A stretch of 64,000 bases of DNA, from assembly GCF_000150955.2 (NCBI RefSeq), contig NC_011679.1, forward strand, positions 806,001 through 870,000, written 5' to 3'. The notes below the pieces were generated by a model. That model saw nothing but the letters and a program-made list of their open reading frames with translations, was not told the origin of the DNA and searched no databases. This stretch comes from Phaeodactylum tricornutum CCAP 1055/1 (Eukaryota > Bacillariophyta > Bacillariophyceae > Surirellales > Neidiaceae). Below, in pieces: positions 1-64,000 of the stretch. The translations under genes were made by a program, and so were the position numbers. Position 1 is the stretch's first letter; each line of letters opens with the position of its first letter.

Positions 1-1917
1 CCTCAATTCCGCTCTAGTCCGCAGATCAAACAGAACCTTGATTAGCAACGTGACCAGTGATTCGTCACTCGGCGGAATGCTTTCTCCGATCGCTGATGCG
101 TGCAGCGCAATGATTGTAACTGTAACTTCTTGTGTCCATGGATTTTGTATTGCTCTTGAGAGCATTGCTGTATCACTTTTTTCACACTGGGGGAAGACTG
201 GACACAGCCATTTCACCAAAACGCTGTAAAATTGGGCTCGACATGTGTCCTCATTCCGGCAGAAATAATCGGATCGCTCACAGCACCACAAAGTTTGCGA
301 TACGAGTCGTGTAGTTCGCAGTATTACATCGTGGAGGGACCTTGATGCTTCACCAAGAAAGGCGCTAAAACACAAAGGCCAGGAAAAGAATAGAAGCTGT
401 CGGCAAACACGCACCGACATGAGTAAATGATCCTTCGCAAACTCTTTTGTCAATCCGTTTTCTAAAATGTCATGGTACACCAAAATTTGGCCAAATGCAA
501 GAGAGACGTTACACAGGGATGGAGCCGATGCACTTTCACCCGAGCGAAATAAAGAACTCTCGACTGTAGAAATCTGTAGACTCCGGCCAGCATTGCTGCT
601 ACAGTTATTTTGTCTCTCCTTTCCCACTTGGGTCCAAAGCAAAGACTCCAGTCCACGCCGTGCCTTTTCTGTGAGAGGTACCAAATGCTCCGGATAAGGT
701 AGATCTATACCCATCTGTGTCTGCAAAAATGGCTCCAGTCCTCTCAGCGTTACCAGTACGTCAAACATGTTCCTAATAACTGCCGATTGCCAATCATCCT
801 GGGGGTCGATCAGTGGCAAATGTTCCAGCAGCGTCAAGACACGTCCTGTCAGAAAGGAGAAGATTCGCAGCTGCAGCTGAAATTGCGGCTGAGATGGGAT
901 CTCATTATGGAACACAGCCGCTTGAATGGCTTCTAACAATGGTCGCAAGCCCTCTTCCAAATAGCTGTGCAATGCGTATAACGCAGGGCATAGCAACCCA
1001 GCCGGTAACCACGAGTGACAAATTGGATCACTGGAGGACGACTTTACCGCCGTGACAAGGTCGCATAGACCTTTCCATAATGGTGAAATCATGGGCGGAC
1101 TAGAGCGGGCGTAGTGGTCAAGCCTTGTTACGGAGCCGAAAACAAATGCTCCCACCTGAAAGGCGTTCCAGTGCTGAGTCGTGTCTGAATCGTAACAGTC
1201 TGCCCAGGAAGCATTCTCGATATGAATTTTGGTATCCGCCCTGACCATCAAACTCTGAGTTACATCGAGCAAGGCTTTGAGCTCTTCCAAAATCCATTTC
1301 TGTACTTGTGCACGATCGAAAGGAAGAAAGTTTGGATCCGGGTTGACGCCGACCTTCAGCAATTCAAACAAGAATTGCAAAAACCGCGTCACCGTGGCAA
1401 ATCGTGAGATAAACCAAATAGAAGGCTTCATAAGACTTGTTTTTCCATGCGTGTTGTTGGTCGAGTTCTCGTGGTACAGCGCATCGTCTTTGATACTGTG
1501 CAGATAGGAGTTGAGAATGGCCACATGAGAATCATGTAAGTCGTGCGCCGTGATAAAATTAGTAGTTTGTGTGAGAGATTCGCTGCCATTTTCACTACTG
1601 CCCGATCCCGAGAGAAGCGACTGGATCAAGCTTTGTACAGGTGCACAAGGTAGAATTTTGGAACGCAAACAATCACGGACTGTGCGTTTTCCTGCTTGTT
1701 CAAAATCTCGTTCCAAACGCTTTAACAATGCCGTTGTAACGGGATGTATCATTGCTTGTGTGGCGCCATTCACTTCGTCCTGGCAGAATGAATTGTCATG
1801 ATTTCGTTGCGCGTCTAAATTATCTTTTGAATGCTCTTCGGCTTTCTGCTGCAGCTGATTGCAGTTGACGGCGGATAGCGCGGGCTGTTTCTCAATACCT
1901 TCCTCCGCAACCACCAT
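1..1917 (-). CDS. Unidentified large helical protein, 3' end outside window
   Basis: A reading frame of 639 codons starts at ATG 1917 and stays open to the left edge, so the C-terminus lies outside the window. A stop lies in frame just upstream of the ATG, so this is the first possible start unless there is a 5' exon. The protein is rich in Leu, Ser and short amphipathic helices. It has no signal peptide and no obvious catalytic motif, and resembles a HEAT/ARM-like scaffold. A stretch around residues 265-280 (SSPPMISPLWKGLC) faintly recalls the FIRRM/FLIP (C1orf112) family, but this is a weak impression. It is divergent from the TLDc gene across a 540-base shared promoter. That it codes is well supported; its function is unknown. 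Confidence 0.75.
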   Translation of the reverse strand, partial: MVVAEEGIEKQPALSAVNCNQLQQKAEEHSKDNLDAQRNHDNSFCQDEVNGATQAMIHPVTTALLKRLERDFEQAGKRTVRDCLRSKILPCAPVQSLIQSLLSGSGSSENGSESLTQTTNFITAHDLHDSHVAILNSYLHSIKDDALYHENSTNNTHGKTSLMKPSIWFISRFATVTRFLQFLFELLKVGVNPDPNFLPFDRAQVQKWILEELKALLDVTQSLMVRADTKIHIENASWADCYDSDTTQHWNAFQVGAFVFGSVTRLDHYARSSPPMISPLWKGLCDLVTAVKSSSSDPICHSWLPAGLLCPALYALHSYLEEGLRPLLEAIQAAVFHNEIPSQPQFQLQLRIFSFLTGRVLTLLEHLPLIDPQDDWQSAVIRNMFDVLVTLRGLEPFLQTQMGIDLPYPEHLVPLTEKARRGLESLLWTQVGKERQNNCSSNAGRSLQISTVESSLFRSGESASAPSLCNVSLAFGQILVYHDILENGLTKEFAKDHLLMSVRVCRQLLFFSWPLCFSAFLGEASRSLHDVILRTTRLVSQTLWCCERSDYFCRNEDTCRAQFYSVLVKWLCPVFPQCEKSDTAMLSRAIQNPWTQEVTVTIIALHASAIGESIPPSDESLVTLLIKVLFDLRTRAELR

Positions 1918-2456
1918 GATGATATCGATGCCGTCCTCGAAATTCCAAGGGGCCGTACCGTTTTCGGTCCTCCCAGATCAGGTCTTTGTGTGATGTAGGT
2001 ACTCTAGACCGGGACTTCAGTGGTTCAAGGCCTTGTCCGTCGTTTCCTTGGATGTTCAGTTTTGCGTGTTGTCATTGTCCCATATCGACACAAACCCTTA
2101 AGGGAACGAATCCTGTGTAGGGTTTTAATTCGAAATTTAAATTCGGAAACTATTGGTTGCAAGTTCAAGTAGTGTCAGGCAAAAGGTGGTATTCCTGTCG
2201 ATCATTCTGTTGATTCCTCCCGTCGATGCCTAATTTTATTGCCTACGCTTTGCCGTCGCGATGCAGATGCGTTTCTCCGATTCGTTTTTACTTACAGTGA
2301 GATATTCTCTTTTTCAGCGACTAACAAGGCACAGTTGCCAAGAATCACTCAACATTTCTGGTGAATTTTGGGAATAAAAGCAGATTGAAACGAAAGCTGA
2401 GTGAGTCTGGTCGTTGTAGAACCATTTTTAATCCTTGAGTGATTGGCGTCGTCGGC
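1918..2456. promoter_or_regulatory. Divergent intergenic region between two genes
   Basis: This 540-base stretch lies between two outward-facing genes. It holds a palindromic CCCTTAAGGG near 2095 and one variant of the recurring nonamer (TTACAGTGA, 2292-2300) about 160 bases before the TLDc start. No gene is seen in it. Confidence 0.5.
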
Positions 2457-4142
2457 ATGATCCAAAGCTCGGCCACCTCCACACGCAGTGTCAATGAGAT
2501 GCTGCTAGATCATTTCCCTGTCAGCGAAACCGAGTTGGAAGGCATTTGTTTGGTGTTTTCTCTGTCGCAGCTCCAATCACTGCTTTTGGGCGGTACTGAG
2601 GCTCAACTCATAAACGGCAGCAACATCGCAAAGGATCTACGGTTGTCGGATCTGCGTCGCGCAGTTCCGTCTGGGCCTGTTACCGATGCCAATCTTGGCG
2701 CGACGACCGACGAAATGTTGACCAAGCTGGAATATGTTGAGCAGCATCTTTTACCAGAATTGATTGAAATCTTTTGCCATACGTTGCGTTCTGTTTTCGT
2801 GTTGGATCTAGTATCAGAAGCAGACGGTTGCGACGAGCCGCTCTCTCTGATGGAAACAGCTAGATTGTTAGAAACCTTTGTCTCGCTATGCGGTCGACGA
2901 TCCTCACACTTTCTTATGAAAACCCTGTTTGATGCTGTTCTGGACCAGGACGGGAGCGCAATCCAAGGCCAAGGCAACCATGTCGCCAGTGTCGAAGCCT
3001 TAGCAAGTCTGTTGCATCGCTTTGCCGTCGCCTACGAATTTCTTGCCTCGACGAAAGATGCCGAAACGGTCGACCGTATTACACCATACAGTACAGAAAC
3101 GCCACTAGCCTGGATTGATTCCCTGTCCTCCAGCATCAGTAACAACAAGATTTCCAATGCAGAGTGGCGCGATTGGGTGAACAAGACTTGTCCCAATTTT
3201 TCGCTTTTTGTCGCGTCCGTATGGCATATAGCGCTCATTCCTACGCATCTTTTTGAAGCGAGCCGGCAACCGTCATTTCGGTCCGTGACGCTCGATTCTC
3301 CCTCTTCTATACTGCTGCAGCACACTCGTCTTGATCGAGTCACGCTAGCGGCCATGACTTTGGATGGGCCATGGAAACGCCTTTACTCGAGTGCCTTGAA
3401 GGATGGACTAAGTTTTTTAACCCTTCAGCAAGCCTTGTGGAATTATGTGGGACCTACAGTACTACTGATTCAATCTACTGGGGGTGCCCGGTTCGGCTAC
3501 TTTACTCAAGTACCTTGGAAGAGCTCCACGAAATGGTTCGGAGCGAGTCCCGACGGGCCTTCTAAGGACGCCTTTTTGTTCGCTCTTGAACCAAGCTGGC
3601 AGCTTTACAGTCGCATAGGAGACTCGTACTGGCAGTATCTGCATGTTCCTTCTCGCTCCCGGCAAGGAATACTTTCTGGATTGGCTGTGGGTGGGGTTGC
3701 GGAAGATTCCCCACGATTGCACATTACCGCAACGCTGGAAGGATGCCGAGCGTGTACAACGGATACGACGTTTGAGTCGGGACCATTACTCGGTGCTGGT
3801 CAGGACTTTACCTTTGATATAGAAGCAATGGAGGTGTGGGCTGTTCAGTTGCAGCACTCAACGGACTTTCCTGCCTGCCAAGCAGAGGGAGAAATGCGTG
3901 CCTCGATTCGGGAAGAGACACGCTTGCGTTTTGCGCAAGTGGACAAATCCCAGTTTGTCGAAGATTTTTCGTCTGGTGCGTTCATGAATCATGTGTACCA
4001 GCATCGAGCACAAACGCGAGGACGGGCCGACTTTGTGGCTGCGGATACTGGCGAGCTGGGGTACTATGTCGAAGATAAAGCACCAAGTGTGCCGTCAATT
4101 TGTGACGACGACTATGAACTCGACTTCCAAAATTCCCATTGA
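2457..4142 (+). CDS. TLDc-domain protein
   Basis: The single-exon protein has 561 residues. An in-frame GTG lies six codons earlier, but ATG 2457 is the first true start. Residues about 330-480 form a TLDc domain: an LYSSALKDGLSF lead-in, then the core LLIQSTGGARFGYF, a FLFALEPSWQLY strand and a closing acidic GPLLGAGQDFTFDIEAMEVW segment. The N-terminal 320 residues are helical and could be an EF-hand-derived or regulatory region, as in TLDC1/MEAK7 and yeast Rtc5. Family knowledge: TLDc proteins bind V-ATPase or protect against oxidative stress. Which role applies here is inference. The domain call is strong; assignment to the MEAK7/Rtc5 branch is moderate. Confidence 0.85.
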   Translation: MIQSSATSTRSVNEMLLDHFPVSETELEGICLVFSLSQLQSLLLGGTEAQLINGSNIAKDLRLSDLRRAVPSGPVTDANLGATTDEMLTKLEYVEQHLLPELIEIFCHTLRSVFVLDLVSEADGCDEPLSLMETARLLETFVSLCGRRSSHFLMKTLFDAVLDQDGSAIQGQGNHVASVEALASLLHRFAVAYEFLASTKDAETVDRITPYSTETPLAWIDSLSSSISNNKISNAEWRDWVNKTCPNFSLFVASVWHIALIPTHLFEASRQPSFRSVTLDSPSSILLQHTRLDRVTLAAMTLDGPWKRLYSSALKDGLSFLTLQQALWNYVGPTVLLIQSTGGARFGYFTQVPWKSSTKWFGASPDGPSKDAFLFALEPSWQLYSRIGDSYWQYLHVPSRSRQGILSGLAVGGVAEDSPRLHITATLEGCRACTTDTTFESGPLLGAGQDFTFDIEAMEVWAVQLQHSTDFPACQAEGEMRASIREETRLRFAQVDKSQFVEDFSSGAFMNHVYQHRAQTRGRADFVAADTGELGYYVEDKAPSVPSICDDDYELDFQNSH

Positions 4143-4287
4143 ATGAAGTAACAGTAAACTGCGTAACGTTAACGCTCAATGCTACGAAAAGCGATCCCAT
4201 GTTAATGCATAAAGACTGCGAGAAATCAAGGTTCATGAACTTATCAGAAAGGACCGCTACGTATTTGTTTCTAGACTTTCCTTTGGG

Positions 4288-6404
4288 CTATGCATCAGAA
4301 ATTGGCAGGTTTCCTACACTTTTGTCGATATCTCTCCAACTAATCGGAAACTGAGAAAAGAAGAGAAAATGAATAAGTCGAGGTCCTCTCTAGGACCAAA
4401 GACAACCGGCCTTTTTAGTACTTACCTCGCGATTGAAAAAAGCGCCATGCAAAGGAGCATATTCGTGCATTACATATTTGTTTGCTAGAGTTGCGTAGTA
4501 AAATGTTGTCGGGAGAGTCCCTTTTTCGAAACCCGCCAGGTTGTCCTTGACCGAGTGATAGCCTCTTATTCGGGCAATAAAGCCAGTGAACCTGAGAACG
4601 GAGAAAATACATTAGTATGGACCCTCAACCTAAAAGTTTTTGCGGAGTCGGCGACGGACTTACGTGGAGTGCCAACATCCAAAAAACTTTTGACCCCGTG
4701 ATGCAACGAGCTGATCAATCTGTAAAGATGCAATATAAATCACGGTTAAAAAATATTCTCTTCACTTCTCGGAGCAACCATTTGACATACCATGCCATAG
4801 TAGTTCGTATTCACATTCGCCAATTCATTTTTAAAATCATCCATGAACTTAACATCGTAGAATTGTTTCAAGGGATCGAAAAACGCCTTGTCGCGTTCAT
4901 CTGTAGCAATGTATATTACGGCACCCTCCGTCAGCTCGTCTCTTGTGTTGCTGAGAATGTCTTCAGCCGAGATTCGCGTGCGCTTGAACTGAAAGTCGCC
5001 ACGTCTTACATGAAAGGTATCGAAGTCCCCGCGGGGGTTGTTTACAGGATCTTTTTGCCGGGCGTACTCTCTCAGTGCGTGCACGATGCGAGCCGCAGGA
5101 CATTGAATAGCGTCGATATATCTCATATGATCGCGCATGAAGCGCTTCATCCACAAGTCTTCCCGCCAATCTTCAAAGAACAAAAACGCGTAGAAGTGGA
5201 CCAGCATGCGTACCCTGAGTCTATGGTTGCACATGAAATGAACGACAGGTTCCTTTTGCATGGTTTCGTCATATACACAAAGCTCTTTTCGCCGGGCAAG
5301 GTTTTCTCGCATGCGCTCGATTGGTGTCGCGTCTACTGGGGTTGGATTTTCCAGTACGTGCTCTTGTAAAGGCCCGCCATCCTTTTGAATCTGCTCGAGC
5401 ATCGACTTTAATACCTCGACATCTTTGTGGTTGCCCGACGCGGGAAATGCCGCCATGCATTTTTCTGGTGCCCAAAAGGGTGTATGTGTGACATTGTGGA
5501 GCCATTCTTTCAGCGGCTTGACATCTTGCCCATCCCAATCCGTACGGTTTTCCGGTGGAAAGGAAATCTGTCCGGTATGCTTGTCACGCAAATTACCCGT
5601 CATAGCTTCGGCTTGTAAAAATTCCTGCATTGTGATCATTTCCAAACCAGCGTTTTCGGTCGCAAGCTCGTGCATGGGAAAGAAGTCGGCGAAACCAAAG
5701 TCAGTTTTTTGTCGACCGCGATCCTTGGCGAGCAAGTACATACGCTGCTCGGGAGGAAGAACCACGGTTCGACCCATCGCAATTCCCAAACCCAAAACTG
5801 TCTCCATGGCCATACGAATGTTGTTCCAACCGCCACCGTCTGGTTCGAAAGTCATGTACCGGCGGGGTTGTCCACTTTTACTGCGAAACGGACTCGTGTA
5901 CTGCGAATCGCTGGAAATATCTTGCCAGTACACCATTTCACGAGCGAATTCGTCCAATGGACCGCCGTGGTCGGCACAAGACAGCCCCGCAAGAGTGGAT
6001 CGGTCGCTTTCTTCAGCCCCGGAATAGTCTCTTTCGATGGGCTCTCCTTCGTCTGCTTCATGCATTCGATCATACTGCGCCACGCTTACTTGATGGACGG
6101 TACCTTTTTCGTCTCTGTCGGAAGTGAAGGGGTTGGGATTCGATGGCTTCATTTCCATAAAGTCTTTCAAAACATTGTTGACAGATTGGTCGGCCTTGCT
6201 CTGCAGGAGCGCATCGCTACTGCGATGGACCTGGTAAATATTAAACAACGAAATGAGTAGGACCGAAGTACCTAGCAAGGATGTCAAAATCTGTGTGTAC
6301 GTCCACGAACTGGAATGTTTGGGGCCTTCCCTTCCACCACTACTACCCCCTGACGCTTTGACGGATGAACTCCCAGAGACAGAAATACCGACTGCTCGAG
6401 CCAT
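4288..6404 (-). CDS. GDP-fucose protein O-fucosyltransferase-like, type II membrane protein
   Basis: Four exons read on the minus strand: 6404-4791, 4719-4664, 4591-4426 and 4350-4288. All junctions are GT/AG and keep frame, giving about 632 residues. ATG 6404 is preferred, because the longer frame to 6473 begins with GTG. A cytoplasmic Ser/Gly-rich tail is followed by one membrane anchor near residues 40-60 and a luminal domain. The luminal domain has FEPDGGGWNNIRMAMET (nucleotide-sugar fold), HVRRGDF (GDP-fucose-binding Arg) and, in exons 2-3, DQLVASRGQKFFGCWHST with FTGFIARIRGYH. These features fit the O-FucT superfamily. It probably acts in ER or Golgi on glycoproteins; acceptor and exact linkage are unknown. 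The last 95 residues exist only after splicing and complete the conserved fold, which supports the model. Confidence 0.85.
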
Positions 6405-7134
6405 TGCAAATGGAGGCGTGTCTTGTTGCGAATATCTTGTTCGACAGAATATCAGCACCGTTGGAGAGTACACCGTCGTTCTGCTTGAACTGTTATCCAG
6501 ATCGTCACCAAAACTTGCTGCGACAACTACAAACCCACTCTCTCAAACAAGGGGAGAATCGGTATCTTGTTGTTGATCAACATAAGAGCTTACCCATAAA
6601 AAAAATGCTTTTCGTCGTCTAAGCAGGCAGACGGATTTCGGAGCAAGAAACCAAATCGACCGATCTCGGCTGAGGATTGGCGCATTCCGTGTTGCGACAA
6701 AGCTGCAATGTCGGGCAAACCGCGATAAAGGTCGCTGTTAATTGCTTCGGAGGTAGAAAGGCAGGAAAATGCACAGCTCCAAACCCCGGAAATTAGGCAA
6801 TACTGCGAAAAAACTAGGTAGTTACGGAAAAAACTTGAATTCGTATTTCGCGCCCGAAGGCAAGAATCCTCTCGAACAGCCGCGACTCCATTTGAGAAAG
6901 CAGTCCCCGGGCACTCTGAATCAATCTGATAAGATTCACGTATAAAAAATCGGTAAGTATTTTCCCTCGACCTAACAACATTTAATGTCATTTGTATTCA
7001 AAAAAGATGTGACTGCGTATTATTTATTTAAATCGGGATTCAGAATATCACCACACACGGTACTCATTTAGCCATCCCTTAGAATTTGCTTTTTCTGCGT
7101 ATATCAATTTCTTTTTCCGATACTAAGCCCACAC
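6405..7134. other. Intergenic, divergent promoters
   Basis: The stretch lies between the O-fucosyltransferase-like gene and the next gene, which are transcribed away from each other. A 133-codon frame on the minus strand (6590-6991) has no recognisable domain and is judged chance. No repeat was seen. Confidence 0.4.
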
Positions 7135-7320
7135 ATGGTTGCAGCTCCCACACTTATTGCACTACAAAGAGGGCTTATTCTACCACCAACCACAGATCTG
7201 TTTGAGACTGTTTGCTATTCTGAAGTGAAGCTCGTCGAAGAAGGTTCTCAAAACCCGTCATTGTGGCTAACTGTAACACATAAACGAAATTTGAGCCATT
7301 CTTTCCATTCGCTTTCCACC

Positions 7321-8442
7321 ATGGTCCCTTCCTTACTCCCGACGTCCGCACCTTTGTGGAAACGCTGGAATCGCCGGCGCAAACCCAGTACAAGAAAAGC
7401 TGATGATACATCGCCACTACTTCATCCGGGAATGCCACCGAACGTATCCTGGTGGAATTCGCCGCTTCTCGACGAAAATTCCTTCATACCGGTGTTTCCA
7501 GAGAGTCTCCAAGAAGCTGAGAGTCTGGAAGCACAATGGGACCGCCTTGATCGTCTAGATGGAATCGCGGGGAAACGATTTCAGAATAAAAATGGAAAAA
7601 ACAAACAAGCATCGTGTCGACCACCACTCACTCGAGCTCCGCAAATTCACGGGCTCGACTCCAAGAGTTATGAAACGACCGAAACCGAGGACGACTCACA
7701 ATCGGAACGTAGCGTTGAAACACCTCTAGTACCTACAGCGATTCGCTGGGCCGATCATCACAACTTGCCTCTGGCCAAAACACACGTTCTGAATCTGCAC
7801 GGTGGCCAACATCGTTTGGTTATATTGCTCATTCATCCGATCGCGCGGAAGTTTGAGTTCTTACACGTTGAATACGACGTCTCCCAGAGACTTACCGTAG
7901 GTGGGATTCTGCAGCAGATTCCTCATTTAGCTTCCAGCAAATGGTTTCGGCCGTTGCACTTCACCGCACTTTACCACTCCCGGACGGGTTCGGCTACAAA
8001 TGACGGCGAGAAAAGTACGAGCCATCATAGATCTTCATGTACTGAACTTATTCATATTGTGACGTGCCAAGACTATGACTTTGCTTGGAATGAGATATTA
8101 ATTGCGGTCGCGGATACCTTCGAAGCCTCCGTGGTAACGGAGCAAGCCTCTCAGCTACTTCTCAACGCCCCGTTGCGTAAAGCTGTACGGAAGGCCAAGT
8201 ACACTGGGCGAGCATTGCAACAGCTAAAACCGGATAGCAAATCAACCAACCTGTCGCGACAGCTTGATGCAATCGAAAAGCTAGCGTTATCGTGGGATCA
8301 TATACCCGACTTTGATGCACTGAAGTCGGTTCTGCACAACGCGTTTGATTTGTTCTGTAATCCTGCCAAATATCAGGTGCTGGATGTTTTTGATGATCTG
8401 TCTATTTTATCTGTTTCTATTGATGATCACGAATTCCGATGA
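7321..8442 (+). CDS. Unidentified protein, diatom-type
   Basis: The frame runs from ATG 7135, but the start chosen is ATG 7321. It sits in a strong CCACCATGG context, and a copy of the recurring upstream motif (TAACTGTAA, 7268-7276) lies just before it. The product is then 373 residues, or 435 from 7135. The first third is basic and low complexity. Residues about 145-210 form an alternating hydrophobic domain (LVILLIHPIARKFEFLHVEY, then VGGILQQIP) that resembles a ubiquitin-like or other beta-rich fold only loosely. The C-terminal 130 residues are helical. There is no signal peptide or membrane segment. I do not recognise the family. The length and codon pattern support a real gene. Confidence 0.7.
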   Translation: MVPSLLPTSAPLWKRWNRRRKPSTRKADDTSPLLHPGMPPNVSWWNSPLLDENSFIPVFPESLQEAESLEAQWDRLDRLDGIAGKRFQNKNGKNKQASCRPPLTRAPQIHGLDSKSYETTETEDDSQSERSVETPLVPTAIRWADHHNLPLAKTHVLNLHGGQHRLVILLIHPIARKFEFLHVEYDVSQRLTVGGILQQIPHLASSKWFRPLHFTALYHSRTGSATNDGEKSTSHHRSSCTELIHIVTCQDYDFAWNEILIAVADTFEASVVTEQASQLLLNAPLRKAVRKAKYTGRALQQLKPDSKSTNLSRQLDAIEKLALSWDHIPDFDALKSVLHNAFDLFCNPAKYQVLDVFDDLSILSVSIDDHEFR

Positions 8443-9178
8443 CGGAGCAAGGTCCGAACAATCATTACCAAAGCATAGACTCCTACACTATAGGCTGTGA
8501 TGGATCCATTTATGATTAGCTTTTTGAAAACATCTGCTCAACCAGGAGCCGGTAGACCAACTCAGTTAATGTTGTTTACAAACATCAAGAGTGTCTTGCT
8601 TACAATCAGACTGAGAACTCCACAATCCAAGAAATATATGAGGTGTTCGGCCTATGACGCAAATGTCATGGCAACTGTTTTCTCTTGCATAAAAGACTGC
8701 TCATCAAGGACTCTTCGAGGCGTTGTTTTACAGCCAATACCGTGTCCCATTCATCAGCTACTCAACCTTTCAGGCTGTGTCGAGTAAACCTTACCATGGT
8801 TGTATTTAAAAGCGGATGTTCCACGATTTCAATGAAATTGAAATACGCCCAATTTGAAATTGAGGGGTTGCATTCTGATAGTGACGGACACATCTTTCAA
8901 GATATAACTAGACGCATACCTAATACCTCACTAACAAAGAATCTTGATATTCAACCCAAGCAAAAATGTAAAGGCTAGAATGTATTGACTTTAAATGTGA
9001 TCTCATTTCTCCTCACAGTCAATTTTTTAGGTTCCAGGTGAGAAATTGTTACGGCCATCAATACGGCCGCACTGGAGTACGGATCGATGTGCTATTCCAG
9101 TCACTTCGAGCCAAAAACATTAACAGGAAACAGAGACAGCGTTCGTGCACATTCAACATTTCAACATAACTATTTGTG
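8443..9178. other. Convergent intergenic region
   Basis: The 3' ends of two genes face each other here. Short frames (for example 8497-8787) have no recognisable content. A TCACAGTCA motif is at 9013-9021, downstream of both genes, which makes it one of the few copies not near a start. Confidence 0.4.
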
Positions 9179-9748
9179 TTAGTCTTGGAGTAAAGCATCA
9201 GGAATTTCTTCCTGGGTTAGACCACGCTTTTCGCGCTCTTCGTTAGTCCATACCTGCGGAACTTTCCGTAGACCATCGAGATTGTATTGGTGCTTTTCAA
9301 CTAGCTGCTTTGTTAGCTTGGCGTAAGTCGCCTCTGCCATGACGGGTTTCCGTGACATAATCCAGCAATAATTGCGGGAAGGGTATCCAATAACAGCATG
9401 CGCATACTCCTCATCAACTTCGAGAATAAGGTATGGTGCTTTAATCGGCCAGAAAGGGGATACCTTCCACTGGCTAGAGTCAGCCTTGTTTTCTCCTTCA
9501 ATATAACCCTTTTGAGGGAGGCTCTTCGTTTTGGATGAAATTGGTTCCTTTGTGTTGAACTGAAAATCAATGTCGATATCGAACGATTCGCCCTTTTTCA
9601 AAGAATACTTTTCTACAGCGTTAGAGGATGTCTTTTCAAAAATTGTTGGCTTCACTGCGATGACAAACCAAGTTCCCATGAACTTGGCTGTTTCGCAGCT
9701 GGCAGCTGTTTGCAAGGCTGGAAGTGAGGAAGACGATGAATTTCCCAT
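9179..9748 (-). CDS. Lipocalin (Blc / temperature-induced lipocalin type)
   Basis: The 189-residue protein has the normal length for the Blc/TIL lipocalins. Residues 23-30 carry the lipocalin GxW motif (KFMGTWFVIA), with an eight-strand barrel after it. The second conserved block is AVIGYPSRNYCWIMSRKP near residues 125-142, and the C-terminal helix reads YNLDGLRKVPQVW. These proteins bind lipids or hydrophobic ligands at membranes and are linked to stress and photoprotection in plants and algae. There is no signal peptide. The start MGNSSSS is a textbook N-myristoylation site (Gly2, Ser6), so membrane tethering on the cytosolic face is inferred. ATG 9748 is unambiguous. Confidence 0.88.
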   Translation of the reverse strand: MGNSSSSSLPALQTAASCETAKFMGTWFVIAVKPTIFEKTSSNAVEKYSLKKGESFDIDIDFQFNTKEPISSKTKSLPQKGYIEGENKADSSQWKVSPFWPIKAPYLILEVDEEYAHAVIGYPSRNYCWIMSRKPVMAEATYAKLTKQLVEKHQYNLDGLRKVPQVWTNEEREKRGLTQEEIPDALLQD

Positions 9749-10201
9749 GTTTACTTTTTGTTGGTGATGATATGGTTCTGCTTCTTCCGTCGCGAATTTT
9801 AATATCTCATCTGCATCGAGTCAGTCCGATTGAATCTAGATTTCTTTTAGCAGTACATCGAACTCGATAAGCTTCTAGTGTCTATTCTACTTCTGTTCTC
9901 AACTGAGGACCAGTCCTCAGGTGAGGCCACTTTTCAGACCTATGGTAATAAACAAAGAAATCATTATTAAAGAAAGTTACCGCTACCGTTGTCTTCAGCA
10001 TGCTCTAAAACGTCTTGGGGTAAAGTAGCAAGCTTTAATATCAAAAAGTGACAGAGAAATGACCGTCAACGGAAAGTTCATCGTTTTTTTTTCAAATTTT
10101 TTTGGCGGGTAAAATGGCTTGTCTGGACGTCAATGAAATGGCCATTACATCCCTGATACTTGGTTTATGTCATATAAATTAGGCTTGGTGCATTGTCAGA
10201 C

Positions 10202-11703
10202 ATGCCAGTGAGGGATTCTAGACTTCGAATTGGAGGGAAGGTGACGGCAAAGGCTTGTCATGTTGTGCATCTGAGCAAGTGTGCACAGAGATATGGCGTC
10301 AACAAGCACTCCAAGCGGCTTGTTGGAACAGTTCTAGACGTCACGACCACCCCTGTATCCGTTTCAACCGGGCATACCTCTACTTTGATTACAACAGTTT
10401 ATGATTTTGGAGAGAGTTTGTTCAAGGAAAAAACACTGAACATTCGGAGTGTAAAGGCATTTGTACTGCCAGAAGATGAAGGAATGTCCTTAATTGAGGA
10501 AATAGCCGCAGAGGCAGCAGAAGCAGACATGGAAGCCGGAAACTTGATGGAAGAAAGTGTCGAAGCCCCAGTAGCCGAAATAGTTGAAACCCCGGCTGAC
10601 ATAGAGCCCAATACCTTGGTCGACACAGAGCCCGATAGCCCAGTAGCCGAAATTGTCGAGACCCCGGTTGATGACAATACCTTGGCTGACACAGAGTCCG
10701 AAAACCTGGTAGCCACAGTGCACCAAACAGAGTGGTATGTGAATGAAAGAAAAACCCAGCTGGATGTGAGTGGCCATGTCTATATTAGGCACTTCTATAT
10801 CCATACTTCAGTTGGTGACCTTATTGGTCAAGACTCTGACAATGAGGTGAGATTTTCGCGCCTCAAATATTTTCTGCTCATGTTTCCGCTGACCCAGCTG
10901 ACTACTATGTGTTGGCTTACAAATTCTATGCTTGCTCAACAAAACAAGCATCCAATCACAGCCGGAGAACTTCTTTGGTTCTTTGGAATCCTCATACTCA
11001 CCACAAAGTTTGAGTTCAGTAGCCGGGCCCAACTATGGTCCACAACTGCACCCTCCCGACAAAGAGGGTGATGAGGAGGATGAGTATCTACCTCATGGTG
11101 CAAAGATTATCAAAGAACTTGTTTGTCCTTGGTGGGGGAATGATTGGATTGTGTGTGCTGATTCTTATTTTGCCTCCGTTGTGACAGCTGTCAAGCTTAA
11201 GAGGATTGGCTTGAGATTCATTGGGGTTGTGAAGTCAGCAATGAGAATATATCCAAGACACATGGTTAGCCTACTGCCAATGTACAGGAATAGGAAAGTC
11301 TGCTGGACAGGAAGAAAAGCAGAAGGATTTCTACAGTGCCTTAGCCGAGGAGCTGGTTGACAACCAGTACAATGATGTTGGAAGTCGCAAAGTTGGGAGG
11401 GATGAGTTGGACAAGGATAGCCCAACAATTTCCAGACCTGGAGAGCCGCAATGTGGTTTCTCCGCACATCTAACACCCACCAAAAGAAAAAGAAAGAACA
11501 AAGATGGTACTATTAAAAACCAAAGACAGCAGGGAAGGTGTTTGGTGTGTTCCAAGAAGACCACATATGTTTGCTCTGTATGCAATGATGTTGAGACAAT
11601 TGAAAGCAAAGCTCTGTATGCAAAGATGTTGAGACAATTGAAAGCAAAGAACCATGGATTTGCTACACAACGGGAGGGCAGCTATGCTTTGCCCAACACC
11701 TGA
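10202..11703 (+). pseudogene. piggyBac-like transposase (DDE_Tnp_1_7), broken
   Basis: Three overlapping or adjacent frames hold one disrupted transposase: about 10202-11071, 10990-11360 and 11407-11703. The first piece has the N-terminal domain, with LVGTVLDVTTTP, an acidic Glu/Ala-rich linker containing imperfect repeats, and then ILILTTKFEFSSRAQLW, typical before the catalytic core. The second piece keeps the second catalytic Asp in VCADSYFASVVTAVKLKRIG. The third has a C-terminal cysteine finger (CLVCSKKTTYVCSVC), as piggyBac proteins do. The block around the first catalytic Asp, expected between pieces one and two, is missing, so an internal deletion removed part of the core and the enzyme is dead. 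Confidence 0.75.
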
Positions 11704-12120
11704 CTGCCTTGCATGGTAGTGAAGGACTTTATAGTAGTAATTGGATACAAGTAACTCCTATTAATTATGGTAAAAATTTGTTTCTTAACCATCATAGCTA
11801 AATCCCTATTATCTGTATAGTTTTTTACTGTGTCTACAGGATTATCTACAGGATTTGGCCCATTTAAATAATTTTTTTGCGTCAATTGAAGGCAAAGAAC
11901 CATGGATTTGCTACACAACGGGAGGGCAGCCATGCTTTGCCCAACACCTGACTACCTTGCATGGTAGTTAAAGACTTTGTAGTACTAAGTGGATACAAGT
12001 AACTCCTAGTATTTATGGTAAAAATGTGTTTCTTAACCATCATAGCAAAATCCCGTTTACCTGTATAGTTTTGTACCGTGTCTACAGGATTTGGCCCATT
12101 TGTTTCTCTATTTTTGCGTC
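11635..12120. repeat. Tandem duplication, unit about 248 bases
   Basis: The stretch starting CAATTGAAAGCAAAGAACC at 11635 is repeated from 11883, and both copies run through the end of the transposase gene into its 3' flank. The copies look about 90 percent alike. A shorter 38-base duplication lies just upstream, near 11590-11665. Confidence 0.75.
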
Positions 12121-12433
12121 CTCAGCTGAGGACAAATGCCTGCCTCAGCTGAGGACAAGGGCCGGTAGAATAGACACTACTAGAGTAATCGAGTAGAAAA
12201 CGAAACGGAAAGCGTCCGTATTGGGTACGACCGCAACGATTGTTGATCCAACTCCATGTAAGGACAACGTCTCACCAGAAGTTCAATCGCGCACTGCTAA
12301 ACGCCAAGTCGCTCCCGACCACCACACAACAAATCACAGCCCCACAGTACCTACGAATATCCATGAGTACAATATAGACTAATAATCTTCGTAGTTCATT
12401 GTTTTCCTCAACTGTGATCTTCATTGTCGTTTT

Positions 12434-14130
12434 GTGTTCATCAATAGAACTACGAAGCAACCTAAGCGTCTCTCAGCTCTCAACCCTGCCCTACCGCCAA
12501 TCCGCCTTCTCTCTGTCCCGATGTCAACCTCTGCTCATTTCAAATTGAGCGACTTTCCTCAGAAAGTCCTTGACCCGATCGCCACCACCACCGTCCCACC
12601 AATTTACGCCACCATCAAACACGCGCAACGCCAACTCATGACCAATGCCGCCGCCATCCCAATGCTCAACGGTGGTGGTGCCCATGGCCACATGGCCTTA
12701 ACGCTCTCCCCTCGCGCTTACGCCAACATCAGCAACGTCCCATTCATCATTCCCGTCGCCCCGCCAGCCAATCTTCCCATTGGCACCACTCAACCCGAGA
12801 TTACCAAGAACAACAGCATCCATTAACACAATGCTGACATTTTCAATCTCTTTGTTGCCGTCAACAATGCTCTCCGTCAGCAGCTTCTTGACGCCATCCC
12901 CCGGATCTACATTCGCGCCATTGCGCATCCTTTGTTTTAATTCAGCAATATGACCTGTTTCAACTTGCTCCAGCACCTCTGAACCAAATATGGCACCATC
13001 AAGCCTGCCAAACTCCAGGGAAACTTTCAATCTATGTACACCCCATGGAACACCACTGTTATGGTATGTCTCCTTGCAACATGTCTCATGGACATGATTC
13101 ACCTAACATGGATGTCACAAGTGTGAATCAAAACTATGCACATGGAGTTAAGGAGGCACGCACAGAAATATTGTCAGCCTTATTTTGTGGCCTTGTGGAC
13201 TCACAATAAAGGGAGCATTTGTATGATTGCTTATGATTGCTATGTTTCTGGAGGCGCATGTGTTTAGACCTTACTTGTCGGTTTACAAGACCAAGGTACA
13301 GTGAAATACAATTGGAACATAGGAGATACAATTGTGGGAACAAAAGGGGTACCACAAAGCACATGGTGGGATTGAACAAGATCCTATACTCACCATAGGT
13401 ATTGTTCAAGGAACTTGTAGTTCCAAAAGTATATATACATGTGAAAGAAAGGTTGCCTATTGAGATTATGGCAGCTGTGGAAGATCAATAATTCAATGGC
13501 ATTTTGTGGGATTGTTCACTGGACTGAACAACAGATTGACTAGTTTGTAGAAGGTAATCACCCACTCATTGTTTTATAAGTTCATTGATCCAAATTGCAT
13601 TCTACGCATAGGTCCTTGTATCCGCTGTCTAATCCATGGGGAGCGTCATCAACAAGTTGAGTTTTACAGTCCCTAAGCCTCTTAGGTGTATTGCAGGTTG
13701 TTTGTCTCAACGCCCACCTTTGTTTACCACTCACTGTCCTAACAGTGATCTGTCCTACAGTTGTACTTTGGTAGTACTCCGTAACAACCACCAAGCCCAT
13801 ATGACAAGGCCATTGCTTTCTCCACCAACGGACACAACCCCATCTCTGAAGCTGCCGCCGTTTGGGCTGGCTACAAAGTCATTGCGCACTCCGGCCTGCT
13901 TCCCCAGGATTGAAAAGACTGGCAAAAACTACCTTGTGCTTCTCACACGCTTGCCAATTTTCAGGCCCACTTCTTGCTTGCCAACAAAGACCGGCGCCTC
14001 ACAGTCACCACCGGCTCCTTGGGCTACGCCAATGTTCTTGCTGCCACTCCCTCTCTGGCTCCCACGATTGTCTTGGACACTCTCAGTCTTCCTTTCTCTG
14101 CGCTTTCTGTGCCTAGAATTGTGCAGACTT
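12434..14130 (+). mobile_element. Ty1/Copia-type (diatom CoDi) gag fossil, broken and interrupted
   Basis: Two blocks match the gag region of diatom Copia-like retroelements. The first, about 12521-13110, includes YATIKHAQRQLMTNAAAIP and a GGGAHGHMAL turn. The second, about 13797-14130, includes TLANFQAHFLLANKDRRLTV. Between them lies some 690 bases of foreign sequence ending in a repeat described separately, so another element inserted into this one. The fossil is fragmentary, with several breaks, and no pol region or paired LTRs were recognised. It is old by appearance. Confidence 0.6.
13540..13796 (+). repeat. Unnamed dispersed repeat, copy A
   Basis: This copy begins CTAGTTTGTAG and includes TCTACGCATAGGTCC and a CCCTAAGCCTCTTAGGTG block. 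It aligns with copies near 14548-14930 (opposite strand) and 20297-20530 (same strand). Its right edge abuts the second half of the Copia gag fossil, so it marks the end of an insertion into that fossil. Confidence 0.6.
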
Positions 14131-14547
14131 GTAAAAACATAAACACATAGACTTTTCCTAGAGAGTTACATTAGTGATATCAACCCCATATGAACGCTTG
14201 ACGTCACGGTATAGTAGAATGCAACATGCAAGATGGCTGATGGTAGTTTTGACTGCAGATATGGTATCTAACAAACTGCCATTTTTGTTCAGGCTCTGAA
14301 GTTTCTCTAGTACAAGCTAGTCAACAATATCTGTGAGTATAGCGGCCTGTGTTGTTCTTGACGAGCTCATCTTGAACTTGTCAAATCTAGCCTGACAAGA
14401 CTGAGATATATTCTGATGCTGCGGTCATAAGGAATGGTATACTTCTTGCCAGCATGTCAGTTGCTTTGATACCAAGAATTGGACTAACAAAGTAGTGTCC
14501 AATCTCTATCAGTGGGACATGCGTGCTCCTGCCGTACGTTACAATAT

Positions 14548-14930
14548 ACACCAATGTACACCATATGGACAGAAGTGCTGTTAGGAACAGAGCCTGGTAA
14601 ACAGAAGAGGGCGTTGTTACAAACAACCGGCAATACACCTAGGGGACGTAGGGACTATAAAACTCTACTTGTTGGCAACACTCTTGTCACCATATACTAC
14701 CAAAGTACACCGTGTGGACAGAATGCTGTTAGGAACAGAGTCTGGTAATCCAGGGAGGGCAATATTAGAAACAACCGGCAATACACCTGAGGGACTTGGG
14801 GACTATAAAACTCTACTTGTTGGCAATGCTCCCTTTTTGTTAGGCCATGGATACAAGGACCTGTGCATGAAAAGCAGTGTGGATCAAAGAACTTACAAAC
14901 AATGATTGAAGTATTAGAGCTATAAACTAG
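14548..14930 (-). repeat. Unnamed dispersed repeat, copy B, with internal tandem duplication
   Basis: On the minus strand it starts in CTAGTTTATAGCTC at 14930 and follows copies A and C. Its far half is duplicated in tandem: units start near 14548 and 14698 and share GACTATAAAACTCTACTTGT. With copy A it makes an inverted pair around the second gag fragment. Confidence 0.6.
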
Positions 14931-16855
14931 TTCTCATTGATCTTCCAATTTGCCAAGACACAACAAAACCCAAGGAACAAATTCAACTGTACACAAATAT
15001 CTTTCTTCCGTCAAAGTATCCTTATACTATGACGCGCGCTCACATATACTTATAGTGGAACCGAAAATATCTTCATAACATGCATGGCGCGGAAAATGGA
15101 GCGCATTGACTTACATCCGTTAGCCAGGCAATGAGTAGTGTCTGTCCCACATAGTTGCCACCGTCAGAACATCCCAGTCGTCGTCTGTACGACGCTACGG
15201 ATAGAGGCAATGTTTTTCGGATCATTACCGAAATGTCATTTGCGAAGGCAGTGCGAAGTGACACGTGTATGCATTTAAGGATGCAGCAACTGTGACACGC
15301 AAGACGACATGTCTTGCCGACCAAGAAATCATCTTTACATAAGCGATTTTCTCTATTATGGTCGTCCCTTGAGAGGTAAAGAAAATACCTTCTCCACGTC
15401 TACAAACTGGGATTGAATCGAAGCAGATAAGTCTGCATACAATCAAAGGGTCTCATGTTCATCTGCATTCATTTGCAGTCATCTGGATTCTGCGGGATCA
15501 ACGCATAGAAGACAGTACAGAGGCTACGGTCTCCATGAATATGATTGACCAGAACATTACTATCCCAGTGATGTGAATATCCGTGGAGAGTAGTACTGAT
15601 TCTACTGAGACTCCTAAGGGAGCTCCAAGGGATTTGTTTGCACTCAAAAAGATTACATCCATATTTGTCTCTACTCACAATTCTAAATTCAGTCGAGGTC
15701 AAACTGATTGAGTTACCGATTAATTACAATACAATCAGGGCCTTACGAGGCTTTCCCCTTTATTCATCTTACTCTCTCATTGTATCAACAATACATTGCG
15801 TGAGTATAGAAGAATCCGTTAGCATGGCAACGGTTGAGTCCCAAAACAGTCACATCATGTTTCTGAATACTCAACTGGGATTGGACCTGTCCGAAACCAT
15901 CTGTGTCCGGATTTGTGGGCAAACACACAAGATTAGTTTTAAAAGGCTCGCCTGGGGTGTCACGACCCACGTAGTGCGCGCCATCACGCTAACCGGTACT
16001 CAAAACTGTAAATCTAGTTGACAGCAGTCTATCAGGCATTGCTCCTTGGCCACTTTTAAACTTGATGATACTCTCACAGTGGAATCTAGAACATGCAAAG
16101 ACAAAATAGAAAGAGCCACTGGCAAACTGTGCTACCTACTAGGTAAGTTGGCCAATGAAGAATATAGCAGCAAGGGAGGAAATACACACTGTATCCTCCT
16201 TTGAGCTTTCTACGGTGTCACGGTGTAGTACCATGTGATACGTCTTCTAAGGATGTCCGTCCAGTAGACGTCAACACGGTGAATGGCAGTTGGAGTGTTC
16301 ACAAGGGAGAAGTGAGTTGTATGGAAGTTAATTCGGTCTTATTGTATGGATGTATAGCAAGCTGAAAGGGAATTGTAGAGACATTTCAGAGAAAACGGAG
16401 CCTGCAAAATCATTCAAGAGAGAGCAATGCAAGAACATTTAAGATTTATCTTACATTAACGTTTTTCTTCGACCATATTGCCACGTTTCCTTTACACTAC
16501 CACGAAACGTCGTGGAGCTCTTGGAAGTCTGAACCACGGTAGAGTCATGAGTTTTCTTGAAATCAGAAAGTCGAACCAAGGCGTAGTCAGGAGAGGTCTT
16601 GGAATCAGCCACCCATCCATACATATCACGACAATAATGAATAATATAACAAAGAAAACAACATATCCATTCGTTCATGATGAACATAAGAACAAGGATA
16701 ACAACAAACCTCCTATTGTTTTTACAAGAACCTTTCGTCAAGGTACAGTGTGTTTTGTTATCCGAGAATTCGATCTTGTATGAAGCTATTTTAACAAGCG
16801 TCCGACCTTGCCTGTTCTTGCGCGGTCACAAGAATCGGCAAAAATTTTCTTTTGG
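14931..16855. other. Repeat-derived or empty stretch, no supported gene
   Basis: Only short frames are seen (the longest is 15638-16021, 127 codons, starting at a non-ATG codon). None shows a recognisable domain. Context between decayed elements suggests old mobile DNA, but I could not name a family or find paired ends. Confidence 0.35.
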
Positions 16856-17899
16856 TCAAGCTGCTTTTTCCAAGGGAGATAAAAGTTCATTCTGCGGTTC
16901 AAGTTCTTCCCACATTTCGATTGGGTAGTCCATCTGCGTACGTTCGTACATAGCTTGGTCGAATTGCGAAATATTTCTGATGTACTGTATTGCCGCAGTA
17001 CTCAATTTAGATGCCTTTAACTGAGCCGGCAGTGAGTTATGGTTGTACACGCGCATTTCGGCTGCCTTGCTGGCGTTGCCCAGAAGTACGTGCGCCAACA
17101 GGGGTTCCGTCTCGGTCGACAAGGTTTCGGTCCGACCAATCCAGTCCATATCTTGCCGCATCATTTCGTAGATGTCAACGCATTCTCGTTTTTTAACATC
17201 GGGACGTGTAGCGTTTTTGAAAATTGTATTATGGTCCTTGACGAGTAGCAGGCATTGGAGATTAGGACTCGCGGTGGCCACCAGCGATTTTTCCGTCGCA
17301 GGCCAAAGCGGCCAAAAGCAGCCTTTCTCGCCAAAGGAACAGGGTTCGGCGTAAAAGAAATTGAAATTTGAAACGGCGAACGAAACTGGCTCACGCAGGA
17401 CAGTAAATGTGAAGAGCGAAGTATTGTACTGTGTCGCAACAGCCCGCCATTTTTCAATAGCATTGTGCAATGGTTTCATACCAATACTACGGAATCCGTG
17501 GAATTCGAGAAATAGGATAGGTTTCGTTGGATCTGTTGGCTGGCCTTTGAGATAACTTGTAGCCTCAACAGTATAGTTTTTGAAGAGTGCCGGTGTATCG
17601 AGGACCCAAAGACGTCGTACACCCGGCATTTGGGCAACATTACTCCTGATTGTGGTTCCTCCCGTCTTGGCGACATGAAAAAATATGACCACTCCTCCAG
17701 TTTCAGACATGTCTGGTAGCCGCTTCTTTACCCTTGGAGTTACGGCAAGTTGTTTGCCAACATTCTCAGACAAGAAGGCGACCCTTGCATTCTCAATGCT
17801 TACGGCTACAACGCCCAACGCGGCAAGCAACAAAACCACTTGGAATATTCGATTCTTGATCGGATTTGGCGGGCGTACCTCTTTCCTCTCTGACAGCAT
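16856..17899 (-). CDS. Sulfotransferase-like type II membrane protein
   Basis: From ATG 17899 the product has 347 residues. It has a short basic tail, one membrane anchor (about residues 18-36, IFQVVLLLAALGVVAVSI), then a luminal P-loop-like domain. FFHVAKTGGTTIRS near residue 75 is the 5'-phosphosulfate-binding loop of PAPS-dependent sulfotransferases. TVLREPVSFAVSNFNFF near residue 165 fits the 3'-phosphate-binding Arg/Ser segment. The fold matches the heparan/chondroitin-type Sulfotransfer_2 group. It probably sulfates glycans in the Golgi; the acceptor is unknown. The frame extends to an ATG at 18058, giving 53 more residues, but that start would place the anchor unusually far in. The motif TCACTGTCA (17944-17952) lies just upstream. 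Confidence 0.8.
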   Translation of the reverse strand: MLSERKEVRPPNPIKNRIFQVVLLLAALGVVAVSIENARVAFLSENVGKQLAVTPRVKKRLPDMSETGGVVIFFHVAKTGGTTIRSNVAQMPGVRRLWVLDTPALFKNYTVEATSYLKGQPTDPTKPILFLEFHGFRSIGMKPLHNAIEKWRAVATQYNTSLFTFTVLREPVSFAVSNFNFFYAEPCSFGEKGCFWPLWPATEKSLVATASPNLQCLLLVKDHNTIFKNATRPDVKKRECVDIYEMMRQDMDWIGRTETLSTETEPLLAHVLLGNASKAAEMRVYNHNSLPAQLKASKLSTAAIQYIRNISQFDQAMYERTQMDYPIEMWEELEPQNELLSPLEKAA

Positions 17900-18562
17900 G
17901 GCAGCTCCTTTGATCGCGGTCCTTCTAAATCCTTTCTGAAAATTCACTGTCAGGAGATGTGAGCATGGCCGTTCCCTGCTATTGTGTATAAAAAACAAAG
18001 CGAGAAGCTCGTACCACAGACGCAGGATGTACCGGACTGGCGCAGCCTCGCCATCCATTTGCCAAAGGAACTATCAAACGCAAGTCTCTGGCGCGCGCTT
18101 CTATGTATTTTTTTTAAATTCAGAGAAAGAACGTCCTTCATGTTCAAAATTTCTCAGATTTATACTTTTGAATGTCTCAAATTGCGAGACATACACGTTT
18201 CTCCAAATAGCCGTTCCTGCGTAGAGAAGGAATCGCCCCTAACCGCCTATTTTCTGTGCCCACAAAAGGATATTACATTAACTCGAAAAACGGAATCACA
18301 ACCAGCATTCCTTGTCTATGGTACTCCCTCTTCAGAGAACCATATCTTGAACCTATGCTAACAGCAACCTGATGCCTAATAATGTAATATCAGCTTGGTG
18401 TACAAATTTTCAGGATGGTTGACTGTAAATTAAGGAATGATGAAGGGAGTGCATATCTGAAAATATGGATGTGGAGTCAAGCACTTACCTATGATACCAT
18501 TGTTGCCCTAGAGGTAAATAAGACTGCACAAGTGACAGAAAGCCAATTTGAAGAGACTCTCT
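17900..18562. other. Upstream region of the sulfotransferase-like gene
   Basis: It holds two copies or variants of the recurring nonamer, TCACTGTCA at 17944-17952 and TGACTGTAA at 18420-18428. No separate gene is supported. It ends at the left terminus of the small piggyBac-related element. Confidence 0.4.
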
Positions 18563-19062
18563 AGTGTCTATTCTCATGGACAATATCCTCATATGAGGGT
18601 ATGAAAAACTAGCCCCAAAAAACCAATGGAAAACAGATGTACATTGTGTTATTATTGCAATAAGATGAAAAAACTACCTTTCACTATCATAGTTGTTGCA
18701 GTCATTATAGCTGTGTTGATAAGACTTACCACTGATCTTAATACCATGCAGTGATAACTTTAACAAATTTGGCACTCATGGACAGTTTGCAAGTGCATGG
18801 AGAAGAACATTTTACCTGTATCAGTAGGACAAATCCACTGCTCTTTTGACTTTTCTGGCCTGTCTTTGGAAAGGAGGCAACAATACTTTGTTGGTGGTGG
18901 TAGCAACAGCAGTTCCTACAGGTGGCATTGTCTTGATGGCGGGGTCCAGAGTGGTGACCAGATTTCAATACTCTTCATGTGAAGAATCTTCTCCTTTGTA
19001 CAGCCATCTCCAAAATCAAACCTTGCAAACAAGCCATCCAAATTAGGGTTACAGGAGAACAG
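18563..19062. mobile_element. Small non-autonomous relative of the piggyBac-like element
   Basis: It begins CTAGTGTCTATTCTC and ends GAGAACAGACACTAG, a near-perfect 15-base inverted pair sharing CTAGTGTCTATTCT with the larger element at 9875. Just inside the left end a TCCTCATATGAGG palindrome repeats the sub-terminal design of the larger element. About 0.5 kb of non-coding interior and no transposase suggest a MITE-like derivative. End coordinates are accurate to about 15 bases. Confidence 0.6.
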
Positions 19063-19079
19063 ACACTAGACTGATGATT

Positions 19080-20296
19080 AGTCAGAAGAAAAGGTCACTG
19101 AATCATAGATACCAGTAAATACAGGTCACCATAGGATATCAAAAAATTACTGCTTTTTAGCTATCTAGAAACCATATCTTTATACCGGTAATGGAGAATG
19201 GGAATATGGTATAAGTGGAGCACCTCTTGGCTTGATACCTAGATACTTCTTTTGGAGTCAAGTTCCTGTTAGAACAACAATTCTCACGTCTAGAATCGTT
19301 AAGTAAGGAGGTGCGGAAACTTCCTTAAATAAACAATTACTTAGGGTGAATCCTTGTTGTTCGTTAGAGAACCGTGGATCGTGTACCAGCTAGGTACGTA
19401 GGAAAGGACAATAGTCGTTACCTAAGTAAAGCGGGACGACGAGAAAGATTCGATCACACAAGGGAACCGTCACGTGGTTGTTGCACACCAAACAATTGGG
19501 ATCGGGATTAGCGATCCGACTGTTGATGGTAGTCAAGTACGGTTGACAATACAAACCGACGGGTTTCCGCAAGGGTGAACAATCAGTCTCAACGAAACAA
19601 TCGGACGAGCAGATCCCTACATGTAGGTGGCAGATCTCTCGACAGGAAAACCACACAACAAACACAACACGAGTAGGACAAAGGAATCTCAACGGACCAA
19701 TGAGTAAGACCTACAAATACTACCTTTGTTGTACAATTGTATGGGGGGTGACAATAGTTACTTGTTAAGAGTATAAGAGACGGCTGTGTTGGCGGGCCCT
19801 TTTCAAAAATTGTGAGACTCTTTACACAGAGATCAGATTCCGAAAGAAACAAACCAAAGTCGCAAATCAGTACAGCACCTGTAGAATTGTACGCCTGGAG
19901 TTTTCCTTGTGAGTGATCCAGATACTTATGACACCATTCACACTTGTGACTGGGAGGGATAATATGTACGATGCATACAGCATTGGTACCATTGTATTTG
20001 TGCACTAACAGTTCCTAGCAAAAGCATATTTGTTGGAGCCACCAGTAAATGAGTGTTTGTATCCACCTTGTAGAATGTAATAGGTATGCTATCAGCTCAT
20101 ATATCTGTGCATCTTGTCAATAGTAGATATGAAATTATTCATTCAATATATCAAAATGGATGTAGCCAGTCAGAAGTTCAAGCAAATGTGGGCATGTTTT
20201 AAGGATACTATGACAACAAAAGAAGATTTGGTTACATTTGGATGTGTTTCTCATTGTCAGGTTTTGCTGTGTATGGGCAGAATTGGGAAACAAGAG
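19080..20296. other. Unassigned repeat-rich stretch
   Basis: The longest frame is 138 codons on the minus strand (19589-20005). It contains CEWCHKYLDHSQGKL but has no family I recognise. It lies between two mobile-element remnants and is probably old repeat DNA. Confidence 0.3.
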
Positions 20297-20530
20297 CTAG
20301 TTTAGAGCACTAAATCTTCAATCATTGTTGTATATGTTCTTTGATCCTTAATGCTTTCTACGCATAGGTCCTTTTGATGCTGTCCACCCCAAGGAGAGCA
20401 TTGCCAACAGGTAGCGTTTTTAAGTCCCTAAGTCCCTTAGGTGGATTGCAGGACATTTGTAACAACACCAACCTTTGTTCACCAGACTCTGTTCCTAACA
20501 GTGTTCTGTCCCACACTCCGTGACAACATG
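20297..20530 (+). repeat. Unnamed dispersed repeat, copy C
   Basis: It starts CTAGTTTAGAGCAC and carries TTCTACGCATAGGTCC and AAGTCCCTTAGGTGGATTGC, parallel to copies A (13540) and B (14548-14930). It supports one repeat family spread over 7 kb. Confidence 0.6.
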
Positions 20531-20959
20531 GCTGAAATGCTTTGATGTTTGCAATACCTGATCAATTGCTCCATAGTAACATTGTGACATGACATGGCTG
20601 TACAGAATTTAGAACACTGCAGAGTTTTGCTCTTGAACCTATTTAGAATATCCATCCTTTGTCAATCTGAGACACTTTCTGCATTCAACGAAACAAGCAG
20701 GTATAAAGAAAACTGAAAACTCCCAAAAATGCAAGTGTTGAAGGCCTGCTTATTTTTGTCAATGATTTTGTCCATTCCGCAAAATTTGAGTCATGTATAA
20801 CCCATTGGGTAAATTACAGTCACAAAACAACTATGCACCTATGCAAAAATTTCCAGTTCTGGCACATTTTTGTACAGCAGTGACAGCTACCAAGAAGTCA
20901 AACGACGCACGGCCGCGGCGGCCGGTCGCTCCTTTGACAAAGGCGCCTAAGACGCGGAC

Positions 20960-21922
20960 GACCGCAACTACCAACCCAAAGAAAAGAAAAGAGTCTTAAA
21001 GAAGAGGGTATCAAAATGCATGAAATACTGCCCGGGGCTGTGCAAGGCAGACGCAATCAGTACGCCCAGACGGTGCAAAAGGCCATGAAGCCGCATCCTT
21101 TCAAATTGCTCAACTCGTCATACCAAACTTTCAACAATTCCAAAATGATTTTCATGGCATGCTTGGGCTCCCTCTTAGTCAGCAGCTCTTCCATGTTCTG
21201 TAGTACATCACAAGTCGCTACTACGGTTTCAGTGCGTACTGGCAATTGTGTGGGAGTGTCTTTTCCCAAAGCGCCATTGGGGATGCAACCAGAATCCGTC
21301 ACGGAGACAGGTGTGGCAGAGATTTTCCTTGTCAACCTCCACGGCAGCCTGTTTTTTTTAAACGAGTGCTGACGGGCTTGGCAATGTGCCCGGACATGGG
21401 AATATCTCTAGAATGCACTGTGCTGGACCTTTTACCTGCTCACTCACAGCTTTGCCCGAGAACAACGGCTTGTGGGGTTCTTTGTTGTCCGAAATCTCTT
21501 TGGGGGCTTGCAAGTAAAAGCTGAGCTCCACAAACGCCCTATTTGACAGGATGAATTTGTGCTGATCCCCCTTACTCTCAATGCCTTGCGTTGCTTTCTG
21601 TACTTTCTCCTTTTTGTCGCCACTGCCCAATGCCTCAGCCAGTGTTGTATTTTGCATCTTGACAAAGAAAGAGTTGGCTGCTTGTTATTCGCAGCTATCG
21701 ACGTTTTCGATCAAGGATGTGGGGCTGAGGAGGAGGCAAGTTTCATGGAGGGAGCTGCTGAATTGAATCATATTGGCTACGCATAGTATATAGGGTTGTT
21801 CTTAACTAAAAAGATTACTTAAAGTTAGAAAGTATTTCCCACGAGAATAAAAACGCTTAGAATCAGTGTGATTTTTCCCAAATAGCGAAAATTTCAACCC
21901 TGCTTATCCCAAATAGCGAATT
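20960..21922 (-). mobile_element. Truncated copy of the 2.4 kb inverted-end element
   Basis: The right end (about 21840-21922) holds ATCCCAAATAGCGAATTTTCC, here shown by ATCCCAAATAGCGAATTTT, matching the ends of the element at 32401-34792. Inside, on the minus strand, two protein remnants are seen. One is at 21358-21657 (KKEKVQKATQGIESK, then PHKPLFSGKAVSEQ), and its parallel occurs at about 34080-34250. The other is at 21057-21335 (DVLQNMEELLTKREPK). No matching left end was found, so the left boundary is approximate. The protein family is not recognised. Confidence 0.5.
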
Positions 21923-22358
21923 TTCCCTAACATTTACATTTTTGTAAATTAACTTTCAAAACTACCTACGGTGACGGTTTTGTTGTACTCATACTGTACG
22001 ACATCGTTTTGACCAATAGCATATGGCACTTCCTCTTACGTCGGGCCGTCGTGTGACTACAAGGATTGTGACTCACCTTCCTGACAGTGAAGATCACAAG
22101 CTCCTGTCTGTGGCGGTCTCGAACGTGTGTTCGCGTCTCTGCCGCGAATGTTGACCATGGCGGCACTGCTGAGCTGGTGATAGCTCCGACATGCTTTGAA
22201 AGCTGTTAATTGTTCCACAAAAGTTAGCTCCCCCAGTTTACAGCCATCTGTCTTGATTTGAATCCACGGCGAGCTTCATTGTGTCCCAGGTTTAGTTGCG
22301 ACGCTTCTGTGTCTACGGCTTTTTCTCCGTATACCATCGCTTCATCACAACATTTAGA
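21923..22358. promoter_or_regulatory. Upstream region of the DUF1995 gene
   Basis: The stretch of about 430 bases after the truncated element contains TGACAGTGA at 22082-22090, a variant of the recurring nonamer, 270 bases before the start. No gene is supported. Confidence 0.4.
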
Positions 22359-23507
22359 ATGCTGGCCAATTCGATGGCGATGTTCCTGAATTTTGCTGTT
22401 CTGTTGATCTCAAGGGACCTCCTTGTTGATGCTTCATTTGTCGGTCCTTCCTGTTCGACGTTCCAATCTCGACATTCCTCAGCCGTTCTAGCCACACCCC
22501 GCGAGGAAGCCGAAGCACTGATCGAACGGGCCCGGAAAATGCGAGAAGAAGTTGCCGGATTGGAAGGGCGTCCGATCGAACAGGTCGAAGCCGAAGCCAA
22601 GGCTAAACGAGAAAATCGACAGCAACGAGAAGAGGCTGCCGCCGCTTCTCGCCAAGCTAAAAAAGAAGCTGTTTCTGAGCGGAAAACAGTCAATGGTAGT
22701 TTCCTGAGCGTACCTGAAACCTTTGACGATCAAGTGTATCAAGCAAAACAAGCTGTGGAACGTGCGTGCAAGGAAGGAGTGACTCGGCAAGTGATCCGGT
22801 TTGCTTTAGTACCTCCTGGTGATGTTTTGAACGAAGATCGACAGTGGCCCGGTGGAGCTCAGCAAATGTACCGGGAAGCTGCTGGGCCACTCACTCGTGA
22901 ATTGCTTCGCCAAGTACGTGTCAGTCCGACTAACGCAAGTGGAGATACTGCCGCAACGTCCTGGACAAACAAGCCTAACGTTACATCGCAGGATATCTGG
23001 GATTTTGACGGATCGGCTTGGGTAGCGGCTACATATGAAGGTACCTACAACACGATTCAGGCGATGGTGTTGCCGAATACCGACAACAAGTACACACTGG
23101 ATATCCAAGGCATGAGCGAATCTCTCGGGATGGGTCAATTACTGATTTTGGTGAATCCTTTTTGGAGAGACGTAGAAAGTTGGGGTTTTAATTTACTCGC
23201 GCCCAAAGCGAAGGCCCTAGCGCAGGAAATTATTTTTGACAGCGGCTTTGAAGAAACTTACGTCCTTTTACAGAAGTCTATACAGGGCGAAGACTGCATT
23301 GCGCTTAAGGCGTTTCCATACGATTGGCAACTTTTTGCGTACGCTGAAACCGATTATTGGCCATACGACCAGTATATCGTCCATTTGGGATCTACCGCAG
23401 AGGAACCAAAAAGCACTGACTTTGTTCCGCTCCTCCAACAAAGGGAGGAATTTCGGTTGAGCAAGAATATGCGGCAAATGCAAAGAATGCTGAAAAAGGA
23501 TGAATGA
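22359..23507 (+). CDS. DUF1995 protein with plastid presequence
   Basis: The product has 382 residues from ATG 22359; the 21 codons before it start at TTG. The first 24 residues form a hydrophobic signal peptide ending ...LLVDAS, directly followed by FVGP, the Phe at +1 that diatom plastid proteins need. A basic transit region follows, then a charged Glu/Arg/Ala coiled coil (about residues 45-115). The DUF1995 domain runs from about 120 to 340 (AVERACKEGVTRQVIRFALV near its start, then YREAAGPLTRELL). Related plant proteins such as LPA3 act in photosystem II assembly; that role here is inference. The coiled-coil linker is unusually long for this family. Confidence 0.85.
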   Translation: MLANSMAMFLNFAVLLISRDLLVDASFVGPSCSTFQSRHSSAVLATPREEAEALIERARKMREEVAGLEGRPIEQVEAEAKAKRENRQQREEAAAASRQAKKEAVSERKTVNGSFLSVPETFDDQVYQAKQAVERACKEGVTRQVIRFALVPPGDVLNEDRQWPGGAQQMYREAAGPLTRELLRQVRVSPTNASGDTAATSWTNKPNVTSQDIWDFDGSAWVAATYEGTYNTIQAMVLPNTDNKYTLDIQGMSESLGMGQLLILVNPFWRDVESWGFNLLAPKAKALAQEIIFDSGFEETYVLLQKSIQGEDCIALKAFPYDWQLFAYAETDYWPYDQYIVHLGSTAEEPKSTDFVPLLQQREEFRLSKNMRQMQRMLKKDE

Positions 23508-24017
23508 CAGAAAAAGTCCTTACGAGATGCCCGAGGAGGCATAACCGCCAACTGGTCTCTCTCTTTGTGTGTCTGTAAGATGAGAAACAAAGGAAAAGGA
23601 AGAACAACTGTTGAGTTCCATGATTTTTTGCTGCTGTTCTGTCCATGTTTTTAATGCTGGTAATTATATTTGGATTTTTATTAGAAATCACAATCGAACT
23701 GTATGTGTGATTTACTATTGGCCGAAAGCAAAGCTACAAATAAAATTTCGGACATTCCGCCTCTTCATCTATGCTCTATGTAGACAAACACGTAATTACT
23801 TACATTTACTTACATTAATGTAAAAGAAATTCCAAACGGCTGATGGTGTCTCGCTATTTTGGCTGATGAAACCAACTCTGTTACAGTTAGCTAGGTTACA
23901 TCTCTCTCTCTCTATCCTTCTTTCTCTTAATGTAAGCAACCATTGGTCTAGCAGCACAGTGGATTCAATACATTTTCTAGCAGCGATTCTGACAAGGCCT
24001 CAATCGGCAAGAACGAG
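23508..24017. promoter_or_regulatory. Intergenic with CT tract and TTACAGTTA motif
   Basis: This is the 510 bases between two genes read in the same direction. TTACAGTTA is at 23881-23889, 129 bases before the next ATG, followed by a short TCTCTCTCTC tract, which is a common initiator-like feature. No gene is present. Confidence 0.45.
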
Positions 24018-25163
24018 ATGAGTAAACGATTCCGCCGTAAAGCATTTCTTTTCAGGGTATGCTTTCTAGTGTTGGCTGGGCAAGTCCTGCTACTCTGCCA
24101 TAGATGGGCCGAGGAAGAACAGCAAGAACACTACTCTGTCGAGATATTGCCGAGAATTCATTTTACGCCAGCTGAAAGTAACTTATCACTGAAATCTTCA
24201 TCCGCATTGATCACAGAACCCAGTTTTTCGTCCGGCAGCCAACGAAGGGATGAACTATCTGATACTTTATGGCCCGCAGACACTTTCCGCAATAGAACTT
24301 TAGTGGTTGTTCTGGGTAGTCTTCGCTGTGGGGAAGCGGCATGGAAGAGTCTATACCGCAATGTCCTGGATGTCAACAACGCTGATTTGGCCGTTATTAC
24401 GCAGGCTAAACCAAAATCAGACAACAGCCGTCATACCGTATCTTTGCTGCAACGGGCCAAATATGTTTGGGAGGTACCTTCCTTTACCGACTGGGCGGAT
24501 GCGTTGGACTTAATGGCGGGAGGAAGAGCCTGGAGGGAACGGGTACCAGAATATTATACAGACCACGAATCGGGTATTCTGGGTGGTGCCTTGAATTACT
24601 CTGGGAGCGGCGCAATTATCTTCTGGTACCGATGGTTCCTTACGGAGCGGATTCGGGAACTGAATTGGAAGTCTCGGTACGATCGGTTCGTTATTACGCG
24701 AAGCGATCATTTTTATCTCTGCCCACACGACATCAACGAACTGGATCCTTACTTTATGTGGGTTCCACAAGGACAGACCTGGGGTGGTGTCACCGATCGC
24801 TATTTGGTCGTTAATGCATCGAATGTTTTGGAAGCATTGAACATACTACCCCCCTTATTGAAAAACCCTTCGAGATACTCCAATTATTTGCAACGGAAAG
24901 TCAATACTGAGCATTTTTTGGCCATGCGCTGGCGCGAACAGTCGCTCTTTCCAGACAAGCGCAACAAGTTTCCCCGAACCATGTTCGTGTGTATGGCTCG
25001 CGAAGATGCCCTCACATCGTGGAAACCACTGGGCATCGAAGTGTTCCCGGGTGTGTTCACCAAGTATCACATCGAATTTTCGACGAGTCAACAGGCCTGC
25101 CGAATGTCTCGACAAGAACGACTAGACTTCATAGCACGCAAATCTAATTTATTGCCGACTTAA
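24018..25163 (+). CDS. Putative Golgi glycosyltransferase-like type II membrane protein
   Basis: The single-exon protein has 381 residues. A basic start (MSKRFRRKAF) is followed by one anchor (residues 10-27). The luminal domain opens with TLVVVLGSLRCGEAAWKSLY near residue 95. It contains FWYRWFL, then YDRFVITRSDHFYLCPHDI near residue 235, where an acidic residue before a His resembles a DxD/DxH metal site, then VPQGQTWGGVTDRYLVV. I know this layout from uncharacterised glycosyltransferase-like proteins of algae and plants. Donor and acceptor are unknown. The start has a clean ATG and a motif-bearing promoter 129 bases upstream. The enzyme class is an inference from fold features, so confidence in function is moderate. 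Confidence 0.75.
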   Translation: MSKRFRRKAFLFRVCFLVLAGQVLLLCHRWAEEEQQEHYSVEILPRIHFTPAESNLSLKSSSALITEPSFSSGSQRRDELSDTLWPADTFRNRTLVVVLGSLRCGEAAWKSLYRNVLDVNNADLAVITQAKPKSDNSRHTVSLLQRAKYVWEVPSFTDWADALDLMAGGRAWRERVPEYYTDHESGILGGALNYSGSGAIIFWYRWFLTERIRELNWKSRYDRFVITRSDHFYLCPHDINELDPYFMWVPQGQTWGGVTDRYLVVNASNVLEALNILPPLLKNPSRYSNYLQRKVNTEHFLAMRWREQSLFPDKRNKFPRTMFVCMAREDALTSWKPLGIEVFPGVFTKYHIEFSTSQQACRMSRQERLDFIARKSNLLPT

Positions 25164-25269
25164 AAAAGTCACGACGATGTTGTAAAATAATTTCGTCTTA
25201 ATTGTTGCTTGGGCTTTGGTGCAAATCGCGTGCAGCCCATTCGTCTGCGACAAGTCAAAAAGACGACAT

Positions 25270-26463
25270 TTACCCTGAAGACTGACAAATGTGGTGTTCA
25301 CGAATTCGCAATGCCTGGGCCTGATACAAGCCTTTTGTTTGGGGTTGGACCCAGTAGCGTTCCATTCTTACGTCTGCTACTCTTTGGACCACTACATGTA
25401 TGATAGACTTGCGAAGTAACACTTTCAAGGGAGGAGTTGCGGAAAAAGATAACGTTGACCATACTGGTTCGTTCTCGCTCGCAACAGAGTAATGCAGAAT
25501 CTGAACAAGATGTGCTTTTACATCGCATGGCCTTTGAACGGACGCAAGAGTCCCAGCAGTAGCTTGCAAGAAATACACGGGTTTGGGCACCTTCGGCATA
25601 GACCCGTGGCGTTTATTAGACTCTTCTAATAACTGTGACATCATAGTACGGTACCGAGGTTCAGAAAGTACAAGTTCATACCGATTCCAGGATGTGGTCA
25701 TTCGAGAGATGACGACGGGGCAACAAACGCGAATACTTTGCTGTAGAATGTCTTTGTATAAGATGAGAGAAATGGGATTGGGATTACTGTCTTGGTTCGC
25801 AGAATCTTGTACTACGCTGCTCAGATCATTCTGGGAAAGATCTTGAAGGAAGTGCAAGGCTCGACATGTATTTTGATACTTGTTTATTCGTTTTCGACGG
25901 CTTGAATTTGTCCATTCGTCACGATCGTTCATCCTTGTATTAGTGCCAGTGCCCCATTTGTCATGATATTGAGACTTTTGGTTCGAGTCAACATTCCCCT
26001 CTTGATTGTCAAACAGTCGCTGAACGGCTACACGCCATACTGGCGAATTATATATTGCACGTTGAAGCGCAGCCTCCCAAAAGACATTTGAGTTACAGTA
26101 AGATCGAAAGGTTCGGGAAACGAACGGTAAAACGTTCGTCAGCGTGCTACTTCCGGTAGCGACGCTCTCGGATATTTGAAGCCTCTTTGAGTGAGCAATA
26201 GCCGACGAGCCCAGAAGTGTCTCCCAAGGGGCCACCGCAACGAACGACAAAATATGCGTTTGTACGTCTGGAGGAAGCCTCGCAAACAAACGAAAGGATC
26301 CCAATAAAGGCGTACTGCCAGGTGCAGATCGTTTTCCAACAGAGCGCCGCCACGAAATCAGTAGTCGGACGCACACACTGAATTTGCGAGACAAAGCTTG
26401 CCCCAATCGCCGACGACATCGGGCTGATGGTGGAACACAGTAGTCATCCGTCGCTTGCGTCAT
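25270..26463 (-). CDS. F-box-like protein with LON-substrate-binding-like domain
   Basis: From ATG 26463 the product has 397 residues; a longer frame reaches 26658. The first 50 residues are basic. LFARLPPDVQTHILSFVAVA near residues 58-77 looks like an F-box, followed by FVSRTFRSYCNSNVFWEAAL. The C-terminal half has LVLSEPRYRTMMSQLL, then an LVQI strand and VADVRMERYWVQPQTKGLY, which parallels the LON substrate-binding (PUA-like) domain found with F-box regions in diatom proteins. A role in ubiquitin ligase target choice is inferred from this pairing. Both domains are divergent. TTACAGTTA (26659-26667) and a palindromic TTACTGTAA (26712-26720) sit upstream. Confidence 0.65.
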   Translation of the reverse strand: MTQATDDYCVPPSARCRRRLGQALSRKFSVCVRLLISWRRSVGKRSAPGSTPLLGSFRLFARLPPDVQTHILSFVAVAPWETLLGSSAIAHSKRLQISESVATGSSTLTNVLPFVSRTFRSYCNSNVFWEAALQRAIYNSPVWRVAVQRLFDNQEGNVDSNQKSQYHDKWGTGTNTRMNDRDEWTNSSRRKRINKYQNTCRALHFLQDLSQNDLSSVVQDSANQDSNPNPISLILYKDILQQSIRVCCPVVISRMTTSWNRYELVLSEPRYRTMMSQLLEESNKRHGSMPKVPKPVYFLQATAGTLASVQRPCDVKAHLVQILHYSVASENEPVWSTLSFSATPPLKVLLRKSIIHVVVQRVADVRMERYWVQPQTKGLYQAQALRIREHHICQSSG

Positions 26464-28522
26464 GGTAGAGGGCGGGGTTTTTCCTAAACAAACGGGGCAG
26501 AAAGGCGAAGGTGACGATTCTTGGGGGGTTACGGTGTTGCGATAGCTGATTGGATACGTTGTGGTGTGTCTACCTGATACATGATGTCGAACAGGAATCA
26601 AGCAAACTGGAAATCGGATCTTTGTATGTTTCCAAATGCACGAGAAGTGGCCGTCCACTTACAGTTAGTAATTATGGGAAATAGCCATGCCGGCATGCAT
26701 GGCTTTGCGATTTACTGTAAATCTCGACTCCGAACCATGATTGAATTCACATGAAAATAGACGCTCTGGATTGTAGACTTATGAAAAAAGACATAAACAT
26801 GAGAGGCAAACTGATTTTAATATTATCGCTCACTGCCTGAGGTAGATTCGGGAGTGAACGTGCATACAATTTGCGAACACCGAAAAAATCTCATTCATAA
26901 ATGGGATATTCAGAATTCAAATTTTGTTTAAAGGCAAAAAGGACCAATCCATTGTTTATCCACTTGAAATATGCCTACCGGGACACCAACCGTGAAACGA
27001 GAAAACTTGAGTCCAATTCGGTCATAGTCTACAGTGGCAGCTTGACTGTGAGTGCAAAACCAAAGTTCTGAAGATCCGTGGCAGAGATGCAAGCATAAAC
27101 AAATATTAGGATAACACACTTTGTGGGTACAAATGAGAAATCTATGTGAAGAAATTTGCTAATTGAAAAGTGGTGATCAGACCATGCCAAAATGGATCTT
27201 TAACAGCTGCCTTTTATGTTAATTAAATCTTATTCCTTAGAATCAAAATTCAAATGGAAGCCTGTCTAGCTAGAAGCATATACCTGAAATCTTGAGGCGA
27301 CAGCTTACAGTTACGTCCTTCAAATCAGACTGGGTTAGTTGTCCACGCTCAAATTCATAGTCAAGCAAAGCCAAACAATTGCGTTCTCATAAACTTGGCT
27401 GATTGCAATATAGCTCTGACCTCCAAAGGAAATTGCTACTGTACCAGGAAGGTTTGACTGGTGTCCGCTTGTACAATACCCTTACGTCTTGTCAACTACT
27501 TGACTGTGAGAGTTGTAGCTACATCTAAATCCTCTCATTGGCAGTTTTGTGATAGGAAATGATTTCTTGGATACTAGCCCATTTATAAATCTTCGAAATT
27601 GTGCAGTATACTTGTATAGGTGTTGTAACAGTCAATGGACAAAAGGTTTGTCGGTAGTTAATGATAGATTGCTTGCTATACCATCCTTTTCTGTTTGTGG
27701 GTTTGACATGGTCTGAGCACCCATTTACAGAAAGCGAATCTCTTCAATACGTTGAATTAATGTAAGATGATTGTACATGATGGATTTTCGATTTTACGTC
27801 CGGAGTGCACAGAACGCAATCGAATTTTCTCAAGTAAATTTCGTCTGTCGACACCTGGATGACGTTGCGATGGCTACGAGATTTGACTTTTCGACTCCGA
27901 GCCGGATTCTCGAAAGTCCCGCGTAATATTATTTATTGGATGGCGAGGCAGCAGATCAAGATAAAACGATTCGATTATCCAAACTGTCGGTTCCAGTCTT
28001 ATTGTATCTGACGAGTCTTGTATTACTGTAACGTCACTATCAAATTTATTTAGCCAGACGACTGTAAGACGTGATCTATGTTGAAAGCGCTCTCGATAAA
28101 AAACAATGTGGCTTTCCAACGGTCGACTACGGGGAATTGCCGGCCACTATTTCTGGGAAAGAAAATATTGACTTGACGGTGTGTGAATGTGCGGAGTAAT
28201 ATTGTACCAGGCTGGGTTTCCACTTACAGTTGATGTATGTGTATCAGTTCAACAGTTTTGCCACGAGACCCCGCACAAATCGGATCCAAAAATTCCTGGA
28301 CAGTAACAAAGGTAGGCCTATCAACGTGTTGCGGCAAGCGACAAGACGAGATCAATACAACAAAATCACAATACGAAGACGAAAACGCCAAAGTACACTA
28401 GCTTTTCTAACATTGATTGAAAGACTGGCTACCTTACATGGGTAGGTATTTATCGGGCGGTCTCAGCAGTCTTTGGTTGCGTCCCTACGGCTCGTGAGTT
28501 CACACGTGGCGTTCATTCCATC
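26464..28522. promoter_or_regulatory. Long divergent intergenic region with a motif cluster
   Basis: About 2 kb separates two outward-facing genes with no supported coding frame. It carries the densest run of the recurring nonamer: 26659 TTACAGTTA, 26712 TTACTGTAA, 27043 TGACTGTGA, 27305 TTACAGTTA, 27501 TGACTGTGA, 27626 TAACAGTCA, 28023 TTACTGTAA and 28224 TTACAGTTG. Small minus-strand frames (26928-27119, 27874-28119) look like chance. Confidence 0.5.
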
Positions 28523-29386
28523 ATGAGCGCACAGTACATGTTTGAAACAAGCTCGACCACCTACGCATTTCACGACAGCAAGACACACAATTCGCGCCGT
28601 GTCCGTGATGAAGACCCGACGGACGGGAACGGGTCGTTGACGTATTCGGCGGCCAGCAGTGTCAACTCGGGGAAGGGTGAATCAACTGATTCCAGTTTTG
28701 CGGACGTTTTAAGGGGCCTTGACGTTCAAGAAAGCAAAGAAATTGCGGCGTATTTAGAGCAGCGGTTGTCCAGGAGAGAAGACCGATCCGTCGCCGAATC
28801 GTTCGCATATAGTGCTAACGTGGACTCTCTCGCTTACAGCACAGATGCCGATACTCACGGGCGAAGCATCGCAACCGATGGTGAAACGAAGTTGCACGGA
28901 ACGGACTATTTAGGATCAATAACAGGCCACTCGTAAGTATTGCATTGTCATGTTGTGTCTTCCCTCCTGCTGCGTTAAGAATTGCGTTCTAAAACGCTTT
29001 CTTTGGCCTTTTCCAGCCAATTCTCAGAGGCCAAATATGCAGACGATACAACAGAGCGACAAGATAGTGACGTTCCTATTTCATCTCCCGATGGTGACGA
29101 TGACATTCTATTTGCTCCGGCGGAGCATTTTGACTCTGTAAAGCGACGAAAAAAGGAAAAACGAGCGGCACGCAAAGCTCAGAGTGCTACCTTGACGCCG
29201 CCGTCCACCAACAGCTCATTGCGACCTGTCCCCGTGTCGGCGGAATCGCGACAAGGGACGCCGCCGACTTCCAGGCCACCCAAACGGGAGGAAATACATA
29301 AAGCTACTGAGGAGGAGCACGTTTGGTATGCAAAATGGTGGATGCTTTGTTTTCCGGATATGAACCAGATGACACCAAAACGCTAA
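28523..29386 (+). CDS. Unidentified low-complexity protein, two exons
   Basis: Exons 28523-28932 and 29017-29386 join across an 84-base GT/AG intron, giving 259 residues. ATG 28523 is clean. The protein is Ser/Asp/Ala-rich and looks mostly disordered. It has a repeated SLAYS/SFAYS/SLTYS pattern, a helical FADVLRGLDVQESKEIAAYL segment near residue 62 and a basic KRRKKEKRAARK cluster near residue 182 that could be a nuclear localisation signal. It lacks catalytic motifs, a signal peptide and membrane segments. The splice restores a continuous frame, which supports the gene. I do not recognise the family. Confidence 0.7.
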
Positions 29387-29525
29387 TGCTGATAAAAAGC
29401 GAATTTGTAATATGGTTGTGTATGGAACAAATGTTTATACAAACTTGTCTTCGCAGAGTCTGCGCATTTGTCTCGCTACTGCACAATGTATTTACAATTT
29501 TTCATCACAGACGTTGAAATTTCTA

Positions 29526-30372
29526 TTAGCTGAGATGCGCGTCTCGTTCCAAAACGGATGCCGCAAATTTTACTAGAAAGACTGCCTTTTCCTTCCGCGG
29601 GGGCAGCACCACTGAGCTGTGCACGTTTGTGGCGTTACCGGAGAGTGTCCCAGCCGAACTCGCACTGGTGGTAGTGCTAAGGGGCGCCGCTTCACCGTCT
29701 TCCAGCGCGACGGAATGAGCGGTCACCCGTGCCGGAAATCCTGCGCCGTCCAGCATTCCGCCAATCATGCCCGATATGTATGCATCGACCGAAAGTCCGC
29801 CAAAATCGGCAGGGACGCTTACAAAGGTACTGCAACACAGTAGAGACTTCGGAATTAGGAGGCCCGAAAACGCTCTGATCAAAACAGTTTACACATGCAT
29901 ACCTTGTAATTGGCGCGTAATCCACAATCATATATTCATCCGCGTGATCAATACTCCGTTCCAATGAATCCGCTGCTTTTCCAAATAACGACTTCCAAGC
30001 TGTTGTAGAGACGAATTGCAGCATGTTCATCAACGATGTCTCTCTTGTATAGTCCTTGGTACGAAAGGTCAACAGCTCCAAAACTCGGAGACCAACGCCG
30101 TAGCCTGTCGCTTCGAGCTTGCGTTCAAGTTCACTGATACTGTCCACTCGATTTTGATGGTACTGGACAATTTCCGAATAAAGATAAGAAAACATGGAGA
30201 GGCTGACAGTTTGCTCAGATGTAGAACTGAATCAGATTGTGAGCTATTGTTCGTTCTCTTGCAATAGGTGGTTTCCTTTATCTTCGCCAATCGCTTACCG
30301 GCTTCCCCTCCCTCCTATGGGGCGATCCAGAATATTAACGGAAATTGACGTTGGCGCTGATAATCGATTCAT
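29526..30372 (-). CDS. TRAPPC5: TRAPP complex subunit TRAPPC5 (Trs31, Bet3 family)
   Basis: Three exons were traced by GT/AG sites: 30372-30299, 30226-29903 and 29829-29526, giving 233 residues in one frame. Exon 1 carries the conserved start LDRPIG. Exon 2 carries VSLSMFSYLYSEIVQY and the Bet3-fold YGVGLRVLELL and WKSLFGKAADSLE. Exon 3 carries FVSVPADFGG and GMLDGAGFPARVTAH, ending in FLVKFAASVLERDAHLS. All are hallmarks of TRAPPC5. The complex tethers ER-derived vesicles at the Golgi and acts as a Rab exchange factor. A Ser/Thr/Ala insertion before the last strand (residues about 190-215) makes it longer than the human subunit. Confidence 0.92.
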
Positions 30373-30917
30373 AGCGATTCGATTGTCTTTGATGTGAATA
30401 TATCTGTATCAGCCCAAAGTTTTTTCCTCCATTTACATTCCCGCAAAATGAATTTAGCAAGAAGTGGGAAGTGGTCAACTGGACTTGACAGTAGAAGGGG
30501 ACGTCGCTGGTTATGATGCAAAAAGTGTACTACGCTCTCTTGCGGATGATTTTTTGACCAAAACCGAGTCATTTATATGGTGAAACCAACTACATAGAAA
30601 AAAAGACTGTCCATCGATTGACGTACGATTACAGAGTCTAAACGTTCCAAAACAATCGCGATGTACACATTTCTAGGTATGTTCACCTTCAAAAAGCCTG
30701 TGAAACTAAAGCCTTTTCGGACGATTGTTCGTGAATTACAGCCAGAGCAACTCCATCACTGGCCCCAGTACATCCCCTTATCTACAGCACGCTTGCAACT
30801 CTGGCGCCGCGCGGGCCGAAAGTAGTCTGATCCTAGCGCAGATTAGACCCAATTTCACAGTCAGACTGTCTGAATAATTTGAAATGCAGCTGTCACCTCA
30901 CCTCAGTTGTCTAGCAT
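30373..30917. other. Intergenic region
   Basis: It lies between the TRAPPC5 start and the 3' end of the methyltransferase gene. TCACAGTCA is at 30855-30863, about 480 bases upstream of TRAPPC5. No coding frame or repeat is supported. Confidence 0.4.
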
Positions 30918-32195
30918 CTAATTGCAATCACGCTTTTGAATGTGTAGCTTAATTGCTGCTCGATCGATCTCCGTGTTTTTACGAAGCTTTTGCAATCGAT
31001 ATATCCTTGGACGATGTACGTTGGGATCGTACGTATCTAAGTGACGTTCGAGAAAAGTTTGATGCCTTTCGTCCAAAAGATCATGATTCCAGTATACTAT
31101 GCGCAAAAGGGGTCCGTAGGAAGCGCTGTCGTTAACTGAGTCAATGAGTTGGAGAAACCTCCAAAGTGAATTGCCTCGCTCGGGATGACACATCCATACT
31201 TGACCGTCTACTTTGGTTGCACGTATAAGCGTCCAAAGAAGCTCCCCATGATAGTGTTCAAAATGCGCGCAATCAGAGAGCAACACCAGATCCGCCTCTT
31301 CCGGAAGATCTAGCTTGTCTTGGTCCTCCTCCAGGGACCATTTTAACTTTTGGCAAAACACGTCGACAGTACTGGGTCTAAGTTCGGCCACTGTCATCAA
31401 TCGCAGATTCACCATGTTGTTCTGAATACTATTTATATGTCCATCAGTCACATAGATGGTGGAGCATGGGGGAAGCGAGCGGCACAAGCTCAAGGCGGCC
31501 AGACCGGCCATGCCAGAACCCAGCTCCGTAACAACCACCGAACGACCAAGATTCCCGAGTATATTTTCGAGCTGTTCAAGGACGGCCCACGCCAGCGTAG
31601 TTTCGCAATCCCATACGCATATATTTCCCGTATTGTCAATGGATGTCGTATGATGCGTCGTTAGTTCGTCGAGGCTGATCTGAAGGCGGACCCGTTCGCG
31701 GGTAAGTGCTAGGGTCACGCCAGCAACAGTCGGCGAGGTATACGATTTTATTGCAAAGCACAAGGATGCGGTGGATGGCTCAAAGGAAATACGGAGCGCT
31801 GACGATTCTGTATGATCGGCCTCTTTGGGTAATGATTCGACTTCGCAGGACGTGAGATCACAGCTCGAAAGAAGGGACTGAGAAAGTTCAATGAGATTAG
31901 GAGGACGCCCCAGGGGTAGCGATTCGTGGTCAAAGGAGAAGATAATTTGCCGCAACGATGTGTTGAGGGCCAAGCTAGCCAGCAACGAGCTCTCGATCTG
32001 CTGCACCACATTTGTTGTATAGTCGATGTATGACAAGGCACCCAGCAAGCTATCATCGTCCGACGCCGTTATCGTTCCTGATATCAAACAGTAGCCTGGG
32101 AAGCCGGTAGTCTTTTCCACCGTTTGCTTCGTCAGAGCGCGTCGCAGGAGTCTCCAGCGCTTTTTCGCTCGTTCTGACTTTTCATTTGAATTCAT
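30918..32195 (-). CDS. CAMKMT: Calmodulin-lysine N-methyltransferase homologue (Methyltransf_16)
   Basis: The product has 425 residues and ATG 32195 is clear. The N-terminus ERAKKRWRLLRRAL matches the opening of CaM-KMT. A divergent middle of about 170 residues leads to ICVWDCETTLAWAVLEQL, the family's substrate/cofactor lead-in. Next comes the SAM-binding motif I, VVVTELGSGMAGLAALSL, then IYVTDGH (motif II) and ADLVLLSDCAHFEHYH, which replaces the usual acidic post-motif. These enzymes trimethylate a calmodulin lysine, tuning calcium signalling. Substrate is inferred from family. The insertion before the SAM fold makes it longer than the animal enzyme. Confidence 0.85.
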   Translation of the reverse strand: MNSNEKSERAKKRWRLLRRALTKQTVEKTTGFPGYCLISGTITASDDDSLLGALSYIDYTTNVVQQIESSLLASLALNTSLRQIIFSFDHESLPLGRPPNLIELSQSLLSSCDLTSCEVESLPKEADHTESSALRISFEPSTASLCFAIKSYTSPTVAGVTLALTRERVRLQISLDELTTHHTTSIDNTGNICVWDCETTLAWAVLEQLENILGNLGRSVVVTELGSGMAGLAALSLCRSLPPCSTIYVTDGHINSIQNNMVNLRLMTVAELRPSTVDVFCQKLKWSLEEDQDKLDLPEEADLVLLSDCAHFEHYHGELLWTLIRATKVDGQVWMCHPERGNSLWRFLQLIDSVNDSASYGPLLRIVYWNHDLLDERHQTFLERHLDTYDPNVHRPRIYRLQKLRKNTEIDRAAIKLHIQKRDCN

Positions 32196-32400
32196 GTTCC
32201 CGGGAATCCGTATCTCTTTGAGGAAAGCGATGACTAAACATGTGGCTTTCCTTACATTAGCGTCGAAGTCGCGAGTGTGAAGCCAGGCTTAGGTTTTTCG
32301 CATGTTTGCTTCTGGTACATGTTCAAATTCAATAATTTACTGTATTTTGTTGGATCTAACAGTTTAAATTATCTAATTTTGATTTTAATCTTTAACAATT

Positions 32401-34792
32401 GAGAAAATTCGCTATTTGGGATGAGCAGGCGTGAAAATTACGCTATTTGGGATGAGCAGGCGTGAAAATTACGCTCTTTGGGAAGAAACACATCGATTCT
32501 AAGTATTTGTATCCTCGCGGGAAATGACTTCTAGAATGTAAGTAAAACATTTATTACTAACAATCTCATATCCTATGTTAGATCACAAGGATCATTTTCG
32601 TGTGGTCATCCCTTCACTGTCAGTTGCCTCCAATGGTCAGGACCTCGGAGACGGCAGATGCAAACTTTTACTATTTCTTCCAGACAACAATAGGAAGAAA
32701 CACAACTACTGTGAAGCTAGCAATTAAAGAGATCTTTGGAGACTCAGCTTAGGATTGTCTAGCTGGGCTCCTATTGACCGCCTGGCAAAGCTGATTGAAG
32801 CTGACACACCCTTCTCTGATTTTTCTCCACACAATGAAGCCTCAATTGAAGCTGCATGGTTGTTGTCAACCCAAGTCTTACTATCATGGAATAAAACTTG
32901 TCAAAAACGGCGTCAGAAACCCAAAACGTTTGTCCCAAACTGGTTCATTGCGTGATCCATACTCAAGATGACGGTTGAATATAAACTCCTTAGTAAGGAT
33001 AGGAGCATGCAAGCGCACCATATGTTCAAGATGGCTGGCAGCAATGACACCCAAACCACGGCTTTGCTTTGCCACAATGTCTTCCATTTTAAGACCAGTA
33101 CCAGTCTCTTGCACCCTTAATATATTTGTTTCAGAAGTGACAGGTAAAAACTGGAGATTGGTACTGTGGTCGAGAAAACCTGTTTTGGTACATATGCTTG
33201 CACCTTCATTTTCCATGCAGAACACGGCTTTCTTATGTCAGGGCTCTTCATTTGCTCCGTCAGCATCCCAGGAGATGATTGAGCTCAATTCAAAGCTGAG
33301 ATCTGAGGGGAATCCAAAACATCCACTGCGCCATGATTTGGTGAATGCCAATGTTTGCTGCAAATTCCCAGCGTGTGGATTTGAATCCCTGAATCTATCA
33401 ACTCATCAGGTTCATTGAATTCAAAACCAACAACACCTCATGTTTCAGTGACCTGATCAAACACACTTGACAAACACAAATACTTGACTTCGATTTTTGC
33501 GACGGTACAAAGAAAGCCAAGGACAAGTTGCAGAAGACTTGTCCACAGAGTCAAAAATGATGACGCCTTCAAAAAGTAGTAAACTGCATGTTACATGAAT
33601 AGCTTTGCTTACACAATTGATTGGGCATCCAGTGCTGTCATCTGGTCAAAACATTCCGCCTGGCAAGATGGAGTTGTTTGGTGCGAGAAGATTGTGCGGC
33701 TTAATATGGACAGGGAACGGGCAAACCAGAATCTATTCGCGATTTATCTAAAAGTGTTTTTTGACGGTTCCGTCACGCGAAATGACAGTCTGAGTTGAAA
33801 GTTCGTGAGCGGCTCGCGCCTGTAGCCTCTTGCTGTTGTCCATACCCTGAGTTGGACCTGTACTGTAGTCGCTCTACCAAAAGAGCATGTATCTCGTCTT
33901 CACTGATGACCGCTGGCAAGGGACCGGCATCGGACGATGGCGTATAGTTGTGTCCAAGTGGGCCCAAGCAAACGTTTGACTAACAATCGCTTCAACTTCG
34001 CCAATGTACGGCGACGCGTACATGCCGGCGGGTGCAAGCAATAAGAATGCCACATTGCAAGACCAAATACTCGCTCAACTGCAGCTTTGCCCGAGAACAA
34101 CAACTCATGGGGTTCTTTGTACTCCGAATTCTAATAACCCCACCTTATAACAGTATGAATTCGTGCTTACTCTCGGCGCCTTGTGTTGCTTTCTGCACTT
34201 TCTCCTTTTTCGTCGCGGCTGCCCAATACCTCAGACAAGCATTTTTCCTTGGGTTGTGCGTTCTACAAAGCAAGAGTTGGCTTCTGGGTGGCGAATCGAA
34301 AATTTCATGGACGGAACTATTGATGAGCTCTACAAACGCAAGAATGCGAATGATGGAAATCAATGAACTAATAAGAATTATGAGTCGATTGAGAATCGCT
34401 ATTTGGTTTGTATGGCTTGGAGACACTCTCAATGACTGGTTTGAATGGCAATGACATGTTTGAAATGTCAGCGGGAAGACTGGAATGCCCGGTTGGCGTT
34501 CTTGTCTCGTAAGTACTTGTGATTTGAATCGGGATACTATCAGTAGAGCCGTAACTGATAGGGTAACTGTCATCAGTACCGTAACTGATAGGGATAGGAT
34601 GATTGGGCTCGATCTTCATATCAACAGGAACTGCTTCATTGAATTCCAATGGCGACGTATAGTACATGCGATTGTTCATAGTATTTTACTCAAAATTCAT
34701 TTCCGGCGAGGATAAAAATACTTAGAATCGATGTGTTTTTTCCCAATTCGCGTAATTTTCACGACTGCTCATCCCAAATAGCGAATTTTCTC
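32401..34792. mobile_element. 2.4 kb element with about 105-base inverted ends, unclassified
   Basis: Both ends start GAGAAAATTCGCTATTTGGG and pair for about 105 bases, through a shared CACATCGATTCTAAGTATTT. The left end has an extra tandem copy of a 34-base unit (GGGATGAGCAGGCGTGAAAA inside it). The interior has only broken short frames. A minus-strand remnant near 34080-34250 (KKEKVQKATQGAESK) matches that of the truncated copy near 21 kb. The transposase class was not recognised and no clear target-site duplication was seen. Confidence 0.65.
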
Positions 34793-35255
34793 TGAGAAAT
34801 TCCTTCTTCACCTGTCGTGAAGTTTCTGTGACGGCCTCATGCAACGAAAAACGTTAATTTCATATGGGCGAGCAAGTAGCAAGAAAGCAGCGCCACTACC
34901 TGCCTAAGAGAGCCAACTAAGCTCAATTAGCATGTTAATTCAAAACGACTTTAGGAGCCTTTTGATGCGCAGCTGTATTGCGCTATGATCGTATTTTCGG
35001 AAAGTTATCCACTCCGAGCCTTTGGCCACCACCTGACGGGTTCTGAGTGGTATTCTCTTAAGTGTAAGCTTTCCTTCTGTGAAATGTGTCTGCAAGGTGA
35101 AAGTGTTTCTGTCATTGTAGCTATATTGAGTTGCCTGTTCTGTTTTAATCAAAATTAAGGTTGGATGCTAATACACCAAAAAAAGATTTAGCTAGTCGTA
35201 CTTCAATTTGACTACATACAGCGGACAATCTATATACAATTTTGTTGGGCCATCT
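34793..35255. other. Intergenic, nothing recognised
   Basis: The stretch lies between the mobile element and the ferric reductase 3' end. One 70-codon minus frame is present and has no recognisable features. Confidence 0.4.
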
Positions 35256-37693
35256 TCACAGCTCATACTTCTCTTCAAATATGCTGCAATTTGCCTTGTA
35301 CTTAAGCTCTCGCTTTATACTTGCCATCATCTCGACTGGTCCGCACATGAAAATGGCCACTGCCTCATTTGAATCACTCTCCAAAAAAGAGCACATCTCA
35401 CTTGCACGTGGTCGGCCTCTCGATTGTCGAATGCTCATTAAAGTAGATACTCCTTCGAATTCAAAGGGCAATTGATTTATGTTTTGCGCTTCACTGCGAT
35501 CTTTTTCTCTTTTGGCGATTTCTCTATTGCTGGTTACTACATCATTGGATGGCACAGCTCGCCATTTCATAAGTCCAAAGTGCAATTGGAGTTTACTCAA
35601 GCATGTAGCTCCTATAAAGATAAAAACAACAAAGGCAATCACGCCAAGAAGATACAGGAGGCGGACCCATTCAGAGCTCTTTGCATCGTTTTTGGCGTGA
35701 TACTCTTCAGCAAGTATCCCGACTCCAAAGGTGACAACAAAAAGAAACGTAGGGACCAAGCCCCGAATCAAATTCCCTTGTGTGCAGTGATCTGCACCTA
35801 AAATAGGAGGAGAAAATGGCTTTGGGTGGGAATGTGTAGAACTCGTGCTTTCAAAATACCGCACATCATCTTCCGATGGGCAAGTCCAATTCAATATTCT
35901 TTGTGCCTCAATAACGTCTACAGATGCAGCGCCTTGAGAGGTGTTGTGAATGTGAATTTCAAATATGCATCTCGGACTAGATGCTGACTCTAAAGACATC
36001 TCTGGCAACAAACTCAAATTTCCTCCATCAAGGGTAACTGAAAAAGTAGCTTGATCATTTTGGCGCTTCATTTTGCATTGTGTCAATGGCTCAAAATAAT
36101 TGCTAATTACGTGACGAATCAAGCCATGTTCTCGACAAGACCAGTGCAATACAACCCGTCTTGTCACAGTTACGGGTAGAGCAGGAGTTCCTCCGGTTTC
36201 AACCGTTGTATACAGACAAGGTAACACAGATAGAAAAGGCGAAATTCCGACTCCTCCGGCAACCAAGAGAACGTTTTCGCGTAAAAGACATTCAGACACC
36301 CAATCTTCTCCTCCGTACAAGCCGTCTAGGAGCAAAATTGGTGGCTGGGACTTGTTCAAACGATGTGCAAGCTCTTTCGTGAAAGACCCCAAAGGTCTAA
36401 TAAGAATGCGCAAAGATGAAGTTCTGTTGTCTTGTGCGTCCTCGACGGTGCGGGTTTCAAGAGTATTGTCATCAATCACTGTGAACGGATGACTTGTTAG
36501 CGAAATGGACGGACACAGAATGCGGACAAAGCGTGGTCGGGCTACAGTTGAACAATGTATCCGGGAAATATCCGTTTCCATACACAGTTCGTAGCATCCA
36601 TTGGCGTCCTCAAGAAATCGGCAATGTTGAGCTTTGTGCCCCCCGCTGAACCATGTAGCTATCAACTCTACCAACGTCAGACTTGTACAAGCCCAATAGT
36701 ATAAGAGTGGAGGAAGGACATAGAGCACCAGATTTTGCAGATGAACCACAAGGAGGACGAGAAAAAGCCAGCTTAACACAATATGGCTTTGCAAAAAGAA
36801 GGCGTAATAGCGTCGTCGTATCCAATTGGCGCTGAGCGCAACAATCAAAACTAAGGCCAAAGCTGTCATTGTTCCCGTCCAGTTGATGACACGAATCAAA
36901 CATGAATTGCCCAAATCAAAAGCTGTCATACTTTTTAAGACGTCACGTCGCGGTCGATCGCTCTTGAGGGACCAGCATGCTTTAGGCAGCTGAAGATAGT
37001 ATTGAAGCATGTCTTTCCATGATCGGTCCGCGTAGATAAGCCTCCGAAAGACGAGAATTTCGGTTACGCTGTGGACCATCGAGAAAAAGAAACAAACACG
37101 GCCTGCCCAAATATGCAACGTCAGTGCGTCCGTAGGGTTCCAACGCAACGCCAAAAGCATAGGACTCTGGTGCGCTACAGGGATCATGAACCAAGCCATC
37201 GAGGTTGCAGCTGCCACACCAGTCATATTTGGTATTCGTCTGCTGAAATTGTTCCAATCTCCAGTATCTTTGAAGGCATCTATAATCAGTGGGAGCACTG
37301 GGACAACGAAAATGGAAGCGAACCCCAGAGCATAAAAAACGGCGCGTTCCACCCGGTTTTGCGCGCGTCGCAATGAGGCGTTGATAGTGGCAGATTTTTG
37401 TCTTGAACTCCGAAGTCCCCTCGCCAAAGCCCTACCGAGGCGTTGAAGTCACGCAGAATCCGTCCTGCGAAGGTCAGATATATGTACGATAAGAAACCAA
37501 CGACAAAAGTTCCTATCGAAACAGAGAATACTGGATAGCGCTGGTTTGGGAATAATCGCCGACATGACAAACTGCTTCCTTCCCCGATTCTTTCGGAATA
37601 GCATGATATCGCAATGAAAGAATACAATACTACAAGAGCCAACACGCAGGTGAGAACCAGACGAGGCACTGAAACGCCGGTAACGCTCGTCAT
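35256..37693 (-). CDS. FRE2: Ferric reductase FRE2 (flavocytochrome b type)
   Basis: The main frame 37431-35256 begins at a non-ATG codon, so a 5' exon is needed. ATG 37693 opens a second frame with two membrane helices. A 56-base GT/AG intron (37487-37432) joins them in frame to about 793 residues. The ferric-reductase transmembrane domain has His-bearing helices (FFFSMVHSVTEIL and QSHIVLSWLFLVLLVVHLQN). FAD binding shows as HPFTVIDD, NADPH binding as LLVAGGVGISPFLSVL and the terminal FMCGPVEMM. Two more helices interrupt the NADPH lobe near residue 620. It reduces Fe(III), here siderophore-bound, at the expense of NADPH. It is divergent from FBP1, with which it is known to act and be co-induced under iron limitation. 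The name rests on this neighbourhood and memory. Confidence 0.88.
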
Positions 37694-38728
37694 GAATCTC
37701 GATAGAATTACGAGAGTGGCCGATGCACTGATTGACTATGAGCATAGCCAGATAAAATGAAAAAAATTGATGAGGCTTTGGTTTTCTCTTCGGTGAGAAA
37801 ACCGCATGCAGATTGAGTTGCCTCTCTTCTCACCTTAATTGTAAGGTTCGTAGCTAGACCGTCCAATTTGAAAGCGCGTGTGAGCGTGTGGCTATCGTGA
37901 CTGCTTCATAAGAATGGACTCGAAGAATAAAGTACCGAAATTAACAGAAAAAATCAATTCGTTTTCATCGGTGCTACAATATAGATGTAAAGTGATTTCA
38001 TCTGACAAACCTTTTGTCATTTCCGGGATACATCGAAATTACAATGAGCATCGCATTGTAATAAGCCTGATAGGAATCTTATCTGTTCTTCAAGTCACTG
38101 CAGCAGAGCGAAAACGCTCGCCCCCGTATTTTCAAGATACTACAGGAGAGATTGCCGCATTCACACTTACATTAATACGCCAATCAATAGTTACAAAAAA
38201 ACTATTAATTACCCGTATGTCGGGTTGGCCAGCTGTTTTTTATAGACGTGCAATTACTTAACAGTAAATTATATTATTTCGAAATTCGTTGCTTGTTTGA
38301 CAGATGTAGCCTGCTGCTAACCTGACTGTGAGGGGAGATCGTGCTAGACACGCCACTCCTATTCTATGCTCAAGCCGTCCTACTAATGTAAAATCTTCTT
38401 GGTTTACTGATCTAGCAAAAAAGAGACGTTCTAACGGCGCGTGGTAGCCACGTTACGGCACGTGCCCTATTTTAACCTTGTCCTGATACTATTTTGAGTG
38501 GTCAATAGTCTATCTCATACTCAAAACAGCTTAAGATCGTACTGTATCTACCATGTGTGTTGCGTGTCAGACATCCTATCAACCGTAAAAGTCCATGCTG
38601 GTATTTACTAAAGTAGAGGAAGGGTAAAGAATCTACAGCCACTAATTTTTGTGAACACAAATTCTCCATCTCGCTTTCGAACTTACAAATTCCATATCCA
38701 CCGGAGTGAGACTTTATCCAAAGACATA
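37694..38728. promoter_or_regulatory. Shared FRE2/FBP1 divergent promoter
   Basis: About 1 kb separates the two divergent iron genes. A perfect palindrome GGCACGTGCC lies at 38457-38466, about 265 bases before the FBP1 start. A CACGTG-type iron-responsive element has been reported for the P. tricornutum Fbp1 promoter, as I recall. TGACTGTGA is at 38323-38331 and TAACAGTAA at 38259-38267. A 115-codon frame (37914-38261) has no recognisable features and is discounted. Confidence 0.6.
38457..38466. promoter_or_regulatory. GGCACGTGCC palindrome (possible iron-responsive bHLH/bZIP site)
   Basis: A ten-base perfect palindrome with a CACGTG core sits between FRE2 and FBP1. Its placement suits control of both genes; function is inferred. 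Confidence 0.5.
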
Positions 38729-40267
38729 ATGTTTTACGGAATTCGAAGTAGCATTACGTTTGCCTTGTTGGCCCACCTTTCATCAGCTTCCGGTCGTACA
38801 TTTACCGACGATTTGGGAGTTACTCACAAAATTACTGGAAAGCCTAAGTTCGTGACTTACGCTTTAACGGCAGTAGCTTTGCAGCATCTCGGTATGTAAG
38901 ATATCTGTCAACGAGAAAGTTGGGATGTTCATTCTTCTAAAAAGTACAATTTGTTTTCGTGCTCGTCTCCACCAGGTCTTGGGACAGATCAGCTTGTAGG
39001 AACGTATGGCGAAAGAGCCGTTGCAGGGTCGGACATCGACTTCACTAAGTTGACTGAAGAATCTAGTTTTCCGGCCGATCCCAACCCCGAAGAGCAAGAA
39101 TTTCTGTCTAGCGTCACCAACTTGTCTCCTGGTTGTGGTGCCGAATTCTGCCAGGAGTTTGATATAGAAGGTTTCAGAGCACTCAAACCAGACTTCATCA
39201 TCATGCATGGTTACCGACAGGCTGTCTGGGGGCTGGACGACCGTGTGACGGAAATCGAAGCAGCCATAGGCAAGCCCATTATATACATTGACATTTCTCT
39301 GGAGGGTCCGGAATGCAAGGAGGGATCTGGTGAAGACCGATGCTACGGGAAATCTTTGATTGAGGTGATTGCGCAGTACGAGGTACTTGCCGTCGCCCTG
39401 GGCATCGACATTCCCGCCTCCGTGGACGAAGATCGTCGGCGACTTTGTCAAGCATCCGCCAATTTTCAAGAGATAGCTCGCGACGCACACCTTCGAGGTG
39501 TACGTGCGTTGGCAGCCTACTTCTCTCCACCTGAAGGTGGCGATTTTGGTACTCTCAACTACTTTGCTAATCCTCCCGATGACTTGGTTCTCCGAATGCT
39601 GGAAGAACTTGGGCTACCGCTCTTGCACGTCAGCTGTAACAGCCCCGGCGAAGAAGGTTGCGACTCTGGATATTTCTGGGAGAGTATTTCCACGCAAGAA
39701 TTCTTCAACAACTGTACGTCCAACTTGGAAGCTTGCAATGATCAAACGCACTATCCGGTTGACTTTTGGCTTTACGATCACCGCGAATCGACAATGGTTA
39801 CAGGACCGAATTTTTTCGACGCATTCCCCGACAAGGCTATCGGTGCACGTCAATTTGCCTATTGGCCAATAGGAGCGGGAACGGTTTCGTACCGTCATGC
39901 AGCCGAAATTCTTGAACTCATCGCTCCCGCACTCGACAAGGCCGACCGCCTGCACCCGTCTACGTCGTGCACGCCCGGAGTGGATGTGAGTGGTATCGCT
40001 CACCGTGTCGTTGGACTAGAGGGTGGGGAGTATGCCTGTTATGACGAAAAGTTTCATCGCCAAGCATATTTCGAATGTCCTGCGTCCAGGAATAGTGAAA
40101 GTGGACTCAATGGCGGAGCAATGACCGGTATTGTGATCGGTGCCGTCGTGGGCTTCGCCGTGTTGGTATTGATCATCCTGAAGAGCCGCAAAACCCGTCA
40201 CACTGCATCCGAAAAGGAAAGTTCGGTCACATCGGGAGAAGAATTCCCAACGGGTCAAATTTATTGA
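38729..40267 (+). CDS. FBP1: Ferrichrome/siderophore-binding protein FBP1
   Basis: Exons 38729-38891 and 38976-40267 join across an 84-base GT/AG intron to give 484 residues. ATG 38729 starts a signal peptide (GIRSSITFALLAHLSSASG), whereas an upstream GTG frame does not. The body resembles bacterial periplasmic siderophore-binding proteins: KFVTYALTAVALQHLGLGTDQLVGTY near the start, then FRALKPDFIIMHGY and GKPIIYIDISLEG. One helix near residues 435-458 (GIVIGAVVGFAVLVLIIL) anchors the C-terminus, followed by a short cytoplasmic tail. In P. tricornutum FBP1 binds hydroxamate siderophores at the cell surface and passes iron to FRE2. Cys-rich segments suggest disulfides. Identity rests on sequence features plus the head-to-head FRE2. 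Confidence 0.9.
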
Positions 40268-40879
40268 TTGCCGCATTGACTGAGATTGCATTTTTTGTCT
40301 CTGTTTGTTAATCAGTTTTAACTTTTCCGTTTTTCTGTTTTGGGTGTAGAGCCCTTGTTGTACTTTTGGGAAAGACTACGATTCGCTATCGTCAAAACGA
40401 TGTACAAAGGAACAATAGAATTGGAAGCAGACTCTACAAAGAGCGTCTCGAGGCGTGAGAGTTCCCATTGTTTCATTGTTGACTGACCGTGACAATGTAC
40501 TCTTTCTGCTGGCTCACAACCTACCGGGGGCGCCGTTTCTCTTTGGGAGATCGTACATTTCTTCTACATGTCTCCCGTCTTGGTACAAAGCATAACTCGC
40601 CAACGAAGGCTGTCTTCCGTAGCAATTCACCACTTCAACGTATGTTCAGAATTTTTTTCAATTTGTTACATTCCACATTCTAGTGCACAACTGTGAGTAC
40701 TCGTTCGACCCACTCACTGTCAGAAACCAACGCGCAAGGATCTGCGCACGTGTGGTCGTTTCTCACTGTGATTCCAATCGGACAATATCCAGTTCCATCG
40801 TCGCTTTCCGAGTCCAACACAATCTCACACAGCGCTCGTCCAACACATAATACCTACGGGGAATCGAAAACGACAAACA
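40268..40879. promoter_or_regulatory. Intergenic upstream of methyltransferase, paired motifs
   Basis: About 610 bases without a supported gene. TCACTGTCA (40714-40722) and TCACTGTGA (40763-40771) lie 49 bases apart, 110-165 bases before the next ATG. A GCACGTGTGG box is at about 40746. Confidence 0.45.
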
Positions 40880-41938
40880 ATGAAGAACGATGGCGAGTCA
40901 ACATTGATTCCGTCGTCGTTGGTTACCCGTTCCAAGGTTCTGCGAGCACCTTTTGTTTCTTCCGCTTCCACTGCTACGCCAAAAAGCCGAGACGTGGCGA
41001 CGATTGCTAGTGGCACCGATGATAAAGGAGACAATACCATCGCCATCTTTGAACACGAAGAAAGGGAATATCTCGAGATTCTGCTACTTGATCTTCCGCA
41101 ATCTCTACGACTTCGTCAGTACAATACATCACACGATTCCTGGGGAATTTATTCGACCGTATGGGACGGTGGTATAGCTTTACTGAAGTACGTGTGCGAT
41201 CAATACTCCGACGTGTGGGACCAAATGCGTTTGCTTGATTTGGGTTCCGGCACCGGTATCGTTGGACTAGGCGTAGCCGCGTGTTCCCGGGGCACGGTCG
41301 CCACGGCTGTCACCGATTTGACCGCCGCGTTGCCCCTGCTGCGGGAAAATATTGCCCGGAACGCGTCCCACTGGACTGGAGTGGATGCGGGAGTTCACAG
41401 ACCGAGTGTTCTGGACATCACATGGGGTAAACGTATGGAAAACAATGACTGGCTGCAGCAATTTCTTTCCATAAATGACCGGAAGAAGGATACGACTATT
41501 TGCGCAGGTTCGCCACCACCCACGAGTATCTGTTCCAACTCACGAAGGAAGCTGCAGCGCCGTGTCATCATTACCGGAGCAGATATTGTTTATCGACCTT
41601 CCTTGTTTGAACCACTGCTCAGCACCCTCGCCGAGCTTGAATCTCGAGTACACCAAGTTTTGAAAGGTCAAGACCCAGTGATCGAAGTTTTGCTCTCTTG
41701 TCAATCTTGTCGCTCATACTTGGATGATTTTTGGCAAGCAGCCCGACGACGTGGCTTTAACGCAGAACTTCTCGCCATCGCCGACCTCGACCCCGCCGAC
41801 AAACATAATTTGGAGTCGTGTCTGCTATACCCGGCTGAAGATCGTACTATACCAGTTTCAAAGCAGAAGTACCCCACCAAGGAAGGAAGGGTATTTATTG
41901 TGCGGATTTATAGATTGCCATATACCTTTGCCATCTAA
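40880..41938 (+). CDS. METTL21-type lysine methyltransferase (Methyltransf_16)
   Basis: The single-exon product has 352 residues. After a disordered 60-residue start come YNTSHDSWGIYSTVWDGGIALLKYV, the lead-in typical of the family, and MRLLDLGSGTGIVGLGVAAC, SAM-binding motif I. AVTDLTAALPLLRENIARN is motif II, and VIITGADIVYRPSLFEPLL holds the post-I acidic/Tyr segment that replaces the D/E-X-X-Y motif of METTL21/VCPKMT enzymes. Members methylate lysines of chaperones, VCP or elongation factors. The specific substrate cannot be read from sequence. A Ser/Arg-rich insertion near residue 210 is longer than in animal homologues. Confidence 0.82.
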   Translation: MKNDGESTLIPSSLVTRSKVLRAPFVSSASTATPKSRDVATIASGTDDKGDNTIAIFEHEEREYLEILLLDLPQSLRLRQYNTSHDSWGIYSTVWDGGIALLKYVCDQYSDVWDQMRLLDLGSGTGIVGLGVAACSRGTVATAVTDLTAALPLLRENIARNASHWTGVDAGVHRPSVLDITWGKRMENNDWLQQFLSINDRKKDTTICAGSPPPTSICSNSRRKLQRRVIITGADIVYRPSLFEPLLSTLAELESRVHQVLKGQDPVIEVLLSCQSCRSYLDDFWQAARRRGFNAELLAIADLDPADKHNLESCLLYPAEDRTIPVSKQKYPTKEGRVFIVRIYRLPYTFAI

Positions 41939-42120
41939 AATTCCGGAAGTTGTAAGACATCGAACTGGTTGTACAGTTCTGGGACGTTCGGGCCCATTGC
42001 CATCAGCTTGGAGCTACCTGTCCGATCGAGGAAGGCTCTTTCACCGATAAACGAAAATGGCATGTAAATACTCCCAAAGGTAGTTCAAAAATGATTTGCT
42101 CAAAATTGTGTCATTAAGGC

Positions 42121-45100
42121 CTAGCTAATAACACAGGCATTTTCCAGAACAGACGCATCAGAGTTCAGCGATATTTCTCCAGAAGCATCATCGCCAACTG
42201 TAAAGTCGGATTGGTTTTTGCAGTATTGTTCATTTTGTGTACAGTGTTCTTGAATCCAGGCGTGCTCCAACGCTTCACGTGCACTAGGTCGCTTCATTGG
42301 GTCCGCCTTTAGCATGCGTTCAACTAAATCGCGAGCTTCCAGACTAACGGCACTCCAGTCATCGGTCGGATATTCGACGTTCGCCGTCTTATTAGCTTCC
42401 ACTAGCTCGGCATCGGACTCTCCATAGAACGGCTCATAGCCGCATAGCATGACGTACAAAGTTACCCCAGCCGAAAAGATGTCCACTTTGTTACCGTAGC
42501 CGCCATGGACGCCTGCTAGAAAAATTTCTGGTGCCACGTATCCAGGAGTGCCACAACGACCGCGGACTTGACCGTCCACGCCACAAAAAGTCGACATGCC
42601 GAAATCACAAACCTTGACACGCGGACCGCTGTTTGTTCCACTATTTCGGCAAAGAAGTACGTTAGCAGGTTTAATGTCACGGTGAGAGAGACCCACACGA
42701 TTCATCCCCTCTAAACAGACGAGGATATCTCGTAAGATATGCGCCGCTTCTGATTCCATTAGAACACCTTTGTGGGAAATGTACTGGAATAGGTCCAACC
42801 CACCTAAGAGTTCCAAATCCAACACGACGTGCTCAGACGTCTCAAAAATTCCTCGTAATCGCGAGAAGGAATGTATGCAGCGGCACTTCGCGGTTAGAGT
42901 CGCTTGCACTGAGATTTCTCGTACAATTGTATCGGCTCGTTCACGGCCTTTTACAACAAGGCGCCAAAACTCGGTCTTGTCGAAAACCTTTAGAGCGCAG
43001 TGGAATTCTTCTTTCGGTCCCGAACTTTTGCTGCTACTGCTTTCGTCGCCACTCGTCGAAGGCTGTCGGCGCCTTGCCGCGTAAACGATTGCGTATTGAC
43101 CCTTGCCCAGTGCGTTCTCCTCTCGAAAGTCGTACAAATCATGAACCGCCAAATTCGCCGCTCGATTAAGACATGTCTGCCAATCGTCCCGCTCCGATTT
43201 GTCACGCAGCCGGATCATCAGTGTCCTAGCATCGGCCTTGGCACATGGTGAAGCGTAAAACTCCAACAACAGCGCGTCGTGAAAGTTTTCATGAACGCGG
43301 CAGCGCGCTAGCTGTAAGTGTGCGAATCCTCGTGGTGCACCGCGTGTCCCAGAATCCGCCGCGTATTCAAGCAAGTAATTTTGGCGCAACTGTAATACAG
43401 CCGTCGACCAAAGTTGAGACGTAGAGTGCCGTGGACTATCCACATAGGTGATCAAGCATTCGCCTAGTAAAACAGTTCCAAACGCAGATTCCGAAACGGC
43501 CCCTTGACCAGGCGTCAATGGTTCTTGCCTCGACGATATCGTTTGCATGACTGACAAGGGACAAGCCGCCAGCGCAGCCGGCGCAATCAAATATCGTCTT
43601 CCATGTTGCCACACATCTACACCTTGCACGGCTTTCAATACCCGCGCATCGCTCTTTATCGCAACAGCGTCTTCATGAACTGTATCGAGAGAGCCTTGAG
43701 CATTTGTCCAGCGCGTGTTAGCTTCATGATTCACTAGTGTTCCATGAGAAGCTGAGTTCACCAATCGAATCCCACTGCTGCCATTCATATTGACATGAGC
43801 TCGCTGTGTGTGCGGCCAAAACAAACCTTGCCCGTGAAAAGATGTATCTTCGCCCAAGTACGCAGCTGCACTATCATGACCGGTGTCGGCAGAGTTGTGA
43901 AATTCCGTAAACGCCTTCTTCATAGCTGAGCTGGATGCGATCACGTTGTTGGCGGTGTCGGACTGCAAATCCACGGCTCGAATGTGGCGCAATGTAGGGG
44001 GTGTTTCGAATGGAGATGGCGCAAGCGCGCTGTCCTCAATATGAGCATAAGGAGAATGAGAGAGATATTCGGTCACCGAGTCACTCTGCGCCCGCATCAT
44101 TCCGCTGCCCGTGTTTCGCGGAGGGGGAATCGCCGATGCCATCATGAGAGACGAGTGAACTGAAAAGTCTTGTCGTTGGGCAATCAAACGTGGTTGCAAG
44201 CTTATAGTAGTAGAGGGAGTCGGCAATGCAATGTTTTGGGTCAATGAGCTCGTCAAATCTGGAGGTGTGGCCGAAGAAGTCTCGGGTTGACGCGACAGTA
44301 GCAAACTCGTTTTTCGAACTCGTGCACTACCAGGTGAATATGACTTTTCCGCACCCCGACGAATTGTCTCGTCCAAATTGTTCGACGACAGGCTGGACTT
44401 GTGACGTGACTTTTCCGATGGTAGCTTCGGTCCAAAGTTAGCATTGACAGCTGTTGCAGGAGCATTAGAAGTCGGAGCGTATACTCCTCGATCCGTTCCA
44501 CGACGTAAAGTCCCATCCAAGTCGTTTGTGGACCGGGCTCTCTGACGTTGTCCTGAATTGGCTGCAACGGAGGTCTCCTTGGAGTGATGATTGCGAAAGA
44601 CACCTCCAAAGAAGGAACCGCCACGGACAGAACCTTCACCATTATCTTCCACCAATTTTGGAGTCTTTCGGTTAGAAGACGAGTTGCCGGCGTTGCTTGC
44701 AATCGCTTTACGTGCCAATGAAACATTCGTAGACGGAGAAATGGACTTTTTGATAAGCAGTTCACCTGCCCGCGTCGTTATTGTTCCCGCGTGTATTGCC
44801 GGTAGGCTAGGAGGTGGTGCATGTTCCTTTTTTCGAGACAAAAAATTCCGATAGTGTCGTTCCCATAGTTTTTTGGGTGGTGTACCCGGCGACCGCGATA
44901 TGTTCACCGTTGGCGCATCGTCTTCATCTACTACCAAATCTTCGTGAATGCGGGGTAGTAGTTCCTCCGGTGGAGACGCTCGCATTGCGATGCTGCTGGA
45001 TTTGGTGTCGGAGTTTGAAGGCGTTCCAACATTGACTGAAGGAGAGCGCGTGTGCTGAGCATCTGACTTGGTACCGTTGCTGTTTCCCCAGGATCGCACG

Positions 45101-45273
45101 CGGATCAAACTTCGGGAAGGCTGTCGCAGCACACTCGTATCGCTGATGGTGTGTGTGGTTCTGCCTAAAGCATCTTCACCCGATGAAGATGAGCTGGGTT
45201 CCTGTGGGAGAGCAGCCGCAGAGGCTTGTCGAAGGTTTGATCGACTAGCCTTTTCATCCGTACTGCTGCTCAT
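42121..45273 (-). CDS. PH-like plus Ser/Thr protein kinase with CaaX tail
   Basis: From ATG 45273 the product has 1050 residues; four earlier codons begin at a TTG. Residues 1-550 are Ser/Pro/Arg-rich and probably disordered, with many phosphorylatable sites. About 590-715 is a PH-like region (TVLLGECLITYVDSPRHS to SERDDWQTCLNRAA). The kinase domain (about 720-1010) has the ENALGKGQYAIVYAA glycine loop, the CALKVF lysine, HRDIKPANVLL, CDFG and RCGTPGYVAPE, so it should be active. It is closest to the CAMK group. The last residues are NACVIS, and CVIS is a farnesylation (CaaX) box. Together these suggest a membrane-recruited signalling kinase. The combination of PH domain, kinase and prenyl tail is unusual. 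Confidence 0.88.
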   Translation of the reverse strand: MSSSTDEKASRSNLRQASAAALPQEPSSSSSGEDALGRTTHTISDTSVLRQPSRSLIRVRSWGNSNGTKSDAQHTRSPSVNVGTPSNSDTKSSSIAMRASPPEELLPRIHEDLVVDEDDAPTVNISRSPGTPPKKLWERHYRNFLSRKKEHAPPPSLPAIHAGTITTRAGELLIKKSISPSTNVSLARKAIASNAGNSSSNRKTPKLVEDNGEGSVRGGSFFGGVFRNHHSKETSVAANSGQRQRARSTNDLDGTLRRGTDRGVYAPTSNAPATAVNANFGPKLPSEKSRHKSSLSSNNLDETIRRGAEKSYSPGSARVRKTSLLLSRQPETSSATPPDLTSSLTQNIALPTPSTTISLQPRLIAQRQDFSVHSSLMMASAIPPPRNTGSGMMRAQSDSVTEYLSHSPYAHIEDSALAPSPFETPPTLRHIRAVDLQSDTANNVIASSSAMKKAFTEFHNSADTGHDSAAAYLGEDTSFHGQGLFWPHTQRAHVNMNGSSGIRLVNSASHGTLVNHEANTRWTNAQGSLDTVHEDAVAIKSDARVLKAVQGVDVWQHGRRYLIAPAALAACPLSVMQTISSRQEPLTPGQGAVSESAFGTVLLGECLITYVDSPRHSTSQLWSTAVLQLRQNYLLEYAADSGTRGAPRGFAHLQLARCRVHENFHDALLLEFYASPCAKADARTLMIRLRDKSERDDWQTCLNRAANLAVHDLYDFREENALGKGQYAIVYAARRRQPSTSGDESSSSKSSGPKEEFHCALKVFDKTEFWRLVVKGRERADTIVREISVQATLTAKCRCIHSFSRLRGIFETSEHVVLDLELLGGLDLFQYISHKGVLMESEAAHILRDILVCLEGMNRVGLSHRDIKPANVLLCRNSGTNSGPRVKVCDFGMSTFCGVDGQVRGRCGTPGYVAPEIFLAGVHGGYGNKVDIFSAGVTLYVMLCGYEPFYGESDAELVEANKTANVEYPTDDWSAVSLEARDLVERMLKADPMKRPSAREALEHAWIQEHCTQNEQYCKNQSDFTVGDDASGEISLNSDASVLENACVIS

Positions 45274-45458
45274 GATATATGGCAAAGAGCCCCAGCAAGA
45301 TGGTTTAGTTCTCTCGCAAAGATGCGACTTTTATCTTGTGATTAAAAGCCTGCTATATTCCTTTATCAGTCAACTCCAGAGAACTGGTGTAACTTCAAAG
45401 TAGCGGCGTATCCAGCAATCTTCCGGGGTATTTAATGCTAAAAAATACTAGATTAGTC

Positions 45459-45856
45459 TCACTTTCTCGATCCTGGTCCGTTCGGGGTTCTACTTCCGAT
45501 CGTCGTCACAGAGGTTTCACAATCAACGAGAGGAAGAAAGTTAGCACCGACAAATCCAGCTGCTTCTAGCGCTACCCCAGCATATGATAACGCAAATAAT
45601 ATACAAGCGAAAATGCCGATTTGTTTTTGGATCCGTAGCGTGTCTCTGGGTGCGCACCGAACAATAAACCGTTGTCGAGACACTGCGGCCATTTAGTGAC
45701 GGTCCTGTATGTGGTGCGTCCTGATTTTCCGACGGAAGAGTTTTCTCGTTTCGCTTCCATTAGTTGAGTGAGTGTCGTCACGTCTGGCTGGACCTGTGTT
45801 TGACTGACTCGTGTTTTGGTTCCGAAAGGGTCCAGGATATTCGGAATCCCAGCCAT
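45459..45856 (-). CDS. Possible small membrane protein gene, structure unresolved
   Basis: Two overlapping minus-strand frames may form one small gene. One starts at ATG 45856 (MAGIPNILDPFG, polar). The other runs 45692-45459 and contains a hydrophobic segment (IGIFACILFALSYAGVALEA), probably one membrane helix, and ends GSRTPNGPGSRK. A clean GT/AG intron keeping frame between them was not found, so either could be chance. It is upstream of the kinase gene on the same strand. The family is unknown. Confidence 0.3.
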
Positions 45857-46461
45857 TCTTCCGAGACCACGGGCGGAAGTAGGTTTTTTAGTTGTGTCAG
45901 ATCAGTGTCGAGATGGCGTATTTATTAACATTTTGAGTCTCGATAAGACATGGTAATTCCTGGCATTTCGCCGACTGCGACAATGATGACTCCCACACTA
46001 CAACCGGTCGCCAACAATGACCTTCTCTCTAGTGTTAGCCTGTGCTGACAATTGGTAGTCGTCATTCACAGTCATTCCTCTGTTGACAACAAACATTTAG
46101 TAGCGCAAGAGCAGAAGTCGTGTTGAATTTATTACTGGTCCTCTCAGCAACCGACTCTATGTGGTATACATCAGTGAATCTTTTAGGAATCTCGATTAAC
46201 TGTACAAGTTTTGATTGGTCGATACACCAGAGCTGACACGCTGAACGAACTGTTGTGGAGTGACCATGGACAGAAATCTAATTATGGAACAGACCACGTA
46301 AAAATGCTAGCCCACATATCGAACGTCCTTTGTAATCAAGGGTCTACACGAAACAAATCTTCATCTCGCGCATATGCCTGGCGTTTGCTTTGTAACTCGC
46401 TTAACTCCTTTTTACTGTGGGCTTTGGTTGGTGCCAAACGTTACAAAGCTCTTGCGCCACC
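45857..46461. promoter_or_regulatory. Upstream region of the amino-acid transporter
   Basis: About 600 bases without a supported gene; a 124-codon plus frame here is not convincing. TCACAGTCA is at 46066-46074, about 390 bases before the transporter ATG, and a partial copy (TAACTGTAC) lies near 46198. Confidence 0.45.
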
Positions 46462-48137
46462 ATGCCTTCGCCCGTCGACGAAGAAACGGCGCTTTTTATC
46501 CAAAGATCGGGGTCTTGTGACAACGGGTCGTACGGTGGTACCTCTTCCACGATGGCGGAAAGTCGTCACGGAGCTACTGTTTTGACCGCATCGATGAATG
46601 ATCCCCATCGCTCCCATACTCATTCCGGTACGTACCTTATACCGACATTTACATTGACTGTGTTGGCGATCTGTCCGAGGCTCACTATTTTTCTTTCGTG
46701 CTTGTCACTGCCTGTTCCATAGTTAAAAGCATTGGCTATCTGGGATCCTTGGCGATTGCCGTCAACAGTCTCGCCGGTCCGGCTGTCCTCCAGCTTCCTT
46801 TTCAGTACCAACGCTCAGGGTTAATCCCTACAACGATCTGTCTCGTTTTCGTATCGATTCTATCCTACTTTGTAAGCCTCCATATGGCAAACGTGGTTTC
46901 CCAGGTTCCAGGAAATCACAAGTTTAAGCACTGCATCGAATTTTCCGATCCATTTTCTATCTTTTGGGGTCCCCGCGCTTTCCAAATTACGCAAGTACTT
47001 TTCTTTCTGTGCACGACCTGTCTCAACGTTGCCGCTATTGTTGATACGGCTGAAGTCGTTGATTCCTTTCTGGGATTGCGGTTCGAGTCCGTCGGCTTCA
47101 ATGCACAGACATTGACTTTGCAAACATGGTCGCATGGACCATGTTCCCGGAAAGAGGTTAAGCTAGGATTATGTGACCCTTTCGGAGATGCCGATGTGTA
47201 CGGTGACTACCTCTTGACTCTTGGTTACCTACTGACGGCACTGGTCTTCGTCCCGGTCTGTCTAATGGATTTGAAAGAAAACACATCCTGGCAAATCTTT
47301 GGGTTTGCAGTTTTGACAGCAACGTCCATTTACTTTTGTGCCACTTTTTCCACCTACGAGTTGTCTCTCAAACACGTTTCGTTGTGGGGATCTTCCTGGA
47401 AAGGCATGCTGGGAGTCATTCTGTTCAATTTCGCACTCGTCCTGGCCATTCCAGCCTGGTTGCACGAGAAAAAGGAGACCGTTAATGTCAACCAGGTTAT
47501 TCAACATTCCACTGCCATGTCAACGGGCTTGTATATTTGCGTCGGCATTCTGGGAGCCTTTGCGATTCCGAAGGTGAACGTGAATATGCTTAGTCCGATG
47601 GTTTCAGGCGCTTTCGGTTCCGGCATTCAAATCGCCGGCTCGGTTTTTGCGTTCTTCATTATCGGCCTCGATATACCACTATTTTCCGTTCTGACTCGGT
47701 ACAATTTGACACATTCGGGAATGTGTAGCGAACGAACGGCAAACATCTTTGTGGTGTGGTTGCCCTGGTTGACCTCATGGTTGTGGTATCAAGGTGACGC
47801 TATCGGGAGTTTATTGAGCTGGGGCGGCGTGCTATTAACATCGGCCGTGGCGTTTCTGCTACCTCTGTATTTGGCGTTGCGTATTTTACAAGCATCGGAC
47901 CAAAAAGGATCAATCCTTGTCTATGGTTTCGCGATGTCCCGAGATCGACAGATCTGTATCCTCTATGCTTTGGTTGCTGTAGCAGCCGCTGCCGTATTTG
48001 CTGCGATTGGTGGACAAATTTTGGTTTCACGAGAAAAGCAACAATATTTGCACTCAGAACTTTACTATAACGGCACTGATTTGGCGCTAACTCTCTTGGG
48101 AGCTGAAATTGAGAAATTACTCGGAATCACGGGATAG
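46462..48137 (+). CDS. Amino-acid/auxin permease family transporter (SLC38-like)
   Basis: Exons 46462-46627 and 46723-48137 join across a 95-base GT/AG intron in frame, giving 526 residues. Exon 1 encodes a hydrophilic cytosolic tail (MPSPVDEETALF). Exon 2 opens at the first helix with the family signature SLAIAVNSLAGPAVLQLPFQYQ, where an unwound GPAxLxLP segment forms the substrate site. About eleven helices follow; the large loop after helix 3 has paired cysteines (HGPCSRKEVKLGLCDPFG) and a late loop carries an N-glycosylation site (YNGTD). Such carriers move neutral amino acids with protons or sodium across plasma or vacuolar membranes. Substrate and membrane are not determined. Confidence 0.85.
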
Positions 48138-48711
48138 CCTCCTTAGTTTATAGCGACCATGGAAGGAACAGGGATACTAGAGATATTTGGCAATCTCTTT
48201 AAATGATTGATAGACATTTATATATAACTGCTGAATACAGTATGCGTAGTAACCTAAATTTGTATCGATCGAACTTGTTAAACTGACCCTTGGTCCAGTC
48301 CCAACCCATTTTCGCTATCTGGTGGTTGAAATCCACATCAACCTCGTTTTCTAGGACATGTCTCTTTTCGTAGCCCATACTTTAGGGCGCTCTGAGCTTC
48401 GAATTCTCCTTTCCAATATTCAATCCGATGAGCAGAGCAAACACGCTCTCGAGAAAAGTCCAAAGTGTGAAACAGTGATGGATGCTGCCGAGCGTAGCTT
48501 TCCAAATCATCCTGGGCGACCTGAACACAACGTCTCGGTTTGAGTTGAGCCATGGTCCTCTACTTAATCGCACGGACGACAATGCCTTTATTTACAGCTA
48601 AAGAATGATAGCAGATTTTCTGATTTCTTTTGTTAGAATTTAAGAAATACTGACGACGGCGGCGCACTCAACGAGAACACGAGGTTTTTCCATAGGCACA
48701 AAGACTGCAAC
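48138..48711. other. Convergent intergenic region
   Basis: The transporter and the secreted Ser/Pro protein end toward each other here. Short overlapping frames (48338-48582) show no recognisable features. Confidence 0.4.
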
Positions 48712-49482
48712 TTAGATGCTCTTCTTACTACTACCCCCTTTCCCGCCTTTCCCACTTGTCGGAGAAGGTGTAAAACCGTTTCCTTCAAAGCAATCCTTAT
48801 AGCTTTTGCTACTCTTGGATTCTCCTCCTTTCCAGTTCTTCGAGCCCTTTCCTTTGCCTTTCACGCTGATACAAAAAGAAGGAGCCGACGAAACGGTAGG
48901 AATCGAAGAAGGTGCAGAAGACATAGAGGGAGCGTTTGACACTGTAGGTACTGACGAAGGAACACTAGAAGGATCTTCGCTTGGAGCGTCTGACGGCACT
49001 TCCGAGGGCATGTCAGTGGGATCTTCAGATGGGGTAGACGAAGGCTGAGAAGATAGTGATGGTACTGAGGAGGGTTGAGCGGAGATGGTAGGGGCAGGAG
49101 AGACTGACGGCGACATGCTTGGACCTTCAGATTTCTTGGAGCTCTTTGAGCTCTTGCTGCTACCCCCCTTTCCACTCTTCCCGCTCTCGTTACCTTTTCC
49201 GTTTACACCAGTATTCATACCAAAAGTACCTTGAAGACGTCTATGACCCACGCTACTACCGTTGTCAAAATATGTGTTCCGCAATCTCCGAGATGGTTGC
49301 ACATCAATCATTGCCTCATCCAAGAACGCGGTCCTTGGTTGGGCAAGAGTAGATGAGCCGACCTCGGTCCCGGCGACGTCGTTTCCAAACACCAAAGTAC
49401 CCATACCGAGGATAAGCATGGCCACAATAGCAGTCTTTTCGGCCTTGGTACACCCATGGGTGGAAGCGAAAGCGATTGACAT
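48712..49482 (-). CDS. Secreted Ser/Pro-rich, Lys/Gly-rich protein
   Basis: The product has 256 residues from ATG 49482. An N-terminal hydrophobic stretch (TAIVAMLILGMGTLVFG, residues 17-33) acts as signal peptide or anchor. It is followed by an RRL site near residue 65 and again near 80 (HRRLQ), resembling the RXL processing sites of diatom wall proteins. Lys/Ser/Gly blocks (GKSGKGGSSKSSKSSKKS) flank a central region of about 85 residues made of PSxxPS units (PSEVPSDAPSEDPSSVPSSV). Clustered Lys and Ser with Pro-Ser repeats recall silica- or wall-associated diatom proteins, so cell-wall association is inferred. Only two or three Cys are present. It could equally be a mucin-like spacer protein. 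Confidence 0.75.
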   Translation of the reverse strand: MSIAFASTHGCTKAEKTAIVAMLILGMGTLVFGNDVAGTEVGSSTLAQPRTAFLDEAMIDVQPSRRLRNTYFDNGSSVGHRRLQGTFGMNTGVNGKGNESGKSGKGGSSKSSKSSKKSEGPSMSPSVSPAPTISAQPSSVPSLSSQPSSTPSEDPTDMPSEVPSDAPSEDPSSVPSSVPTVSNAPSMSSAPSSIPTVSSAPSFCISVKGKGKGSKNWKGGESKSSKSYKDCFEGNGFTPSPTSGKGGKGGSSKKSI

Positions 49483-51249
49483 GGTGATTGCAAAGGATGT
49501 ATGTGTTGACTTTGAGTAAAAAATTTTCTATTTCTTGTTTGTTGTTAGGATACAATTTTGTGAGTATGTCAGCATCGTGCTCTAACGATGACAAAACCGC
49601 TGCGACCGTTGCAATCTTGTTGGGATGTTTTTTTGGTTTCATTCACAGTCGGTGTCAGGTTTGCTAGCACACGTATGAAATCACATAATTATTAAAGAGC
49701 TAGCTTTTTGTTTTTACTTTGTCGGAAGCGCAAGGGGACTTTTTGTGCGTTGAAACCTGAATATTCGTCCCAAGACTTGTTTTTGGAACTTGCAGCAGGT
49801 GTGTGAGCTACTCGAAAACTTCCTCACCAAGCTACCTACTAGCTTTCTTTCCATATGCAAAAGCAAAGAACAACTTTTGTTTGGCTGTGGGAGAACTGAC
49901 ATACTAGGTGGGTTTAGAGAGCCAGTCACGAAAAATTCTTATGTGATATGTACATGTCGTGTTCTGTCCAAAATATGATTCGACAACCGACCAAATTCTG
50001 ACTGAGAAGTAGAAGAGAATCCGAGAGTACAGGTATCGACCAAATGCCAATATTTCTCTCTCAATTTACAGTTAGGTCCGGAGTTTGCTATAGCAACTGT
50101 AGGCGAAGTATCAACCGGCTATTGAAGCCTGAAGACTGAGCCATACTATTCAGAACAGGGCTTGCAAGTCGGCATAATTGTCTATCAGCGAATTTCCTTG
50201 CTTGGGTCCGGACCTTCATGCAAATATTTTGGAATTCCTAGACCCTCTCGATCTAATCTGGGGCGATTCACGATGTAATAGCATTCACCTTGTTTTGTAA
50301 TCCTGGAATGTATGAGATCAAGGAGCCATTGAATTTGGTGAAGCAATTTTAGTCATGCGCAACAAATAAACTATGAAAAATCGCGCCCTGTTGTTGAATG
50401 CTCGAGGTAAGCAGGGGAATGGATTCTTTGCTGTAAAGGCTCTTACCCTAGCCAACAGAAAAGCGCGACTCCTCGACATCCAGATATTTCTATTTGAATT
50501 TGAAACGTACAATTTCTCGTACTCGTGTCAGAGACTCTGATGCCTTTCTGTTCTACATTGACAGCGAAACCGGGTAGAATCTCAGGCGCTGCTCTTCTTG
50601 CAGGATAAAATGACGAGCCGGTAGCCAATTAGGAAGGCTTTGTGAGTTTCATTTCCCATGGGCTTGGGGCGCATTTAAAATCCTGTTTTCCCCCCGCTGT
50701 TGGTTGAACTCGACGGCCGTCATTTCTAGAAACGGATTGCTATTCTTGTTGCGCGGTTCCAAATTTTGGAAGAAGGTGATGAGAGATCCAAGCTGATTTG
50801 TGAAGAAGAGTGTTGGTGCTCTAAACATTCTATCGGTGTTCCCAGATTGCAGTGACCGTCGTAGCCCTAGTAAGCGCCAGCAGCCACGTCTGTCTGCTAT
50901 ATACTGGCAAGTAGCGTGTATGCCAAATGTCGATTGGCAATGTTCTTGGTTTCATATGAACACCAGAATTTGTCGTTCGCGATCTATCATTAACTGTAAA
51001 CACATCATCAAGGAGAATGGCCAGATCTACTGAGAGGTCGGCTTGCGCAGTGCGGTCTGCGTTTCTTCCTCGTGCAATCGCGTCAAACGGGAAATATACT
51101 GAAATATTATGATTGCAAACACTTTGTTTCATGAACCTAGCAATAATGTGTACTATGATAGGAGCAAGCAGATCCGAGGCCAAGCGTTAAACGAACTTCT
51201 CGCGCATTATACCTATAAACCAATGGGGCATCACCAGTTCGTGGTCGAC
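49483..51249. other. Long intergenic region, no supported gene
   Basis: About 1.8 kb. Nonamer copies occur at 49643 (TCACAGTCG), 50066 (TTACAGTTA) and 50991 (TAACTGTAA). The first lies 160 bases upstream of the secreted-protein start. Frames up to 117 codons were inspected and show no recognisable features. Confidence 0.4.
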
Positions 51250-54597
<3,348 letters not shown>

Positions 54598-54888
54598 ATG
54601 CACATCGTGAAACTCTACGTCAGCTTTTGTGCTTTTGCTCTGTCAGTATGTGATTGCGATGCAACCCCTCCTTCGCTAAACAAGCATGATCGAAAACTTG
54701 TCGGCGGCATGAGCAAGAAGTCGGATGCTCCCTCCTCGGCACCATCCGAGGGAATGCCATCCGATATCCCGTCCAGCCAGCCATCGCTCAGCTTGATGCC
54801 TACCTGCGAGGACGGTAGCACCAAGTCCGGAAAGGGCAGCTGCAGGAGTGGCAAGGCAAAGTCGTTAGCTGGGCATTTACAATCATAA
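54598..54888 (+). CDS. Small secreted Ser/Pro protein
   Basis: The product has 96 residues with a clear signal peptide (VKLYVSFCAFALSVCDCDA), then HDRKLVGG, a PSSAPSEGMPSDIPSSQPS block and a Lys/Gly/Ser tail with two Cys (CEDGSTKSGKGSCRSGKAK). It looks like a miniature of the 256-residue secreted protein at 48712-49482, with the same order of RxL-like site, PS repeat and KSGKG tail. A wall or extracellular role is inferred. The ATG is in an A-rich context and the short length lowers certainty. Confidence 0.6.
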   Translation: MHIVKLYVSFCAFALSVCDCDATPPSLNKHDRKLVGGMSKKSDAPSSAPSEGMPSDIPSSQPSLSLMPTCEDGSTKSGKGSCRSGKAKSLAGHLQS

Positions 54889-56106
54889 AGGATGTAAGAA
54901 AAATCGATGGTTTAGAAAGAACAGCGTCTGACCAAAAAAATCCGGCTTCTTCAAGGAATCGTATCCTGTCAATGTGCTTTATTGCAATGAATTGTGTCAA
55001 ATAGAATTCTTAGAGATAATAAGACTTCCAGTATAAGGTACAAGTGAAGCTTAGAGCAATACCACTAATGATGTATAGGAACAATGCCACTAATTGTTTG
55101 AGAGAACAATACCACATACGCCTGCAATCTGCACATTTTGCTCCTCTGAGCAGAATGACCGTTGTTGTGTTGGAAAAGCGAAGTCAATTTGGGAGGTAGC
55201 TCCGATTGACACTGGCCAGGCGAAGGTTGGCAAGGCAAAGTTGTTAGCAGAAGGAAATGGACAATGACAGAGCTTTTTTTTGAGGTTGTCCAATTCAATA
55301 AAAAAAACACGGCTCAACTTCGATTCACAGTCAGATTTTTTCTCTGCTTTATTATGTCCTTCAAACTGATTGATTCTCCAGCTGGTTCACTGTCGATAGC
55401 ATGCCTGAATGTTGGAATCTACTTCATATTAGGCTGTCCGGTCATTAGTTGCAAGTAGCTGTAATGAATTCAATCATTCACAGTCAACCAGTACAAGCAA
55501 ACTGCTTGGAAAGTCCTTTATTTTGGCAGCGAAAGGATGTTTTCTTCTTAGTGTTAAAATTGTGTTAGTGTATCACGAGAGACAGACTCCTGGCATGTCA
55601 TCAGATGTCCCAGACGGTGCGTGTGTCATCCGTCGCTACTGTCCTTTGTCAGAGCAACTATGGAAGAGATTCTGTGGTTCTAGTAACATGGGAAGGATAA
55701 CTACTCCAGAAACACTGCTGGAGCTCTTTTCCCACTTCTGGTTGGTAATCGCCGACTGGAAAAGAGCATCTCGTAGGGCACTAACAGGCCAACGATTGTT
55801 CTAAGCACAACAACCTTTTATTATGAGTGGAACTGCGCCCAATTGTTAGTAAATCAATCCTCATGATGGGGTTTCCCGAGCTCACAACCCGATGAGGGCT
55901 CTTCTCCATAGCGTGTTGACTGCGACTTCGACTGTGACTAACAACAGTAACTGTAAATTGGCACCTTCCCCGGGTGCTCACTAACATGTAACTGCTAAAG
56001 TCTGTTCATACGACCAAAATAGTATCTACAGGCGTTAGCACTTCTGACAATGAAAGGTCTATGATCTGCTTTGCTTTGAAGTGTCGGGGGAGAGTAACTA
56101 TTGAAC
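54889..56106. promoter_or_regulatory. Intergenic region with repeat echo and motif copies
   Basis: Near 55220-55270 a stretch (GGCAAGGCAAAGTTGTTAGC) echoes the 3' end of the preceding small gene (about 54849), suggesting a decayed partial duplicate. Motif copies lie at 55325 and 55478 (TCACAGTCA) and 55948 (TAACTGTAA), the last 150 bases before the PGAP1-like start. Confidence 0.45.
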
Positions 56107-58303
56107 ATGATTCGTAGGCGGAGAATTTCGAGCAATGATCCAGGAAAAGACGAGGTGGGCGTCCAAGACACAATTACCTTTTTCACCACTGACATCACAG
56201 CTCTCAATACTTTGGGCGCTTCGATTTGGACGTATTTGGCTAGAGCCGCTGGGAAATTGCAGGCTACGATTCGTATAGCTAGCTTTCTATTTATGGGGTA
56301 CGGCTTTTTTCTCTCGCAAACTCTTTTGTTCACTTCGGAAGAATGCGGCATGACTTATTCCTGGCGCCGTTTTCTTGAGCTGGATATATCCTCCATTCAT
56401 CCTGTAGGGCGTTCTCCATATCGACTGTACAAATTCTATGATCAGCGCGACCCCCGACATGAACGCTTTTTACAGCAAGAGAGCGTGACGACTTCAAGAA
56501 AGGCTTCCACGGACTGGTGCCTAAACGCCGCCTTCCCGACTGCTGTTGTGTATATTCCAGGTCACGGCGGAAGTTATCAGCAAAGTCGAAGTTTGGGTGC
56601 GCATGGAATACAGCTCACGCGACAGCGGGATGTGACGCAAAACTACGTTGTGCAAGCGTTACAAAAGGGAATGTGGCATGGAAACGCGACGCAGCTGGAA
56701 AACTTTGTTTATGACGTGTATGCTTTGGATTTTGCTGAAGAAGGTGGTGGTATGCATGGAGATTTTTTGGTGGATCAGAGTCGGTTCGTGTCGAAAGCGA
56801 TTCATTTTTTGAGCGAAGCATGTGGCTTTTCCAGTATCACAGTTGTCGCCCACTCCATTGGTGGCATTTCGATCCGCTTAGCTTTAGTTCGTGATGAAAA
56901 GCTGCGCCTTTTGGTTACAAATGTTATTCTACTAGGATCACCTCAAGCACGCACCGTTCTAGCCTGGGATCCCTCTTTGGAAAAAATTCAGACAGAAATT
57001 GTTGAAAATCACGTAAATGGTACTGCTTTTGTTGCCATATCAGGCGGCCTACGCGACGAAATGATTCCTCCCGCAGCTTGTGAACTCGTTCCTAAAGATA
57101 ATAACACCTTGACACTTTTGGCTGTTGATATCATGCCTAAGGAGGCGTCAAGCCCTTCGTTTGGAATGGACCATCGCGCAATCGTGTGGTGCCACAATGT
57201 TTTGGTACCACTGCGGAAAATAATTTTTGCTCTAGTCAGGTCGGAACGCGATGGAGAGGCTGCACCAGCAAGAATAGGAGCAGTACAATCGCTGTTTGAT
57301 CGAAGTAAGACGCAAAACTATAACACTGCACTTCAACGTATGATGACGACGTTTCGGGTAAGAATTGCTTTGAGGTCCGTTGTTCTTTTAAGGCGTGGTC
57401 CTCTCATTCAAAAGCTGCTTTTATTCTTAAAAGAAAGTGCACGGACCAGTCGCCAGTTTAGCCATGGTAACTGGTCTCCTTCACAATGCCGAATTGCTAC
57501 TGGGTTTATTTGCTTACATCTCCCTGTGGAGGTACGTATTCCGCTTTTCGGCAATGCTGCCAATAACTTTTCCTTTCGGGTGCGGCTTGTTTTGCTGGGT
57601 AACAGCAAAGCTGGATTTGCCTCTTGCTTCAATTCTCATTTTGGCGTTTTCAGCGGACGCAATCCGAGCTACTTTGTTGTGGACAGCACATCAGTCATCA
57701 GCACTGAAGCCGACGACGTTCCAAAGCAACGGGATAAGTTGGCGCTGGGCGGTATGCTCCATCGTTACCTCAGTCAGCATTGTTCATGTCATCTTTGGCG
57801 TCGTCCGTCTCTTACGTCCCAATGATTTTGCCATTGAAATGTCAAATTCAATCAATATTGCATTGATCGCCTCGATCTATCCACTGGCTCTCCGACGCAT
57901 CCATAAGTTTGCACAGAAGGTTGGTAGCTCCCGCTTTTCTTTCATTGACCTTGATCTATTGACGATTGTAGTGGTCCCGTTTTTGGGCGCTGGAGAATTT
58001 GCTTATGTGCTGTCTAAAGGCTCTGTGCAAAGGTCAACACTACCGATGCTAGCAGCGCCTTTCCTCATTCGATTGGTCTTAACCTCGAGCGACCCAAGCA
58101 TTCCACCGCATTCGTCTCGAAAACGGTATATCTCAGATGTCATCCGCACACTTCAGGTATGCATTCTCTTGGTGGTTGGTCCTAGAGTTCTACAAACGGG
58201 ATCAGGCTTGGCGTATAGTTTTAATTTACCACTCGGCGGACTGGTGGGTATGATGATGTGGACGGATACGTTATGGTCATTAACGATTAGCGGACTAGGT
58301 TAG
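56107..58303 (+). CDS. PGAP1: GPI inositol-deacylase, PGAP1/Bst1-like
   Basis: ATG 56107 follows an in-frame TTG two codons earlier. Exon 1 (56107-57357) and exon 2 (57434-58303) join across a 76-base GT/AG intron in frame. A first membrane helix (IRIASFLFMGYGFFLSQTLL) is followed by a luminal lipase domain. It contains AVVYIPGHGGSYQQSRSLG, VYALDFAEEGGGMHG, the nucleophile ITVVAHSIGGISIRL and the catalytic-His segment FGMDHRAIVWCHN, all diagnostic of PGAP1. Exon 2 encodes several membrane helices. The enzyme removes an acyl chain from inositol of GPI anchors in the ER. A further 3' exon (to about 58548, LYYWCAVLHWLLCSAVV) is likely, but its splice could not be fixed. If real, it overlaps the opposing GTPase gene. 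Confidence 0.85.
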
Positions 58304-58477
58304 TTATTGTCAATGCAATTGTTTTTGCGTAGCACATCCCTGGATTGTATCCGAATATGTTCCATCCGTATAGTAGTAACCGCAGAATCAATCACTTCAT
58401 GGGAACATGGAAGCACTTGGGTCCACTTATCGTACACCTATGGCATCAAATCGTTTCCAAAAGCACCGAGGTCTTGG

Positions 58478-60622
58478 TTAAAATCTTTGTCGTACTTTAT
58501 TACTGGTGTGCCGTCCTTCATTGGCTGCTATGCTCAGCTGTCGTTTAACTGCCCTCTCATCCAAATGGTCTGGAATTTGTTCTGTATATTCCTGGGAATG
58601 AACTGATTCAGCAAGGTTGAATGGGTAAAGGGAGCGCCGCTTCGAAAAAATAGATCCCTCGACACAGTACGGAATAACCCCATACTGGTTACTATCGATG
58701 AATCCTACCCATCCCAGACTGGCAAAAGAAACGTCCATTACATATCTTCCGGATGCAGAAACAAATTCCTTATAACCCGCCACGAATCTCCCATCCGGGG
58801 CAGTCTCAGTCAAAAATGGTAGTAAGGGAAGCGAATATTCATCGGCCAGCCCCCTCACTTCGTTTCTAGTTGCTTCAAAAATTCGTTCTTTTACTCTTGC
58901 AATGTGAAATGATGGGATGGTGGCTCGATCCGGAGCTCTTGATGTTGGAACAACCCGAAGTCTCAGAGATGGATGTAAAAAAGCCTGTGCATTTATATGA
59001 TGCTTCGCCTGCACTACATCTATACGGCCCAAAACGCAGGTCTCCTCGTCTTCGTCCCATATGCCTTTCGTGTTTTCTTCATCCTTGCCCATCCAGCTGG
59101 CTTCGATTAAGAGGCTCTGTCCCTCCCGTAACGATACTTTCAACCCATTCCTTGAAGCCGGAATAGGAATTGCTTCTGGGCGAGTGAGTGGTTCCATCAA
59201 GTGTGCAGGGAAAATTTTGTATTGAAGCGCACGTGGACTAATAACACCGGGTGTGTCCCACAAAGCGTGAGAGTCCGAAGGAAAACATGGCACGCGAACT
59301 GCTTGCAGCGTGGTACCGGGTAGATTCGATCCGGTGACTTTCAAATTCTTGATCGTGGCTCTCCGTTTTACAGCGAATCGATTTTGTCCCTTTAAATACA
59401 CCGATTCAGCAATTAAAGGTGACAATGTTTTCACCAAACTTGATTTTCCGACGTTGGCAGTGCCGATGACGAACACATCTCTACCTCCTAGCTGCAGGAG
59501 TATGCTTTCAGCCAACCGCACCAATCCGACGCCATTTGTAGCACTAACATCGAAGACGGATGTAAATCGGACGCCGGACATTGCCTCAATTCTCCGAGTT
59601 ATATTCATCACATCACTTTCGCTGCAACGAGGCAACAGATCAATTTTGTTTATCACCAATATCACCGGAATGCTTCCAATAGTTCTACGCAGATGCTTAA
59701 CGACAGTGTGTTCCGGATCAGTGGCATCCACCACCATTATACACATTCCAAACTTGCGTCGGGCTACAATGAAGCGTAGCTGCTCGCTAAAGACTTTGGG
59801 TTCAATATCGCGCAAGGCATCGTAGGCTCCCCAAATATCATTTCTTTGTAACGATTGACAGCGACTACAGAGAAAACTATCCATTGGGCGTGTCGCATAA
59901 TCTCCAACATCCATGTAACGAGTTTTCTTCTGTATTCTTTTGCTTAAAGATGACGTATGCTCCATGGTATCTTCGCCACCGACAAGGCGAGTTCCTGTTA
60001 TGTTCGCTGAGTCTGTATTGTTCGACCTTCTACCGGATACCTTGGCTGAAACAACTTGTGTCCCGCAGCCAGAGCAAAGTTTCGGTACAGCATTTGATAT
60101 TCGTTTGCCAGCACTGTGCTGCTGGAGAACTACCCGGCCTTTCACTCCTCTTGGAGGCGAGCCGCCAGCTTTGTTCGGTTTGCGCGTGGCGATTTTGCTC
60201 GAGGACGAAATGGTTCCGGGAGCACCCGGGTGTTTCTTCCCTTTGGAGCTGCTCGGTTGTTTCTGTACCGGCGACTGCTGTTTCTTTTTACTGCTGCCCT
60301 TCTTTTTTGACTTTGGGCTTTTTGCAGCAACGGCAAAACGGCGAGATACTGTTGCTGTGGGGGCTAGTTTGGACGATAGGAACGTATACGACCTTCCTAA
60401 TTCCGCTAGCAAAAAGGGACCAGCGGAAAGATGTTGCTGGGCGGACCAAGAAAACGCTGCCGTTGCTGTTTGGTAAAGGTATTGCTGATTGTTGTAGCGA
60501 TCTATCGTTGTTACGACACTGCTCGCTGGGAACACAGGAGTCGGCTGTTGTAATTTCATCGCGGTCAAGCCTTTTCGCGGAGAGGCGCCTAGTCGTATCC
60601 CTGTTCTAATCGATCGCAACAT
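58478..60622 (-). CDS. Circularly permuted GTPase, YqeH/NOA1 family
   Basis: The product has 714 residues from ATG 60622. A basic, Ser-rich presequence without a hydrophobic core suits a mitochondrion. Residues about 100-165 are Lys/Ser/Pro-rich. Two CxxC pairs (LCSGCGTQ near 180 and FLCSRCQSL near 255) form the YqeH zinc finger. The G motifs come in permuted order: VINKIDLL (G4), then VFDVSATNGVG (G5), then IGTANVGKSSLVKTL (G1) and LWDTPGV (G3). This order defines the family. Such GTPases assist assembly of the small ribosomal subunit in mitochondria, plastids and bacteria. Whether this copy serves mitochondrion or plastid is not certain. Its 3' end faces the PGAP1-like gene. Confidence 0.9.
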   Translation of the reverse strand: MLRSIRTGIRLGASPRKGLTAMKLQQPTPVFPASSVVTTIDRYNNQQYLYQTATAAFSWSAQQHLSAGPFLLAELGRSYTFLSSKLAPTATVSRRFAVAAKSPKSKKKGSSKKKQQSPVQKQPSSSKGKKHPGAPGTISSSSKIATRKPNKAGGSPPRGVKGRVVLQQHSAGKRISNAVPKLCSGCGTQVVSAKVSGRRSNNTDSANITGTRLVGGEDTMEHTSSLSKRIQKKTRYMDVGDYATRPMDSFLCSRCQSLQRNDIWGAYDALRDIEPKVFSEQLRFIVARRKFGMCIMVVDATDPEHTVVKHLRRTIGSIPVILVINKIDLLPRCSESDVMNITRRIEAMSGVRFTSVFDVSATNGVGLVRLAESILLQLGGRDVFVIGTANVGKSSLVKTLSPLIAESVYLKGQNRFAVKRRATIKNLKVTGSNLPGTTLQAVRVPCFPSDSHALWDTPGVISPRALQYKIFPAHLMEPLTRPEAIPIPASRNGLKVSLREGQSLLIEASWMGKDEENTKGIWDEDEETCVLGRIDVVQAKHHINAQAFLHPSLRLRVVPTSRAPDRATIPSFHIARVKERIFEATRNEVRGLADEYSLPLLPFLTETAPDGRFVAGYKEFVSASGRYVMDVSFASLGWVGFIDSNQYGVIPYCVEGSIFSKRRSLYPFNLAESVHSQEYTEQIPDHLDERAVKRQLSIAANEGRHTSNKVRQRF

Positions 60623-61135
60623 GCTTGCATAACAGCTACCCTGGAAAAAGGTGATGGGAGTGCAAGGAAAGGACGCTAGACTGTGTCACTTGAGCTTCTC
60701 TAGTTGTGCATGAGGAGAGAAGCCAGATCAACAAAAGAAACTTGTTTGGTAGTAAGGGTGATTGAAGGTGGACGAGGTTTTATCACAGTCAATGATTTCG
60801 AGGTGTTCGATTTTTCCTCGGATGGATTTTGCTGGTTCCACCAAAATGGCGTCTGGCCTCCCGTAGGCACTGGTTGCCGTACCGTATTAGTGTGGGAAGG
60901 AATACCCTGACCCTGAAAACGCAGAACCCCCTACATTTTGTACGATGACCTCTCTAGCTAGTGTTGATCAAAGATTTCAAGTATCCAGCGTGTTGTGCCA
61001 TGCATCGAAATTTCCATACTTTTCTGACGTGCATCCTTCAAATACACTTCAGAAACCCTTGACTATCCTACGTCAGATGAGGTATATTCGCTTACACAGA
61101 AGTGTTGCTTCTCTCTTCAGCAAAAACCTTAACCT
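60623..61135. promoter_or_regulatory. Intergenic upstream of the GTPase gene
   Basis: About 510 bases without a supported gene. TCACAGTCA at 60783-60791 lies 160 bases before the GTPase ATG on the other strand. Confidence 0.45.
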
Positions 61136-61966
61136 CTACGAGATGACACACTTCTCTGATTTGGAATCGGCATCGCGTTGGGGATGATAGTTAGGCTGGA
61201 GCTCGCGATCAACAAATTCTACCCAACGAAAATATTCGTGATGTCCTCCATACTGTCCATGGGAAACATATTCCTGTTTGTGGCTAACAAACACTTCTAC
61301 GCCTTTCACGGCAAAATTGGGCTGATGCGAGTGGACAATTTCCTTCAATTTTTCAATATTCCACATTTTGGTATGCTTTCCAGCTCCCTCATTCACAATT
61401 GCTAGAATTAGAGCATCGTAGGCATCCATCAAGCCCTTCCTGGCAATAATTTCTTCGACTTGAACCGGTATCTTTTCTTTGAGGCGTTTCCGACCCCCCA
61501 TCTGCCGCAATTCTTCCACGCCCACACCATTAGGGAATTTCAATGTAGCGTACATGGTCTTGATTACTTGGCCACTTAGGTTGGCGACATCGTATTGGGG
61601 AACATACATTCCCGCAATATCAACATCGATAAACTCCAACCAACGCCTAACTCCCGAACCGGATTCGCGCTTACACAAGGCCACTTTCACGCCTTTGGAG
61701 GCAAACAGATCGCGAAACTGATCAATGATGGAAACGAATTCTTGATCTCTCCACCGACCAAACACGTTACGGGTTCTACTCGCGTCCACAACACTTTTCA
61801 CCAAGTCGTCGTAGACAGCAATCAGTCCTTTCTTTTCGAGGAGTTCCTTGAGATCGGGGGGACACTTTTCTTGGAGCCCTTTCTTACCACTGTTCAATTC
61901 TTCCACGGCGACGCCTTTGGGGACGGCATGGTTGCCATCCGCGACTACAGTGCCTTCGACATACAT
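61136..61966 (-). CDS. Unidentified protein of two internal repeats with CaaX tail
   Basis: The product has 276 residues from ATG 61966. Two repeats of about 120-140 residues align: VPKGVAVEELNSGKKGLQEK with FPNGVGVEELRQMGGRKRLK; KGLIAVYDDLVKSVV with KGLMDAYDALILAIV; FASKGVKVALCKRES with FAVKGVEVFVSHKQE; and RRWLEFIDVDI with FRWVEFVDREL. The unit reads as helix-helix-strand and may be a small ligand- or protein-binding fold I do not recognise. No signal peptide or membrane helix is present. The C-terminus KCVIS is a farnesylation box (CVIS). The same four residues end the kinase at 42121-45273. Membrane anchoring is inferred. Confidence 0.75.
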   Translation of the reverse strand: MYVEGTVVADGNHAVPKGVAVEELNSGKKGLQEKCPPDLKELLEKKGLIAVYDDLVKSVVDASRTRNVFGRWRDQEFVSIIDQFRDLFASKGVKVALCKRESGSGVRRWLEFIDVDIAGMYVPQYDVANLSGQVIKTMYATLKFPNGVGVEELRQMGGRKRLKEKIPVQVEEIIARKGLMDAYDALILAIVNEGAGKHTKMWNIEKLKEIVHSHQPNFAVKGVEVFVSHKQEYVSHGQYGGHHEYFRWVEFVDRELQPNYHPQRDADSKSEKCVIS

Positions 61967-62116
61967 AATGATTCGGAATTATGAGCGAAAATTGGAAAAG
62001 CAGTCGTCATCCCTCTGGCATCAAACACGACTAAAACCCGGTTCTTTCCTCGAATTCTACTGCTCCACGTAGGATATGCCCTAATTGTCAATCTCCTGTA
62101 AAAAACAAGAGACAAA

Positions 62117-62272
62117 ACGCTGAAGGGGATGGGAAAAGGTGAAAAACTCGCTAAAGGGGACAGAACGTGTTCTCTCTAAGTAGCTTCATTTGGCGCCAGT
62201 ATATCGTTATATATTTAAACTATTTAAACTAAATGCCAAAATATTTGTCACGGATGCCAACCGTTGCCGAAA
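62117..62272 (+). repeat. Left arm of the inverted-repeat cassette
   Basis: It shares TCGCTAAAGGGGACAGAA, TAGCTTCATTTGGCGCCAGT and ACGGATGCCAACCGTTGCC with the right arm on the other strand. Confidence 0.8.
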
Positions 62273-62350
62273 GCTGGCCAGCAAGGTATCACTGTCAACA
62301 CCACTCCCTCCTCTCATTGAAATTTACGGTCCAAACATTGCAAACTGAGC

Positions 62351-63299
62351 ATGAGGATAGCCGTCAAAGATATCCTTCCTTCCTTCAAAGCTCTCCAAGC
62401 TGCATGGTTCAGCCACAAACACGTGCTCAATAAAAGGTACAGAACTTTGGAGGCAACCACTGGAACGGACTCGACCCCGCGTCACAATGACGATGATAAA
62501 GAAAAGCAGCGTGGATCGGTAGTCCTCGCCACAGCGGAACCGTGGGAACAACATTCCGTCACCGAAAAAACTCTACGCCGGACTCGCCTTAAGCGCTGTA
62601 TTTACGCCCTCGTCGTCTTGCTGGGAATCGTGGGGCTCGTACTGGGCGTAACCTTGGGGATTACCAACCGCACGAACAGTCGCACCGACAGCCAAACGAC
62701 TGCAATAACGGCGAACGACGGTACAACTACCGGGACGCCAACGGCAATTGTGACAGTTTGAATGGCGACACCGACAATGCACTCTCTGTGTCACAAACGT
62801 CCCACGTCGTAGCTTGGCCGGTAGCCACTTCCTGTCTGGATGAACCATCTCGGCCACTCGTACTGGTTTCTTGTGGCGCCACGGAAACGGTACGTATTCG
62901 CACCGTCCAAAACGCTAACCGCACCCTCACGAGCGATCGCACCAACGTAGCCACGTGCGTCCCCAATCAGCTCGCCAATTTCGCAAGGTAGGCGGTTGCC
63001 TTTTGGGACTGTACCGGCACCGTGCCGGGGTCCGTCGGCCCCGTCCAAGCGGTGTTGTCCCCGTCGCTCCCTGCCGACACCGCCAATAACGTTGCGGACG
63101 AGCCCCGACCAGTACTGTGAAGGGATGCTGACGGAAATTCTGGATCCCATCATAGGCCTCATTCCTGCTAATCCAGCCACCTGAAAAGTCCGTTGGCGGG
63201 CAACTGTCCCTTCGTTCGATGGTTGAATCGATGATATCATCTTTGCCGAACGCACCGAAATTCTCGCCGCTGATTTACAACCCAAACTAACCAAGGGGC
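62351..63299 (+). pseudogene. Decayed membrane-protein gene inside the cassette
   Basis: The first frame (62351-62761, 136 residues, ATG start) encodes a polar N-terminus and one membrane helix (CIYALVVLLGIVGLVLGVTL) with a Thr-rich stalk. Downstream frames continue with protein-like sequence but in shifting phases. These include VVAWPVATSCLDEPSRPLVL with VRIRTVQNANRTL (62758-62991), then MLTEILDPIIGLIPANPAT (ending 63183), then VGGQLSLRSMVESMISSL further on. Several frame changes and stops break it, so the product is not made whole, though the first 136 codons could still be read. The original looks like a type II membrane protein with a Cys-bearing extracellular domain; family unknown. Confidence 0.5.
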
Positions 63300-63489
63300 A
63301 GGTCGTCGACCAGCCAAATTGTCAATTATCAAGGCCTTCTATTGCGTTTTGAGAGAGGCCAAACAAAATCAAACTACTCCTTGTCGTGGAGCCATTGCTA
63401 GAATATACTGTACAGACTTGTTTCCTTGACAGTGGGAGATGGGTTGCCCTGAGATCTCTCATCGAAAGCGCTGCGATATACCTATACAT

Positions 63490-63645
63490 TTTCGGCAACG
63501 GTTGGCATCCGTGACAAATATTTTGGCATTTAGTTTAAATATTTTGAATATATAACAACATACTGGCGCCAAATGAAGCTACTTAGAGAGAACACTTTCT
63601 GTCCCCTTTAGCGAGTTTTTCACCTTTTCCCATCCCCTTCAGCGT
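63490..63645 (-). repeat. Right arm of the inverted-repeat cassette
   Basis: The reverse complement of the left arm, with few differences clustered near its middle (around the TATATA stretch), which implies a recent origin or homogenisation. Confidence 0.8.
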
Positions 63646-64000
63646 AAAACAACGAATCAAAGAAGAACCACGCACGATTCAAGTAAAAATCAAATTGACT
63701 TTTACCGTTAGAGCTAATATCAATCGAAGGCAAGGGGCGCTTCAATTAAATCGCCGACTATGAAAACGCAAAAGGATAAAATCCGCGACTGTTTGGACGA
63801 TAGGTCGTGAAACGTCCACCTATCGACTCTGTCGCAAAAGCAGTCATACACCAGTGTGACTCAACCGAACTATTTGCGCGCTCCGGTCTCCTTTATCTAC
63901 TTCTTTAGCTAGCTAGTAGCATTCCCTAACGAACAGCCCAGAAAAAAAAAACGTCGAACATTAGTACAAATTCCAGTTACTGGCACTTCAACATACCAGC
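63646..64000. other. Right edge, nothing recognised
   Basis: No coding frame, repeat or RNA gene is supported here. It may be upstream sequence of a gene beyond the window. Confidence 0.35.

Follow-up and report, generated by a model that had tools for sequence, protein, structure and literature searches.

Several known transposons share parts of the pattern that we describe here. NuwaII elements, which belong to the PHIS superfamily (PIF/Harbinger-ISL2EU-Spy), have target duplications of the form 5'-C|TNA|G-3' (PMC4482050, in the available part of the text). Excision of Sleeping Beauty leaves a CAG footprint (PMC8151067, likewise from the available part). The accessible text of another report states that excision of mariner or Stowaway elements leaves both duplications in place together with terminal bases from the element, that mariner-type elements duplicate 2 bp, and that PIF/Tourist elements, with 3-bp duplications, generally excise precisely (PMC4561436). 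For the diatom Phaeodactylum tricornutum, the available part of a survey of transposable elements gives copia, RTE, Mutator-like and two other transposase types (one of them weakly related to piggyBac) and no mariner; it also equates 1,665 kb with 6.4% of the genome, which gives a genome size of 26 Mb (PMC2806351). Among DNA-binding proteins, five 3R-Mybs of the oomycete Phytophthora infestans yielded motifs, and three of these have an ACTG motif in common (PMC11267843, in the text available).

The 64-kb stretch of P. tricornutum DNA that we analyzed (the window) contains 29 copies of a 9-nucleotide motif, TNA-CWG-TNA, in which N is the same base on both sides. This resembles a Sleeping Beauty or Tc1/mariner footprint, which has a CAG-type scar of 3 nt flanked by the retained target-site duplications. 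But Sleeping Beauty duplicates TA (2 bp), while the window motif would correspond to a duplication of TNA (3 bp) with a matched N. The window motif thus lacks the 2-bp TA duplication of a Tc1/mariner footprint. A short CAG or CTG does lie between the duplicates, as in Tc1/mariner footprints, and it would derive from an element. A 3-bp TNA duplication with matched N would be shared with NuwaII, but NuwaII has C...G around the duplication and the window motif has the weaker preference Y...R (Y before in 23 of 29 copies and R after in 22 of 29). Finally, PIF/Tourist-type elements excise precisely as a rule, according to the available text cited above, whereas we read the window motif as a scar.

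Enrichment of the motif and the matched-N rule

On both strands of the window, we found 13 copies of TCACAGTCA and 9 copies of TTACAGTTA. The expected counts are 0.52 and 0.25 under a Markov-2 model, or 0.75 and 0.49 under a Markov-4 model. Under both models, these are the two most over-represented of the 9-mers with at least 4 copies, so the finding was not picked from noise. TCACAGTCA is on the + strand at 9013..9021, 13999..14007, 30855..30863, 46066..46074, 53299..53307, 55325..55333, 55478..55486, and 60783..60791, and on the - strand at 27043..27051, 27501..27509, 38323..38331, 53674..53682, and 53910..53918. TTACAGTTA is on the + strand at 23881..23889, 26659..26667, 27305..27313, and 50066..50074, and on the - strand at 117..125, 7268..7276, 50991..50999, 54138..54146, and 55948..55956. 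Another seven matched copies have T at the center: TCACTGTCA at 17944..17952, 32614..32622, 40714..40722, and 62289..62297 on the + strand and at 22082..22090 on the - strand, and TTACTGTTA on the - strand at 4149..4157 (beginning 7 bp past the end of the ORF at 2439-4142) and at 38259..38267. Overall, the density is about 450 copies per Mb.

An earlier note on this window had proposed that the two words are enriched, which our counts bear out. Its 12 coordinates for TCACAGTCA and 9 for TTACAGTTA are all exact, but it overlooked the copy of TCACAGTCA at 13999. It also listed 11 "close variants," which turn out to be a mixture: 17944, 22082, 32614, and 40714 are matched copies with T at the center; 2292, 18420, 26712, 28023, and 40763 have mismatched N, a class that is close to background (see below); and 28224 and 49643 do not fit TNACAGTNA. 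Its list lacked the matched copies at 4149, 38259, and 62289.

Since CAG and CTG are reverse complements of each other, all of these copies can be considered as one family, TNA-C(A/T)G-TNA with the same N on each side. In the 16-cell table of TNACAGTNA, the four matched cells hold 29 copies (AA 2, CC 13, GG 5, and TT 9) and the 12 mismatched cells hold 13. The earlier note had suggested that positions 2 and 8 vary together between C and T, and this is correct (CC 13, TT 9, CT 2, TC 2; Fisher p = 0.0009), but the co-variation is broader, as G..G and A..A are matched as well. Moreover, the relation between the two positions is identity on the same strand: 29 copies have the same base, 5 are palindromic, and 8 are mixed (same versus palindromic, p = 4e-5; TCACAGTTA is an example of a mixed form and TCACAGTGA of a palindrome). 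The true palindromes show no enrichment (TGACWGTCA 0, TAACWGTTA 0, TCACWGTGA 2, and TTACWGTAA 3), so we reject a simple palindrome, and the dyad symmetry expected of a palindromic dimer site is not seen.

To put the rule in context, we screened 1,024 edge-by-spacer families of the form XNY-sss-XNY (512 independent families once the strands are folded), comparing the same-N count to one third of the different-N count. TNA-CWG alone was extreme (p = 5e-15, with 1.7e-4 for the next best). The two halves of the window have 13 same and 9 different and 16 same and 4 different, whereas a same-to-different ratio of about 1:3 is expected if the two positions are independent, although this split is not independent of discovery, as the rule was found and measured in one 64-kb window.

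That single sample is all that speaks for chance, a composition artifact, or membership in a larger dispersed repeat, which we consider extremely improbable. Noncoding DNA contains 25 matched copies; in 200 Markov-4 simulations of noncoding DNA, the mean was 2.0 and the maximum was 8, and in 3,000 permutations of the words' columns, the mean was 1.27 and the maximum was 11. In contrast, the mismatched-N class is near background, with 9 noncoding copies (13 across the window) versus a mean of 6.2 and a maximum of 14 in the same kind of simulations (200 runs). As for dispersed repeats, the copies have no longer sequence in common, including in alignments of the window to itself, and flank preferences are not significant beyond two bases. 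Three other identities were also rejected. A tandem hexamer does not fit, as the nonamer is followed by A or G in 22 of 29 copies and by C in only 5; an RNA family does not fit, with 0 Rfam hits at the gathering score; and the copies are not tRNAs.

The bases around the motif have a palindromic preference of their own. With Y...R flanks, there are 17 same and 3 different copies, versus 12 and 10 without them. At position -1, A is depleted (p = 4e-4, pooled), and the second base outside the nonamer shows a weak preference for A or T (p = 0.04). Farther out, to 12 bases, no preference has p below 0.05, so the edge of the motif is sharp. N is C or G in 18 copies and A or T in 11 (62:38), as compared to 325:211 (61:39) for noncoding YTNAR sites. 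In other words, N is free and at its background frequency, yet it must match across the two sides.

A proposed transposon that leaves six-base scars

We propose, as the reading that we favor but to which we give a little less than an even chance, that a cut-and-paste DNA transposon left each copy as a footprint when it excised. Identity on the same strand points to a 3-bp duplication of TNA, because direct identity of positions 2 and 8 is not what one would expect from a palindromic dimer site. The anatomy looks like what remains when an element has inserted into a palindromic target, duplicated it, and departed: the TNAs are copied, the core is palindromic, its center is A or T, and the outer preference is palindromic.

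The transposase would have inserted the element at YTNAR targets, with duplication of the central TNA, and the inverted ends of the element would have begun with CAG. During excision, cuts in the non-transferred strands, 3 nt into the element, would leave CAG as 3' overhangs. These would pair as C:G, an A:A mismatch, and G:C, and repair of the mismatch would put either CAG or CTG between the TNA duplicates. In Sleeping Beauty, either A or T results at the center from the A:A mismatch where the overhangs are joined. Every departure would leave an insertion of 6 bp, which preserves the reading frame. Scars would then build up in tolerant intergenic DNA, with fewer in coding sequence and in younger DNA that derives from repeats. 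No copy of the element has to persist at a scar.

We did not find such an element in the window. Tc1/mariner footprints imply a source element with CAG-type inverted repeats, and none was found here. Among 191 candidate TNA-CAG..CTG-TNA pairs that are 40-8000 bp apart, the best terminal match was 13/20, and no 10-bp perfect inverted repeat was accompanied by a TNA duplication. We looked for empty sites at the indels in 15 alignments of the window to itself and found none. We also scanned 22 distinct reading frames from the window with Pfam: the only transposase match was DDE_Tnp_1_7, and no PHIS-type transposase domain was found.

We know of no transposon that pairs a TNA duplication with a C(A/T)G scar; the parts are known, but the combination is not. 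Indeed, it counts against footprints that the parallels for the TNA duplication and for the CAG scar come from different transposon superfamilies, as does the absence of mariner from the types listed in the available part of the P. tricornutum survey (PMC2806351). The products of end joining are usually heterogeneous, and another point against footprints is that, TNA-CA-TNA aside (19 same and 17 different, driven by 11 copies of TTACATTA), scars with a different spacer show no clear enrichment. None of the other 3-nt spacers between TNA copies is enriched comparably to CWG. The center is also a problem for footprints: read on the Y strand, it is A in 22 of 29 copies and T in 7, while mismatch repair predicts half (p = 0.008; given the local A:T background of 39:29 without the motif family, p = 0.059).

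Decayed copies bear on the age of any scars. Noncoding DNA contains 55 single-mismatch relatives, versus about 34 expected from Markov-4 simulations, and because this excess is modest, scars would have to be young. The excess varies by position, with 17 versus 7.9 at positions 3/7 and 17 versus 9.3 at positions 4/6, but it is small at the N positions (9 versus 6.2) and absent at positions 1/9 (10 versus 10.1). Even decay predicts a similar excess at all positions, so this counts against scars. The uneven excess leans towards binding sites, which we discuss below, although the counts are small.

A broader version of our proposal, which is plausible enough to state but which we hold with less than even confidence, is that a "hit-and-run" DNA transposon with a TNA duplication and a Tc1-like C(A/T)G scar peppered the genome with 6-bp scars and left few or no surviving copies, so that the scars would document thousands of earlier excisions, and that the ACWGT words upstream of genes were perhaps later recruited as binding sites. 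If the window is typical, then extrapolation gives a number of scars of order 10^4 in some 26 Mb. The mutation rate in P. tricornutum is about 5e-10 per site and generation. If ten elements each moved once per 10^5 generations, then 10^8 generations could feasibly give of order 10^4 scars with light decay; we offer this as arithmetic and not as evidence.

We also considered that the scars might be from another duplication process, in which staggered 3-nt breaks were filled and joined with CWG, or from micro-elements that were internally deleted. The enzyme might be a domesticated nuclease or a non-transposon end-joining activity. This would explain the matched TNA ends and the CWG without a mobile element, and it would fit with the lack of any visible TNA-duplicated element in the window. 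However, the constant CWG and the Y/R preference would require an enzyme dedicated to the task, and this amounts to the transposase reading again; moreover, we know of no domesticated nuclease or end-joining enzyme that makes CWG-joined 3-nt duplications. We consider this process unlikely.

Location relative to genes and possible binding sites

Coding regions were called with a three-periodic hidden Markov model that was trained on 20 long ORFs from the window; these calls are rough and do not resolve introns. By this model, 49.7% of the window is coding, yet 25 of the 29 matched copies are noncoding and 4 are coding (p = 1e-4), which agrees with the intergenic location given in the earlier note. 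That note's statement that only one copy is in a clear reading frame needs to be amended. The copy at 117 is indeed within a long ORF (1-1977, - strand), but the copy at 7268 (within the ORF at 7135-8442) and, in the wider family, the copy at 17944 (within the ORF at 16856-18058, - strand) are in long ORFs too, and the copy at 13999 is in a weak, 119-bp coding call within a repeat-rich block. Coding segments of at least 180 bp contain 3 copies, and shuffles of their codon order 0.91 (P = 0.063), so a clear excess of the motif is not seen in these segments. The proteins that host the copies at 117, 7268, and 17944, where a scar would amount to a two-residue insertion, have no match in Pfam.

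The noncoding copies tend to be upstream of genes. None of the 25 lies in the 100 bp before a predicted start; 12 are at 100-600 bp, 8 are at 600-1000 bp, and 5 are elsewhere. It had been suggested that many copies are 50-400 bases from a start codon, which holds only loosely. The region 100-1000 bp upstream of predicted genes contains 20 of the 25 copies, but 45% of noncoding bases (p = 4e-4). Without the repeat blocks, which we chose by hand, it contains 17 of 22 copies versus 55% (p = 0.025). The repeat blocks themselves have 3 of the 25 noncoding copies on 36% of noncoding bases (p = 0.011), and there are 2 copies in the 5.3 kb between convergent genes. A location in noncoding DNA near gene starts, as for 25/29 and 20/25 of the copies here, is what is expected of a generic cis-regulatory element.

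These locations suggest a different explanation, which refines that of the earlier note: YTCACWGTCAR and YTTACWGTTAR could be two related classes of binding sites, upstream of many genes, for one putative DNA-binding protein or two paralogous ones. The reader might be a transcription factor or a general regulatory or insulator-like factor. We view this as a real possibility, but a somewhat doubtful one. Binding sites would account for the two strongest 9-mers of the window, for the noncoding location and the upstream bias (with or without the repeat blocks), and for the scarcity of copies in repeat blocks and between convergent genes. They would also account for intergenic regions that hold several copies, for the small number of decayed copies and the uneven near-miss excess, and for the bias towards A at the center. 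The concentration at 100-1000 bp upstream counts against footprints to the extent that a binding site predicts it too.

On the other hand, binding sites do not predict identity on the same strand at positions 2 and 8 without enrichment of palindromes, nor do they predict that N is used at its background frequency. Two proteins would be needed, with specificities that shifted in step at two places of a dyad-symmetric word. And the clustering of copies is not significant (the median distance between neighbors is 380 bp versus 545 bp, P = 0.33). So the idea of a near-palindrome that is bound by a factor fits the upstream bias but does not explain why positions 2 and 8 share a base on one strand. 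A homodimer in particular would favor or tolerate palindromes, which is hard to reconcile with the counts of same, palindromic, and mixed copies.

As to which proteins might bind, the motif has T.AC and GT.A half-sites around one central base, as do palindromic dimer sites with 1-bp spacing (bZIP-like, TNAC-N-GTNA); but true palindromes are not enriched in the window. By analogy with the ACTG motif from P. infestans, a stramenopile 3R-Myb is a possible reader: the reverse complement of ACAGT is ACTGT, which includes ACTG. Neither the matched N nor the 9-bp context appears in the available part of that published text, logos aside (PMC11267843). Excision footprints and binding sites are not exclusive, as scars can be recruited.

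Relatives, literature, and significance

We looked for relatives of this region by scanning viral_contigs with the window's epimerase, GTPase, kinase, and transposase fragment and with a diatom light-harvesting protein, and we recognized none from diatoms. One query gave all of the 14 loci (L001-L014), and the remaining queries of viral_contigs gave 0. Matched N is not enriched in these 14 loci (6 same and 25 different). By eye, the ORFs of one of them, L014, look viral. A scan of genome_contigs with beta-tubulin gave 8 loci, which have the titles of bacterial MAGs, and none was recognized as diatom.

If the copies are footprints, then a compact algal genome carries a dense and datable archive of transposon excision, to which repeat masking would be blind because each scar is only 6 bp. 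DNA transposons would have shaped upstream regions far more than their surviving copies suggest, and the pairing of target duplication and scar would be new. If the copies are binding sites, then an element that occurs about once per gene in the window would point to a general regulator, and none is described in the literature that we searched. The matched-N rule makes the choice between footprints and binding sites testable with sequences of alleles or strains.

We searched the literature for the exact strings, for diatom motifs and DNA binding, for footprints, for TNA duplications, and for diatom transposons. The motif is not described among the matches listed, which include few subscription journals. 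A primer for the 40SRPS8 promoter that was used in P. tricornutum contains GACTGTGA (PMC10706280, in the available part of the text).

A second short word

The word TTACATTA (TTA-CA-TTA) occurs 11 times in the window, versus 1.3 expected, at 14166, 16451, 18273, 18380, 23810, 23816, 23928, 27758, 32252, 38167 and 38384. None of the 11 copies lies within a segment called coding by our rough three-periodic HMM. Among 9-mers with at least four copies in the window, TTACATTAA ranks third for over-representation, behind two words of the TNA-CWG-TNA family. And as in that family, the copies of TTACATTA tend to be preceded by a pyrimidine and followed by a purine. TTACATTA could be a second type of transposon excision scar, or it could be an independent promoter motif.

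Transposase remnants and dispersed repeats

Fragmentary DDE_Tnp_1_7 transposase frames, which we take to be piggyBac-like, lie at 10193–11360 (the ORF at 10193–11071 matches with E = 1e-5). They are adjoined by tandem duplications of 38 bp and 248 bp (11573–12091). A dispersed repeat that carries CCCAAATAGCG (21834–21943, 32401–32530 and 34694–34808) is found in both orientations, partly in tandem, and looks like a small mobile element. Copies of a second family (13539–15024 and 20200–20516), also in both orientations, are about 75–86% identical.

A disordered-repeat protein match, a Ser/Pro-rich frame and an inverted repeat

A PT disordered-repeat protein is matched at 48712–49527 (E = 3e-4, below Pfam's cut-off), and by eye we read a short Ser/Pro-rich frame at about 54598–54888. 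Near the window's end, 156-bp inverted arms (62117–62272 and 63490–63645; 97% complementary) enclose 1.2 kb; judged by eye, the arrangement looks like either an element bounded by terminal inverted repeats or a segment duplicated in inverted orientation.
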